Of a stretch of 64,000 nt of DNA, positions 1 to 64,000 are shown in pieces. Each line of letters opens with the position of its first letter. Position 1 is the stretch's first letter. A program made the position numbers and the translations under genes. Below the pieces are notes generated by a model. The model was not told the origin of the DNA. It saw nothing but the letters and a program-made list of their open reading frames with translations, and searched no databases. The stretch covers positions 5,828,001 through 5,892,000 of the forward strand of contig OZ005696.1 of the NCBI GenBank assembly GCA_963930775.1. The letters are read 5' to 3'. The DNA is from Cliona cf. orientalis. Its lineage: Eukaryota; Porifera; Demospongiae; Clionaida; Clionaidae.

Positions 1-519
1 AGGTTCTATATGAAACACTGGCCATTATTTCATTAAGAAGATTTATCCTAACGATAACAATTCCAAGTGTACTTGCTCGTATGGGATAAAATACTTCACT
101 TTTAAATTATCCCTTTATAAACTAGTCACAAACTTCAACTACGCTTATATCCTACTACTAGTACTATGTTGTTGCTAAATAATATATACACCATAATGCA
201 CTTCCTAGAGACAAACAGTGCAATGAACAATAAACATGTTGGTAGCAACAAAAGTGCGTTATTCGTTGTCTCGCGAGACTAATGGAACGTATGGCAGGAA
301 GGGTAGAGGGAGATCCCGATTCGAAGCAATGGGAGGAGTCGTCGATCAATCGATCGATCATAAGTCAACACAGTAGCCACCATACATGCATACCTAGGTA
401 AGCTTACTGCTAGGCCATGGCTACTATTGTTTTCAACCTTATATTCAAGATCGAGAGCTGCAGCATGCTATACTGGCTCCGTGCTGGAATGGCTCGCGAG
501 AACTTAGAAAACTTTCGAC

Positions 520-620
520 AAGTGAAAAAGAAAAAAAACAAAGTATAAAGTGAGATTTGAACCCGCTACATTCTGTTCCACACACAATAGCCCCAACCAC
601 TACACCACCGCTGTTGCCGC
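520..620 (-). repeat. tRNA-like Pol III unit, probable SINE head
   Basis: Read on the minus strand, 595-607 gives an A-box-like TGGTGTAGTGGTT and 552-562 gives a B-box-like GGTTCAAATCT, with tRNA-like spacing. A T-rich run (plus-strand A-run at about 523-540) follows and could end Pol III transcription. The T-stem pairs imperfectly (one mismatch) and I cannot fold a clean acceptor stem. A tRNA-derived SINE fits better than a working tRNA. Confidence 0.4.
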
Positions 621-639
621 TGCTGCCAATCATTATTTC

Positions 640-860
640 CCCCCTATCATAGACAAACCCTAGAGACTAACCCTGCTAACCATTGACAACCCATCCCCAA
701 CCCCCCTCCCAGCCCCTCCCATCCATATAGCGCATAGACAAACCCTACAGACTAACCCTGCTAACCATTGGCAATCCCCCCCCCCCCCAGCCCCTCCCGT
801 CCAACCCTGCTATCCATTGGCAACCCAGCCCCTCCCATCCATACCGCGTATATACGTATA
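640..860. repeat. Diverged tandem repeat, C-rich
   Basis: Two to three imperfect copies of a unit of about 80 bp. Each contains 'actaaccctgctaaccattg' followed by a run of C and 'agcccctcccatccat'. The short open frames across it follow the repeat and look non-coding. The remainder of 1-1236 shows no gene I can support. Confidence 0.6.
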
Positions 861-1236
861 CATTGTTGCACTTGCCTCCCTATGGCCATTCCAGCACGTC
901 GCACGGAGCCATCGTGGCACGGAGCCATTGTGGCACGCTACAAGAGCAAGGGCAGCCAGCTATCAGGCTGATACTTCACCATGTGCTGTTGATAGCAGTC
1001 GTATAAGTGGGCCTGGTTATGACCGCTAGCCGCGCATGATTGTTCTTTTATGCTGAAATGATATACTAACTAAGATATTGTCATCTCTGTACAGATATAG
1101 CATGTACAAGGGTGTGTGGTCTACACAGCTCTGGGGTATTCTATGCCAAATTCATAGTAGATGTATAGCTAGTGCACTAAGTACTCGCTGATCACGTTAC
1201 ACATCTCTCAGTGTACATGTATAATACAGCGCATAC

Positions 1237-1515
1237 CTTCAACATAGGTATTCTTCACCTCCTCAGCCTGTTGATAAAGGAAACATCGCTGTAGAGCCTC
1301 GCTAATTTTTTTCCATGATGCGCAAGGATGATGGTGGGCATATGTATCCAGATAAGCCTCTTCTCGTTTAGCCCAACTCTGGTAGCTCTTCTTAATCTCC
1401 TCTAATGCAGATTTAGGTAGACCAAGCAGCTGTCCAATATCAATGCGAAAAATGCCACCTCGATCCTCTACTGATTGAAACAGCTTAGTGAGTCTATCAG
1501 TGGTAAGAGTGAGAT
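1237..1515 (-). CDS. Death-domain exon 12 (most canonical copy)
   Basis: This 93-codon exon is the closest in the array to a textbook death domain. It has an LLGLPKSALEEIKKSY stretch typical of helices 2-3, then YLDTYAHHHPCASWKKIS, matching the conserved helix-4/5 region ending in the invariant Trp, and a final QAEEVKNTY helix. The acceptor is TTTTTGCAG|ATCTC and the donor GAAG|GTATGC. It differs strongly from the recent copies and probably represents an old lineage in the array. It may not be the last exon, because the donor is intact and points off the left side. Confidence 0.72.
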
Positions 1516-2955
1516 CTGCAAAAACAAGTACCATGTTTATTCTAATAGAATGCAAGCTAAAAACATTATTATCTTAACTTTTGTGCGATATTCTGGTAAA
1601 TGTCTTTACAATCTACATTAAGATACATTGTGGAAGTCATAGAACGCAAATTCTCTTGCATTCATAAGATATTGCGTTCTGTTAGCACAAACACGGTAAA
1701 CAGTGAATCACACTGTTCATTGATGAATACATAGTCACAACATTATAATTATTATACAAGCTCTCAAAGTGTCAGCAAATTTTGTGGTCACCAAATTTGA
1801 ATTAATACTTCATGTACACAGCAGATCCAGGAAACTAAAGGAGCTTGGTCACCACCCTAGGCCCCAAAGTTAACAATAGATACTTGGCTATAGACAACTA
1901 GATTAGGCTCCCCTTAAGACAAGAAAGCTTCACTTGCCAGCCTCGTTCATGTGCAGCAATGATGTATTTCAATGAAAGGGATGGGGTCACTAACCCTCAG
2001 TGCAAGCACAAGGGTTATGGTAGTTGTTCTGTCTGTCTGTCTATCTATTACCATGCTAGCTGCTACATACCTAGCTATAGATCCAACAAGACGACTGGCT
2101 CATCACTGATCAGAGCACATCTAGTGACAGGCTGACTTGGCCAGCACAATAGTCATTGATACAGCCAAGGAGGCTACTGTGAGTGAAGCTGACTTGATGT
2201 AGGTACTGCCATGAGTGTGGAGTTCGATTCAACACACCAGGGTTGTTGTTGCTGTGAGCCATTGAACCTTAAACAACACTGCTGTGTTATAACATTAGTT
2301 TCACCCCCAGCCCTCATGCAGTCCTTTACCCTTTTCTACATGCAACATTGAAAGTGGGTAAAGGGAAGCTACTACATGTAACACTGTATTGCTGCTGCCT
2401 ACTTGTGCAGCTAATGCCATGCAAAGCGCTGAGGGTTTGTGCTCTAGAGAACTCTAGTTTTTTTCTATATGTGACTACTTAACTAAGCTCCAGATACAGA
2501 ATCTTCCACTAACTTGTACATGCACAAGATTTACATTAATTATCCACACATGTATGCAACGATAAAGCGATCAGTCTGTCTATGCATTATGACTGTGCAA
2601 GCTTGAACTCAATACATTGGTAAGGGACATGTGCGTATAAGTGCATGCACGAAACTACATGAATATAATATTATAGACATGCAAAATGTAAGCGAGTACG
2701 TACTCCGTCTAGAAAACTGTAGTTCTTATGCTAACCATTGCATGTGATTCACACCTAACTAACTAAGTTCTCAAAGCTTGGTACCCAAGTAGCTCTAGGT
2801 TCACATTTGACAGAGTAAGCACATGCATTAAATTTTAAAGGAAAGATAGACTTATTGAGCCTTCACATATCAATAACTTTTCGTTGATGATCTGATAAAT
2901 GTCAGACCATATCCCAATTTGATCGGACATTACCAATAGTTGGTCAGATATTATA

Positions 2956-3500
2956 TACTGTGCCCTCGCGAAAGAGGGCCCACTACGGAATATCGGCCCA
3001 CCCCCCACTTTGGGCTCAATTTCCTGCTAAGGTCTAATGTTTACTCGAATATGCGCCCATGTGTAGCTACCCTTGAAAACGCAGCTAAAATGGCTGGTTT
3101 ATGAGGACTGAACTTCGAATAGTCTATGTGAGATCGATAAGTAACCTGCCAAACGGCCATAAAACTAGCATTATACCACGTTTCAGCACAAAACGAATGA
3201 TCGCGCACAGCTAGCGATTGTAATCACACCCACTTAATACGAGAGCCGTCAACAACATACGGTGAAGTATCGGCCCGATAGCCGGTCGCCCTCACTCTTG
3301 ATTGGTAATCGTGCTTGAATAAGGCTGAAATCAATGGTAGCCGCTGCTACCATTCGAATTATGAACATAGCATGGGCAACTTACCTGGGTGCTCTTTCGC
3401 GTCTAAATGCGATACTGATACCTCGAATATCGGCCCACCCCCCTTCTTGGCCCAGCGTAAGGTGCACCACCCATGGGCCCTCTTTCACGAGGGTACAGTA
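2956..3500. mobile_element. 545-bp non-autonomous DNA element, copy 1
   Basis: The ends are inverted repeats. Left end 2956-2982 reads TACTGTGCCCTCGCGAAAGA and on. Right end 3474-3500 is its near-perfect complement. Each terminus also contains its own small hairpin (CCCTCGCGAAAGAGGG). No coding capacity. The same element, 544 bp long, lies at 20244-20787 in the opposite orientation. Confidence 0.75.
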
Positions 3501-5448
3501 AATCTATGCGTACTACAGATTGCAAGGGAAGGCAGCAGCCATGGCTTACTTGCACACAAACACAGCAGCTATACATGTACCGTATTTATTCGAATAGAGA
3601 TAATAGCCACACGCATGCGTGAACACAATTAAGTAGATGTGGCTACGATCGCAAGCCATGAATGATCGGTAGTTTGAGGCAAAACCATGGCAGAAAATGC
3701 CCTTGGCTTGGTTCTGCTGCTTATTAATTGATCATCTATCTCAAACTTTCGAAATTCAATCCTGAAAATTGAGTCTATTGTGTTTATCACCAAGAGGTGT
3801 CATTCCCAAATTAATAAAAGCCGCCCTCGAATAAGAGCCACCTTCGATTAGTAGTCACACTCCAGCAAGGCTGAAATTAATAGTAGTTGCGGCTAGTATA
3901 CACAGTTTTGTTCAGCTGCAGAGGTCACTGAGAAGTGCAGTTACCACAAACCACAGCATAAGAGCAGTGACAGTTGTAAGCTAAGTGGGTGCTAAATAAA
4001 CTACTACTACTAACATCCCCCAGCTACTGACCACTCACCATTAGAACGCATGTGCATTGCAAACTATACTGGCAAGCGATGGTAAGGCAGCCTAATGTCC
4101 GAACAGGAGCAGTTTGGGCGGCCTTGGAACCATGTTGGTTGGATTTTAGCCAATGACCAATCACACTGATGTATTCATAAAATTAATGCACATTGTACAA
4201 AAAGTATTTTTGTATTACATGACTGTAAAACATGCACCTTTGCATTACAGAAATGGAATAACTTACGCCAATGCAGTAAAGGTCACCATATTATTGTAAT
4301 AATTACACTATATACAACGAAAAATATTTTTCAGAGTGACAATTTTCTTATATTATAATAGTCCGTGTCATTACATGAGGGCATGGATACGCGTCTTGGA
4401 TGCGCCCGGTTGCTATGAACGCACGGCACGAGCGGAGAGGAAGTCCGCACTACAAGGCTCAGGATTGGTCAGAACTGTAGGGCTGTTTGCACAAAGAAGA
4501 ATGCCTCGGGCCATAGCTACGGCTAAAGACGCATTGTCGAACGATCGGCGGGAAAGCGCCGTGCGTTCGAAAAGCCAGCTAAGCAGGCGCTGGCGCTAGC
4601 CACCGAGCCTCGAGCGAAGCAAGAGGCGAGGTCTGTTCTTGGTCATACCTGTCAGTAGTCCGGTAGCAACATTAGAGCAGAGCGAGAACGTCACCATTGC
4701 AAACTTTGGAGCTGCTTGCTATGAAGGGTGTGGCCTCTGCAACCGCTTCCATCTGCGCATGCGCACGGTACTAATGGGCAATCTTGCCCAAGCAGGATAC
4801 TGTTTGTGCATGAACTACGTCTCTATGTTTTGTGAGCATGTACTGTTAAGTAGAGCAGCTATAGAAGCTACTTGCACTAAATTTCTGGCTCTAGCTATAC
4901 TGCCACGAGTCGGCTGTTGGTAGCAAATGGATCAATACATGCACTGATCGAGCTAACTATATTATTATGTTTGATGGAACATGACTATGTTCCACCTCTG
5001 AGTCAGACTCAGTAATTTACAGTTAGCTCATTCGTCTAGCCAAAACAGGGTATTTGCAAGGGACACTATATATGGGGCATGGCAATAATTTTTACCCGCA
5101 GGTCAAGGGGATCACTATTAGTATTCTGCGTGTGTACTAGCTACACATAATATTTTATAACTAATGACATGCATGGCCTGTTTGGGGCGAGCCTGAGCTG
5201 AGAAAGGCTCTGTCGAACTGGACTGTAGAGACTCAGTATTAAAAGCCGTAGATCGTCACGGAAGACCATGGACAATGAATCCAAGTACGACAGTCATAGT
5301 TGCTGTGTAGCTACCTACCTGATAGTCCTCTCCACTTAGTGGTTTTTGTATGCCAACGTTGCAACAGTGGCAAATTATAGCTACGTTTTAATAGTCTGGC
5401 GATAGCTGCCAGCTCACGATTGTACAGCTCAGTGAGCACGTCTATCCT

Positions 5449-5494
5449 TAGCCTCGTCCCCAGGCCCTCCTCAAAGGGCCTGGGGACGAGGCTA
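5449..5494. mobile_element. 46-bp foldback relic of the TAGCCTCG element family
   Basis: A near-perfect palindrome, TAGCCTCGTCCCCAGGCCC then a short loop and its complement. It is flanked by the 9-bp direct repeat GTCTATCCT (5440-5448 and 5495-5503). It is the two termini of the family seen at 28056-28494 and 32557-32907 with almost all internal sequence missing. The 9-bp duplication shows that it inserted as a unit. Confidence 0.8.
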
Positions 5495-5961
5495 GTCTAT
5501 CCTAGGCCTTCCTTAATAGCCGCTCCTCGTGCGGTTGAGCTGAAGACGACTTATGTCTCCCTCTAGCATTCTCTGCAGCCTTATTTGTCTCTGGTTCAGC
5601 GTTCATGGCATGCTGCACGAGTATAAATCTGCAATTCGCTAAAATTTAATTAGAACAGCGTACATACGGCCTATGGGCTAAGGAATGAGAACGCGCAATA
5701 GAATATTTCGCGCTTATGTCCATAGAGCCATGCTGGGCATATATTTCGCGTGACCGACGTACCATAATATAAAATTCGCGCATAGCTGTACCATTTATGT
5801 GGGGCTCGCTCAGGCTCGCCCCAATAATATCTTACTCTTGTATATATTTACTAGAATAAAAATTCACCAGTGAGAGCAGGTGACGAAATTTATCTATACA
5901 GTAATATCTCTATCAGATTTGACCACCAACAAGCATTACTGAAAATCAACAATAGACTTAC

Positions 5962-6270
5962 CTCTAGGAGGCAGGAATGTCCTTGCCTGCTCTACGGCAG
6001 TCACCTCATCTTCTTTGTACAGCTGTGAGGTGAGGTGTTCCCAGGAAGACTCAGGATGACAGTTGATATACATATCACTACAGGCACGTGTCTTCTCTCT
6101 TTCACTGGAATGGCTACTGTAAATCTCATCAAGGTATATGTACACTCTGGTCGCTTGTTCAAAGCCATAATGATCTTTTATCTCGAGCACAGTCTCCCAC
6201 ACTTGTCTCCTCCTATCCTCTGTGACCTTCTCCATCACATCAGCCACATTCTCCACTGTTAACGTAGGGT
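5962..6270 (-). CDS. Death-domain exon 11
   Basis: This is a 103-codon exon. It keeps the family start DPTLTVENVADVMEKVT and the SSWEHLTSQLY Trp motif, but its middle (EIKDHYGFEQATRVYIYLDE) has diverged. The acceptor is CATGTAG|ACCCT and the donor is AGAG|GTAAGTC, the best donor match of the array. It is intermediate between exon 12 and the nine similar exons. Confidence 0.72.
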
Positions 6271-6945
6271 CTACATGACATGTAGGAAGGTTAAAAATAA
6301 GAAGTTGTTAAAATTCCAACCCGCCAAAGCTTCCATCCACTCCTATCAACTTTAGCTGTGTGTTAGATTCATTAACACTCCCAGTTGAGGCATTCTATAG
6401 ATGATCAAAACTGATGTGGGCTTATTATTATTCGCATAATATTGTAAGGCTGATTCAAAACTTGCTACTGATTGCAAACTACATGTACACGTTTATATGC
6501 TTGCATTTACAAAACATAATGATTGGTAGTGTGTCTCTATGGCTACCATCATTTGTACACACGGCACTATAATTCCGACCAATTATGTGCCTTTTCAACT
6601 TGTGGTAAAGAGAATCTTTCATGCCCTCAGGGAGGACATGACTACATAAGAAAAACATCACTCTGAAAATATTTTCATTGAACATAGTATAACATGATGC
6701 TGTCTATTAAAATAGTATACTGAAGCACTGTTTATGAGGGCTACAGTCCAAATACTCGAGATATCAAAAAACATCTGTATCACTGTAGAACCGTACCAAG
6801 GCTGTTTGTGCTAATATTATGCTTCTGCCTAAATGAGCACTCATTTGTCCATTTGGAATTGTGGCCACATTCTATTTAAAGGATGCCACCAATTGGAGGC
6901 AATTTTTTGAAGTAGCTTGATCACACAACAATTATAGTAACCCAC

Positions 6946-7248
6946 CATTTTGTTGAAGGAATGGCTTTGCTTCCTTTACTGCTGCCATTTTACTCTCAGC
7001 ATACAAGATTTGGATAAGATGCTGCCATGAAGATCCAGGTCTGCTGTTGACATAGATATCAGCTAAGACATGTGTCTTCTCTTCAGCTGTTGAGTATTTT
7101 AGGTAGACTTCGTCAAGATAAGAGGATAATGAAGTAAAGTACCCATAGCCCGACTTCAACACCCTCTCCCACACCTCCCTTCTCCTTCCCTCATCTGATG
7201 TCACTTTCTCCATTACTCCAACTAAACTCTCCACTGTCAGAGTGGGAT
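6946..7248 (-). CDS. Death-domain exon 10
   Basis: A 101-codon member of the similar group: DPTLTVESLVGVMEKVT, then YLDEVYLKYSTAEEKTH, then SSWQHLIQILY. It carries a short insertion (KSGYGYFTSLSSY) between helices and ends QQN before the G|GTGGGT donor. It is separated from exon 9 by more than 9 kb of intron that holds the BEL/Pao element and the GGGCGTG-rich element. Confidence 0.72.
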
Positions 7249-7332
7249 CTGAAAACATACTAGATTATTGCATCATCACTACTACAGGAAAAGCACTTGT
7301 AATGTACACATGTACATGTACATAATATAGCT

Positions 7333-8355
7333 TAAGGTAGCATTAAAGTGCGTGGGCGTGAGCGTCAGGATTGGCTAATTCAATTAGCGAATCGTGAAGG
7401 GGCGTGGCCGAAGAGGCCATACGAGTGCTTTTGGTCGAAGGTGGGCGTGTCTAGAATCGGCCAGGGATGATTATGCGCGTGTAATTAGCGACCGGAAGTG
7501 GCCCCTGAAGAAAACACCGGTAATTGCCCACTTCAAAGCAAGATCAAAGCATTCTTTCTTAACTATTAACCGCAACGACTTAAAAAAAAAAAAAAAAAAA
7601 AAAAAAAACCCTTATAAGGCCTAATTAAGCATGTGGGCGTGTTCCTGGCACTGTGTGGAGTGTGTGCGTGTGCGTTAATGCAGGTTTTATTGCTTCCGAT
7701 TGGGCGTGGCTTCACGGGCCAGTGCTTGGATATCGGCGCCTGGGACTTGGCCTCGGCGATAGGTGGGCGTGTCCCGGAAGCGGTGGTGACCTTTGAACCC
7801 CGCGAGGAGGCTTTGGGGGCGTGGCAGGAGGTCAAAGGTGAGGCCATGTCTGTTAATGAGGCACTGTACGCCGGTGCGATGGAGGGGACCGTACGGCTGG
7901 ACGGAAGCTGACGATGGTTTGAAGCGGATGTGGTTGCGATGACGTGTTGTTACTCCGCCCACACAGGAAATGAGGTGAGCTCTTGCGTGGGCGGTGTGGC
8001 AGAACGGCCTCCAAGTGTTTGTGTGTGTTTTGGCCTTGAGGAAGCTGTGTGTTTTAATTGGGATTGATTGTGGGCTTCCGGTGGACATCCGGTGGTTAGT
8101 AGGCACTTGATTGAGAATGGTGGTCCTTGGGGAACAGGGTGGGGCTGTTTTGGGCGTGGCCTGGCCCCTCCCTTCCGGCTCGGCTTCCGGTCCATGGAGG
8201 ATATTAAATGAACACTTCCGGCTCTAGCAGCCACACCCCTGAGACCTGTGCAATTAAAAGGGCGTGGTTACACAACATGCACCTCACTAATGACTTTGAT
8301 GTGGTTTAGGTGTCATATCCCCCACCTCACGCCCACGCACTTTAATGCTACCTTA
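7333..8355. mobile_element. 1.02-kb GGGCGTG-rich DNA element with 30-bp perfect inverted ends
   Basis: The 30-bp termini 7333-7362 and 8326-8355 are exact reverse complements, starting TAAGGTAGCATTAAAGTGCG. TTAA lies at both edges (7332-7335, 8353-8356), as expected for a TTAA-targeting insertion; this is not proof of piggyBac membership. GGGCGTG occurs about nine times inside, always on the plus strand, and CTTCCGG four or more times. A poly-A run sits at about 7580-7608. The open frames inside appear to result from GC-rich composition, not from a gene. Confidence 0.7.
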
Positions 8356-8439
8356 ATAATATTGTCACACACTATGACACCAAGTTACTCTTGATGACAT
8401 GTACAATGTAAATAAGAAGGTAGGCAAACACCTGAACTT

Positions 8440-8700
8440 ATTTGTTAACCCTCGGTGAATGCGCCGTAGGGTATAGTAATTGCTTTGTCTGTGTGTCCGT
8501 CTATCTATTACTACGAATTCTGCTACATGCCTATACCTCTTTTCACATCAAAAGGAAGGTGTCATAGCATATTTATGTTGTTTTCAAGGTTTTTGTCGTG
8601 TGGCTTTTGCCAAGAGTATATAAAGGAGCAGGGGAGAGAGTATAGACCCATATATATGCTGCGTGTAATAGCTGTTCGTACAGTTTATGACCTTTATAAT
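8440..8700 (+). repeat. Partial copy of the array-unit repeat
   Basis: It begins with the shared 'taaccctcggtgaatgcgcc' then 'gtagggtatag', a (TCTG)n stretch, and 'cctatacctcttttcaca'. Other copies are at about 20800-21230, 22150-22620, 23870-24270, 25925-26320 and 28500-28795. These copies accompany the death-domain exons and run antiparallel to them. Confidence 0.6.
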
Positions 8701-8732
8701 GCTATTCATGTTTGGTGGGCACCCTGGAATGT

Positions 8733-8931
8733 CGCGGCGTGGATGTGGATGCCACTAACGCTTGCTGCACTGGCTTCCTGCAGGCGCAATATCAACATGT
8801 GCTATTAGCTATCACAATCAGTGATGGCGTCCAGTCCGAGACATTCACTAAGGCTACGCTTGCTACGGGATCTTTTGTCGTCCAGTTCGAGTGAGACACC
8901 CCAGCTAAGAAGATCTCCTAGAGGTGCTGAG
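8733..8931 (+). repeat. Truncated copy of the MASSPRHS open segment
   Basis: Nearly identical to 16843-16970 and following sequence and to 18573 onward, but homology stops abruptly at 'cctagagg' (8931). In the other copies the segment continues as an open frame. From 8932 to 9608 the sequence is unrelated to them and I recognise no gene or element in it. Confidence 0.6.
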
Positions 8932-9608
8932 AGCCTACTCCATTACTCAGGTCTTCACTTGTACCGTCTCTTGCAGCTGATCGAGTACTTTCTCTGTCAA
9001 CCATAGCTTTTATGATGCCAGATGACATAGGAGACTGGTTGTGAAAGCCTTAACAACCTTCAGCAAACCTTTAAGAAGGCATTTGGTAGCTAGAAATCTT
9101 TGTATCACCTAGATAGTGCTGTGTTATCATTGGTTTGTACGTATTCATTCAATATTTGTATTGTGAAAATTAATATCAATTTTTGTACTGTTTTTAACAG
9201 CGTGTAACTCTGGAACCGCTCGATGGAAAAACTTCGTTCCAGTCTCATATTGTAGAGCAACACAAGAGCTATTGAATGGTACTTGAATCATGGGAATCCA
9301 TCCTAAGGAACCAAAACGTACCACTTTTTGCGCGAGGCACTTTTGTGAGCGCTTGCAAACAGCATGCACAAAAGCGATCGCCGCGGAGCTCATGAATGTC
9401 TCCGGGTTATGGGACTTGAGCGAGCTGAAAGTAGAAGAGTTGCTCTGTCTTCTGGTCTTTGTTTGGAGTCCTAGAAGTGAAAGATGGCCTAGATAGAACA
9501 GGTAAGAAAAATAGATAAGAAACGGCAAAAATTGCATGCACTGGAATGTGCCACCGGATGTACTTCCTGGATCTGCAACAATTGGACCGCTGGCTTAACG
9601 GCTGCTCA

Positions 9609-9816
9609 TGGTAATGTAGATAGCAAAATGAACAGCACATGCTTATACAGCCAGCAAAGGAGCCCTAGCAGCACATAGAAAGAAAATGCTGTAACAGGTG
9701 AACAGGAGAACCAGACAAATCAGCTATACACAAATTAATTAGAACACACACAAACATGAGACCAGCTATTCAATGCAAATGAACAACAATAAACAGTCAA
9801 GAGACGAGTCCAAACA
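9609..9816 (-). repeat. 3' LTR of the BEL/Pao element
   Basis: A 208-bp direct repeat of 15621-15828, beginning TG and ending CA, with four mismatches between the copies. Internally it is preceded (minus strand) by a GGCCGGCGGTATA stretch, a plausible polypurine-like priming site. The outer flank (GCTCA) does not match the flank of the other LTR (CCACC), so no target duplication is visible. Confidence 0.85.
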
Positions 9817-9857
9817 TATACCGCCGGCCAAGACCAATGGTCTTTGTACAATAGGTA

Positions 9858-12800
9858 CTATTCATCAGAAGGTAGCAGTAGCGCAAGCTTTGTAACTGGA
9901 CGAGTACGGATACCAGAGCTCACTGTAGCAACACGAACTAGATTGTCCTTGCCGGGATACACCTCAATGACTCTACCCAAGGGCCATTTAGTTGGCAGAG
10001 CAGAATCTTCACGCAGAATCACCATATCACCAACACGAATATTTCTTGTAGGGCAACACCATTTAGTAACACGCCCTAAGTGGGTAACATACTCACTAGA
10101 CCATCGTTTCCAGAAATGGCGAACCAAGGACTGGCACAATTGCCAGCGTTTAAGCAATGAGAGGGAATTTGCATATACAAAGGATGAATCCGGAAGGGCT
10201 TCAAGGGGTCGCCCAATAAGAAAATGTCCTGGGGTCAGAGCTCCGATTCCATCATCGTCAGCAGGTAGTGGTACGAGGGGGCGGCTGTTAAGACAAGCTT
10301 CAACCTGCACAAGTACTGTAGAAAGCTCTTCATAAGTGAACCTAACACAGCCGAGCACACGTCTCATATGGGTCTTCATGCTTTTGACTGCAGCTTCCCA
10401 CAGACCACCAAAATGAGGTGCATGTTGTGGGATGAACCTCCACTCGATACTTTGGCCTGAAAGAAAGTTAGAAATGGCACCTTGAGTCTCCTGTTCTCTT
10501 AAGAACTGGAAAAGCTCTTTGATTTCTCGAGCAGCTCCGACAAAGTTGGTCCCATGATCGCTCCACACAAGAGTAGGTCTGCCTCGACGAGCAATGAACC
10601 TACGTAGACAAGCAATAAACGCTTCAGAAGTAAGGTCAGAAACGAGTTCCAAGTGCACTGCCTTCACGGTGAGAGAAACGAAGACACAAACGTAGGCTTT
10701 GATAATGGTAGGTCGTCGCACATGTCCACGCTTGATCAGAACGGGACCAGCATAATCTATACCAACTTTATCAAACACAGGACCAGGTGTGATCCGTTCA
10801 ATGGGTAGTTGTCCCATCATTTGAGGTTGAGGTCTGGCTGAATTGCGACGACAAGTGATGCATGCCCTGGTGACTGAACGAACGATTCTCCTTCCACCAA
10901 TAATGTGATACCGACAAGCAAGAGACGCAGCAAGCAGTGTAGGACCAGCATGTAATAGCCGAACATGCTCAGTACGAATGATCAATCTTGTCAAGGGATG
11001 CTTGCCATGAAGGATGATCGGATGTTGTGATTCATAGGAGGACTTTGAAAGCTGCTGCCTACCACCAACCCGAAGCAAACCAAAGGAATCAATTAAGGGA
11101 CTTAGAGACAGGAGCGGGCTGGATGATTCTAACGAGCTTCGTTCTCTCAGTGCTTGCATTTCTTCTTCAAAATGGGAGCGTTGAATACGTCGCAACCAGT
11201 AACGTTCAGCCTTGTGGAGCTCTCCAACCGAGAGAGAGGAATCAGGTCGAATCTGAGCATTTTGCTTTCGACAATTTTCCACAAAACGGAATATCCAGGC
11301 CGTGACACGTTTCAGTCTAGTAAAGCTGGAATAGCGACCAAAGAGAGTGATTGAGACTTGTGAGATCTCCACGTGCAAGGATACCTCTCTCTCTTCTTCA
11401 ACTGAATCATTTGGTGGGAGTGACAACTGGGTCGGCCAATTGGTAGGCGACTGCTGGAGCCAAGCCGGTCCTTTCCACCAAAGAGTGTGTTGTAGGAGCT
11501 CGGCTGGAAAGAGGCCTCTTGAGGCACAATCGGCAGGATTGTCAACCCCACTCACGTGATGCCATCTGTCCGGAGGGAGAAACTCCATAATTGTGGAAAT
11601 TCGATTCCCCACATATGTTTTAAACCGCTTGGGACTTCCATCAAGCCAATTAAGGACAATGGTACTGTCAGTCCATGCGTACGTTTGAGAGATAGGGACG
11701 TCGAGCACCTTCCCGACATGATGGAGAAGCTGTGCCAAGAGAGAGGCTCCGCACAATTCAAGGCGGGGAATGGTGAGCCGTTTAATGGGAGAGACTTTCG
11801 TCTTTGCAATCACCAATGAAACTTGAGTACCCATAGTGGTAGTGAGGCGAAGATATACAACAGCAGCATAAGCAAGTTCTGAGGCATCGCAGAAACCATG
11901 TAGCTCTGTCGTGACTACACGGGACTCTCTGTCAAAATAGCAACGCGGAATATGCTTTTCAGAGAGGAGATGAAGCTCAGAACGCCACTGAAGCCATACG
12001 TCATAGATTGAGGATGGTACAGGATCATCCCAACCGATTCCTTTTTCCCAAACTTGCTGCAGCAATATCTTGGCTTTGATAGTGGAAGGGGAAAACCATC
12101 CAAACACATCATACATCTTAGCAATATCGGACACCAAAGCACGTTTAGTGAGGTTATCATCAATGAGCGGTGTCGATTTAGCAATAGTCAACCGAAAGTG
12201 ATCCATGCTGGCATTCCATTCAATACCCAGTATCCTTGAATATTCTCCAGATTGAGGCAACATTTGATTCGATTGACTATCTTTCAAGTCAGGAGGGAGA
12301 TGTTTCAGAACATTTGTTTCACTCGAGTTCCATTTGCGCAGAAGGAAACCTCCTCGCAAGAACAGTGACTGCAATTGTTTTTGCAACTCGATAGCTTCCT
12401 GCTCCGAGTCAGCTCCAATAAGACCATCATCCACATAGAAAGATTCTGCAACTATCTTGGCAGCTCGAGGATATTCGATGGCTAAATCAAGTGCGTTTTG
12501 TTGCACAGCCATGTTGGCAGCAAAAGATGAAGCTGACACGCCAAAAGTGACGCGGGTCATTCGATAGTCAACCAATGTGTCGGTAACACTCTTTCTCTAT
12601 ACAAAACGGTGGAGATCACGGTCAGACATTGCAAGATTCACAGCTCGATACATTTTACTAACATCAGTGGTCAGAGCCACACGGTGTAATCTGAATTTCA
12701 ACAGCACATCCAGGAGAGAAGAGTGAACAGTTGGTCCTACAAGGAGCGTATCATTCAGAGGTGTACCAGTGCTCGACTTGGCAGAAGCATCAAAAACAGC

Positions 12801-15371
12801 TCGAATCTTGGTTGTAGTACTCTGCTCCTTCCTGACAGCATGCATGGGCAAGTAAAATACTTCTCTGGATGGCCTTTGCAAGTCGGCAACAGGAACAACC
12901 TCTGCATGCCCCAAGTCAAGATATTCCTCTATAACAGTAGAGAACTCTTGAAATTGATTTCTTGCATGCAAGGAACGTTCTAGAGATAGGAATCTCCTGA
13001 CAGCTTGAGACCTCGACTCGCCAATAGACTTTGCTCGAGGATTCTTAGGTAATGGCACAATAAAACTTCCATTTTCAGCACGAGTGTGATTTTCTTTGAA
13101 ATGTTGCACGACGGTACGTTCTTCAGGAGAGAGATCAGAACTGCTCTTGGGACTTTCCTCCAATTCCCAGAACTTGCGAAGAAGTTCGTCTCTAGAGGCA
13201 ACAAGCTGAGAGTGAAAAGATGCAACACCATGATGAGACGATACACGCATATTGGAGGTGCTTCCAGCCAAAACCCAACCAAATCTGGTTTCAAAGGCAG
13301 CTGGAGAGCCAGAAGGTCCACTCCGCCGGCCGTGCAACAATGTTTCAGCATAGACATCTACTCCCAGAAGGATGTCTATCTTTCCAGGATGACCAAAGTC
13401 AGGATCAGCCAGCTGTAAGCTGGAAAGGTGTGTCCACTTTGAATCAAAAGGAACTGGTTGGAGAGGCAGGTCACAAGTAACACGTGGAACCACAACAGCA
13501 GTGACTTGAAGCTTCTCAGTAGGCGAGGAAATAGCCGAGATACTGAATGTGGTGACCGAGTGAAGAGGGGATTGATGTGACAGTCCAGCTATGCCCGAGA
13601 TGCTAACTGTCCTTGAGGATCGAGGCAAACAGATGGATTGAGCCAAGCGCTCAGATACAAATGTAGTGGATGACGCAGAATCAAGAAGACCACGTGCTTT
13701 CACATTTGATCCATCAGGGGCATGCACAAGGAGTTGACACGTCATTAGAAGAGCATTAGATGCCAAACCAGTGGCTGCATTACTTGAAATGGAGGGTTGA
13801 ACGGAGGGTTGAACAGCAACAGGCGTAGATTGCTCATGCTGAGAACTCCCTCTAGCATCAATGTGGATGAGGGTGTGGTGTGGCTTCTGGCACTTCCTGC
13901 ATCGGTTGTTGCTGCCACACTGTTTGGAGAAATGACCAGGCTTGAGACAGTTCATACACAGATCGTTGTCTCGGATCATTGACACCATCTTGTCTCGAGG
14001 TAGCACCTTGAAACGAGGACAAGCATATAAAGGGTGCTTTTCTGGCTTGCACAGGATGCAACCAAGAACAGATTCAGAGGTGCTTGCAGCAAAGGATGCG
14101 ACTGGCTTGTTAGACTGAGACTTTTTGTTAGGATGTGCATCACCGCGTGGTGTCCTCTTGGTGTCGGAAGTACAAGTCTCGCAAGCTTGAGCACGTAGAT
14201 TCAAGAATTCTAGCAACTCATCGTAGTGTGGTACATCAGTGGATTTCTGACTGAATTTCTGCCACTCAAACATCGTGCTTTGATCCAATTTCAACTCTAT
14301 CATGGAGGTAATAAATGATCCCGATGGCTCATGATCCATGGACTTGAGAGCCCGGAGATGCTGCTGAAGCACATCGTGAAGACGACGCAGCTCCTTCCCA
14401 TTACCATCTTTCAAAGGGGGAACTTCACAGATCTTGCGTACATGTGTCTGATGGATCAGACGAGGACGATTATATCTCGACTCCAGACATTTCACAGCTT
14501 CAGCATAATGTTCGCCTGAGCGGGATAAACCCTCAATGGCACTCTTTGCGGATCCGTCTTTCAGGGAATGCTGCAAGTACACAAGCTTTTGGGTGTCAGA
14601 GATATCACAACGACCATGAATTGCCACACAAAACTGCTCCCAGAATGATCACCAATGGAGAATATCACCATCAAATGTGGGAACCTCAAGCTTAGGAAGC
14701 CTGACACCTTTCACCTCAGGAGTTAAAACTGCTTCAGGTGTGCATTTTGGATTGTATAGCCACTTGTTGACCTTCAGGGACATGTCGAATATGCTCTTAT
14801 CAAGCATTGTGATTGTCGTGTGCAGCTCTTCTGACACATCTCGAGTACACTGAGCAGTGACCTCATGACGAATGTGTCCCAACTCCTGTTTAAAATCTGA
14901 TAGCTGCTCCTGATACGCATGAATTAAATGAGCTTCCTTGGGATCACCAGAGAGAGAGTCGATTGCAGAGTTGGTCGAACAAAGCCTCGTCTTCAACTGC
15001 GACAAACGGCTAACTGCAATACTCCGGGTCCCAGATTCAGATGCTGATGAACACATTTGCAGCAAGTACTCAATGCGAGACGCGAGAGAGGCCACCTCAT
15101 CATCGTGAGCATCAAGTATCTCCTGCTCCTTAGTTAACCCCTCCTCGTCACCTTCTGCTATCGCATCGATTACTGCAAGATGGTGAGCTTTGAAGTCGGA
15201 GTCAAGTGTATCCAATTTCATCGACATCCGCTGGGCAAGGCTTGGTGTGGTTGGTGCATCAACTTTAGATTCAAGCTCACTGAGTCGAGTAGCAAGGCGG
15301 GTGACAGAGGCACGTACGACGCCTCTCCTTCTTCTGAGAGTAGCGAGTGAGGGTGCTTCGGTAGCATTCAT
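9858..15371 (-). pseudogene. BEL/Pao gag-pol frame with two premature stops
   Basis: The frame is continuous over 1,838 codons except for the two stops. From the 5' end: a coiled-coil-rich gag segment (15371-14649); gag with two Cys/His knuckles (about 13875-13958, CMNCLKPGHFSKQC then CRKCQKPHH); a protease-like region (GLLDSASSTTFVSERLA); reverse transcriptase with the YVDD active site at 12426-12437; RNase H (GFCDASE, WTDST); and integrase with a His/Cys zinc-binding region followed by D (about 10757), D (about 10559) and E (about 10397). It ends with the usual short beta-rich C-terminal domain. Both stops lie in otherwise well-conserved stretches, so they read as point inactivations and not as programmed recoding. 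No frameshift was seen. Confidence 0.88.
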
Positions 15372-15620
15372 CGTCGGCAGGCGACCTTGAAGATTGAAGA
15401 GGAAATGGACGTCCTATAGAATCCTTGAAAGAACCATTCAAACAATTACCAGTTAGTCAATTATCCGGCTCGAAGGACCCAAAATATGATGAGTTCTTTC
15501 CTAGGAACGCACCTCTGTAACTCCCTGAACCTTGAGAAGCATGCATCTACATGCTGGCTGCGCCGTATGTACTATGCATGGTTCAGCAACTCGCTTGAAT
15601 AGTTTGCAGTCAACTTCTCA

Positions 15621-15828
15621 TGGTAATGTAGATAGCAAAATGAACAGCACATGCTTATATAGCCAGCAAAGGAGCCCTAGCGGCACATAGAAAGAAAATG
15701 CTGTAACAGGTGAACAGGAGAACCAGACAAATCAGCTATACACAAATTAATTAGAACACACACAAACATGAGACCAGCTATTCAATGCAAATGAACAACA
15801 ATAAACAGTCAAGAGACAAATCCAAACA
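15621..15828 (-). repeat. 5' LTR of the BEL/Pao element
   Basis: Same 208-bp length as the 3' LTR, with TG...CA ends. The sequence immediately right of it (15829 onward, 'ccacccaagtattcggag') is the tail of the MASSPRHS segment, found uninterrupted at about 17173 and 18904. The element therefore landed next to or within a copy of that unit. Confidence 0.85.
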
Positions 15829-16402
15829 CCACCCAAGTATTCGGAGAGTCTCTAAACTTTACCAGCTATAAAGATAGGGAGTCTAATTCACTGGTCATTG
15901 TTACTCCCAAGCTGATTCATTGTGTCAATGGCATTGGAGAAATGGGACGTGTCAGGCTGGTTGTGAAAAGTACAGAAAACTACTGCATTCAGGTTTTGTT
16001 CTCTTGGGGGGGGGGGGGGGGGGGGGGGGGGGAGGGAGATGAATATGACATACGAGTATAATCTAATGATGACCATGTGTGCATGGATCAGCCTGGATGC
16101 ATGTACATGTACATGTATGTGTGCATATATGTACGTACATACTGTAAATGTATGCTGGTAAGTTAAATTGTATTAACAGTGATATGTGATTTCTCCCCCC
16201 CCCCCCCCCAATAATAATAAATAATCCTGTATGAAACTATACAAGTCGGTTTCATTTAAAATCTGCAATGTCATGCTATTAATTCTTAAAGGACAATCGG
16301 CCTTAACCATATTCAATGCAATAACATGGATTCGAAATATAGATACACTGTACGTGTAAATACATGTACATGTACAGGTATGTACACAGTCACATAACCC
16401 AC

Positions 16403-16699
16403 CAATTTGTTGTTGAATGAATGACTTTGCTTTCTTTGCTGCTGCCATTTCACTCTCACCATACAAGATTTGGACAAGATGCTGCCATGAAGATCCAGGT
16501 CTGCTGTTGACATAGACATCAGCTAAGGCATGTGTCTTCTCTTCAGCAGTTGAGTATTTCAGGTAGACTTCATCAAGATAAGAGGATGGAGTAACATAGT
16601 TCCACCCCAACACCCCATCCCACATCTTCCTTCTCCTTCCCTCATCTAATGTCACTTTCTCCATTACTCCAACTAAACTCTCCACTGTCAGAGTGGGAT
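16403..16699 (-). CDS. Death-domain exon 9
   Basis: A 99-codon exon that differs from exons 7 and 8 at only a few residues (TLDEGRRRKMWDGVLGWNY; AAAKKAKSFIQQQI). It keeps SSYLDEVYLKYSTAEEKTH and SSWQHLVQILYGESE. Acceptor TTTTCAG|ATCCC and donor ATTG|GTGGGT are unchanged from the other copies. Confidence 0.75.
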
Positions 16700-16842
16700 C
16701 TGAAAACATACTAGATTATCACATCATCACTACTATGGGGAAAGCATTTGTATTGAACACATATATAAAATCAGTGGCGTAGCCAGGGGGGAGCTCAGGG
16801 GGCTCGAGCACCTCCTTCTGCTCTTGGACTAGTTGACATGTT

Positions 16843-17193
16843 GCAGCGTGGATGTGGATGCCACTAACGCTTGCTGCACTGGCTTCCTGCAGGCGCAATA
16901 TCAACATGTGCTATTAGCTATCACAATCAGTGATGGCGTCCAGTCCGAGACATTCACTAAGGCTACGCTTGCTACGGGATCTTTTGTCGTCCAGTTCGAG
17001 TGAGACACCCCAGCTAAGAAGATCTCCTAGAGGCCTATCTAGGCGTTTAGTTAGCAAAGGCCAGCCTAATGGTACCAGTGTGTTGGGGAAAAGACCCCGG
17101 ACTGGTGATTATGCTACTGATTTTACTCAAGCAAATGATCTAAGGACATCTGTGCCACCACTGAAAGAGCCACCCAAGTATTCGGAGAGTCTC
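16843..17193 (+). other. Repeated open segment (MASSPRHS), copy 2, unrecognised
   Basis: An 87-codon open frame on the plus strand from ATG at 16933 to TAA at 17193-17195. It starts MASSPRHSLRLRLLRDLL, then has a Ser/Arg-rich part, a basic GKRPR patch that could be a nuclear signal, and ends PPKYSESL. It also occurs at about 18573-18930 with a 4-bp insertion that breaks the frame, and truncated at 8733-8931. I do not recognise it. It may be a captured gene fragment or a transposon remnant duplicated with the array unit. Confidence 0.4.
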
Positions 17194-17584
17194 TAAACTT
17201 TACCAGCTATAAAGATAGGGAGTCTAATTCACTGGTCATTGTTACTCCCAAGCTGATTCATTGTGTCAATGGCATTGGAGAAATGGGACATGTCAGGCTG
17301 GTTGTGAAAAGTACAGAAAACTACTGCATTCAGGTTTTGTTCTCTGGGGGGGGGGGGGGGGGGGGGGGGAGGGAGATGAATATGATATACGAGTATAATC
17401 TAATGATGACCATGTGTGCATGGATCAGCCTGGATGCATGTACATGTATGTGTGCATACATGTACGTACATACTGTAAATGTATGCTGGTAGTTAAATTG
17501 TATTAACAGTGATATGTGATTTCTCCCCCCCCCCCCCAATAATAATAAATAATCCTGTATGAAACTATATAAGTCGGTTTCATT

Positions 17585-17985
17585 ATCCCGCGCGCATGCG
17601 CAAGGGGTAAAGCAATCGGTTTGTATGTCTATTGTTGTTGTCGTTGTCGTCGGCACGAAAATCGCCAGATCTCGAGTTCTAGGCGTCTGTGCGTGCTATA
17701 AGCACAAGCAATCGGTAGATATCGGTGAAAAATGGTTTGTACGCGCTTCGAATTTCTCGAAAAAGCTTACTAGTTCTACAAATCGTGCATTCTCTGTTCA
17801 GCATGCCTGTGGTTTATCGACCACACCCACTCTTTTAGTATGCGGATGCGACTGCGCATGCTCAAGCACTGTGTTGTAAAGGGTCGTCACGCCATGAAAC
17901 CGCTACATGTGTGCCTCATAGTATTGCAATACTACGCTAGAGTGGCTACAGGGCGCGCGGGGTATGTGCTCTACAGAGCTCTAGT
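17585..17985. mobile_element. About 400-bp insertion found only in unit B
   Basis: Units A (16255-16263) and C (about 19300-19309) read 'ttcatttaaaatctg' without interruption, whereas here about 400 bp separates 'ttcatt' from 'tttaaaatctg'. The insert starts 'atcccgcgcgcatgcgcaag' and ends 'ctctacagagctctag'. A related copy lies inverted at about 58536-58935. The target duplication is at most 2-3 bp. The empty sites show the insertion came after the unit duplication. Confidence 0.75.
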
Positions 17986-18132
17986 TTAAAATCTGCAATG
18001 TCATGCTATTAATTCTTAAAGGACAATCGGCCTTAACCATATTCATTGCAATAACATGGATTCGAAATATAGATACACTGTACGTGTAAATACATGTACA
18101 TGTACAGGTATGTACACAGTCACATAACCCAC

Positions 18133-18429
18133 CAATTTGTTGTTGAATGAATGACTTTGCTTTCTTTGCTGCTGCCATTTCACTCTCACCATACAAGATT
18201 TGGACAAGATGCTGCCATGAAGATCCAGGTCTGCTGTTGACATAGACATCAGCTAAGGCATGTGTCTTCTCTTCAGCAGTTGAGTATTTCAGGTAGACTT
18301 CATCAAGATAAGAGGATGGAGTAACATAGTTCCACCCCAACACCCCATCCCACACCTTCCTTCTCCTTCCCTCATCTGATGTCACTTTCTCCATTACTCC
18401 AACTAAACTCTCCACTGTCAGAGTGGGAT
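18133..18429 (-). CDS. Death-domain exon 8
   Basis: A 99-codon exon nearly identical to exon 9. Visible differences include VTSDEGRRRKVWDG in place of VTLDEGRRRKMWDG. Both splice sites are intact. Its intron also holds a frame-broken copy of the MASSPRHS segment. Confidence 0.75.
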
Positions 18430-18572
18430 CTGAAAACATACTAGATTATCACATCATCACTACTATGGGGAAAGCATTTGTATTGAACACATATATAAAA
18501 TCAGTGGCGTAGCCAGGGGGGAGCTCAGGGGGCTCGAGCACCTCCTTCTGCTCTTGGACTAGTTGACATGTT

Positions 18573-18930
18573 GCAGCGTGGATGTGGATGCCACTAACGC
18601 TTGCTGCACTGGCTTCCTGCAGGCGCAATATCAACATGTGCTATTAGCTATCACAATCAGTGATGGCGTCCAGTCCGAGACATTCACTAAGGCTACGCTT
18701 GCTACGGGATCTTTAATTTGTCGTCCAGTTCGAGTGAGACACCCCAGCTAAGAAGATCTCCTAGAGGCCTATCTAGGCGTTTAGTTAGCAAAGGCCAGCC
18801 TAATGGTACCAGTGTGTTGGGGAAAAGACCCCGGACTGGTGATTATGCTACTGATTTTACTCAAGCAAATGATCTAAGGACATCTGTGCCACCACTGAAA
18901 GAGCCACCCAAGTATTCGGAGAGTCTCTAA
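18573..18930 (+). pseudogene. MASSPRHS segment copy 3, frameshifted
   Basis: Same sequence as 16843-17193, but 'gatctttaatttgtc' replaces 'gatcttttgtc', adding 4 bp and breaking the frame near codon 18. The downstream part (from ETPQLRRSPRG to YSESL and stop) is unchanged. Confidence 0.5.
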
Positions 18931-19450
18931 ACTTTACCAGCTATAAAGATAGGGAGTCTAATTCACTGGTCATTGTTACTCCCAAGCTGATTCATTGTGT
19001 CAATGGCATTGGAGAAATGGGACATGTCAGGCTGGTTGTGAAAAGTACAGAAAACTACTGCATTCAGGTTTTGTTCTCTTGGGGGGGGGGGGGGGGGGAG
19101 GGAGGGAGATGAATATGATATACGAGTATAATCTAATGATGACCACGTGTGCATGGATCAGCCTGGATGCATGTACATGTATGTGTGCATACATGTACGT
19201 ACATACTGTAAATGTATGCTGGTAGTTAAATTGTATTAACAGTGATATGTGATTTCTCCCCCCCCCCCCCCAATAATAATGAAACTATATAAGCCGGTTT
19301 CATTTAAAATCTGCAATGTCATGCTATTACTTCTTAAAGGACAATCGGCCTTAACCATATTCAATGCAATAATATGGATTCGAAATATAGATACATGGTA
19401 CGTGTAAATACATGTACATGTACAGGTATGTACACAGTCACATAACCCAC

Positions 19451-19747
19451 CAATTTGTTGTTGAATGAATGACTTTGCTTCCTTTGCTGCTGCCATTTCA
19501 CTCTCACCATACAAGATTTGGACAAGATGCTGCCATGAAGATCCAGGTCTGCTGTTGACATAGACATCAGCTAAGGCATATGTCTTCTCTTCAGCAGTTG
19601 AGTATTTTAGGTAGACTTCATCAAGATAAGAGGATGGAGTAACATAGTCCCACCCCAATACCCCATCCCACACCTTCCTTCTCCTTCCCTCATCTGATGT
19701 CACTTTCTCCATTACTCCAACTAAACTCTCCATTGTCAGAGTGGGAT
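19451..19747 (-). CDS. Death-domain exon 7
   Basis: A 99-codon exon of the near-identical trio: MESLVGVMEKVT at the start, WDGVLGWDYV, EEKTYALADVY, SSWQHLVQILYGESE, ending QQQI and G|GTGGGT. It is followed, in plus coordinates, by a complete GGCGTAGCC-type element at 19819-20170; units A and B have only its end. Confidence 0.75.
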
Positions 19748-19818
19748 CTGAAAACATACTAGATTATCACATCATCACTACCATGGGGAAAGCATTTGTA
19801 TTGAACACATGTATAAAA

Positions 19819-20170
19819 TCAGTGGCGTAGCCAGGGGGGAGCTCAGGGTGCTCGAGCACCCCCTTCTGCTCTTGGACTAGTTGACATGGTCCATAGAACA
19901 GCCTCATCCAGCACCCTTTTAGTTACTCTAAACCGTCATCTACTATGAAAATATATCTAGAAGACAGTTAGACACTTATCTTATTCCAATGCATTGTTAT
20001 TTGGCCGAAAATCTTAAGCTAGCTCGCTAGCTAGTTCAAAACGTGTTCTCTATGATAATTTGAACTTCGACCTCACCGGTTAATAAGTGGGCGTGGTTCA
20101 AAATTTTGCACGCACACTTTGCGCCTGTAGTCCAGCACCCCCTTACCTAAGTTCCTGGCTACGCCCCTGA
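19819..20170. mobile_element. GGCGTAGCCAGG-ended element, complete copy
   Basis: The left end reads CAGTGGCGTAGCCAGG and the right end CCTGGCTACGCCCCTG (inverted). Flanks AAAAT and AAAAG are consistent with an eroded 5-bp target duplication. No coding capacity. Related copies lie at 23067-23374 and 31557-31812. Confidence 0.7.
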
Positions 20171-20243
20171 AAAGTATTTAGTTGTGTCACACAGTATGAC
20201 ATAAAGTTACTCTTAATGACATGTATAAAACTGAATATACATG

Positions 20244-20787
20244 TACCGTACCCTCGCGAAAGAGGGCCCATGGGCAGTGCACCTTACACTGGGCCAAGAT
20301 TGGGCGGTGGGCTGATATTCGAGGTATCAGTGTCGCGTTTATATGCGAAAGAGCGCCCAGATAAGTTACCCGCGCTGGCTTCACAATTTGAATAGTAGCA
20401 GCGGCTACTATTGATTTCAGCCTTATTCAAGCACGGTTACCAATCCAGAGCAAGGGCGGCTGCAATACTTCACCGCGTGTCGTTGAGTGCAGCTGTATTA
20501 TTAAAGTGGGCGTGGCTACGATCGCTAGCCTTGTACGATCGTTGATTTGTGCTGAAACGTGGCATAAAGCTAGCTAAACTGTTTAGCACGTTTGTTATTC
20601 ATCGATCTTACATAGGATATTCGAAGTTCAGTCCTCAATAACCAGCCATTTGAGCTACGTTTTCAAGGGAAGCTACGTACACATGGGCGGATATTCGAGT
20701 AAACACTAGACCTTAGCAGGAAATTGATCCCAAAGTGGGGGGTGGGCCGATATTCCATAGTGGGCCCTCTTTCGCGAGGGTACGGTA
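20244..20787. mobile_element. 544-bp non-autonomous DNA element, copy 2
   Basis: Inverted ends TACCGTACCCTCGCGAAAGA (20244 onward) and its complement ending 20787 match exactly over 27 bp. The internal sequence is the reverse complement of the copy at 2956-3500. The inverted homology extends into palindromic ACATGT flanks. Confidence 0.78.
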
Positions 20788-20799
20788 CATGTATTTATT

Positions 20800-21230
20800 A
20801 ACCCCTGGTTCATACGCTGTAGGGTATAGTAATCCTTCTGTCTGTGTGTCTGTCTGTCTGTCTATTACCACGAAATCAGCTGCCTATACCTCTTTTTACA
20901 TTGAAAGGAAGGTGTCATAGGGTTTTTTATGGTGTTTCAAGGTTTCTATTGTGCAGATTTCGCTGAAAATGCTTCAATAGTACTAGTGTTATCAGGTTTG
21001 CTGGTAACTGCCACCTTCCTCGCTCCCTAGCAAGCTTTTGTTGGATAAACAGACTTCTTTCAACTCAAAGGGTACGACTGCATGGTTCATCACTGATCAT
21101 AGAACACTGGCAGATAAGCTTCTTGGCCTTCTGAGCATGCTACAAACTGCTGACATGACACTGCTATATGATAAATATGATACTGCTGCATAGTACGCAA
21201 TCATGTGCAATGCGGTCACCCTGACTCCAA
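20800..21230 (+). repeat. Array-unit repeat with antiparallel open segment
   Basis: Starts with the TAACCC/GTAGGGTATAG head and a (TCTG)n tract, then a conserved part reading in one frame GNCHLPRSLASF and in another ADKLLGLLSMLQTADMTLLY ending in a stop. This plus-strand part recurs with each older unit. It could be a decayed gene fragment carried along with the death-domain exon. Confidence 0.5.
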
Positions 21231-21299
21231 AGTTTTTAAATAATACACATACAATATTGATGCGCTTAATAATATGAGACACATGCAATACTGCTCACT

Positions 21300-21521
21300 A
21301 CAATTGGGCCAAGGATTTTGCACTGATGACCATAAGCTACCCCTTCCGAGGAATGAGGCTATAATAAGTATTCCAACAATGACTCTAATCTTTGGGTCTA
21401 GAGTGTGTTGAAGAGGTCTACTTTGGGAGGGGAGGACATAAACATCCCCTGACTCAAGAGACATTAGTGCTTTAGCATAACACTGACATGTGATTTCCCC
21501 TCCGGGCCCTCCCACTAACAA
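21300..21521 (-). other. Conserved minus-strand segment after exon 6 (CYAKALMSLESGD), possible exon
   Basis: Frame reads CYAKALMSLESGDVYVLPSQ then SRPLQHTLDPKIRV. Similar segments lie just downstream, in transcript sense, of five death-domain exons: about 21400-21490, 22800-22920, 24430-24545, 26480-26600 and 27290-27395. An AG precedes it (ACATGTCAG|TGTTATGC). Spliced from a phase-1 donor it would stop within four codons, so it would act as a terminator exon if used. It may equally be non-coding unit sequence. Confidence 0.35.
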
Positions 21522-21677
21522 ATGATCCTGTACGAAACTACGTGAGTCGATTTCCTTACAAATTACATGTACATGTACAATGTCATGCTATTAATTCTTA
21601 AAGCATAACCATATTCAATGCAATAATATGGAAACACAGATACATATAAATATGTTCATAGTTAACACGTAACCCAC

Positions 21678-21986
21678 CAACTGGTTGTTGAAGGAATGGC
21701 TTTGCTTCCTTCGCTGCCGCTATTTCACTCTCATTATACAAAATTTTGACAAGATGCTGCCATGAAGATTCAGGTCTGCTGTTGACATAGACATCAGCTA
21801 AGGCATGTGTCTTCTCTTCAGCAGTTGAGTATTTTAGGTAGACTTCGTCAAGATAAGAGGATGGAGTATATCCCACAAACCCATAGTTCCGCCTCAACAT
21901 CCTCTCCCACACCTCCCTTCTCCTTCCCTTGTCTGATGTTACTTTCTCCATTACTCCAACTAAACTCTCCACTGTCAGAGTGGGAT
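21678..21986 (-). CDS. Death-domain exon 6
   Basis: A 103-codon exon with a four-residue expansion (RRNYGFVGYTPSSYLDE) compared with exons 7-9, and SSWQHLVKILYNESEIAAAK. Donor GTTG|GTGGGT, acceptor TTTTCAG|ATCCC. It belongs to an older unit that also carries the plus-strand repeat at 22150-22620. Confidence 0.73.
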
Positions 21987-22149
21987 CTGAAAACATGTAG
22001 ACTATCACATCATCACTACTATGGGGAAAGCATTTGTATTGAACACATGCACAAAATTACATGTATATAGTGTGTCACACAGTATGACATAAAGTTACTC
22101 TTAATGACATGTACATGTATAAAACTGAATATACATGTACATGTACATG

Positions 22150-22620
22150 TATTTATTAACCCTTGATGCATGCGCTGTAGGGTATAGTCTGTGTGTCTGT
22201 CTGTCTATTACCACAAAATCTGCTGCCTATACCTCTTTTTACATTGAAAGGAAGGTGTCATAGGGTTTTTACGGTGTTTCAAGGTTTTGTCGTGTGGCTT
22301 TCGCTGAAAATTCTTCAATAGCACTAGTGTCATCAAGTTTGCTGGTAACTGCCCCCTTCCTCGCTCCCTCGGGGCCTGGCAAGCTTTTGATGGACAAAGA
22401 GGCTTCTTTTCAACTCGAAGGGTATGGAAATGTGTATGGTTAGTAATAGGTCTACCAAGACGACTGGTTCAGCACTGATTGTAGAACACTGACAGATAAG
22501 CTTCTTGGCTTTCTGAGCATATCACAAACTGCTGACATGACACTACTGTATGACGAATGTGATACTGCTGCATAGTATGTAATCGTGTGCAACGTGGTCA
22601 CCCTGACTCCAAAGTAATAC
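22150..22620 (+). repeat. Array-unit repeat, copy with intact open segments
   Basis: Contains FAGNCPLPRSLGAWQAFDGQ, ending at a GTATGG donor-like site. After 'ttagtaatag' it continues YQDDWFSTDCRTLTDKLLGF to a stop at about 22570. The donor/acceptor-like arrangement suggests two exons of a former plus-strand gene. No family was recognised. Confidence 0.45.
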
Positions 22621-23066
22621 ACATACATGTACAATAAATATTGATGCGCTTGTATCCATATGAGCAACTTGTAGAAATAATATGGGACATGCAATACTAC
22701 TCACTACAGTTGGGCCGAGGGTATTGCACTATAGTGCTTCATTGCATTTGCACTGATGACCATAAGCTACCCCTTCCGAGGAATGAGGCTATAATAAGTC
22801 TTCCAACACTGACTCTTATCTTTGGGTCTAAAGTGTGTTGAGGAGGTCTACTTTGGAAGGGGAGGACATAAATATCACCTGATTCAAGAGACATTAGTGC
22901 TTTAGCATAACACTGACATGTGATTCCCCCTCCCACTAACAAAATTAATAATCCTGTATGAAACTACATGAGTCGATTTCCTTACAAACGGCAATGTCAT
23001 GCTATTAATTCTTAAAGGATAACCATATTCAATGAAATAGTATGGAAACATAGATACATGTACATG

Positions 23067-23374
23067 CAGGGGCGTAGCCAGGGGGAGCACAGGGGGCATT
23101 TGCCCCCCCTTCTTTCCCAGATACCAGCACCAAGTTGTTACAGTAGTCTTCGGAGTCAAAAATGACCTGACTATAAAGCTATCTGTACACAAACTTTCGA
23201 GCTATGCTTCGATCAAGCAGTGTCTAGTTTTGAGTCCAAGCGTTTGATGAGTTCAACGGGCACAAAAGCGGGAACACTCCAGATCGCGTGATTTAATTAG
23301 TGGGTGTGGCTTCCAGTCTAAAATTTTACACACAATCCTGCCCCTCCTTTTCTGAAATCCTGGCTACGCTCCTG
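23067..23374. mobile_element. GGCGTAGCCAGG-ended element
   Basis: Ends CAGGGGCGTAGCCAGG and CCTGGCTACGCTCCTG are inverted, and flanks carry ACATG on both sides (5-bp duplication). It interrupts the intron just downstream of death-domain exon 5. Confidence 0.75.
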
Positions 23375-23411
23375 ACATGTAAATATGTTCACAGTTTAAT
23401 ACATAACCCAC

Positions 23412-23708
23412 CAACTGGTTGTTGAATGAATGACTTTGCTTCCTTTGCTGCTGCCATTTCACTCTCAACATACAATGTTCGGACAAGATACTGCCATGAA
23501 GAGTCAGATCTGCTGTTGATATAGACATCAGCTAAGGTATGTGTCTTCTCTTCAGCCGTTGAGTATTTTAGGTAGACTTCATCAAGATAAGAAGATGGAG
23601 TAACATGGTTCCACCTCAACACCCTCTCCCACACCTTCCTTCTCCTTCCCTCATATGATGTCACTTTCTCCATTACTCCAACTACACTCTCCACTGTCAG
23701 AGTGGGAT
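23412..23708 (-). CDS. Death-domain exon 5
   Basis: A 99-codon exon: VESVVGVMEKVTSYEG, VLRWNHVTPSSYLDE, SSWQYLVRTLYVESE. The acceptor is TTTTTAG (not TTTTCAG) and the donor GTTG|GTGGGT. It shares SRSDSSW with exons 3 and 4, which groups the three. Confidence 0.73.
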
Positions 23709-23773
23709 CTAAAAACATGTAGATTATATCATCACTACTATGGCGAAAGCATTTGTATTGAATCATGTATAAA

Positions 23774-24890
23774 ATTATGTAGTGTGTCACACAGTACGAC
23801 ATAAAGATACTCTTAATGATATGTAAATAAGATGACATGCACAAAATTGAATATACATGTACATGTATTTTATTAACCCTCGGTGTATGAATCGTAGGGT
23901 ATAGCAATTGTTCTGTCTGTCTATTACCACGAAATCTGCTGCCTACCTCGTTTTACATTGAAAGGAAGGTGTCATAGTGTTTTTTATTGTGTTTCAAGGT
24001 TTTTGTCGTATGGATTGTTTTGTTCAAGAGTTCTGGTGTCATCAGGTTTGCTGGTCACTGCCACCTTCCTTGCTCCCTGGCAAGCTTTCGATGGATAAAG
24101 AGGCTTCATTTCAACTCGAAGGGTATGTACATATGCACAGTTAGCAATAGATCTACCAAGACGACTGGTTCATCACTGATCGTAGCACACTGGCAGATAA
24201 GCTTCTTGGCCTTCTGAATATGCTACAAACTGCTGACATGACACTGCTATATGACACATGATGACCCCTTCCGAGGAATGAGGCTATACTAATATTATTA
24301 TACATGTACATTTATATGATAGCGTTTTAATTAAAAGAAGGGGCCTGGAATGTCCTTACTAAGAACAAATTCCCCCTTCCCCCACCCAAAAATAACGCCA
24401 ACGGAAGTGCCATCAATAACTGCAGACTTCCAACATTGACTCTAATCTTTGGGTCTAGAGTGTGTTGAAGAGGTCTACTTTGGGAGGGGAGGACATAAAC
24501 ATCCCCTGACTCAAGAGACATTAGTGCTTTAGCATAACACTGACATGTAACCCCCCCCAACTGACAGATACATGTACATGTAAATATGTTCACAGTTTAA
24601 CACATAACCCACCAATTGGTTGTTGAATGAATGACTTTGCTTCCTTTGCTGCTGCCATTTCACTCTCACCATACAAGATTTTGACAAGATGCTGCCATGA
24701 AGAGTCAGATCTGCTGTTGATATAAACATCAGCTAAGGCATGTGTCTTCTCTTCAGCTGTTGGGTAGACTTTATCAAGATAAGAGGATGGAGTAACATAG
24801 TCCAACCCTAACACCCTCTCCCACACCTCCCTTCTCCTTCCCTCGTCTGATGTCACTTTCTCCATTACTCCAACTACACTCTCCACTGTC
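23774..24890. repeat. About 1.1-kb segmental duplicate, left copy
   Basis: Matches 25827-26943 at a constant offset of 2,053 bp with very few substitutions. It includes the array-unit repeat head, the CYAKALMSLESGD segment and most of death-domain exon 4. Between the copies, 24965-25826 is unrelated sequence bounded on the left by 'ctagagctctctcgagcaca' and on the right by an inverted repeat head. Confidence 0.8.
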
Positions 24891-24900
24891 AGAGTGGGAT
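24613..24900 (-). CDS. Death-domain exon 4
   Basis: A 96-codon exon with the same three-codon deletion as exon 3 (YLDKVYPTAEEK in place of YLDEVYLKYSTAEEK). The two differ only near the N-terminus (VESVVGV here). The acceptor is TTTTTAG as in exon 5, so the right edge of this exon resembles exon 5 while its body resembles exon 3. That pattern fits unequal exchange or gene conversion. Confidence 0.73.
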
Positions 24901-25826
24901 CTAAAAACATGTAGATTATATCATCACTACTATGGCGAAAGCATTTGTATTGAATCATGTATAAAACTAGAGCTCTCTCGAGCACAAAACCCTCGGCGCG
25001 TTGCAAGGCATTAGCTAGCTAGGGCTGGGGATCCGGACAAGGCTAATGTTATGCAGCATTGTTCAAGATTCAATAGTTCTCAGCAATTAATGACAATCCT
25101 GGTATGTTGTATCGAGCACCACATGTACACATACTGTGGTGCCGGCTATTGCATGTCCAATATTATTATCATTGCAAGTTGCTCATATTATATTATGGGT
25201 CCAAGCGCTGCATGCATCGTACATGTACATGTACAAGCTTAGCTAGCCAGACTATCATACAAAAGTCAGTGTGGTTGCAAGCTATCCAGCCTTAATAGTC
25301 TGGGTGAAGGGGCTGGCAACTAGACTACATTAATTTTATACTAGTTCAGCCTATGCATGTTAGCAGCAGTGAGTGTAACCACTCCACGGCCACAAGAATG
25401 CACACAATTACGTAATATGCATGCACGTGTGCGTATATGCCTGATCAGCAGTTTTGTTACACACAAAGAAAGTACAAGCCAAGAAGCGTTGTTGATAGTC
25501 TACCGTGATCAGTGATGACTCAGTCAAGTTATAAGAACTATCGCTACTCCTACACACTAGTCTTCTTGAAAAGAAGTCATCGTTGTCTCCTTTGTCTATT
25601 ATGAGCTGGTCAAGAAGCTAAGAAGGCCGTGGTGGTCAGCAAATGTCGCCAGAACTTCTGAACAAAGCGTTTTCAACGAAATCCACACAATGCATACGTT
25701 GAAATCAGCATAGAAAGCCTAATGATACCTGATTTTCAACGTACAAATGAGGTATGTAGCAGCTAGCTCGATTACAGACAGACAGACACACAGAACGACT
25801 ACCGTAACCCTACGGCGCATGGGTTA

Positions 25827-26943
25827 ATTATGTAGTGTGTCACACAGTACGACATAAAGATACTCTTAATGATATGTAAATAAGATGACATGCACAAAAT
25901 TGAATATACATGTACATGTATTTTATTAACCCTCGGTGTATGAATCGTAGGGTATAGCAATTGTTCTGTCTGTCTATTACCACGAAATCTGCTGCCTACC
26001 TCGTTTTACATTGAAAGGAAGGTGTCATAGTGTTTTTTATTGTGTTTCAAGGTTTTTGTCGTATGGATTGTTTTGTTCAAGAGTTCTGGTGTCATCAGGT
26101 TTGCTGGTCACTGCCACCTTCCTTGCTCCCTGGCAAGCTTTCGATGGATAAAGAGGCTTCATTTCAACTCGAAGGGTATGTACATATGCACAGTTAGCAA
26201 TAGATCTACCAAGACGACTGGTTCATCACTGATCGTAGCACACTGGCAGATAAGCTTCTTGGCCTTCTGAATATGCTACAAACTGCTGACATGACACTGC
26301 TATATGACACATGATGACCCCTTCCGAGGAATGAGGCTATACTAATATTATTATACATGTACATTTATATGATAGTGTTTTAATTAAAAGAAGGGGCCTG
26401 GAATGTCCTTACTAAGAACAAATTCCCCCTTCCCCCACCCAAAAATAACGCCAACGGAAGTGCCATCAATAACTGCAGGCTTCCAACATTGACTCTAATC
26501 TTTGGGTCTACAGCATGTTGAAGAGGTCTACTTTGGGAGGGGAAGACATAAGCACCCCCTGACTCAAGGGACATTAGTGCTTTAGTATAACACTGACATG
26601 TAACCCCCCCCCCCCCCCCCCCCCAACTGACAGATACATGTACATGTAAATATGTTCACAGTTTAACACATAACCCACCAATTGGTTGTTGAATGAATGA
26701 CTTTGCTTCCTTTGCTGCTGCCATTTCACTCTCACCATACAAGATTTTGACAAGATGCTGCCATGAAGAGTCAGATCTGCTGTTGATATAAACATCAGCT
26801 AAGGCATGTGTCTTCTCTTCAGCTGTTGGGTAGACTTTATCAAGATAAGAGGATGGAGTAACATAGTCCAACCCTAACACCCTCTCCCACACCTCCCTTC
26901 TCCTTCCCTCGTCTGATGTCACTTTCTCCATTACTCCAACTAA
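25827..26943. repeat. About 1.1-kb segmental duplicate, right copy
   Basis: Second copy of 23774-24890. Differences include a longer poly-C run (about 26605-26623) and scattered single-base changes. Homology fades inside the 5' part of death-domain exon 3. Confidence 0.8.
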
Positions 26944-26966
26944 ACTCTCCACTGTCAGAGTGGGAT
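26679..26966 (-). CDS. Death-domain exon 3
   Basis: A 96-codon exon identical in its body to exon 4 but with VESLVGVMEKVT and a TTTTCAG acceptor like the rest of the array. The deleted middle (DKVYPTAEEK) removes part of a predicted helix, so this pair may fold differently. Confidence 0.73.
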
Positions 26967-27569
26967 CTGAAAACGTACATTATTACATCATCACTACTAT
27001 GGGGAAAGCATTTGCATTGAACACATGCATAAAATTTAATTATATAGTTCGTAAGCAACTTATAGTAATAATATAGAACATGCAATACTGCTCACTACAA
27101 TTGGGCCGAGGGTTTTGCACTATACAGCTGTATATATAGTGCTTCATTGCATTTGCACTGATGACCTCAAACTATCCCTTCCGAGGAATGAGGCTATAAT
27201 ATATGTATACGTTTACATGATAATGTTTTAGTTAAAAGAAGGTGCCCTGGAATGTCCTTATTGTGCCCTGCTTCCAATGTTCACTGTAATATTTGGATTT
27301 AAAGTGTGTTGAAGAGGTCTACTTTGGGAGGGGAGGACATTAATATCCCCTGACTCAAGAGACATAAGTGCTTTAGCATAACACTAATATGTGATCCCAC
27401 CCCCCCCCCTCCCCATAACAATAATCCTGTACAAAAATACAAAAGTTGATTTCCTTACAAACTGCAATGTCATGCTATTAATTCTTAAAGGACATGCAAC
27501 CATCTTCAACGCAACAATATGGAAACATAGATACATGTAAATATGTTCATAGGTTAACACATCACCCAC

Positions 27570-27872
27570 CAATTGGTTGTTGAAGGAATGGCTTTGCTTC
27601 TTTTGCTGCTGCCATTTCACTCTCAACATACAAGATTTCGACAAGATCCTGCCATGAAGATCCAGGTCTGCTGTTGACATAGACATCAGCTAAGACATGT
27701 GTCTTCTCTTTAGCCGTTGAGTATTTTAAGTAGACTTCGTCAAGATAAGAGGATAAAGTATCGTCCATGTAGCTCCACCCCAACACCCTCTCCCACACCT
27801 TCCTTCTCCTTCCCTCATATGATGTCACTTTCTCCATTACTCCAACTAACCTCTCCACTGTCAGAGTGGGAT
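27570..27872 (-). CDS. Death-domain exon 2
   Basis: A 101-codon exon: VERLVGVMEKVTSYEG, WERVLGWSYMDDTLSSYLDE, SSWQDLVEILYVESE, ending QQPI. Joined to exon 1 it would give an Asp at the junction. The acceptor is ATTTTCAG and the donor ATTG|GTGGGT. Confidence 0.73.
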
Positions 27873-28055
27873 CTGAAAATGTGATTATTACATTATCACT
27901 ACTATGGGGAAAGCATTTGTATTGAACACATGTATAAAATTTAATTATATAGTTTGTCACACAGTATGACATAAAGTTACTCTTAATGTAAGTAAGTTGG
28001 CATGCATTAAACTAAACATACAAGGTCATGTACATGTATTTATTAAACCTCAGTG

Positions 28056-28494
28056 CTAGCCTCGTCCCCAGGCCCTTTGAGGGGAGGAGGAGAAAGGGCC
28101 TGGTACACACCGTTTGCGCATGTGTCAACTTTTCCGTAAAAACGTCCGTAAAAGTTTACCCCTACCACGTGCTGATAAGTAAAACGATCCATATGTCTAC
28201 AAAATATGGAATGACCTCCTGACCTTCACACTAGCGCTCGTACTAAACGCGCGCCTACTCTGACTGGAGTAGAGGCAGTCCTTCGTTGATCGATATGGCG
28301 AAGTCCCTTGAGCTTCCTCGAAGTCTCGCTCGAAACTCGAACCGTTGTAAGCTTGCCAAAGAAGTTAAGGTCAAAGGGCAAGTATACTAGGAAATATCCG
28401 ATCCCCTAAGATTCTTAGGGTAACTGAGCATGCGCAAACAGTGTGTACCAGGCCCTTTCTCCTCCTCCCCTCAAAGGGCCTGGGGACGAGGCTA
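28056..28494. mobile_element. 439-bp element of the TAGCCTCG family (9-bp target duplication)
   Basis: Long inverted termini starting CTAGCCTCGTCCCCAGGCCC and extending more than 60 bp inward with small gaps. Flanked by ACCTCAGTG on both sides (28047-28055, 28495-28503). Long inverted ends plus a 9-bp duplication are characteristic of Mutator-like elements. No transposase is encoded. Confidence 0.85.
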
Positions 28495-29002
28495 ACCTCA
28501 GTGCATGCGCTGTAGGGTATAGCAATTGCTCTTTCTGTGTGTCTGTCTGTCTATTATCACAAAATCTGCTGCCTATACCTCTTTTTACATTGAAAGTAAG
28601 GTGTAATAGGGTTTTTTATCCTGTTTTCAAGGTTATTGTCATGTGACTTTTGCTGAAAATGCTTCATTCAAGAGTTCTGATATCATCAAGTTTGCTGGTC
28701 ATTGCCGCCTTCCTTGCTCCCTGACAAGCTTTCAATAGACAAAGATGCTTCTTTTCAACTCGAAGGGTATGTATGGTTAACTACATATAGATCTCGAAAT
28801 CTGGCAATTTTCATGCTGACGACAGATAGAGAGATAAAACCAATTGCTTTACCCCTTGCTATGCATGTGCGTGTGGGCTAAAAACTGTTGTACCATAATT
28901 ACAAATTCTGACCAATCAGACTTCTCCAAAATAAATCACTTATCAAACCTTGTATTGATGTACAAGGTCTGATAACTACATATACCTCAGGGCACACTAG
29001 TA

Positions 29003-29404
29003 TAGTCCAACCAAGATTATACGAACTCTCGATTATCCGAACTCGAGATGCAAAGAAAATGCAGGATCTAAGTACACATTGTGACCACGTGACCGGATTG
29101 TGCATGCGCAGTAAACCTATGTCGCGTAGTTGCCACGCGAGAACCAGCTGCTGCGCTGCTATTAAATCTAGTTTTAATACTCAAAGAAGTAAAAGAACGC
29201 AAGGTAAGCGTTCTATCAATCGAGGATGGGTTTAAATTGCTAAAATGCTCGATAAATCTGTTATAATATAATACGTTTTTGCATGCATGATCGATCTGGT
29301 GGGTGTGGCTTGGGCATGGTCAACGTTATCCGAACTTCTTGCTTATCCGAACGGTTCTAAATTTCCCCTTGGCCAAAGGGGTTCGGATAATCGAGGTTGG
29401 ACTG
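29003..29404. mobile_element. Pogo-like TA-flanked element
   Basis: The left end TAGTCCAACC and right end GGTTGGACTG are inverted, with 'tcgattatccgaac' just inside both. TA lies at each edge. Non-coding, about 400 bp. The CCTCGATTATCCGAA-type end is typical of pogo/Tigger-related miniature elements. Confidence 0.75.
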
Positions 29405-30001
29405 TAGAACTGTACTGCTACTACGCAATTGCATTGTGATAGTACTATGCGTATGTACTATGGTGATGAAGGTTAATTGCCATAAGTGGGCGGAGTAATT
29501 GGATGCTGAGTCAGCAGATCTTGGAGCTCAAGCAGCTGTGGAGGAAGATACTGGCTAGGAAGGCACATTTTGTGAAGTTTAGTACTGCACTGGCTAACAA
29601 GAAATCCATCACTGTGAAAGTTCGAAGCATCTTAGCCTTCTTGAAGGCCTGGCCATGAGCGAGCTGACAGTAGTAGGTGATTAAATACTAGACGGCTTTC
29701 ACGGTCATGACAATTCGAAACTTTTGTTTTGCTGTGTTGCTGGGTGCTGTTTGAGCCGACTTTTATAGCCAGCACTGTCGTTGCTTCCATGAGGATGCAT
29801 CATCAGGGCCATGTAGCCTATGGTACAAGTCCGTTATATACATGTACCTTGGTGTGGTCTCTACGCAATTCACAGAGCCTCGGGCCTTCGGCCCTCGGCT
29901 GTGTAAATAGCATGGAGACCTACACCTCGGTATATAAACCAATCATATGCTGTCAGTGCACCCCACTATCCCCCCCCCCCCAACAAGAGCAGGTAGTGAT
30001 A

Positions 30002-30401
30002 TACCGTATTGCCTTTAATTTAATGGACATCTCTAATTATCCGGACACCATTTTGAATTTCTTTTTACCTCCAATTACGCCGGACAGTCAATGAAGTTTG
30101 AATTTTTGTTGTTCTAATTATCCGAACATCGTTGTTCTAACAGCTGCTTCTTTGGTGGTACTGAAGGAGGCGAGTTGTTCTCTTTCCTACCATGAACAGA
30201 GAGCTCCAGGTACCGTCTCATTTTCTCAATCTCTGCAGCTGCTCGATCACACGTCCATTTGACCGAATGCGCATGCGTGAAAGCGTGTTCTAATTCATCG
30301 GACACTTTGAATGCCAACTATTTTCATGTACTCTAATTATAGCAGACATTGGCCAAAATAATTATTTTTCTGGTGTCCGTTAAATTAGAGGTGATACGGT
30401 A
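30002..30401. mobile_element. Second TA-flanked miniature element
   Basis: Inverted ends TACCGTATTGCCTTTAATTT and, at the right, its imperfect complement ending 'gtgatacggta'. Internal 'ctaattatccgaaca' repeats suggest a pogo-related family. The open frame at 30114-30317 lies entirely inside it and is not credited as a gene. Confidence 0.6.
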
Positions 30402-30635
30402 ATTGATATTTTCTCCAGGTAAAAATTTAGGCTACTCAGCATACTGTAGTTAGGCTAAAACTACACATTCTAGATGTAATCGAAATTCATTGAGTGATCA
30501 GGTACTAGGTACATGTCTCACTGGCCTATATAGGGTCAATACTGTGTACAAATTTGACCACTTTCTCCTCGATACATGTACATGTAAATATGGCCTGTAA
30601 AGCTTGTTGATCATAATATACATGTATCAGTATAC

Positions 30636-30911
30636 CTTGCAGTGGTTCAGCATAGCTCCTGATTTGTTGTGCCTTGTCAATCTCATTTGCACAATAAAGA
30701 GCCCAAATCACCTTCCTCCATGATAAATCCTCCCATGACTTCTCCACCACTGCTCTGAGCCGGGCCTCATCAGATTCATACTCCTCAAAAATTCTGTCCA
30801 GATTGATTAGTAAAGAAAAAGCGTGCAACATTCCATTAAGCACTTCACCCAGCTTCCTCCAGTTGACTCCAGCCACTGCTTTCAGTACCTCTTCCACTGA
30901 GAGAGGTGGGG
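30636..30911 (-). CDS. Death-domain exon 1 (5'-most seen)
   Basis: A 92-codon exon reading PPLSVEEVLKAVAG, then NWRKLGEVL (classic death-domain helix 1-2 with its Trp), LINLDRIFEEYESDEARLR, SWRKVIWALYCANE and a final helix QIRSYAEPLQ. The acceptor is CTTTGTAG|CCCCA and the donor CAAG|GTATACT. It starts in phase 1, so at least one more upstream exon must exist. I found no convincing one before the DDX19 gene. Confidence 0.7.
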
Positions 30912-31556
30912 CTACAAAGAGAGTAAGGAATCAACAGCAACAAGCGATGGCCACTACTAGCTATGCCAAATTCATACATGGGTGATCCAGAATCGATTAG
31001 CCTTCACATCTTTTATACGCTAGGTCATTGCAAGTAAATTAATCTTTTTGGGACAGGGTCTGGGAATGAGCACAACCAAGAAAACGCTCGCCAGTCCCCA
31101 GACCCTTTCCCCTTCTTTTTGGGTGGGGTCTGGGGACGAGACTAGCTATACTGACGCCCGTGACTGGGCATTGTGATCCCGCTAACCTCTGTATGCTATA
31201 AAAGTGGGCACTCACCTCAATAAAATATAAATCTATCACAAAATCGCTAGTAATTTCTGGCATCAATCAAGCCATCAAGATAGGAATCAAACGATCAAGG
31301 CCCCAGAATAGACCCAGTCAAATTTTGATCCAGTCGTGGGCAGTAGGTATAGTGGTGACCACTCCTTGCTAGAGACATGCAACACTCGTCCTTCCCATAC
31401 CCACCCCGCTCCCCCCAACTCGAAACAACATAATGATCGATAGCCACATCCCATGCTTTTTCAAGTGCACTATAATTTGAATGGCTTCGGACCACGTATA
31501 TTTAATTAAAATAGGATGGGGCAGAGATGAGGATGGATAGAGGGTTATGCCATACC

Positions 31557-31812
31557 CAGGCCCGTAGGCAGGAGGGTGCAGGGGGGTGCACGTGCACCCC
31601 CCCTTTTTTCAGCCTTCTTAATTGCATGAGCAATAGACTGAGGCTGCATGCTATCCTCTCTATATTATTAATACATTGTACATGTTACAGTAGTACATTG
31701 AAACTATAGTACAAAAGCAAGAAATATTCCAACCCTTGTTGCGAGTACATTATAGTAATTAAACCCATACACATGTGCACCCCCCCTTTTAGAAAGTCTG
31801 GCTACGGGCCTG
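31557..31812. mobile_element. GGCGTAGCC-family element, variant ends
   Basis: The ends CAGGCCCGTAGGCAGG and CTGGCTACGGGCCTG are inverted, and ATACC flanks both sides, giving a 5-bp target duplication. It lies in the 1.4-kb gap between the death-domain array and the DDX19 gene. That gap otherwise holds only a partial hairpin of the TAGCCTCG type (about 31050-31145). Confidence 0.7.
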
Positions 31813-32305
31813 ATACCTGCACTTAAGTCAATAAGGTCTGTTCAACATTTACTCTAGATCTGGGTCAATGAAGATAGAGTACACTAGACGCTAAGCCTCG
31901 TCCCGAGGGGGTTCTGAGCCATTAGCCTCGTACCCAGGCCCTTCGAGGAGGAGCCATGTAAGCACACCCACCAAAATTATACAAAAAAAATCTTCTCTCT
32001 CATAATATTATAGTCTATAAAATTAATGTAAACTGTATATGATCATAGCTCTAATATCTATGATGTGACTGACCTTTGCTGATAGCTTGATCATCTGCCA
32101 TTTATCATGTTTTACATGTATGTGATTGTATGTTCAGTGTTCATAACTCGGGACCCGCCCATCGGGTGTCGTATACGCGTAAAAAGCTGTGCTTCTAATT
32201 ATGCGCATCCTATGGACAAGAGAAATTTTTAAATTTCCACACGTGTTTTCGATTTCAGGGAACATCAATTGAGCTAACCAGTAGTGCTGCAGTAAGTAAG
32301 TCATT

Positions 32306-35300
32306 ATGTCTGAGGAAGACTGGGGCCAGATGCTCGAGGAGCAGGAAAAGCAGCAGCAAGAGCAGCAGCTCAGCAGCAAGGTATTAAAACAAAATTATGT
32401 AACTTGATAGTCAGGTTAAATGTGTCGGTACTACAAATCCTACTGGCATACTCACACACATTTATCGATGCAGCTGCAGAGCTCCCTCCATGTGAAGGAC
32501 TCACCTGCTCCAGCTGCTGAACCCAGTGACAGTGCTCAACCAGGTAATAATAGCAGATAGCCTCGTCCCCAGGCTCTCTTGGGGGAGGGGAAAAGAGAGC
32601 CTGGTAACAACTGCATGCGCATGCACGAACCCTTACCAACAAAACATGGTAAGCCAGTTTTCACAACAGAACGGCCTTTCGAGGGGATGTAAATCAACGT
32701 TTGAGTGATTTACCTCATTTAGGTTTCCTAGACACCATCACTAGCCGATGGGAAGATACTTTTCGAGTGCTTGGGCGACTTTTGAGCTTGACTAGTAGTA
32801 CACAATCAAATAGTCCACGGATAGTATACGGAGATTTTAGCGCATGCACATGCAGTCGTTACCAGGCGCTCTTTCCCCTCCCCCAAGAGAGCCTGGGGAC
32901 GAGGCTATAATAGCAGCGTACATGAGCTGTTTATAGTGACAGTGCTCAACCAGCACACTGTAGCATCCTGCACACTCTATAGCACTTAAAGTGAAACCAA
33001 GTTGACACATTGCGAAGGCAAAGTCACCCCTAACCAGAATGTGATATAATAAGGTATCTCTCTCTCCTTTGTTTAGATAAAGAGACAGAGAGAGCTGAGG
33101 CCTCACTGCTGACCAAGATCCTGAGGACCAAACTGGTGGAGAACACTCACGACGTTGAGGTTCAGAGAAAGGACCCTAACTCACCACTTTACTCTGTCAA
33201 GAGCTTCGAAGAGCTACACCTGTGAGCCAAGTGCCATGAGCAATCACACACACTCACCTCATCGCGCTCACTTTCACACATAATCACAACCACTTGCACA
33301 TGTAGTACCCTCCATTCACACTTATTCATACACACTCGCACCAGTCCATCTCTCATTCTCCCTCTCTCCCTCTCTCCCTCTCTCTCCCTCTCCCTCTCCC
33401 TCTCTCTCTCCCTCTCTCTCTCTCTCCCTTTCTCTCTCTCTCTCTCTCGCACTCACTCACTCGTACACACATACACTCCAGTCGTCCGGAGCTACTGAAG
33501 GGAGTGTATGGAATGGGGTTCAACCGTCCCAGTAAGATACAGGAGAAGGCTCTGCCATTGCTACTGGCTGACCCTCCTTCAAATCTCATCGCCCAATCTC
33601 AAAGTGGTACAGGAAAGACTGCTGCCTTTGTTCTAGCTATGCTCTCTAGAGTTGACCCTGCTAAGAAGCACCCTCAAGTGAGAGCTCCCCCCCCCCCCCC
33701 CAACACACACACCACTTTTTCTTTTAATTATCAGGTGATATGCCTTTCTCCGACCTTTGACCTTGCCAAGCAAACTGGTAGTGTGTTGGAACAGATGTCT
33801 AAGTTTGCTCCAGAGATCCGTATGGCCTATGCCCTCAGGGGAGAGAGAGGTACATGGGTAGTTCTAGTGAATTGTCATTCTATTATCTGGATGTGTACAA
33901 TTCTACACTATTCAGAAGACCACACCCATTCTAACTGACAGGAAAGAGTGTAACCCTGCACTCTTTCCTGCCTGAAGAATGGAGGCAATGTCCATATGTA
34001 CCCCCACACTAATGTTAGCCTATGCCTGCCTCCATTTTTAGGAGTGTAGGGGCACACTTTTCCTGCCAGATAGAATGGTCATGGTCGTCTAAATAGTATA
34101 ATTTAATCCACACCACTGTTAGCTTATATTTAGTTTCATTATAGTTGAGAACCGTGTCCTGCGTCCAGAGCAGATCGTCATGGGAACCTCTGGCACTGTC
34201 CTCGACTGGATCATGAAAAAGAAGGTCAGCCATTACTCTGCTAGGCAATGGGAGATTTCATACCCTCTCAGTATCCATACTGATGTATAATAATAATTAT
34301 TATATCTTGGAGCCAGGGTTTCATCCAGTTATGGATAATCATAACCACCTCAAACCACTCCCCGCCCCTGAGAGGAAACTAAGAGAAATAAGCATCTCAC
34401 ATTTTGTTTCTGCTCTAGGCAGCACCAAGAACCTCTACAAAATGCCTCCTTGTTCTTGAATGTATTTGCTTAGAAAAAGCATCCTGTTGTGCATGCATTT
34501 CCTCAGGTGGTACATTCCCACTGCTCAGAGCTATTGTTTTTCTTCCATCGTTTCAGGTCATTGATCCATCTAAGATTACAATGTTTGTTCTCGACGAGGC
34601 GGATGTGATGATCGATCAGCAAGGACAGCAAGACCAGACTATCAGGATACAAAAGTAACCATACAATATAATATTATAAGATAGTGGAACCTGTCACTTA
34701 TGGGCCATACAAAAGTGGCTATACAGTGGAACCCCTCTATTCCAGACACCCTTGGGACAGCTTCAAGTGTCCTGATTAAGAGGAGGTGTCCTCATTTCAG
34801 GGGTAGTTTTGTACACTGTTCTATGTAACTGGGACCGTACATGGTGTCCTAATTAAAGGAGATGTCCTCATTTCAGCAGTGTCCAAGGGTTCCACTGTGG
34901 TGGCTGCTTTGAAGAGGTGTGTAATGCATAACGTTTTGCAACTTAGAACTTGAACTAAGTGTAGTGAGGAAGTGGCTGCCTTACACAGTGATAACCATAT
35001 ACAGGCTCGACTGTAGTAGGTTGATGAATGCCTCGCCTCAGTGTGAGGATAAATCTACTATATACAACCACTTAGTTCAAATTCTAAGTAGCAAAATTTT
35101 ATGCATTACACACCACCACAGTGGAACCCTCAGACAGAACTGATGTACAAATATACATGCATACATGTATTACAGTACAGCCTGAAAGTCAATATGATTG
35201 ACTTCCTTGTGCTGATGTGCTCAGCAATAATGGACTCATGAATAACTTTTTGGTCAGTCTCTCTGTCTCTCCTCCCTTCCCTCTCTTTCTCTCCCCTACA

Positions 35301-37538
35301 GACAATTGTCGGACTCCTGTCAGAAAGTGTTATTCTCAGCAACGTACAGTGATGATGTGATGTCTTTCGCTAAGCAGGTGGTGCCTGACCCGATCATTAT
35401 CCGTCTAAAGCGAAATGAGGAGAGCCTGGACAACATCAAACAGGTGCAGTTATGGTGTGTACACCCACAAAAGATGATCAACTACCTTTCAGGTTGATTT
35501 GATAATTACGTCACTTTATGGCATCTCTTAGATGTGTGTCCTAGCCCACCGGTATCCTTTGGGAAGCACTCGTATTCTTATTATTATTGATATCATTATC
35601 TTCCTCTATATTAGTTTTATGTGGAGTGTAAGAGACAGGAGGAGAAGTTCACTGCTCTGTGTACTCTATATGGAGTTGTCTCCATTGGTCAAGCTATGAT
35701 CTTCTGTCATGTGAGTTCTAACAGGAAACGATGGGACTTCTGTGGCTAGTTATACTCAAGCAGGGTATCACACAGAAGGTGGGGCACCCTAGAATTTTCC
35801 ACACGAGCCCAGATCTTACCATTTCAGGAATTTCATATTCTGTAGTACTTTGTATAAGCTTTCCCTCCCCAAAAGTTTGGGTTTTCCATGCTTGTAACCC
35901 CCGTGACTAAGGTTGAATCACTCCATTTATTTGTTGACAGACTCGTAAGTCGGCTGAGTGGCTCGCTGGTCAGATGAATCGCGAGGGTCATGCTGTAGCT
36001 CTGATCACTGGAGACTCAACAACAGATCAAAGGGTTGCTGTGCTAAACAGGTATTCTGATGAAAAGAAGTGGGGAAGGGGGAGAGAGAGAGAGGGGAGAG
36101 AGAGGGGAGGGGGAGTAAGAGAAAGAGAAGGAGGAGAAAAAGGAGAGTGGGGAGAGGGTGCAGATAGTGGAGAGGAAAGGGTGGAAAGATGCAGAGACTA
36201 GAGTCAGTATGACTAAATTTTTTGCTGTGGTACAGGTTTCGTGAGGGTAAGGAGAAAGTTCTTATCACGACGAACCTGTGTGCTCGAGGTATTGATGTGG
36301 AGCAGGTGACTGTGGTGGTCAACTATGATATTCCGATTGACGTCAACAAAAGGCCTGACTGTGAAACTTACCTACACAGGTCAGCTCTCGTAGCGTTTTG
36401 TTGTTTATGTTCTAATGGATGGTGCAGATGCACACACACATACACAATGTCGTGTGGGCTGTAAAAGATCAGAAAACAGCTGTGTGACCATCTGTAGAGG
36501 ATCCTGGTGCTTTTGCAGTGGTAGAGCTGCACAATGCATGCATCGGCACAGTGTGTGTGTGTGTGTACGCAAACGAGTGTTTTTGTGTGACTTGCATGAC
36601 ATTGTACATGTAAGTGTACGTGTACACACAGCAGTACATCACATTAACAGGCGCAGGCATGCACACATGCACGTACTAATAGTTACGTGTCATTAATAGG
36701 GGTACGCAAGATGCATGGTCAAGCATACCCAAATGGACATCACAGAACTGATATTATTATGTCCATGATCCCCTTTTATGACACTCATCCCATAGCCAAT
36801 ATTTTGCTGCTAGGCAATGACAAATACACACTCACCTCGCACACGCAATATGGCATGCATGCACATAATATGCACACACATACACATACCATGCCCATAT
36901 CTGGGTATGTACGAATTTCAGGGGTCAATGTAGCAGTTCCCATGCATATGTATGGAATTTTCTGTCCCAGGTAAGTGGTATCCCTGCTTTAGGAAGAGGG
37001 AAGGGTTGGGGTTGTGGAACCTTAGTGGGAACTACAGTTTGTACATAATATTCACTGGAGGAACATTAATTACATTTTTAGCCTCCACAATGACCTGGTA
37101 TACATTCCCATGTCGCCCCTTTACCTAATGCTTGTGAGGCCAACTGGGAGGGGGATTATTGTAATCACACCATTATTTGTCAAAACAAGTGTAAAGATAA
37201 GCTTCCTGATTTATTGGGAGTGGTTATTATCTTGCTGGCCAATATTCCGTGATTATGAGTAGTTGATATTGAATTCTGCATTATGGAACCAGCTGGTGAT
37301 ATAATTACCTCATTGTGGTTGGCTTTCTGTGGACAACATCATTAGTTAGGAATTCATTGGAAGTAATGTTGTTTGACGTGTTTTCTTAGTCTTGTTGTAC
37401 TGGTTCATCCAGCGATTACTTAATTTGATTAAAGCAATGAAAGTTCATTGTTGTTGATATCAGATTCACTTCTATTTTGTTTGTAATACTCCCTTTCTCA
37501 AAGATACAATCTATAGTATTGTAGTTACCCTCCTCTCT

Positions 37539-37591
<53 letters not shown>

Positions 37592-37593
37592 CC

Positions 37594-37624
<31 letters not shown>

Positions 37625-37663
37625 CCTCCCCCCCCCCCTCTCTCCCTCTCTCTCCCTCCCTCT

Positions 37664-37710
<47 letters not shown>

Positions 37711-37892
37711 TCTTCTAATGCATTAGAATTGGTCGTACCGGTCGGTTTGGTCGTTCTGGTCTGGCTATCAACTTTGTTGATGGACCTCGATCCAAGAAGA
37801 ACATGCAAGAGATCGAGTCTCACTTTGGCCGCAGGATTGAGAAGTTGGACATTGATGATCCAGACAAGGTCGAGGAGGCCATTGCTTCTTGA
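32306..37892 (+). CDS. DDX19: DEAD-box RNA helicase DDX19/Dbp5 (12 exons)
   Basis: Exons: 32306-32380, 32474-32543, 33077-33221, 33482-33677, 33735-33849, 34145-34224, 34557-34654, 35302-35443, 35615-35710, 35941-36050, 36236-36379, 37727-37892. Total 1,437 nt, 478 codons plus stop, the same size as animal DDX19. Phases agree at every junction. Seen: Q motif ([14 protein letters not shown]), motif I (SQSGTGKT), [34 protein letters not shown] and [10 protein letters not shown], the last split by intron 11. Known: Dbp5/DDX19 remodels mRNPs at the cytoplasmic face of the nuclear pore with Gle1 and inositol hexakisphosphate, and takes part in translation termination. The N-terminal extension with SLHVKDSP matches the family. 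Oddity: GTSGT replaces the usual GTPGT. The start is the first ATG in frame with the [17 protein letters not shown]-terminus. Confidence 0.95.
32557..32907. mobile_element. TAGCCTCG-family element in DDX19 intron 2
   Basis: A 351-bp insert with long inverted ends (ATAGCCTCGTCCCCAGGCTC and complement), flanked by TAATAGCAG on both sides (32548-32556, 32908-32916). It begins 13 bp after the exon-2 donor, so the element occupies most of intron 2. Confidence 0.85.
33356..33450. repeat. CT-rich tract in DDX19 intron 3
   Basis: A (CT)n/(CCCTCT)n run just upstream of the exon-4 acceptor (33480-33481). It probably extends the polypyrimidine tract used by the splicing machinery. Confidence 0.8.
34724..34901. 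mobile_element. Mariner-like miniature element in DDX19 intron 7
   Basis: The ends 'cagtggaacccctctattcc' and 'gtccaagggttccactgtgg' are inverted. Immediately downstream a second inverted pair (34895-34960 with about 35065-35120, 'gtgtgtaatgcata' and complement) forms a nested foldback that ends with another 'cagtggaaccc'. Both lie in the intron between exons 7 and 8. Confidence 0.6.
36067..36190. repeat. GA-rich tract in DDX19 intron 10
   Basis: Purine-only sequence (GGGAGAGAGAGAG and variants) between exons 10 and 11. In the pre-mRNA it is complementary to the CT tracts of introns 3 and 11. Confidence 0.8.
37531..37700. repeat. Long CT tract in DDX19 intron 11
   Basis: About 170 bp of (CT)n with two C-runs, ending 26 bp before the exon-12 acceptor. 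It is a very extended polypyrimidine tract. The spurious frames on the opposite strand (Arg-Glu repeats) come from it. Confidence 0.85.
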
Positions 37893-38173
37893 ACTCACTA
37901 GTAGCTCTTACCAGCCCAAACCAACTCATGCATAATAATTATACGGCTGTCTCACTCTCTCTCTCTCTCCTCATAATAGTCCGTGTTTTGCAAGTGCTAT
38001 TAATTATCGTTTTTGTACTATAACAATACTGGTACGTATGTACATAATTATTAGATTAAAGTTACTGTAGCTGGTTGTAGCAACTCTAGTTATGTCTTTC
38101 ATTATTAAATTTTATGCATTTTCTTTATAGTTACCGTTAATATTTATAATTAAACTCTTGAAGAACATCTTGA

Positions 38174-38179
38174 AATAAA
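38174..38179 (+). terminator. Polyadenylation signal of DDX19
   Basis: AATAAA in an AT-rich context 282 bp after the stop codon. It is the first canonical hexamer on this strand after the coding region. Cleavage would fall at about 38195. Confidence 0.6.
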
Positions 38180-38542
38180 GACATCGCACAATAATAATAG
38201 CAATTAACATAATAATAGTAATACCATCATGCCAAAAAGAAAAACCTAAAGATTAATTATGGTGTACATAATAATAATATAATATTATTATACAATGCCA
38301 TAAAGAGTCTGTCTTCAACACAAAGAAAAACTTTTAATAATCACACCACTCAATCATTTAAGGTCTGACTGACCAAGAAAAATAATGCTTTCGTATAATA
38401 TACCATTTTAATGGACAAATTAAAGTTTAATGAAGTGATCTAGTGTGCATAATAATGACAATAATATTTAAGGTTAGGCTTTTGTATCAGGTATAAATGG
38501 GTGTCATAATAATTTTAATACATATATATAGCAGTTTTAATG

Positions 38543-39583
38543 TTAACCTTCCTTCATGAGGTGAGTGTTAAACGCCGATTGTTTGAAGATGACCAGTTGT
38601 CTTGTATTGCTGTGGTTCTTTACCCGTACAGTTAGCTCCTGGTCTCGCTCGAGTTTCAATATGCCGGATATAGAGAATGTATGAAGATCTCCAGAGCTGG
38701 GTATAGCGGACGAGGATCTCAGAACCCTGCACAATTTGAAAAGTATCATCATTACTAGCTGCTGTTATAGACATGATGTTGTAGCTACTGTATCCTAATA
38801 AGGTATAGGCTATTCAATTGGATGCAATTAACCATGCAGCAAAAGGTCAGGTGAGGAGTGCACATGTACACAATAGTGCTGCAATAACAATACCTATAGG
38901 TTAAGTATGCAGACTATACTAGTAGCCACTAACTGGACTGTTACTCTCCTATATTATAATAATAATAATTATTAGGCCAGTACATAGGCTGCATGCAATC
39001 AAGAGTATACACTCATGATGCAATCAGATCATATCAGTTGTCTACTTTGAAATTGAAATTTTATAGGGGACATGCATTAAAAATAATGATTTGCATGCAC
39101 TTGCATGCAATAAAAAGTGCAGAATACTTACGCTGAATTTCCACAGTTTGCATTGATGCAGATGGACACTGTCACTCTTGGCTCTTTCTCTGAATTGCTT
39201 GTGCTGTCCTCCGCTGTCTCTTCTTCAGCCACCACTGCCACATGGACAAGAGTTGATAAGAAGTAGTAGCCATTGCTGGGGCGAAAGATGCCTGAAACTT
39301 TGTCTAGTCCACTGCTTACTGCTACAACGGAAAGTTCATTATTTTTTCCGAGGTCAAGGATGTTATAGTCGTTGAGAACAGCACGCTTTGTTGCATTGAC
39401 AAGAATATCTTCAGAAAGCTTGAAATGGAACCCTTCAATTGGAGGCTCAGGTTCGTCATATTGATCTGGGGGACCGATGGGACCTGAAAATTGTGCTGAT
39501 GCACAGGATACAAAGACAGCGATCAGTATCCAGGCAAAAGCTACTGAATATTGGTGAAATACTCTTGAAGAAGTAGATGCCAT
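38543..39583 (-). CDS. Secreted C1q/TNF-like fold protein (2 exons)
   Basis: Exon 1 is 39132-39583 and exon 2 is 38543-38726, joined GC|G across a GTAAGT donor and a TTGTGCAG acceptor. Together they give 211 residues. Seen: a signal peptide with hydrophobic core AFAWILIAVFVSC and likely cleavage after CASA, then a short GPIGPPDQ stretch and an acidic linker. The globular part has YYFLSTLVHVAV, an Asn/Cys-rich CINANCGNS turn, FSISGILKL and a C-terminal LVIFKQSAFNTHLM strand. These resemble the beta strands of C1q/TNF trimeric domains, whose ends often read FsGfll. Inferred: an extracellular trimeric ligand or lectin-like protein. The start at 39583 is chosen because the longer in-frame ATG (39760) lies upstream of the TATA box. 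Family placement is by eye. Confidence 0.75.
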
Positions 39584-39696
39584 TGTAGTGATGGAGAGTG
39601 AGACACTAAGAGTTGAGTTATTCTGCACCGCAGGTAATGTTTCAGTGGTTGCTTGCTGGTCGTTGCTACTTGACTGGGCTTCGTTCGGTTTCCCGC

Positions 39697-39704
39697 CTTT
39701 TATA
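39697..39704 (-). promoter_or_regulatory. TATA box of the C1q/TNF-like gene
   Basis: TATAAAAG on the minus strand in a GC-rich context (CTCTATAAAAGGCGGG), about 115 bp upstream of the start codon. Transcription would begin near 39670. A core promoter this clear is uncommon in the rest of the window. Confidence 0.65.
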
Positions 39705-40684
39705 GAGCTAGCGCGCGTGCGTGGGACCCGTCCCGGGCGGATATGACGGCGCATGCGCAATATAATTCATCTCAACATCCTATGCAGGGTTTATTTTCAG
39801 ATACTATCATCCACAATCTGAATTATTATAATATTATGAGGGACTCCACCAGAGACAATGAATTTTCTGCTTGCATCCTTGGCCTAACACACCACAATAA
39901 TGTGTAGACATGTGAATTAACATCCCTACGATGCACGAGCTCTCTTGACACAGTGCATTAATCAAGCATGCATGCATGCAAGGCATCCAAACACAGGTTC
40001 TGGATATGCAGCACATTAATTTAAAACTTGAACCATGAAAGAATGAGATTCATTGCACAGCACAGACCAGAGACTGAGTATCCTTGAGCTGACACACCAC
40101 AAAAATGTGTGAACACACTGTGATACAGTGCACGAGATCTTTTGTCATAGTGCATTTATCGAGCGTGCATGCAAAGCATCCAAACATGGATTCTAGCAAC
40201 ACTACAGTTGTGTCGTGCGTGCAGATAATAATATAGGGGGGCTGCATGATGACCCACCACAGTTACTGTAGCCAACTAAATCAATTTTAATGGTGAATGG
40301 ACATAAATTTAAATTAATACATAGCCCCCCTCCCCCCTCCCCCAAAAATATTGCCAATCTTATGGCATGTACTTAACTTGCTTGCCTTGACCATGCAATA
40401 GCGTAAGTCATGATGTTCCTCAGGTGTCATGGTTACTCAGGGTGCTTGACAATAAATATTATTATACAACAGGAAGCGCTTCCGCAATTCCTCATGACAA
40501 ACAGAGGAGCAGAAATTACTAACAGTACTCAAAATAAGGAAAGTATCAGCTTACAGCAGACCTTAAACACCCTTTGTTAGCTCCAGCCAAACTTTATAAA
40601 CTTGCTTAAGTACCTGGCAAAGATTTATTTGATGGCTCCACTGCACGGTGGATATACCCACATCCTATTTCTTTTTCATCACAG

Positions 40685-40860
40685 AATTCTTTCCCGCCTC
40701 CAACGTCCTTTCAAATTCTCTACATGGTGGAACACTATTTACTCCTTACAGCAACAGCTTCAGTGAACTTGAACGGACTCACTATTCTTGCATTGGTGAT
40801 GTCACAGGCATGCAACTATCAGACTACACATTTGCCGACGGCTTTCCTCAAAAGAATTAA
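40685..40860 (+). CDS. Candidate terminal exon, unrecognised
   Basis: A strong pyrimidine tract and AG (tatttctttttcatcacag) are followed by 58 open codons in phase 1: FFPASNVLSNSLHGGTLFT, then HYSCIGDVTGMQLSDYTFAD, then a stop at 40858-40860. No upstream partner exon was identified and no family recognised. It may be chance. Confidence 0.25.
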
Positions 40861-41302
40861 TGATCGATTGCATTTTGATGCTGTCATCAAAATGTCAAAT
40901 ATTTCATTGCTTGACTGAACCCCAAGAGGTGTCCAAGAATTCCCTTCCGCATGTATGCAATCCTGAAATCCTCTTAATGTTATAATAATATCACTCTTGT
41001 GAAGTACTCACTTTTATTTTTATACGCTGCAATGTAACGTGGCATCGCACACAAGGTGCTAATCAAGTGGTTCATTATTAATTTATGCGTCATATATTAT
41101 AGCTAGCTACTCACAAGATCTTCAAAGTCAAAATGGAGCTCAGCACATGTAGCTAAGACCCTCGTCTTTGTGACTCATTGTGCATGGTGTAGGGTTAAGA
41201 TCAGTGTACACCGACAAAGAAATGATCTGGGTATCAAAAGATCGCATAAAATTTAGGAGACTCATTTCTTTCAAATGGCATCATCTGATAGCTTCCATCA
41301 TT

Positions 41303-41304
<2 letters not shown>

Positions 41305-41356
<52 letters not shown>

Positions 41357-41360
41357 CTTA
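41305..41360. repeat. (CA)n microsatellite
   Basis: About 55 bp of nearly pure CA dinucleotides. Apart from the candidate exon 40685-40860, I see no gene in 39.8-42.9 kb. That stretch is AT-rich with TGCATGCATG motifs and a C-run at about 42300. Confidence 0.9.
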
Positions 41361-43023
41361 CTCAAACAAACACTGCATTATGCACACATAATAATATTAT
41401 GTATATCATACAAAAGCATCACATATACATCAATATATTATATGCATGCACCAAGTTACATACCATATCTCTCTCATGGATTCATGCGATGTCATATTAT
41501 TTTCCCAGTAGTTGCTAATGGTGGCGGTAGTCAAGGAAACCAATTGCAAAACAATATGCAGAAGTGTCAAATTTCGTGTTACATAAAGGTCCATGAGTCA
41601 ACTGAGGGATGTGGTGACGGACAAGCACAATAGACAGACCTCTGACTTCACAGAAAGTGGGTGGCTACGTCAAGTTCTAGGGTATCACAGTGTGTAGGTG
41701 TGGCAAGCTTACGTGCTCTAATTATCAACAATCCACTCATAGTTGCCTGCGGGTGTGAATAACGCACAAGCAATTGCTTCTACCTGCACATTTGACCCCT
41801 CTTGCAGCCAAGTACATAGTTACATAAGCGGACTAGCCATGCAGTAGGTCTGTGGTCGTGAGTTATCCTCTATGGGATGGACAGAAAGGTGACAATGCAT
41901 AACTTAGAGCCCAGGGCTCAGGTATTTCTGCATAACCATTAATTCAATTAAGGGCATACCCTGAATTTGTTATTTTCTGGTCAAGTCATGCACACCAACA
42001 GGGCTCCAAATACCAGGTGCATGTAAAAACTGAGTTCCTTATTTTCCTATTGGTTGTTTTGACAAGTATGAGCTAATAAATTATCCCATTTGTTCTTGTT
42101 AGCTAATTCCATTTATGCTTAACTATATTCATGAATTCTGTGGGTGGTGAACATAGGGTAGTGGTGGGGAGGGGGGTATGCCCACAACATTCTACCTGCA
42201 GACTGGCAGACAAAAAATTTTAATCAGGTTCCTGCTGGTTGGCCAGCATGACCATAAAGTGCTCCACCACAAACTGGTGCCCTGGGTTCACAGAAACACC
42301 CCCCCCCCCAAGACAATGGGAAGCCCAATATGCACAGCAGCCTGCACAATTCTGCTTCCTGCATGATGAATTAATGAATGAATGAATTGAATGTAGTGCA
42401 TGTGCAGACAAGAGGTTGATGATAATGAAACTACACTAAGCTACACTTGCATGATTGTGCAACTTCAGTGTCGGGAGGGAGGGAGAGAGGGAGAGACTTG
42501 CTGGCACGTAATTTCTGTGCAAGTCATCTGAATGGAATTTGAAGTTTGTATAGCATTGTATGGGCCGGATAGTGTACTGCAGATCCATCACAAGCATAAT
42601 TCATATCTTTATCTCAGCTCATCAGCAATGATAGAGCTAGATCTGATCAATGGATCAGCTGACTAGAGTATTACTGGTACCACAAAGTTAATCAGCAATA
42701 TTTAATGCTTTTATAATATTGTACTGAATTGCTTTTTATTGTTAACGTGTATACTTGTAAGCATTATTACATCACTTTACATTAATATTTTAGGAATTAG
42801 TATACAATCCCACGGGCCTCGTGTCAATGTTGAAAAAATAGCCTTTGAATTAAACACGTACACTACTATTACATTCAGTTAACACTAGCACATGCATTTG
42901 CCGGCAATGTCTATAATATATGCATCTATAATTATTATTATATATAGTGGCCTTGCATACCTGACAGCTGTAACAAATTATACCCATTTATACCATAAAG
43001 AGCTATTTTATGATCGTAATCAG

Positions 43024-43283
43024 CTACCATCCTCCGAAACATAGGAATGCAATGAGAGTCAACCGTCCATGGTGGAGAACCAATTCACTGACATTCTTTG
43101 GAATTAACTCCTTAATTCCATTAATTTTTATCCTACCCCCACCCAAGCAAATTAATAAGGCTTGACAGCGATCAATTAAGGTATTTATCAGGTCATTGAT
43201 TCTGTTTGCATACTCTAATAATCTCAATGTCTCCCGAAAAAAGTACACGTAATACTTATACTTGGACGTCAGCATCGATCGGA
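43024..43283 (-). CDS. Candidate exon, unrecognised
   Basis: Acceptor GTTGTTTTCAG, then an open phase-1 frame RSMLTSKYKYYVYFFRETLR, LLEYANRINDLINTLIDRCQ and on, with a possible donor at TTGG|GTGGGG (about 43138). The amphipathic pattern suggests helices. The function is unknown, and it may belong with the candidate exons to its right. Confidence 0.3.
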
Positions 43284-43918
43284 CTGAAAACAACACTACT
43301 CATCATGTGGCGATTTTGTGAGTATCAGATTCTCAATCAGAAAATAGCATTTGTGGTACTTTAATTTGTTGATAAAGTTTATTTGTCAGGTAGAGTATTT
43401 CTTTACTATAATAAGATAATTGTCCAAAGGCAATTAATTATTGCTATGGTATGGCTGCTTGGTGTTAATAATGCAATATCTACTCCTGGCTGGTTGTTTT
43501 ATCCACCACACCGTGGGCTCCTCAGTTGCAGATAACATCCGTTCTGATTGTTCCACAGATAGACCGCATACGTACATCGCAAAACCCAGCACACGTGTGC
43601 ATGCCTAGTATACTTGCATGCAGCATGAGGGAAATGGCCTGGTGTGGTGACCTCGGAATACCATGGTAACCGCACTCTGGTATTCTGCTGTCCACATGTG
43701 TGCGAGGTGGGCAGAGGCTTGGCGTCTGTTCCGTGACGCCTAATTGGATAAGCGGTAGCCATTTGACGACAGGTGAGACCGTATCATTTGACTTAAGCAC
43801 CTCACCTCAGCTTCTTGGCTAGCTACAGCCCGACACCTTAGAAACTGCTCCAGATTCACTGATACTCCCTATAGATAGCTAAATCCACACTTAAGAAAGT
43901 AAGCTGTGTGTCATGTAC

Positions 43919-44053
43919 CTTAAGCTTTAATTGAAGGTGCAGTGACATCAGATTAACGGATGGTCCAATGTCAACTGGAATGTGAATTGACCCACCACGC
44001 TGGACGAACTTTAAGGGTCTGACGTTCACTTTAAAGGTGGAACCTTTCACCAT
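43919..44053 (-). CDS. Candidate 45-codon exon, beta-rich
   Basis: Bounded by TTATAG and a CTTAAG|GTACAT donor, phase 0 at both ends: FKVNVRPLKFVQRGGSIHIP, then VDIGPSVNLMSLHLQLKLK. The pattern of a Gly-rich turn, IPVDI, then alternating hydrophobic strands loosely resembles the first strands of cohesin-like or Ig-like extracellular domains. That comparison is only an impression. Confidence 0.35.
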
Positions 44054-44937
44054 CTATAACTAGTCTCTACTAGTACAGTAGTGTGTGTATAGAGGACTCA
44101 GTAATGTATGTAATAAATGATGCTTAGAAAATATTATCACACCACATACTCATATGGTGGTATCTTAATTGTCTGTCAGGATGACATGTACTAGGGTATC
44201 AATATCAACAAGTTTCATAGCAAGTCAACATTATAGAGTTAGCCTGGAGCTGATAAAGGTAAGATCAGGTTCATCCCGATCCAGCACAAAGAAGTGTTAG
44301 CTATAGTGTGATGTCACTCGATAGGTGTATCATGTGCGATACAGAGCAGACAGTTTTGCTCTATCCCAGAATATCTAGAGTGGCCCTGCCTTTGGACATA
44401 GACAGATGAGACACTAGCTACGTGAGTTGCATGGGCCTCAAGAATGACAGATTACCAGATAAGAGTGCACGTGAAAGGACAATGCATGCCACAGACTGAC
44501 ATTGGAATGCACAGACGGAAGGAAATTACGGCAAAGCTTGTTGGTGTATTTTTTCACATTACTCTCATAAGATCTTGATTGGAACTTCGTGTGTGTGCTT
44601 ATGTGTGCATGCATGTACGTAAGCTGTGTATGATAGTGTATGTATGAGTGTGCATGAGTGTGTGTGTGTGTGAGTGTGTGTGTGTGTGTGGTCGGTGAAT
44701 GAGTGATAGGGTGTGCACGTACGAGGGAGTGGGGGGCTGGGATGCCTTAACTTGTTTTGATATGGACATAAAGGGAAGGTTGCTACAGTAACTAAGCTGG
44801 TTTATTTGCGTGTACGTGCGGGGTGTGGGGAGGGATGGGCCGCAAGTAAGTGTGTTGAGAAAACAGATTCAATGAGACATCCATTCTCACTTTGACATTC
44901 GGATTGATTTTCACAAAGCAACAAAACAAAGTAGTGT

Positions 44938-44940
<3 letters not shown>

Positions 44941-44974
<34 letters not shown>
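44941..44974. repeat. (GT)n microsatellite
   Basis: Pure GT repeat of about 17 units. A looser TG-rich stretch precedes it at about 44590-44690. Confidence 0.9.
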
Positions 44975-44975
<1 letters not shown>

Positions 44976-46168
44976 TAAATTGCTTCACAGCGGCAGCGCA
45001 CATACCTATACACCCCTTCAGGCTGTTTTCACGATCGCCCAAAACAATGGCGTGCAAAACAAACTTGCTTGCTTGTGGCAATGTCAGTGTAAATAATCCA
45101 AGAGGTAGCAAAGCAAAGTGGGCTCTTTGAGGCTGGTTACTAACAGTGCTCTTGCAGGTTACTTGTCTAGTTCTCTTGGGCAGTAGCCATTGAAGTTTAT
45201 GTACCTCTGTAAACTAGTGAGTAATTAGCAACCTGCAAAAGCAGTTAGAGCACATTCAAATTACAACAGTTGGTTTATAGTTGCATGCCATTACAGGTTA
45301 TTAGGGTCATTGCTCGGTGTATAATGGGCGTCTATTTACATATCTGTGTTAGTTGTGTTGCTGGTAGGCTGATCGCAGTAGCTTTGATTACCATCACAGG
45401 AATCATCAGGTGTGTGCAATAATGTACAAGTAGGTTGCGTCCACCATTGATTGCATAAGAGATGGTGGATAGCTATAATATTATATCTACAGTGTGATGA
45501 TTGCCCGAAATAATGTATGTATGTAGGACCATTCTGCTATGTAGGATGGGTGTTAACCTTATTAATTCCAGCAGAATATAGTTATAATTGCCTTAATTAA
45601 TTCCACTTATATCCAACAAGGGAGGCAAAATGGTCTGTTTAAGTACCAATAGCTAATACTTTTTCACAATTGCGTGTGGTCAGATAGTTACATCATGAAT
45701 AGCATGGTGATCCAACATCAGCGGAAGGGATGATTAGCATGCTGTAAAAACAATTGCCACGCCTAATATACTGACGGTACCCATTATGTTACTATACTGT
45801 TTGATAATGAGTTTTGCAGGGCACATTCTCCAACTTTGGAAGGTCACGTTGACCTTTTTCAGTATTTATTCCATATTATTATTTCAAGAGTGCAAGAGTA
45901 CAATTGAAAACGGAACTCTGGCTAATTGAATAAAATTTTAAGGAAAAACATGTGTAGGAAGAGATGAAAAATCCCCTTTCTGATAATTTTGGGTTAGGGT
46001 AATGTTGTTATAAGATGCAGGAAAGCTGATTGGTTTCTCTAAGAAATTTGATTTTGTGGGTCATCCCACTGTCTCTTGGCCAGCAAGCCGTAAAAACGCT
46101 TACACCTTCGCCCCTCTCAGGAATGATGCAACAGCGCCCATGACGCCACAGATGTGCACGGACAAAAT

Positions 46169-46380
46169 TTAATGTTTTGCTATCCTCCAGCTGGTGTGAC
46201 GTAGGACGTAGGGAGGTAATTGCCACAAAATAGACGGGTCAGGTGTGTGTGTGATGTTGAGGTGGGAAACAATTTCAGCGATTGCCACAATAACAAAATT
46301 TCGTTTGGCGCCAGTTGGACAACCCAGCACATACAGCATGTTATATCCCCCCACTTTCATTGGGACAATGCCCTCATTGC
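46169..46380 (-). CDS. Candidate exon related to 48175-48379
   Basis: Acceptor TTTTCCTTAAAAG, then NEGIVPMKVGGYNMLYVLGC, PTGAKRNFVIVAIAEIVSHL and NITHTPDPS to a stop at 46169. The part TGAKRNFVIVAIAEIVSHLN aligns with TGASDDQLVIPQCGIVGIVS in the 48.2-kb exon. At the DNA level they share 'aactggcgcca' and 'gtttcccac'. An internal donor may shorten it. Confidence 0.35.
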
Positions 46381-46822
46381 CTTTTAAGGAAAACCCTATT
46401 AGCAATTAGACGGTTGGTGACCCAAAAAGCGGAAATGTAGATGCCAGTGGGTCTATTGATCCCCTGCCGTAGCCAATTCACGTACGCAGAGGTGTGAATG
46501 TGACCGCTTGACCCTATCATATTCTGTAATCATAGCTTCTTTTGTTTTAACTGATTTTAGTCGAAATTCTTGGAAGGTATCATGCAGAAAAGGAGGTTGG
46601 TGGGAGCTTTGATCACTTCCTCTAAACAAATACAGTGCTAGTGAAAGTTCTCAGTTTTAGATATCAAAAACGGAGGGGGAAATATGCTCAAGATTCTTTA
46701 GTACAAACAGTCTTAGACTAATGTCACCTTGTTTACAATGTAAATGAGGTATGTAGCTACGTACACAGACACACAGGCACGCAAAATGCTACCTCAACAC
46801 TAATGCATGCTGCAAGGGTTAA

Positions 46823-47041
46823 TTAATAGTCACTGATAGAAGGGGCTATAGTTTCAAGTGTGACCATTGCAATGGCAATATTATTTCCGTGCTTATATAT
46901 AGTTGTTAAGCTATGATGGGTGGACATGATTTGGGCGGAGTCTGTGGCCACATCAAACGTCCTCACTCCCACATCAAAGAAGAGTCTGCTCTGGATTAAA
47001 TTAGGCTTGTTGGGCCAATACGCAAACCTTATGCAGAACAC
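46823..47041 (-). CDS. Candidate exon, unrecognised
   Basis: Acceptor CCTCCTAAACAG, then an open frame FCIRFAYWPNKPNLIQSRLF, FDVGVRTFDVATDSAQIMST and on, to a stop at 46823. A donor-like GGA|GTGAGG lies inside, so the true exon may end near 46966. No homology recognised. Confidence 0.3.
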   Translation of the reverse strand: MFCIRFAYWPNKPNLIQSRLFFDVGVRTFDVATDSAQIMSTHHSLTTIYKHGNNIAIAMVTLETIAPSISDY

Positions 47042-48174
47042 TGTTTAGGAGGTCCACTTCATAATATAATTCTCCACGGCTAATTATAAGTATAGCTAGT
47101 AATGTGGCAATGTGGCAGTCCTCACATACCACTATACAGCATGTGCTAATTACACATCAAGCTTATCACATACTAATGGTAGTATTATGATGTGGTGGGA
47201 GAGCCGCCACGTGATGTCAGTGATGGCGTCACCGACAGCTAGGTCAATGAACCCACATCATCACAGTGGTGCTTTTTTAAGTAGGTCTAAATTAAGAATT
47301 GACCATGTTAGGTACGAGAATTTTCAAATTTGCTACAGAATTAAAGGAATAAAATTTCACATAATTATTATCTTCTATGAAATTATTAGCGCAGCAAGAC
47401 ATAAACATATGGCACAAAATAAGAGGATAACATACATGCAGTCTTTGAATACTTGAGGGAAGAATGGGATCTGTCTCAATCACTCCGTGGACAAGTATCA
47501 ACATTACTGTAATGGACACAATCTTGATCTTGCTCAGTTACATAATATATTGACGAGCACTTAAAAAGTATAATTTAATTCTCTGCAATGAGTGTCTTAC
47601 CCTCCTTGTTCTATCTCTATGTGCATACATATTATTTTCTTTTTCGGCTTAGACGGAGAAAATGTGTGCAATTTCCGAAACAGTACACCCAGCGATAAAC
47701 CACATATCATTATTATGGCCTGTGATAATACATGGGAAACCACATTTCAAAAACAAGAAAATTGATTGATATGCATGGCTGCATATAATACTATTATGAG
47801 ATCTAACCTAACATAATATATCCCTGCACTCAATATCCTGCATCCAACAATTCCTGCAAGAGATCTACATAATATTATCACTAATTAGGTACTATTCCAG
47901 GACTGGGCCTGCAGGGGACAAGGCTACTGTATTGTTAGAGCCAATTAGACGAAAATTAAGTTAGTCCCCAATGCAATGTGGGGAGTGATCTATAAGGGGT
48001 GTACCAATCACAATCATGTCTACAACAATTACAACCAAACACAATAACCACTTAATGAGAGTGCAATAATTATCTTATACTTTCAGTGTAGAATTACATT
48101 ATTATTAAATTTTGGTGGGAGTATAATATATTATACTGTATGATGTAGTAGGGAATTTTTGATACCTTGCCTAC

Positions 48175-48379
48175 CTGACTGACTTCACTTTCAAAATTTG
48201 ATTACTACCCACAAACAATAAGAAGTCATACCGCCCGCATATCACGGGCCAACGAATGATGCTGCCCGTGATATCGCCGTGGGAAACGATTCCAACAATC
48301 CCACACTGCGGGATCACTAGTTGATCATCACTGGCGCCAGTTAGCTCACCGCAGACTGAGGAGGATATAGCTCTAATGG
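48175..48379 (-). CDS. Candidate internal exon (best supported of the 43-52 kb group)
   Basis: Acceptor TTACTTCCATCCCTTGTAG and donor GTCAG|GTAGGC bracket 205 nt, open in one frame (phase 1 in, phase 2 out): SSSVCGELTGASDDQLVIPQ, CGIVGIVSHGDITGSIIRWP, VICGRYDFLLFVGSNQILKV. Good splice signals, codon-like composition and a related segment at 46.2 kb argue that it is real. Three Cys and many beta-type residues hint at an extracellular domain. I do not recognise the family. Confidence 0.5.
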
Positions 48380-48565
48380 CTACAAGGGATGGAAGTAAAT
48401 CACATACATGTGCTATCCCATACCTACTCAACTGAATAATATTATTATATTCTTTGCATGATTGTGTCCAAAAGAGCTGTCTACAGTTGCACTTCTGGCA
48501 CCTACTTTATGTATAATAACACAAGTGCGCAATCATGTTAATTAAGTGCTAAAGAAAAGAGCTCC

Positions 48566-48911
48566 GAATTTTACCAATTTTACCAATTTTACCTTGTCAC
48601 TGCCGTCACCTACAGTTCACCAAAATTACTAATTTTACCAACTTTACCGATTTTACCTTATCGCTGCCGTCGCCTACAGCACCAAAATTACTAATTTTAC
48701 CAACTTTACCAATTTTACTTTGTCGCTGCCGTCACCTACAGCTCACCAAAATTTCTAATTTTACCAATTTTACCTTGTCACTGCCGTCGCCTACAGTTCA
48801 CCAATATTACTAATTTTTACCAATTTTACCTTGTCGCTGCTGTCGCCTACAGCACCAAAATTACTAATTTTACCAACTTTACCAATTTTTACCTTGTCAC
48901 TGCTGTCTTCA
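48566..48911. repeat. Compound minisatellite
   Basis: About five copies of a 60-75-bp unit, each made of 'accaaaattactaatttta', one to three 'ccaattttac' subrepeats, and 'cttgtcgctgccgtcgcct' then 'acag'. Copies differ mainly in the number of short subunits. Stops occur in all frames. Confidence 0.85.
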
Positions 48912-50405
48912 GATAGTAATTATTACGCAATAATTTAGCCACTAATTTGATTTCTAGTGAATACACTTACTGACTGTGGTCAGATAATGCATCAAAGTTG
49001 TGTACAATCAGGTTGTGGCTGCAAACGACCCAGTCCAAGAGAGCAGCAAAGGGAAACACAATAGACAACACTCCCGCACTAGTCTAAGAGAGTAAATGTG
49101 GGATTATAATTGGCACCAATCAGTCGCCTGTAAAGCATAAACAAGTACCCCACGGCTAAAAATCACCCTTTCCTACACCCTGCAACACCCCCAGCTTCCC
49201 CCCTCTGGTTAGCCAACTGAGAAATGCACCCATATGCATGAATGGTCGGCATTTTTTTAAATATGTTTTCGTTTTTGTCACTAATTAGTTCTACAAATTG
49301 AATAAAATTTTGGTCACTGGTCAGGGGTGGAGGAGGAAGAAAGATGTGCATGGTTAACAGAAGGCTAGTCAGGGGGAGTAGAACAGATGGACCAGCGCCA
49401 TACTACATATATTGTGCATACTTTAACAATTATTGCACAATAGAATAATGCAACCATGCATTTAAAACTGATTAAATGATGTGGTCGTAAGTGATGTCGT
49501 TTGTGAACTGGACAGGAGAACAAACCATGGCAATAGTAGTGGTAGTAGTGCACTGTCAGATGATCGTTAGAGTTTATAGTCGGCAACATCAACCGAGTCA
49601 CACTCCCCCACAAGATCCCAATAAATGAAACTCACTAGCTGATCAACACCCACACAAGGCTTCTCTTTCTGGTTAGCCAAAGGATGGATGGAAATGCATC
49701 CCCACAGTAATTCTATTGTGCATGAATGGGTTGTAGGATTTTTGATGGTCGTCATTCATTTAAATGGATTCTCCTTTCAAAGAGGATACACAGCGCTAAT
49801 TGAAACCAGTTGAATAGAGGCAAGTACGTGTGTATGGGAAGGGAGGGACCGGATGCGGTCAGTAATCCCTCTAAGATTGATGTCTGACAAAATGGGGAAA
49901 TAACGGAGCAGATGAACCAGTTCGACCACTTGCAACATTTCCCAATGATTACAATCATGATAGCGGGCACTAGCTTGTGACTGACTATGTACACACCATT
50001 GGGGGGCTGGTTAGGACTTTAGGGTGTACACCATATGCTGTACATGTATGGAAAAGTTAAGATATTATGCCCTGGAATGTTAGTCACATGGGTGCACTGG
50101 GTTATCACACTTCCCGTGGAGTCCATGGTTTTCATTTCATTTGCTGGGGGAATAATGCGAGCCGCAGATGAAAGTGCTGTTCAGAACTAACCCCGCAACC
50201 ACAAGACTTCTTATGAATATCTGCAGCAGGTAGACGCAGCTAAAATCCACGTACATATATGTAAAAATATAGCACAATTACATGCATGACATAATCTATA
50301 TTATAGCATGCATGCATGTATAGACTGGTGCAAACAGTTAACGATATTCACAAGTCGGTACTGTGTACTCTAGCTTGTGACTTTCTCATCTCCATGAAAC
50401 TTCCA

Positions 50406-50518
50406 CTGCAAATACCAGAGTTATCAGATCTCCCTCCGCCACTAGTCAGCTATGATGTCACCACTCTGCCATGTGGTGGAACGGACACAACCACAGAAAT
50501 AATGTACATACCAACCCA
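50406..50518 (+). CDS. Candidate exon with strong donor, unrecognised
   Basis: Open plus-strand frame LPLQIPELSDLPPPLVSYDV then TTLPCGGTDTTTEIMYIPT, ending at the consensus donor CCCA|GTGAGT. The start is uncertain. It lies on the opposite strand from the other candidate exons nearby, so it would be a different gene if real. Confidence 0.25.
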
Positions 50519-51129
50519 GTGAGTAATCATGTACTATTGTACAGTTAGGGTGGGGTATACAGGCATACGCTCGAGCGCTCACACATGTACTGGTATTATT
50601 TGGATTTTAACAGCGCTGATGGGAAAAGGATGTGTACTCTTGATAATAGGCTGTGGCCACAGACAGGCAGTCCTGTGTGATATGGAAAATATTCCCCTGG
50701 CATATCCCTCCCTCCCTCCCTCCCTTAGTTATTAATAGCCGCAAATAATGGGAAAAGGATGTGTACTGATATTATTACTAAATGGGCCGGCCACAATATC
50801 GTATGAAAAATCCCCCATGGACTGCACTTAGTGTGGGGCCTGGCCGCCTGCGGCTGGGAACAAAATGGCTCTAATGATATTCATAGCATGGGGACACCAG
50901 ACGTGTTGCAACAGACTAACACATTACGCAAACACTTGCACTTGCTTTTTTTCCTTTTAAAGCTTCAGGCAATACCACTATAATACTGTTGCTAAACTGA
51001 TTAATTATTATTGGTCAGGGGATGTCCCATGACTGATAATGAATAACGGCTGGTGCAGACGTACGTCAGAGTGGTTGTTGCTGTAGCGACGAATCAGTCT
51101 GATAGCCAATATTCTAGACTTTAGTCTCC

Positions 51130-51357
51130 CTACAGATGCACTCTGCGACACTGGTACATCACAGAAGTCATTGACATTAGTATTATTCTACTAATGTTAT
51201 GAAAATCACTTATGTGCGTGGTGATGTTTATTATGAATTTTTCGTTTTTCCTTGTCAGCTCTAAAGCGATCAGTGGTGGCCTTCGATCAGTGAGCTGGAA
51301 CTCATAAGCTGAGGAATGACAACCCACGACTCTATCGTGATCACTTGCACAAGTCAT
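51130..51357 (-). CDS. Candidate exon, unrecognised
   Basis: Minus-strand frame DRVVGCHSSAYEFQLTDRRP then PLIALELTRKNEKFIINIT. Nearby, in another frame, is VNDFCDVPVSQSASVGRLKS. An intron between them is possible but boundaries are not clear. Confidence 0.25.
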   Translation of the reverse strand: MTCASDHDRVVGCHSSAYEFQLTDRRPPLIALELTRKNEKFIINITTHISDFHNISRIILMSMTSVMYQCRRVHL

Positions 51358-52199
51358 GAACCGTCCCCACTACTTTTGGAGCGTGCACATAGATCTATGT
51401 ATGCACGCATAAAATACGCATTATTATAGTAATAATATTATAAATCCCAGAGATCAAGGGTATTGCCATTTTTAGGAGTACAACCGATCAAGGATTGAAA
51501 GAGCGAGTGAGGGAGGGAGGGAGGGAGGGAAGGAGGGGGAGTAGTAGCAATAACAGTATTGTCGTGTCACGCCATAATAAAAAATGGATATGCTTAAATT
51601 ATCAAATATATTTATAATTTCAAAACCATGTACCGTGTCAATTGAATATGATATCAGATTGGATATTGCTACTGGTGTGCATGTGCATGCTTCCTGTATT
51701 GAAATTAGCCTCGGATTGAATTAACTGGCCAAGTGTCATTCATCAGTATCAAGGATGGAGGGATTGAACCAGGTTCAAGTACTTGGTAGAAATTTGATTC
51801 TCTAACTAGAAATGATGCCATGAATTCCGTCCTTTGATTATTAGTGTTCCACTTGATATGCCTCATTGCCACTGTGTGCATGACAGTGAAAACCATCTCA
51901 GTTCAGAAAGGAAACAAGTACAATACGAACAAATGGATGTACCGGATGAATGGAAAGATGGACAGAAGGATGGGAAGTGATGGAGTTCACATTCCTATTC
52001 CATGCCAACAAACGACATTGTGCATGCATGATACTAAACCACGAGTATTTTTGTGTCAAACATATTGTGTCCGAAGTAATACTCGGTGTCTCATCATGGA
52101 TCAGCTGGTTTGTAAACTTTCATTACTCATTGATTATATTCGTTACTTTTCAAACTTGAATCTGGAACTGTACAATAATAATTGGAACTTAAACTAACA

Positions 52200-55100
52200 T
52201 CCTATTTTAACTTTTTCAATACGCATTCCATCATGACATGTTGGATACACTTCACTCCCTCCACAGATGACCACACATGAAGCATGTACAGTACAAGTGT
52301 CTAAACTAACATTCTCAGATTAAAGAACATTTTGCATTGTGACAGAGCTAGACATCTAGCGCTCAACTATCTCATGATATCCTTGTTTATATTCTAGTAC
52401 GGTACCAAACTGGTACCTAAAACAACATCCTGCTTTAGTATAATATAGTCTATTGAGAAATATATCATCACAGAATATTGTATTAATTGATCCACAGCCA
52501 TGTCATGGCAACCATGATTTATTAACAAACAAAGATTAATGATATCACATGTGTGGCACAATAAACACAAAAAAATTTCAATGTCACGAGATGATCATGT
52601 GATCACATGATCCTTGGAAACGGCTGTCAACTGTGTCGAAAACACTTGTACGTGCGTCATTAATAATTATTCTTCCCAAGTGACTGTGCTGCAAATAAGG
52701 CATCAAGTTCCTGTCCTCAAGCATGAATATCATTAACCTACGACCTTGAAGAAGGGAGGATGACAAAGGGGAATATTAAAAAAATAACCATAATATTATT
52801 ATAACCACAATCATATACTTCAATTTGCAGGAGATGATGAAATAACGATGTCACACCTTGTTTCGGACCACCACGGGATGCAGCTTGGGTGGCCTAGCTA
52901 GTTATTAATGAATCAGGTATCACTAATAATAATAATAATACTACCTTTCTCGTACACTAACGTAAAACGATAATCATAAATACCAAGAATGTCCCACTAC
53001 CTTATTTATAATATGTGCGCGTTCACAGGAAAACACGATAGTCACGAAATCAATGATGTTCTTTGATCTTTGATAAACTAATTTAAAAGCTTGCATGTGT
53101 GGTCTGTTCATGTCCGGGAAAACAAGTCAATTACTGTCTAGTCCATAATTGCATACTTACATGCATTCCTTACTGTTAATAAACAGACAACAATAATCAT
53201 TAATATTAATGAAAATCATAACGGCCTTTTAATCATTAATATTAACGAAAATCATAACGGCCTTTTTGACTGGTGTCTAGATCTGCGGGAACAATTATTG
53301 TTACCATAATCACAACTAGCCTGGGGAGGTCTCCGGCACGTGTCGTTCTGTAAGTAAACATAGCAGTATATGTCAATTAGGCACACTTGTCAATGACAGA
53401 GATCGAACTACTACGTGCTTGTAGAATTGATGGAATTATTGCATTGCCGTGCACGCTGAAACCATGCATGACTAACAACTAACACTCTATGCACCTACAC
53501 ATAATATTATAATAATTACACCCAGTCCAAAGAATTTCCCTCGATATTCAATTAATTAAAACTGTGTAGCCGGGAAAAATTGCGCCGATTTTGGCACCTG
53601 CGTTTTGTTTCACCTGTGAATTTCTTGCAATGATCATGGCAATCTTTACTATACTGGCGTATGGGCTTGGCCAAATTTTTGTCCAATGAAATAGCCAGTT
53701 ATTTTGCATCTCATACAACCTGGGAGAGCTCTAGAGTAGCTGGTGGATATCGTATCTAATTATTATTAAACAACAAAAAAAATTAACAGAAAACATAACA
53801 ATCACTAATACGTCCGCAAACGCACTTTGATGTCATAAGTTTGAACCTTCGTTTATCGTTGCTTATAATCATACTCCAGTGGGGGAGCTTCTATAGAACA
53901 CACAACGTCCACCTTTAAGTTATTGCATCACCAATGTACACAAGTAAACAAAACAGGCACCTCACATGATCAACTTGGAGATTTGCACAATAATTGTCTG
54001 GTCAGAGTAGAGATTAGGGGAGGTCTCTTGCGTGCGCGTGCCTCATCATAATCATAATAAACAAACAATAATGGATATTAATAATAATTAATTAATGGGA
54101 ATCATGACCTTGTGTCTGCTGAAAGTACACTATGCATTTAATTTAAAATTTAATTATTGTGCATGTCTGTTGTGCACACTACAACTACCCCATAAACAAA
54201 CAATTATATCAATGATGATAAACATTGAACAGCTCTGGTGTCTGTAAAAGCACTTTGATCTCGAACATGATGAGCCTCACACATTTAGGGAAATCCCCCA
54301 ATATACCTTATTTGCGACACACATGACATCACAGAATCATAGACACACATGAAAGCCCACCTATGATACCAACCAGAGCTCACAGAACACATACCCCGTG
54401 TGCCATGGCAATATCACCAACGCCTCTTCTTATAATTAGAGGCCACTATTCTTTGAAGTTCAGCCTCTTGCTGCTCAAATAGACGACAGACAAACCGATT
54501 GCTTTACCCCTTGCCTGTGTGGCCTAAATAGCCAGAGGATACACAACACACAATGTCATGTTTACGATTAACTAATGTGGTAGGTGCAATAAATAAACAA
54601 GCCACAGTCTGAGGTGAGACAAACAAACAATAATTGGTTATACAATATTACATAAGTCATTTTTGCTCTTTTCATCCTCAATGCAGGTGCTACATGTATA
54701 GCTACTCTGTGTGGTCGAGCAATAATTCACGTAAACAGTGCCTTCTCTTAGACTACTTCTTTTGTCTGGTTTTCCTTATTAATTTTGGTTGTGCAAGTAA
54801 GCTAATTTAAAGTCCAGGAGTTCACTACTACTACTACTAGTACTACTAGTACCACAAAGAGTATCCTTAGTGTGTAGGTAGGACACTCCGACCATCAAAT
54901 TCATGACAATCACATGTCAGTCAGACAGTCAGTCAGACAGTCAGTCAGTGAGTCAGTGAGTCGGGCCTTTTTGCACTGACAAAGTTTAGATGATGAAATA
55001 TCATGCATTGATCTGAGAAGCATAAAAACGTACGCTACCTTATTTACAAATGCATAAGGGAAAACATGGTCGTTAAGGCTTCTTTGATCTTGTAATATGG

Positions 55101-57240
55101 AAATGAACTAACTAAACTTTGTGTGGCCTACATGCTATACACAGAGATCAGTTATCACAAGCAGGACTGCTGTCGGGTTAAGATAATAGTTATTTTTAGC
55201 AGCACCAATTACGATTGCATTTTTGATCTTTATAGCAAGCATGGAGTCACATGAACTTGATTGACATAATATCAGCTCCAAATAGAGAATTAGAATTGCC
55301 AAATGCGATTACATCAACATGAGCACAACACGCAATCATTAGCGGACTACGTACATGAATCATAGCCACACCTTTGCCGATAAAGCTTTATCAGTGTCAC
55401 AAGAATAAAATTAATGATCATTTAAGATTTACAAATTATAGTGCAAATAAAGCTAATTAATGTAAAACATGAAGTACATCATGCACTCCTTAGCACACAT
55501 AAAACCATGGCCATGCATGTACAGTAGCTTCCTCCACCCTAGCCTAATTTCAACATACTATACACATGACATGGAATAGGGCTTGTGAATGAGGCTAGAG
55601 GTAGGAACAATGTCCCTGACCATACGTCCTGTCAAAAACAACCACCTAATGCCTTATATAATTAATGCTGCACTAGATCTGCCGCACTAGGCTGAGCCAG
55701 GCCACACAGCTATATACTTGTACAGCTGCATTCACGTACACACTGCTATACTGTAACATCACTGCTATATACTTGTACAGCTGCATTCACGTACACACTG
55801 CTATACTGTAACATCACTGGGAACCAGACCAGCTGCACTGTTATTACATCACCGTAGGTAATCGCCATCCCAGTGTGGCGTGTGCACATTTGTTAATTAA
55901 CTACTTGTTGGTTTAGCATGCACAAGCGAGATCCTCTGGACGATATTGGTTTTTACAACCGAGCTGGCTGAATGTGAAATAATATTATTAGTAATGCCCG
56001 CACGAGACAGGTGGGTGAAGGAATGCGCCCGCTCGAACAAACACTCATCGATAAGAAATTTAATGGACCACTTGTGGGGTGATTATCACTCACTCTAGCT
56101 GGAAAAACATCCAGTTAGCGGGAAAAGACTAACTGAGTTAGCGAAACTTTAACAAGGGCTCATGACATAAGCTAATGAGCTAATGAGGGTACCGTAGGCA
56201 TGTTGTTCTTGTAGCTTGGATCACTGGTGATCACACTTTCGCTCAGAGGTGAACTACGGCAATGAGTAATGAATACGTAGAGATCCATGCCAGGACAAAC
56301 CACATCACAATTATTTTTTTCTAACACAGGATACAGATCTAGACACGCATATATATATATATATGCAGCATGCATGTATATCCAGAATTATACCAAATTT
56401 GTCACCTTATGGAAGCAATGGTAATAAAGGATTTCAGTTAGGATAAATGTGTTAGTAAAGAGGATAAGCTAACTTAATTTAATCATCTGGCAGGTACTTT
56501 GACTCTCAGGCATAATGGATTGAAGTATTCTCATAGTAATGAGGCACAAATTGATCAAAAGAAATTGATTACCTTCGGAATTTTTTCTGCAAAATTCTAT
56601 CCTCCAAATGATAATTATAGAATCCAAAGAAAATCACCAGTTTCTCCAATTGTAAGCACACAATAATTATCTGATTTGGCCTGTAGCTATCTAAAGGGCT
56701 AACTTTGTAAAGGAGATAAAATCAACCACACCTTAACTGATGAAAGCTAAGTGACGTTTTATGTTCAGGTCAGCGGTGGTGTATAGTAGCTCTTCTTTCA
56801 ATCTCAATTTATTGCGGCACCTTTGAGATGTAACTGTATACAAGTGAGAATAGCTCTCAATCAAAGAAAGTAGCTTATACAGGAACATGGCAGTGGTTGA
56901 CCAGCCACTTGTAGCTGTGGCCTAGATTCATGCATGTCTATATAATATTTTTATTATGCAAGGGTCAGGTTTGCAGGTATGCAGGTTGAGAGACTAGAGT
57001 TTGAGTTCCTAACTATATAATTAAATTACTAGACTGCCATGCTGCAGGATATCGTGGTCAAATAAGGCACACATGAGTAACATTCACCTCTGCTTCAGTC
57101 CTTCAACCTACCTTTGTACCTGTACCTGTTAGCAATAATTGGTCCCTGTATCTGTTTCTGGTGCTTTGGCATAAGAAATTTCAAAATCTAACACAGGAGG
57201 CCACTTGCAGAAAGGAATTAGCAATGATAAACTACCTCCT
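52200..57240. other. AT-rich stretch without a supportable gene
   Basis: I see only short chance frames. Local structure includes a 36-bp tandem duplication at about 53200-53272 ('aacggccttttt' units), a (CAGT)n patch at about 54918-54962 and a 55-bp tandem duplication at 55709-55818. Homopolymer and (ATT)n runs are frequent. Confidence 0.5.
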
Positions 57241-57245
57241 ATAGT

Positions 57246-57620
57246 AGTGCAGATGAAGGAATAACTGGTGGATGGATGAATCAGTTCCTAAAGGAAGGGG
57301 TGCTAAATAGAAGCATCTGTGTAGCACAAATTTTGTAATTGATTTTTCTAGTTCTATATAGTAGGACATGGAGCATAATTATGGATGGGGGGAGGGGGGG
57401 GGGGACAATCCTCATTACATGGACCACACTATAACAAGGAGAGTAGTGCAGATGAAGGAACTGGATGGATGAATCAGCCCCTAAAGCAAGGGGTGCCAAA
57501 TAGAAGCATCTGTGTAGCACAAATTTTGCAATTATTATTATTCCAGTTCTAGTAGGACATGGAGCATAATTATGGACCAGGGGGGACAACCCTCATTACA
57601 TGGACCACACTATAGCAAGC
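57246..57620. repeat. Tandem duplication of about 190 bp
   Basis: Two copies (about 57246-57440 and 57443-57620) sharing 'gtagtgcagatgaaggaa', 'gcatctgtgtagcacaaatt' and 'cctcattacatggaccacac'. They differ by indels around G-runs. No coding role visible. Confidence 0.8.
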
Positions 57621-58535
57621 ATGACATATGGAATGCATGCTCAGTAAATATGGCTACAATTTACTATTACGCAAGTGTTATTTTTGCAGGTACCAGTGAG
57701 TGATGATAACTATCACTCCGTGGTGGGCTAGAACTACCAGACCAACATCTTCCCTAGATGCATGGAGGGACGCCCCAAGTAATGCAACATGCATGCATGA
57801 ATTTTATCTAGATAGAGATAATTCATACCCGCATACCGTACACAATTTGCCTTTTATGAAGTGTTATTCTTGCACGCCATGGTGATGATGATGACATGGT
57901 GTGGTCCGATTTCAAGACACTTACGGGAAACCTCCCTCCCCAATACATTACGTCATGCCTGAGTGAAAGTACACGTATGCACCACCACACAAGCATGAAT
58001 TTGACATAGATCTGAACAAGAATGAACCTGCTGCTGCGTGTGCACGAATTCGACACATTGACAAAAAAAATTAAGTCATGCATGCACGGACAAGTGTGAC
58101 AGTTCCAGTGTATGTGGTTTGCTCCCTGCATGGTCACTGAGCAACTCTGTGTCTACATCAGCCAGACAGCGGTTGGACAGATGGGGACTTTGGGGGGGGG
58201 GGGGGGGGGGGGGGGGGGAAATGGGCACCAAAAAGGAGTATGTGAGCAATTTGCACCCTAGCGGCTAGCCTCTGGTGATTACCCAGGATGCATATCATCT
58301 ACCACTAAGTAGAGGAAATGTTCACAGACCAGTTGGTTGGGTGGTTGGTTGGTTGGTCAGTGCCGCATGACGGGAAATCTTCAAGGGATTTAATTATCAC
58401 AGATAGGTGATCTCCTAACATTAATAATATTTTCACTGATCACAATTGTGCTACACAAATGCATAAACAATGTACTTATTCCCTGCGTTTAGTTACACTA
58501 TTTAGTAACAACCGTGCATCAAATCGAACATTTAA

Positions 58536-58935
58536 CTAGAGCTCTGTAGAGCACATACCCCGCGCGCTCTGTAGTGTAGTATTGCAATATTCCGTGGTAT
58601 ACTATAGCTCTTTTATGACGTGACGACCCTTTCCAACACTGAATTTGAGCATGCGCAGTCACATCAGCATACTATTATGCTAAAAGATGGGTGTGGTCGA
58701 TAAACCACAGGCATGCTGAACAGAAAATGCACGATTTATAGCACTAGTGAGCCTTTTTGAGCACTTCGAAGCACGTACAGACCAGTTTTTCACAGACAGC
58801 TACTGATTGGTTGTGCTTACAGCACGCACAGATGCCTAGAATGCAAGATTTGGCGATTTTCGTGCCGACAACGACAACAACGACGATAGACAGACAAACT
58901 GATTGCTTTACCCCTTGCGCATGCGCGCAGGGTAA
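58536..58935. mobile_element. Copy of the unit-B insertion family, inverted
   Basis: Begins 'ctagagctctgtagagcac' and ends 'ccccttgcgcatgcgcgcag', the reverse complement of the 17585-17985 insert with moderate divergence. It contains the same 'gacaacaacgacgatagaca' region. Fragments of the family also occur near 28800-28870, 54480-54530 and 24966. Confidence 0.7.
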
Positions 58936-59309
58936 AAAGTTCCAATTGTGGCATGTGGTGTATGCGAGGGTGGCACAGACGGTGGGGGCTGGTGGGGCTA
59001 TAGCCCCACCACTTCTCAGGGCATGGGGGCATAGCCCCACCACTCTGCACCACACGTTTTAATGAATGTGGTATGGGATCGTCAGCGATCACTACATAAC
59101 ACAGAATGAAGGCACACTTGCAGTTTGCTTGAAAATTTATATACATAGCTGTATTAAAATTTTGTGTGTATATTGAACCTATTAATTTTGTACCCTTCAA
59201 ATTCCAAAAGTGGGCGTGGTAAATCCAAAATTTTCACTGTGTGCTCACGCGCGCAAACTTCTTACTATCCCTAAGCCCCACTTGTTCCGCCCCTGGTATG
59301 GGATAAGTA

Positions 59310-59437
59310 ATAGTTATTGACCAACTCCCGAGGTTTGTATGCAGTATAGAAGCACAAATCCCGAGGGCAAAGCCCGAGGGATGAGTGCTTCTATACTGCA
59401 TACAAAGCGAGGGATTGGTCAATAACTATTTTCTAGC
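59310..59437. mobile_element. Foldback element
   Basis: Two arms of about 55 bp ('aatagttattgaccaa', 'gtatgcagtatagaagcac' and complements) surround a short 'gagggcaaagcccgaggg' centre. The structure would extrude as a hairpin. No coding content. Confidence 0.75.
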
Positions 59438-59629
59438 CCATTGTTTCCATGGATACAATAAACATGTTTTTAGTCCCCAAGAACTGTATGAATGTTTGCC
59501 CTGGCCCTCAGGAACTGTATAATAGTAAACATATGGACATGAGCCCTACAAGGAGGGACTGTATCACATATACAGTACCTTGCATACCTTAGTAACCACA
59601 TAGCAACGGGCTAGAAAGATCACAAACGG

Positions 59630-60830
59630 ACCATAATAATGATTACTTTACTCGATATCTTCAAAAGTGAGGCCAAATAGCAATCACACTACGACATTGT
59701 GGCATATACAGACAGTGTATACACAGACCGTTTTTTGGTGTGGGTGAGGCTAGCTAGACTGAGAGCCAGACAGCCTGCATGCGCACAATGAGAGCCATGA
59801 TAATGTCACCTGAATGATTCTACTAAAATATTTTACAGGTAGTTACAACAGTCAGATGAGGCTAGACTGAGAGCCAGCCGGCCAGCCAGCCTGCATATGC
59901 ACAATGCAAGACACACTAAATGAAATACACAATGTACTTATTCCCTACGTTTAATTACACTATTTTAATAGTAACAACCGTGCATGAAATCGAACCTTTA
60001 AAGAGTTCCAATTATGGCATGTGGTGTATGGGATGAAGATCACCAACAGACCATAATGATTACTTTACTCGATATCTTCCTTCAAAAGTGAGGCCACCAG
60101 TGGCCCAAATATCAATACAATAATGCAATCACATAAAGATATTATGCTAATGTCTTGTGGCATATACAGTAGGCCTTGGCACATTATGCTCAAAAATTGA
60201 GCTATTATGCTATGCTCCTATGCTCTAAGAATCACACCATTATGCTTCCTAGTCCTGGTCATTATGCTCTCAATGTAACCCATTATGCTCCATTATGCTC
60301 AGGAAAAGTGATCTTTGACCATGTCATGTGATCTATCACATGGACTCGGCCTCTGTTGAATGAGTTTTTTTTTCAATTTTAAAAAGACATTTTTCGCAAT
60401 CCCAGCAGTCAGCACCTCAAGACTACATTATAGTTGGAGTGATGCTTGAATTAAACAACACTTAACTGTTAATTAACTTTTGTACATTAATTTTTATTGT
60501 GTCATTGACTCATTATGCTCACAAAATGTTGCTATTATGCTCAATTATGCTCAAGTCAGAGAAGGGAGCTATTATGCTCAAAATTATGCCAGCATAATGT
60601 GCCAAGGCCTAATATACAGTGTATACACAGACCGTCTTCTGGTCTGGGTGAGGCTAGCTAGGCGGCCTGCATGCACACAATGAGAGACAACGTCACCTGA
60701 ATGATTCTACTACAATATTTTACAGGTAGTTACAACAGTCAGATGAGGCTAGACTGAGAGCCAGCCGGCCAGCCTGCATATGCACAATGCAAGACACACT
60801 AAATGAAAATATTATTATTATCTTGACAGG
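59630..60830. repeat. Direct duplication split by a hAT-like element
   Basis: The block 'gattactttactcgatatct' through 'gcaagacacactaaatga' appears twice (about 59640-59925 and 60058-60810). The second copy is interrupted by the 442-bp element at 60170-60611. The empty first copy confirms the insertion point. Confidence 0.75.
60170..60611. mobile_element. hAT-like miniature element with ATTATGCTC repeats
   Basis: Inverted ends TAGGCCTTGGCACATTATGC and complement, flanked by the 8-bp duplication ATATACAG (60162-60169, 60612-60619). An 8-bp duplication with TAGGCCTTGGCA-type ends fits hAT elements. ATTATGCTC-type motifs occur about a dozen times, clustered near both ends, as expected of transposase-binding subterminal repeats. 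Confidence 0.85.
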
Positions 60831-60999
60831 TAGCTACAATCGTGATTGCTGGTAGTTATGTAGTTATGTATCAGGCGGAATTCTATTGAAAGTCATGCAC
60901 ATCAATATTTGGATATCTCAGCACAGAACATGATAGCACCACAATAGAAAGAATGCCTCTCGTGTGCACAATAGTACGTATGTCGATACTATACATGTT

Positions 61000-63138
61000 A
61001 CAATGAACATCATAATGCACCCGCAGAATGATCTTATATTCTTTCAAAGTCTCAGCCACTTAGTCTACTCATCACGATAATTGTGCACCACCACTGTCAA
61101 TAATCATAACACTAATACTGCAGTTCATATTCGAGTTACTAACTGGTCATTGATCTATAGCCATATTTTTTTAATAATTACTTGGATGAATCGATGAAAT
61201 GTCACAAGTTTTGCATGGACATGTAACTCAAATAAGGACATAAGAGGCATAAATAGTTTAGTCTGATTCCCAAACCCCAATCTCCCACGCACAGAAGGAC
61301 CTGCTTGCATGTATACGTATGTACAGTGGGTGTATTCGAGAGGTTTTTGGTTGGCTGTGCAAAGTCAGCAATAGGCTTTGTTTGATCATGTACAGTGTTA
61401 TGTAATGAAAGGTATGCCAGTAGCCAGTACTACGCAATACAGGATACATGAAGTTGCTGTAATTTGATCATTTTGCAACAATCCAAAACAGTTTAGCCAA
61501 GAAGATAATATTATTCAATTGTCATGATGTGCACTAATTTCTTCAATCATGGGGGAGGGGGGAAGGGACTAAGGCATGACACTGTATAAAATTATGGAGC
61601 CGGGTTATGTAGGTATACATTCCACTTAGTAATTTACATATTATCATGTCATTCACTCATTCAGAACTTTCGTAATAGTTACAATAACAAATTGAACTCG
61701 CTCTAAGTATCACCATTTTGTGTAGTTACACTATCATTGTATGCTGGAGAGCACCCCCTTCCCTTCAGCACATACAGGCCTATACAAATCAAGGTCCCTT
61801 AAATTACAATTCCAGATATGGGGATATGTGTGCATGCCAACCGTAGTCTACCTGTCGCCAGAATAATGGCGTCAGTTGTTGCTTTGTTGTAACCTTAAAC
61901 CGAAAATGGACCACCGTAGAAGGCTAAGAGGGTACTGGAGGAGGTTCTAGACCGTGTACTTGCAAGAGTTTCCGCCTTCATAGGTGGGTTCATGGGCTCC
62001 TGGCCTCTGCATGCGTGGATACATACCAGCTCCCTCACAATTAGCTTTTTATGGCAATGTTGTGTCTCATTGTGTATGTGAAAAGAGTATGTACGCTTTC
62101 ATGAACTGACTAAGGGGAGTTCATGGAGTAATGGAGATATGAACTGATATTGGTATGTGTCCGCTAACCTATAAACTCTGACATTGTAGAAATTAGTGGG
62201 ACGTTCCATAGCAATGCTTCAATAAATTCTCCTCAAATTCAATTCATATCTTAATCAAGGTATGATGATACTAAGGATAAAATTCACATTGCAGCCATAG
62301 CAACTACTACTCTCATAATAATTGCTATGGTAATATTATAAGTACATGGATTCTATAGTAATTACATGCACAGGTAGTAATAGTGGCCATTTGAACTTAA
62401 TTAATTAATGCATACCTATAGTGCTGAGCATTCAGACTACCAAATACAATTTCCACTAATACCCAGTAAGAACAATTTTCGTCATATTTAATGCTTAATA
62501 ATTATCCATCGTATGGATAATTACATCATACGTAATAGATTGAATAGTACTGCTACTGTTATTGCATTAGAACAAAGAAGGAAGTGAGGAGAGGGAGGGG
62601 TGGCAAGAAGAGAACCAATTCCCCTCCTCCTCCTCCTATGCATCAACCAATCACATCCAGTGCCTTAAACACACTGCCAACAATCCTTCAGCAAATATAC
62701 ATGTACACAGTCCAAGCCCGCTCAAACAATTAAAATTCTCACAGTTAATATTAATTTTAGTTGATTAAAATAGCCCTGATAAACAGCAAGCTGCATTGCA
62801 AGTACTGGGAAGGGGCCTGGGGATGAGGCTAGCTAGAAATACATACATGTAGCTAACGTGCTTCAAGCAGTGGTACGTATATGTATGCATCCAAGTTGTT
62901 AGGTAAAGCAAACAATAATAAAAATTCTTTTGACAGACTAAAGTGCCTAAAATAACAATAAACAACACATGAAAAACAATACAGTCCAGCCAGACTCACG
63001 GACCACGACTGGACATGCTTTATATATACATGTAAATCCACCTACTATGCAACTTAGCAAAAACCAGTGGTAATTTTTATTGCTAGTTTTGTTATCATAG
63101 TTATTCATTATAATAATATTAGTGATAGTTAGTGGTGG
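61000..63138. other. Stretch without a supportable gene
   Basis: Only short frames were seen. A single TAGCCTCG-family end ('ggggcctggggatgaggcta', about 62813-62832) is present. The right part (from about 62.9 kb) may include the 3' untranslated region of the AP-2 mu gene. Confidence 0.45.
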
Positions 63139-63951
63139 TTAGTAGTTGGACTGGGAGCGTGTTTCGTACAGTCCACTTTTGCTGATGTAGCGCACCCACT
63201 TAACAACATCGTGGTCACTGTAATTTAGCTTAGGCTCGAACACTTTGAGGTAACCCACCTTTAGACCAGAGCAGGCAAAGGGAACCTGCAGGAAAAGTGT
63301 GGGTGTGGATGTAGTGTGGATAACGTGTATATAGGTGATGGAGGGGAAAAAGAAGAAAGGAAAGAGAGGAAGAGATGAAGGAAGAGGTCAGGAAGAAATG
63401 GAGAGAAAGATAATATGACAGAGGAGAAAGGAGGGGAGAGAGAGAGAAAGAGTGAGAGAGAGGGTGTACCTCGAAGTTGAGGGAGATGGGAGGTTTGGCT
63501 CCTTGCTTTTGCTTTGCTGTCTCGGTGATGGGCAGTAGCTCCACGTCAGCACTCAATTGTGTCTCTCTCAGTCCCTGCATGTGCCGAATTCTGCAAAGGA
63601 AACAGATGAAACTCAGCTCAGCTACCATTTCAAACCACATTCACACTCACAATATGTACGTGTACACGTAATTATCAAGCACAATCATCCATTAATGTTG
63701 CCAATTACTCATGCACAGCTAAAAGCTACTTCCGAGCCACTCAGCAATAGCAATTGATAAACTCAAAACACATGGTACAAGCCACAAGTGGTCAACACTT
63801 ACTTCCATACAATGGCATTCTCTCCGCTCTTGTATTTGGCCTTGCCCTTGAGTGTGATGATTTTCACACCCGAGGTGTTGGGGGGAACAGGGATACGAAC
63901 CTCTATCTTCTGTGCTGTTAGGGCGGTTTTGAACAAGGACTTAAGGACAAG
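63139..63951 (-). CDS. AP2M1: AP-2 complex mu subunit, last three exons (partial)
   Basis: Exons 63803-63951, 63470-63590 and 63139-63285, with GTAAGT, GTACAC and CAG-type sites and consistent phases. The gene continues beyond the right edge. Seen in order: [90 protein letters not shown] and [12 protein letters not shown]. Known: this is the C-terminal mu-homology domain of AP-2, which binds YxxPhi sorting signals and PIP2 during clathrin-mediated endocytosis. The [12 protein letters not shown] stretch separates it from AP-1 mu. The C-terminus runs five residues past the usual YETR ending. Confidence 0.93.
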
Positions 63952-64000
63952 CTGGAGGAAGAGGTGGGGGAGAAAGAAAGCAAGAGAGGGAGGAAGAGAG

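Follow-up and report, generated by a model that had tools for sequence, protein, structure and literature searches.

A run of twelve exons on one strand of the window (the whole stretch of 64,000 nucleotides of sponge DNA analyzed here), each predicted to encode a single Death-like domain, is on the sequence evidence the middle part of a longer gene and not an entire gene. The architecture, in which we place high confidence, comprises a short leader, a chain of Death-fold domains with one exon per domain, a ROCO-like GTPase and a C-terminal Death domain. Among the genes found of its multigene family, which encodes large signalling proteins, it is the largest. This architecture, taken together with a mechanism in which a ROCO switch acts upon the Death chain, is probably the best explanation of the locus as a whole; the mechanism itself, with the chain as docking module and the GTPase as switch, is offered as a credible but tentative working model.

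Architecture of the gene and its ROCO-like GTPase

All twelve array exons are open, lie on the minus strand, have lengths that are multiples of three (276–309 nt) and are in phase 1 at both ends (Table 1). With AG/GT borders and no stops, they would, if spliced as the sequence alone predicts, yield a product of 1180 residues, much as the first-pass annotation had described, and we infer that they are so joined. Nine of the twelve (E2–E10, the core exons) form one close family, while E1, E11 and E12 are divergent and present in one copy each in this gene. The start exon, exon 0, joins E1 in frame and recurs with identical place, peptide and donor in a paralogous array to the left, which retains the order E1, six cores, E11, E12, ROCO exon and Death exon. 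Downstream of E12, to the left of the window, lie a ROCO-like GTPase exon and a Death exon, the latter passing Pfam Death (E 2.5e-7, 31.2 bits; cut-off 22.6). The resulting 15-exon model reads without interruption from its ATG to a stop codon, giving 1985 residues, with all introns in phase 1. The earlier observation that no other domain accompanies the Death-like units thus holds between the array exons, but not for the gene, which runs on into the GTPase and the C-terminal Death domain.

Table 1. Positions in the window of the start exon, the array exons and an intronic retroelement.
Feature	Position	Strand	Remarks
Exon 0, start exon	32074..32101	(-)	ATG; peptide MADDQAISK; phase-1 donor AAAG/GTCAGT
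E1, first Death-fold exon, divergent type	30636..30911	(-)	276 nt, phase 1-1
E2, core Death-fold exon	27570..27872	(-)	
E3, core Death-fold exon	26679..26966	(-)	99.7% identity to E4
E4, core Death-fold exon	24613..24900	(-)	
E5, core Death-fold exon	23412..23708	(-)	
E6, core Death-fold exon	21678..21986	(-)	modelled: six helices, pLDDT 84.3, pTM 0.76
E7, core Death-fold exon	19451..19747	(-)	
E8, core Death-fold exon	18133..18429	(-)	99.3% identity to E9
E9, core Death-fold exon	16403..16699	(-)	
E10, core Death-fold exon	6946..7248	(-)	
E11, divergent core-type exon	5962..6270	(-)	49% to E6; counterpart in left-hand paralogue
E12, last array exon	1237..1515	(-)	nearest of array to Pfam Death; modelled, pLDDT 80.8
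LTR retroelement, ~6 kb	about 9602-15828	(-)	E9-E10 intron; outside coding gene

ROCO GTPases are recognized by their P-loop, DxxG and THxD motifs, and the exon downstream of E12 contains GPGGSGKT, DSGGQ and GTHKD, as a putative GTPase of this type would. In an alignment of 25 sequences (this exon and 24 others picked from 120 listed), G32, G34, G35, G37, K38, D190, G193, Q194 and G273–D277 are invariant, and 11 of the 25 match Pfam COR-A at E ≤ 0.001. Among six relatives scanned singly, COR-A appears in five at 18.9–27.4 bits, below the 35.3 cut-off, and three of the six encode Death after the COR-A stretch in a single open frame. The gene's own exon is without a COR-A match and meets Roc only at E 0.059, and this locus is absent among the matches listed by a genome-wide Roc search. 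No ROCO structure was recovered from the PDB with either the exon alone or the 25-sequence profile, the best matches of the latter being kinesins (E 0.004); Pfam Microtub_bd likewise matches the gene's own exon (E 0.00067) and 8 of the 25 sequences, below cut-off where a score is shown. We take these kinesin and Microtub_bd matches as P-loop resemblance, although the P-loop may be motor-like.

Copy number, selection and the proposed mechanism

Proteins with Death domains normally have one or two, which signal via the assembly of helical oligomers. A protein with up to thirteen Death domains in cis would be partly pre-assembled, and the threshold at which death or immune signalling begins could therefore depend on valence, as opposed to stimulus-driven clustering. 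In the working model, the Death-fold chain would act as a polyvalent docking or nucleation module, with the variable loop and residue-84 region of its copies setting the choice of Death-fold partner and the strength of binding; the predicted ROCO-like GTPase, as a conserved switch, would set the chain free or bring it into clusters, and the signal would be relayed onward by the C-terminal Death domain to cell death or immunity. With all introns in phase 1, the reading frame survives whichever array exons are included, and therefore unequal crossing-over or exon skipping can alter valence harmlessly. Measurements of nucleation barriers exist for Death-fold adaptors from the sponge Amphimedon (PMC13012725), and the present gene would allow one to test how Death-domain valence tunes nucleation.

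The same symmetric phase 1 of all exons would equally serve a bank of alternative exons, in which splicing picks one or a few cores per transcript, so that the array supplies variants and not valence and the protein would usually hold few Death domains, like other family members. Genome-wide, at least 25 exon chains have two or more cores, and 14 of these 25 show three (core counts being lower bounds), which fits such a bank, as does the alternative splicing of tandem LRR exons in brown algal ROCO genes (PMC11378527). On the other hand, E3 and E4, like E8 and E9, are nearly identical and therefore add little variety, and we regard an exon bank as possible but unlikely.

The copies do differ, with most of the differences in the loop that connects helices 2 and 3 (H2–H3) and near residue 84: of 101 rows, 93 core loops could be read with a loose pattern, and 86 of these are distinct. 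A rather speculative reading is that phase-locked Death exons with a hypervariable H2–H3 loop, placed before a conserved ROCO switch, form a repertoire system. Unequal crossing-over, and perhaps splicing, would enlarge and reshuffle the set, and such exons might provide Death-fold specificities particular to an individual or a cell, to tell self from non-self or to act as decoys against the Death-fold proteins of invaders. A test for diversifying selection in the variable loop gave no support for it; synonymous change is raised there too, and part of the variation may therefore reflect alignment or recombination.

Between the two paralogues (one pair of exons each), dN/dS is 0.16 for the ROCO exon (691 codons) and 0.44, 0.58 and 0.68 for E12, E11 and E1, respectively. 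The ROCO exon is constrained by this measure, with the Death exons less so and faster-evolving. The region downstream of the ROCO exon in the two paralogues, a recent duplication, aligns in many frames (tblastn). Over the 36 pairs of the window's nine cores, mean identity is 92% for the exon as against 56% and 59% for the flanking intron (200 bases per side), and the introns upstream of E8 and E9 are 100% identical over the 200 bases compared. On the sequence evidence, copy number has changed through tandem duplication.

Such turnover might amount to a relaxed expansion, in which unequal crossing-over keeps supplying core copies that do no harm, being in phase, but have no added function. The pN/pS of the core exons (0.76, with an interval that spans 1), the recent near-identical duplicates and the difference in core number between the neighbouring paralogues, nine in the window as against six, are what such an expansion would leave. 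Yet on a tree of 15 core exons (the nine in the window and the six next to them), no stops are seen where a rough estimate expects ~12 without selection, and all seven gap placements are multiples of three. Multi-copy arrays recur, moreover, not only in the 25 or more chains above but on contigs probably from another species, and we consider it improbable that the extra copies are functionless.

Fold of the array domains

The Pfam Death (PF00531) scan took in ten of the twelve array exons (E1–E6 and E9–E12), and none of the ten reaches the 22.6-bit cut-off. Nine have no Death match at all; E12 matches below threshold (E 0.0056, 17.2 bits), as do 4 of 10 scanned relatives. Other Pfam matches of these ten exons are weak, the best being DUF7529 (E 0.017), and an NCBIfam search gave nothing useful. 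Against the PDB, sequence profiles of the twelve exons have zero matches, that of the core retrieves no Death domain and only matches that look like chance, and that of E12 has three marginal matches, one of them the MAVS CARD at E 1.2.

The AlphaFold models of two of the twelve exons, E6 and E12, are six-helix bundles like solved Death domains, nearest to those of the FADD type. Judged by titles, 50 of 50 structures among the matches listed for E6, and 49 of 50 for E12, belong to the Death superfamily; Foldseek E-values fall short of significance. Profiles also connect all twelve exons across the E1, core, E11 and E12 types, E1 weakly: a core profile built without the window's E1, E11 and E12 finds E1 at E 0.0023 among 4198 ORFs, while E1 is absent from the matches listed by the E12 profile. 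The hhalign probability of 99.4 between core and E12 families is in part circular, since the window's E1, E11 and E12 are themselves in alignment A2, and we rely on the core profile instead. The death-like fold first proposed for these exons is thus upheld by structure prediction and profile links, but not by the curated Pfam Death score. A different small helical bundle would account for the nine exons without a Pfam match, the lack of anything credible from PDB sequence profiles and the Foldseek values, but is very improbable given the Death-superfamily structures listed for both models, the sub-threshold matches of E12 and four relatives, and the profile links among all four exon types.

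Exon order across the genome and related systems

E1 has 107 matches in the genome, and at least 169 exon chains were found, at least 66 of which run E1, core(s), E12. Neighbours were counted genome-wide within 8 kb on one strand and compared with 500 label shuffles. Steps from E1 to core number 68 (shuffle maximum 35), from core to E12 79 (42), from E12 to Death 32 (22) and from core to core 63 (49), and direct steps from core or E1 to Death number zero. The view of the array as a single chained gene is borne out by this genome-wide order, together with the conserved start exon, the uniform phase and the paralogue of the same layout. That the exons are instead twelve separate small genes, each an open frame of ~100 codons, has no direct support and is extremely unlikely in the face of strand and order maintained at dozens of loci, phase-1 borders in 12 of 12 exons and a single conserved start exon.

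The animal protein DAPK1 combines ROC-COR with a Death domain, preceded by a kinase and ankyrin repeats. The sponge gene model resembles it in placing a C-terminal Death domain after a putative ROC-COR region, but carries a long N-terminal Death array in place of kinase and ankyrin repeats, neither of which has a Pfam match in the scanned array exons or the ROCO exon. A known NB-ARC signalling NTPase likewise has more than one Death domain, but two copies and no exon array, whereas the sponge gene is ROCO-like with an exon array; NACHT and LRR, expected of an animal NLR, have no Pfam match in the scanned array exons, the ROCO exon or the Death exon.

In brown algae, LRR-ROC-COR (ROCO) genes undergo exon shuffling and are suggested to have an immune role (PMC11378527), as the sponge gene may. 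Common to them and the sponge gene, itself ROCO-like, are one repeat per exon, a single intron phase and tandem duplication, a layout that makes copy number evolvable. The algal repeat, however, is an LRR encoded by a phase-2 exon of 72 bp, whereas the sponge exon is a Death-fold exon of ~290 bp in phase 1, and the C-terminal Death domain is a feature of the sponge gene. The evolvable copies are the ligand sensor in the alga and would be the output domain here. By analogy, the sponge array may work like the algal one without belonging to that class, being in phase 1 and Death-fold by prediction.

Amphimedon TRADD-N proteins of the NCOA6 clade have one to three N-terminal Death-like domains (PMC8195603). 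Here, too, a sponge lineage expansion places N-terminal Death-like copies before a variable part, but in the present gene there are 12 such copies, E12 joins a ROCO-like GTPase exon in phase, and TRADD-N has no Pfam match in the exons scanned. A search of titles and the starts of abstracts gave, among the matches listed, no open-licence PubMed Central paper on Death-domain exon arrays or Death-array ROCO genes.

TLE/groucho and DDX19 genes, recognized by eye, lie in the vicinity of the array and are in keeping with an animal genome. The retroelement in the E9–E10 intron has three adjoining long ORFs and 215-base ends that are 98% alike, and from the appearance of its ORFs, by eye, we presume it to be BEL/Pao-like.

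The predicted gene and its surroundings

The twelve Death-fold exons of the window (C8:5828001-5892000, where C8 is contig OZ005696.1 of a 216.8 Mb genome) were checked singly, and the tandem, phase-symmetric series claimed in the first-pass annotation is borne out: 12 of 12 are open, multiples of three (276–309 bases), phase 1 at both ends and bordered by AG/GT, and joined in silico E1–E12 give 1180 residues with no stop. E2–E10, the cores, form a close family, the eight besides the reference core E6 showing 79–83% identity to it, with E11 (49%), E12 (25%) and E1 (21%) divergent. Judged by sequence, the pairs E3/E4 (99.7% identity) and E8/E9 (99.3%, with an upstream intron 100% identical across the 200 bases compared) are very recent duplicates. 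The array is real; the splicing of its exons is predicted.

To this the model adds a start exon, kept at the equivalent position in a second array gene (the paralogue, left of the window), a GTPase-like ROCO exon and a last Death exon scoring 31.2 bits against Pfam Death, above the 22.6 cut-off. The predicted 15-exon gene has 5958 bases and 1985 residues, with 14 of 14 introns in phase 1; further small exons may lie between the ROCO exon and the last Death exon.

Features of the array locus and related sites
Feature	Position	Strand	Description
Start exon	window 32101-32074	-	28 bases, MADDQAISK, phase-1 donor
E1–E12	window 30911-1237	-	Death-fold array
ROCO exon	C8:5822931-5825006		downstream of E12, outside window; 2076 bases, phase 1-1, 691 whole codons, P-loop GTPase-like
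Last Death exon	C8:5819688-5819998		outside window; Death domain, terminates in stop codon
Paralogue Death exons	C8:5755197-5755532 and C8:5756809-5757120		left of window; C-terminal one broken (2 TGA, 1 TAG), the other, upstream of it, intact
LTR retroelement	window 9602-15828	gene's strand	in E9–E10 intron
DDX19-like gene	window ~32.3-36.4 kb	+	DEAD-box helicase (by eye), head-to-head with array gene
Repeated DDX19-like 5' part	~-21.6 to -20.3 kb relative to window		beside paralogous array
Compact array	C8:7643501-7648000 (7.64-7.65 Mb)		seven core exons, spacing ~560 bases, similar-looking introns

Because the 5' part of the DDX19-like gene recurs beside the paralogue, the array gene and this 5' part appear to have been copied together in one segmental duplication. 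A second Death exon upstream of the paralogue's broken one is intact and diverges more (54%). The retroelement, BEL/Pao-like by eye, has terminal 215-base ends 98% alike.

Constraint, rates and the proposed switch

The most likely reading, we infer, is a ROCO-type switch with multivalent docking on a Death chain and a Death output: the N-terminal chain would offer multivalent, variable docking to Death-fold partners, and the C-terminal Death domain would be the output. One main rival is a bank of alternative exons, which the first-pass annotation had proposed beside a scaffold. The other is a tolerated, relaxed expansion of the array. Against it, a rough tree-based count for 15 core exons (nine from the window, six from the second array) puts the stop codons expected without selection at ~12, whereas 0 are present, and 7 of 7 gaps fall in multiples of three. 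Comparing the nine window cores pairwise, mean identity is 92% in exons versus 56% and 59% in the intron flanks (200 bases either side); in 35 of the 36 pairs the exon is more alike than either flank.

Compared with the paralogue, one pair per exon, the ROCO exon (691 codons, dS 0.168) has a dN/dS of 0.16, and E12, E11 and E1 have values of 0.44, 0.58 and 0.68; uncorrected pN/pS among the 15 cores is 0.76 overall. The switch is therefore conserved and the array faster-evolving. Framework columns of the cores give 0.76 (bootstrap over columns 0.48–1.27) and the loop 0.80 (0.43–1.29), pS (0.33 vs 0.09) and pN (0.26 vs 0.07) both being raised in the loop, so that pN/pS in these 15 cores lends no support to diversifying selection there. 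This helix 2-3 loop, of 2–16 residues as read by a loose pattern, takes 86 different sequences among the 93 readable of 101 core rows, nine of which are window exons; variation in these rows also peaks at residue 84, between helix 5 and helix 6.

DAPK1 is a ROC-COR-Death protein with a kinase and ankyrin repeats; the array gene appears to share ROC-COR-Death, and its model has neither kinase nor ankyrin repeats. It would work similarly to the exon-shuffled LRR-ROCO genes of brown algae, although repeat and phase differ here (PMC11378527), and sponge proteins with 1–3 N-terminal Death-like domains ahead of TRADD-N are reported (PMC8195603). Among the papers listed in searches of open-licence PubMed Central text, none is, judging by title and opening of the abstract, devoted to arrayed Death-domain exons.

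The GTPase-like exon and its relatives

The ROCO exon carries GPGGSGKT, DSGGQ and GTHKD, with key positions invariant in 25 of 25 aligned sequences (itself plus 24 picked from 120 listed of 630 relatives). Pfam at E <= 0.001 finds COR-A (PF16095) in 11 of these 25, and Microtub_bd and Death matches occur in 8 and 4. Of six relatives scanned singly, five have COR-A at 18.9–27.4 bits, below the 35.3 cut-off, and three have Death near the C-terminus, two exceeding the cut-off. The exon itself gives neither a COR-A nor a Death match in the Pfam scan and a sub-threshold Roc (E 0.059), and none of the 149 matches listed in a Roc search of the genome falls on it; from its sequence we call it ROCO-like.

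Protein-database relatives number 280 for E6 (120 listed), 68 for E12 and 630 for the ROCO exon. Taking equal-sized contigs as one, an 864,704-base contig encodes at least 22 core, 4 E12 and at least 3 ROCO proteins, and a 168,693-base contig at least 10, 2 and at least 3. Core proteins on the former are 70–77% identical to E6 among the matches listed, and of this genome's 377 core candidates the 150 scored include none at 60–75%; that contig is therefore probably from another species. A JGI relative of the ROCO exon, P0191, bears the name 'GTPase SAR1 family protein'; it and the E12 relative P0131 both lie on 11,989-base contigs.

Exon order across the genome

Genome matches to E1, one core exon, E12 and the last Death exon (107 E1, 150 core, 124 of 150 E12 and 59 of 150 Death rows) were ordered into chains, counts being lower bounds with 150 of 377 core candidates scored. 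At least 169 chains result, at least 66 of them running E1, one or more cores, E12; 13 more lead from E1 to E12 and lack a scored core in the middle, and at least 25 hold two or more cores, although one of these 25 chains (on C5) may have merged two genes.

Since the chaining rule favours order, the fair test is neighbour counts within 8 kb on one strand. These give 68 for E1>core (shuffle mean 24, most 35), 79 for core>E12 (27, 42), 32 for E12>Death (11, 22) and 63 for core>core (33, 49). Reverse orders are few (core>E1 2, E12>core 1, Death>core 3), E1>E12 occurs 12 times, and core>Death is absent from the rows used.

The window gene is the longest among the chains found, with ten core-type exons including E11; seven are counted in the paralogue, ~24–56 kb left of the window. 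The compact array on C8 appears to be a more recent tandem expansion than the window's. The genome is very rich in Death domains, with 1292 first-look PF00531 candidates, of which 150 were scored and 150 of 150 exceed the cut-off; some matches sit in open frames of 800–960 codons on C2, C3 and C18.
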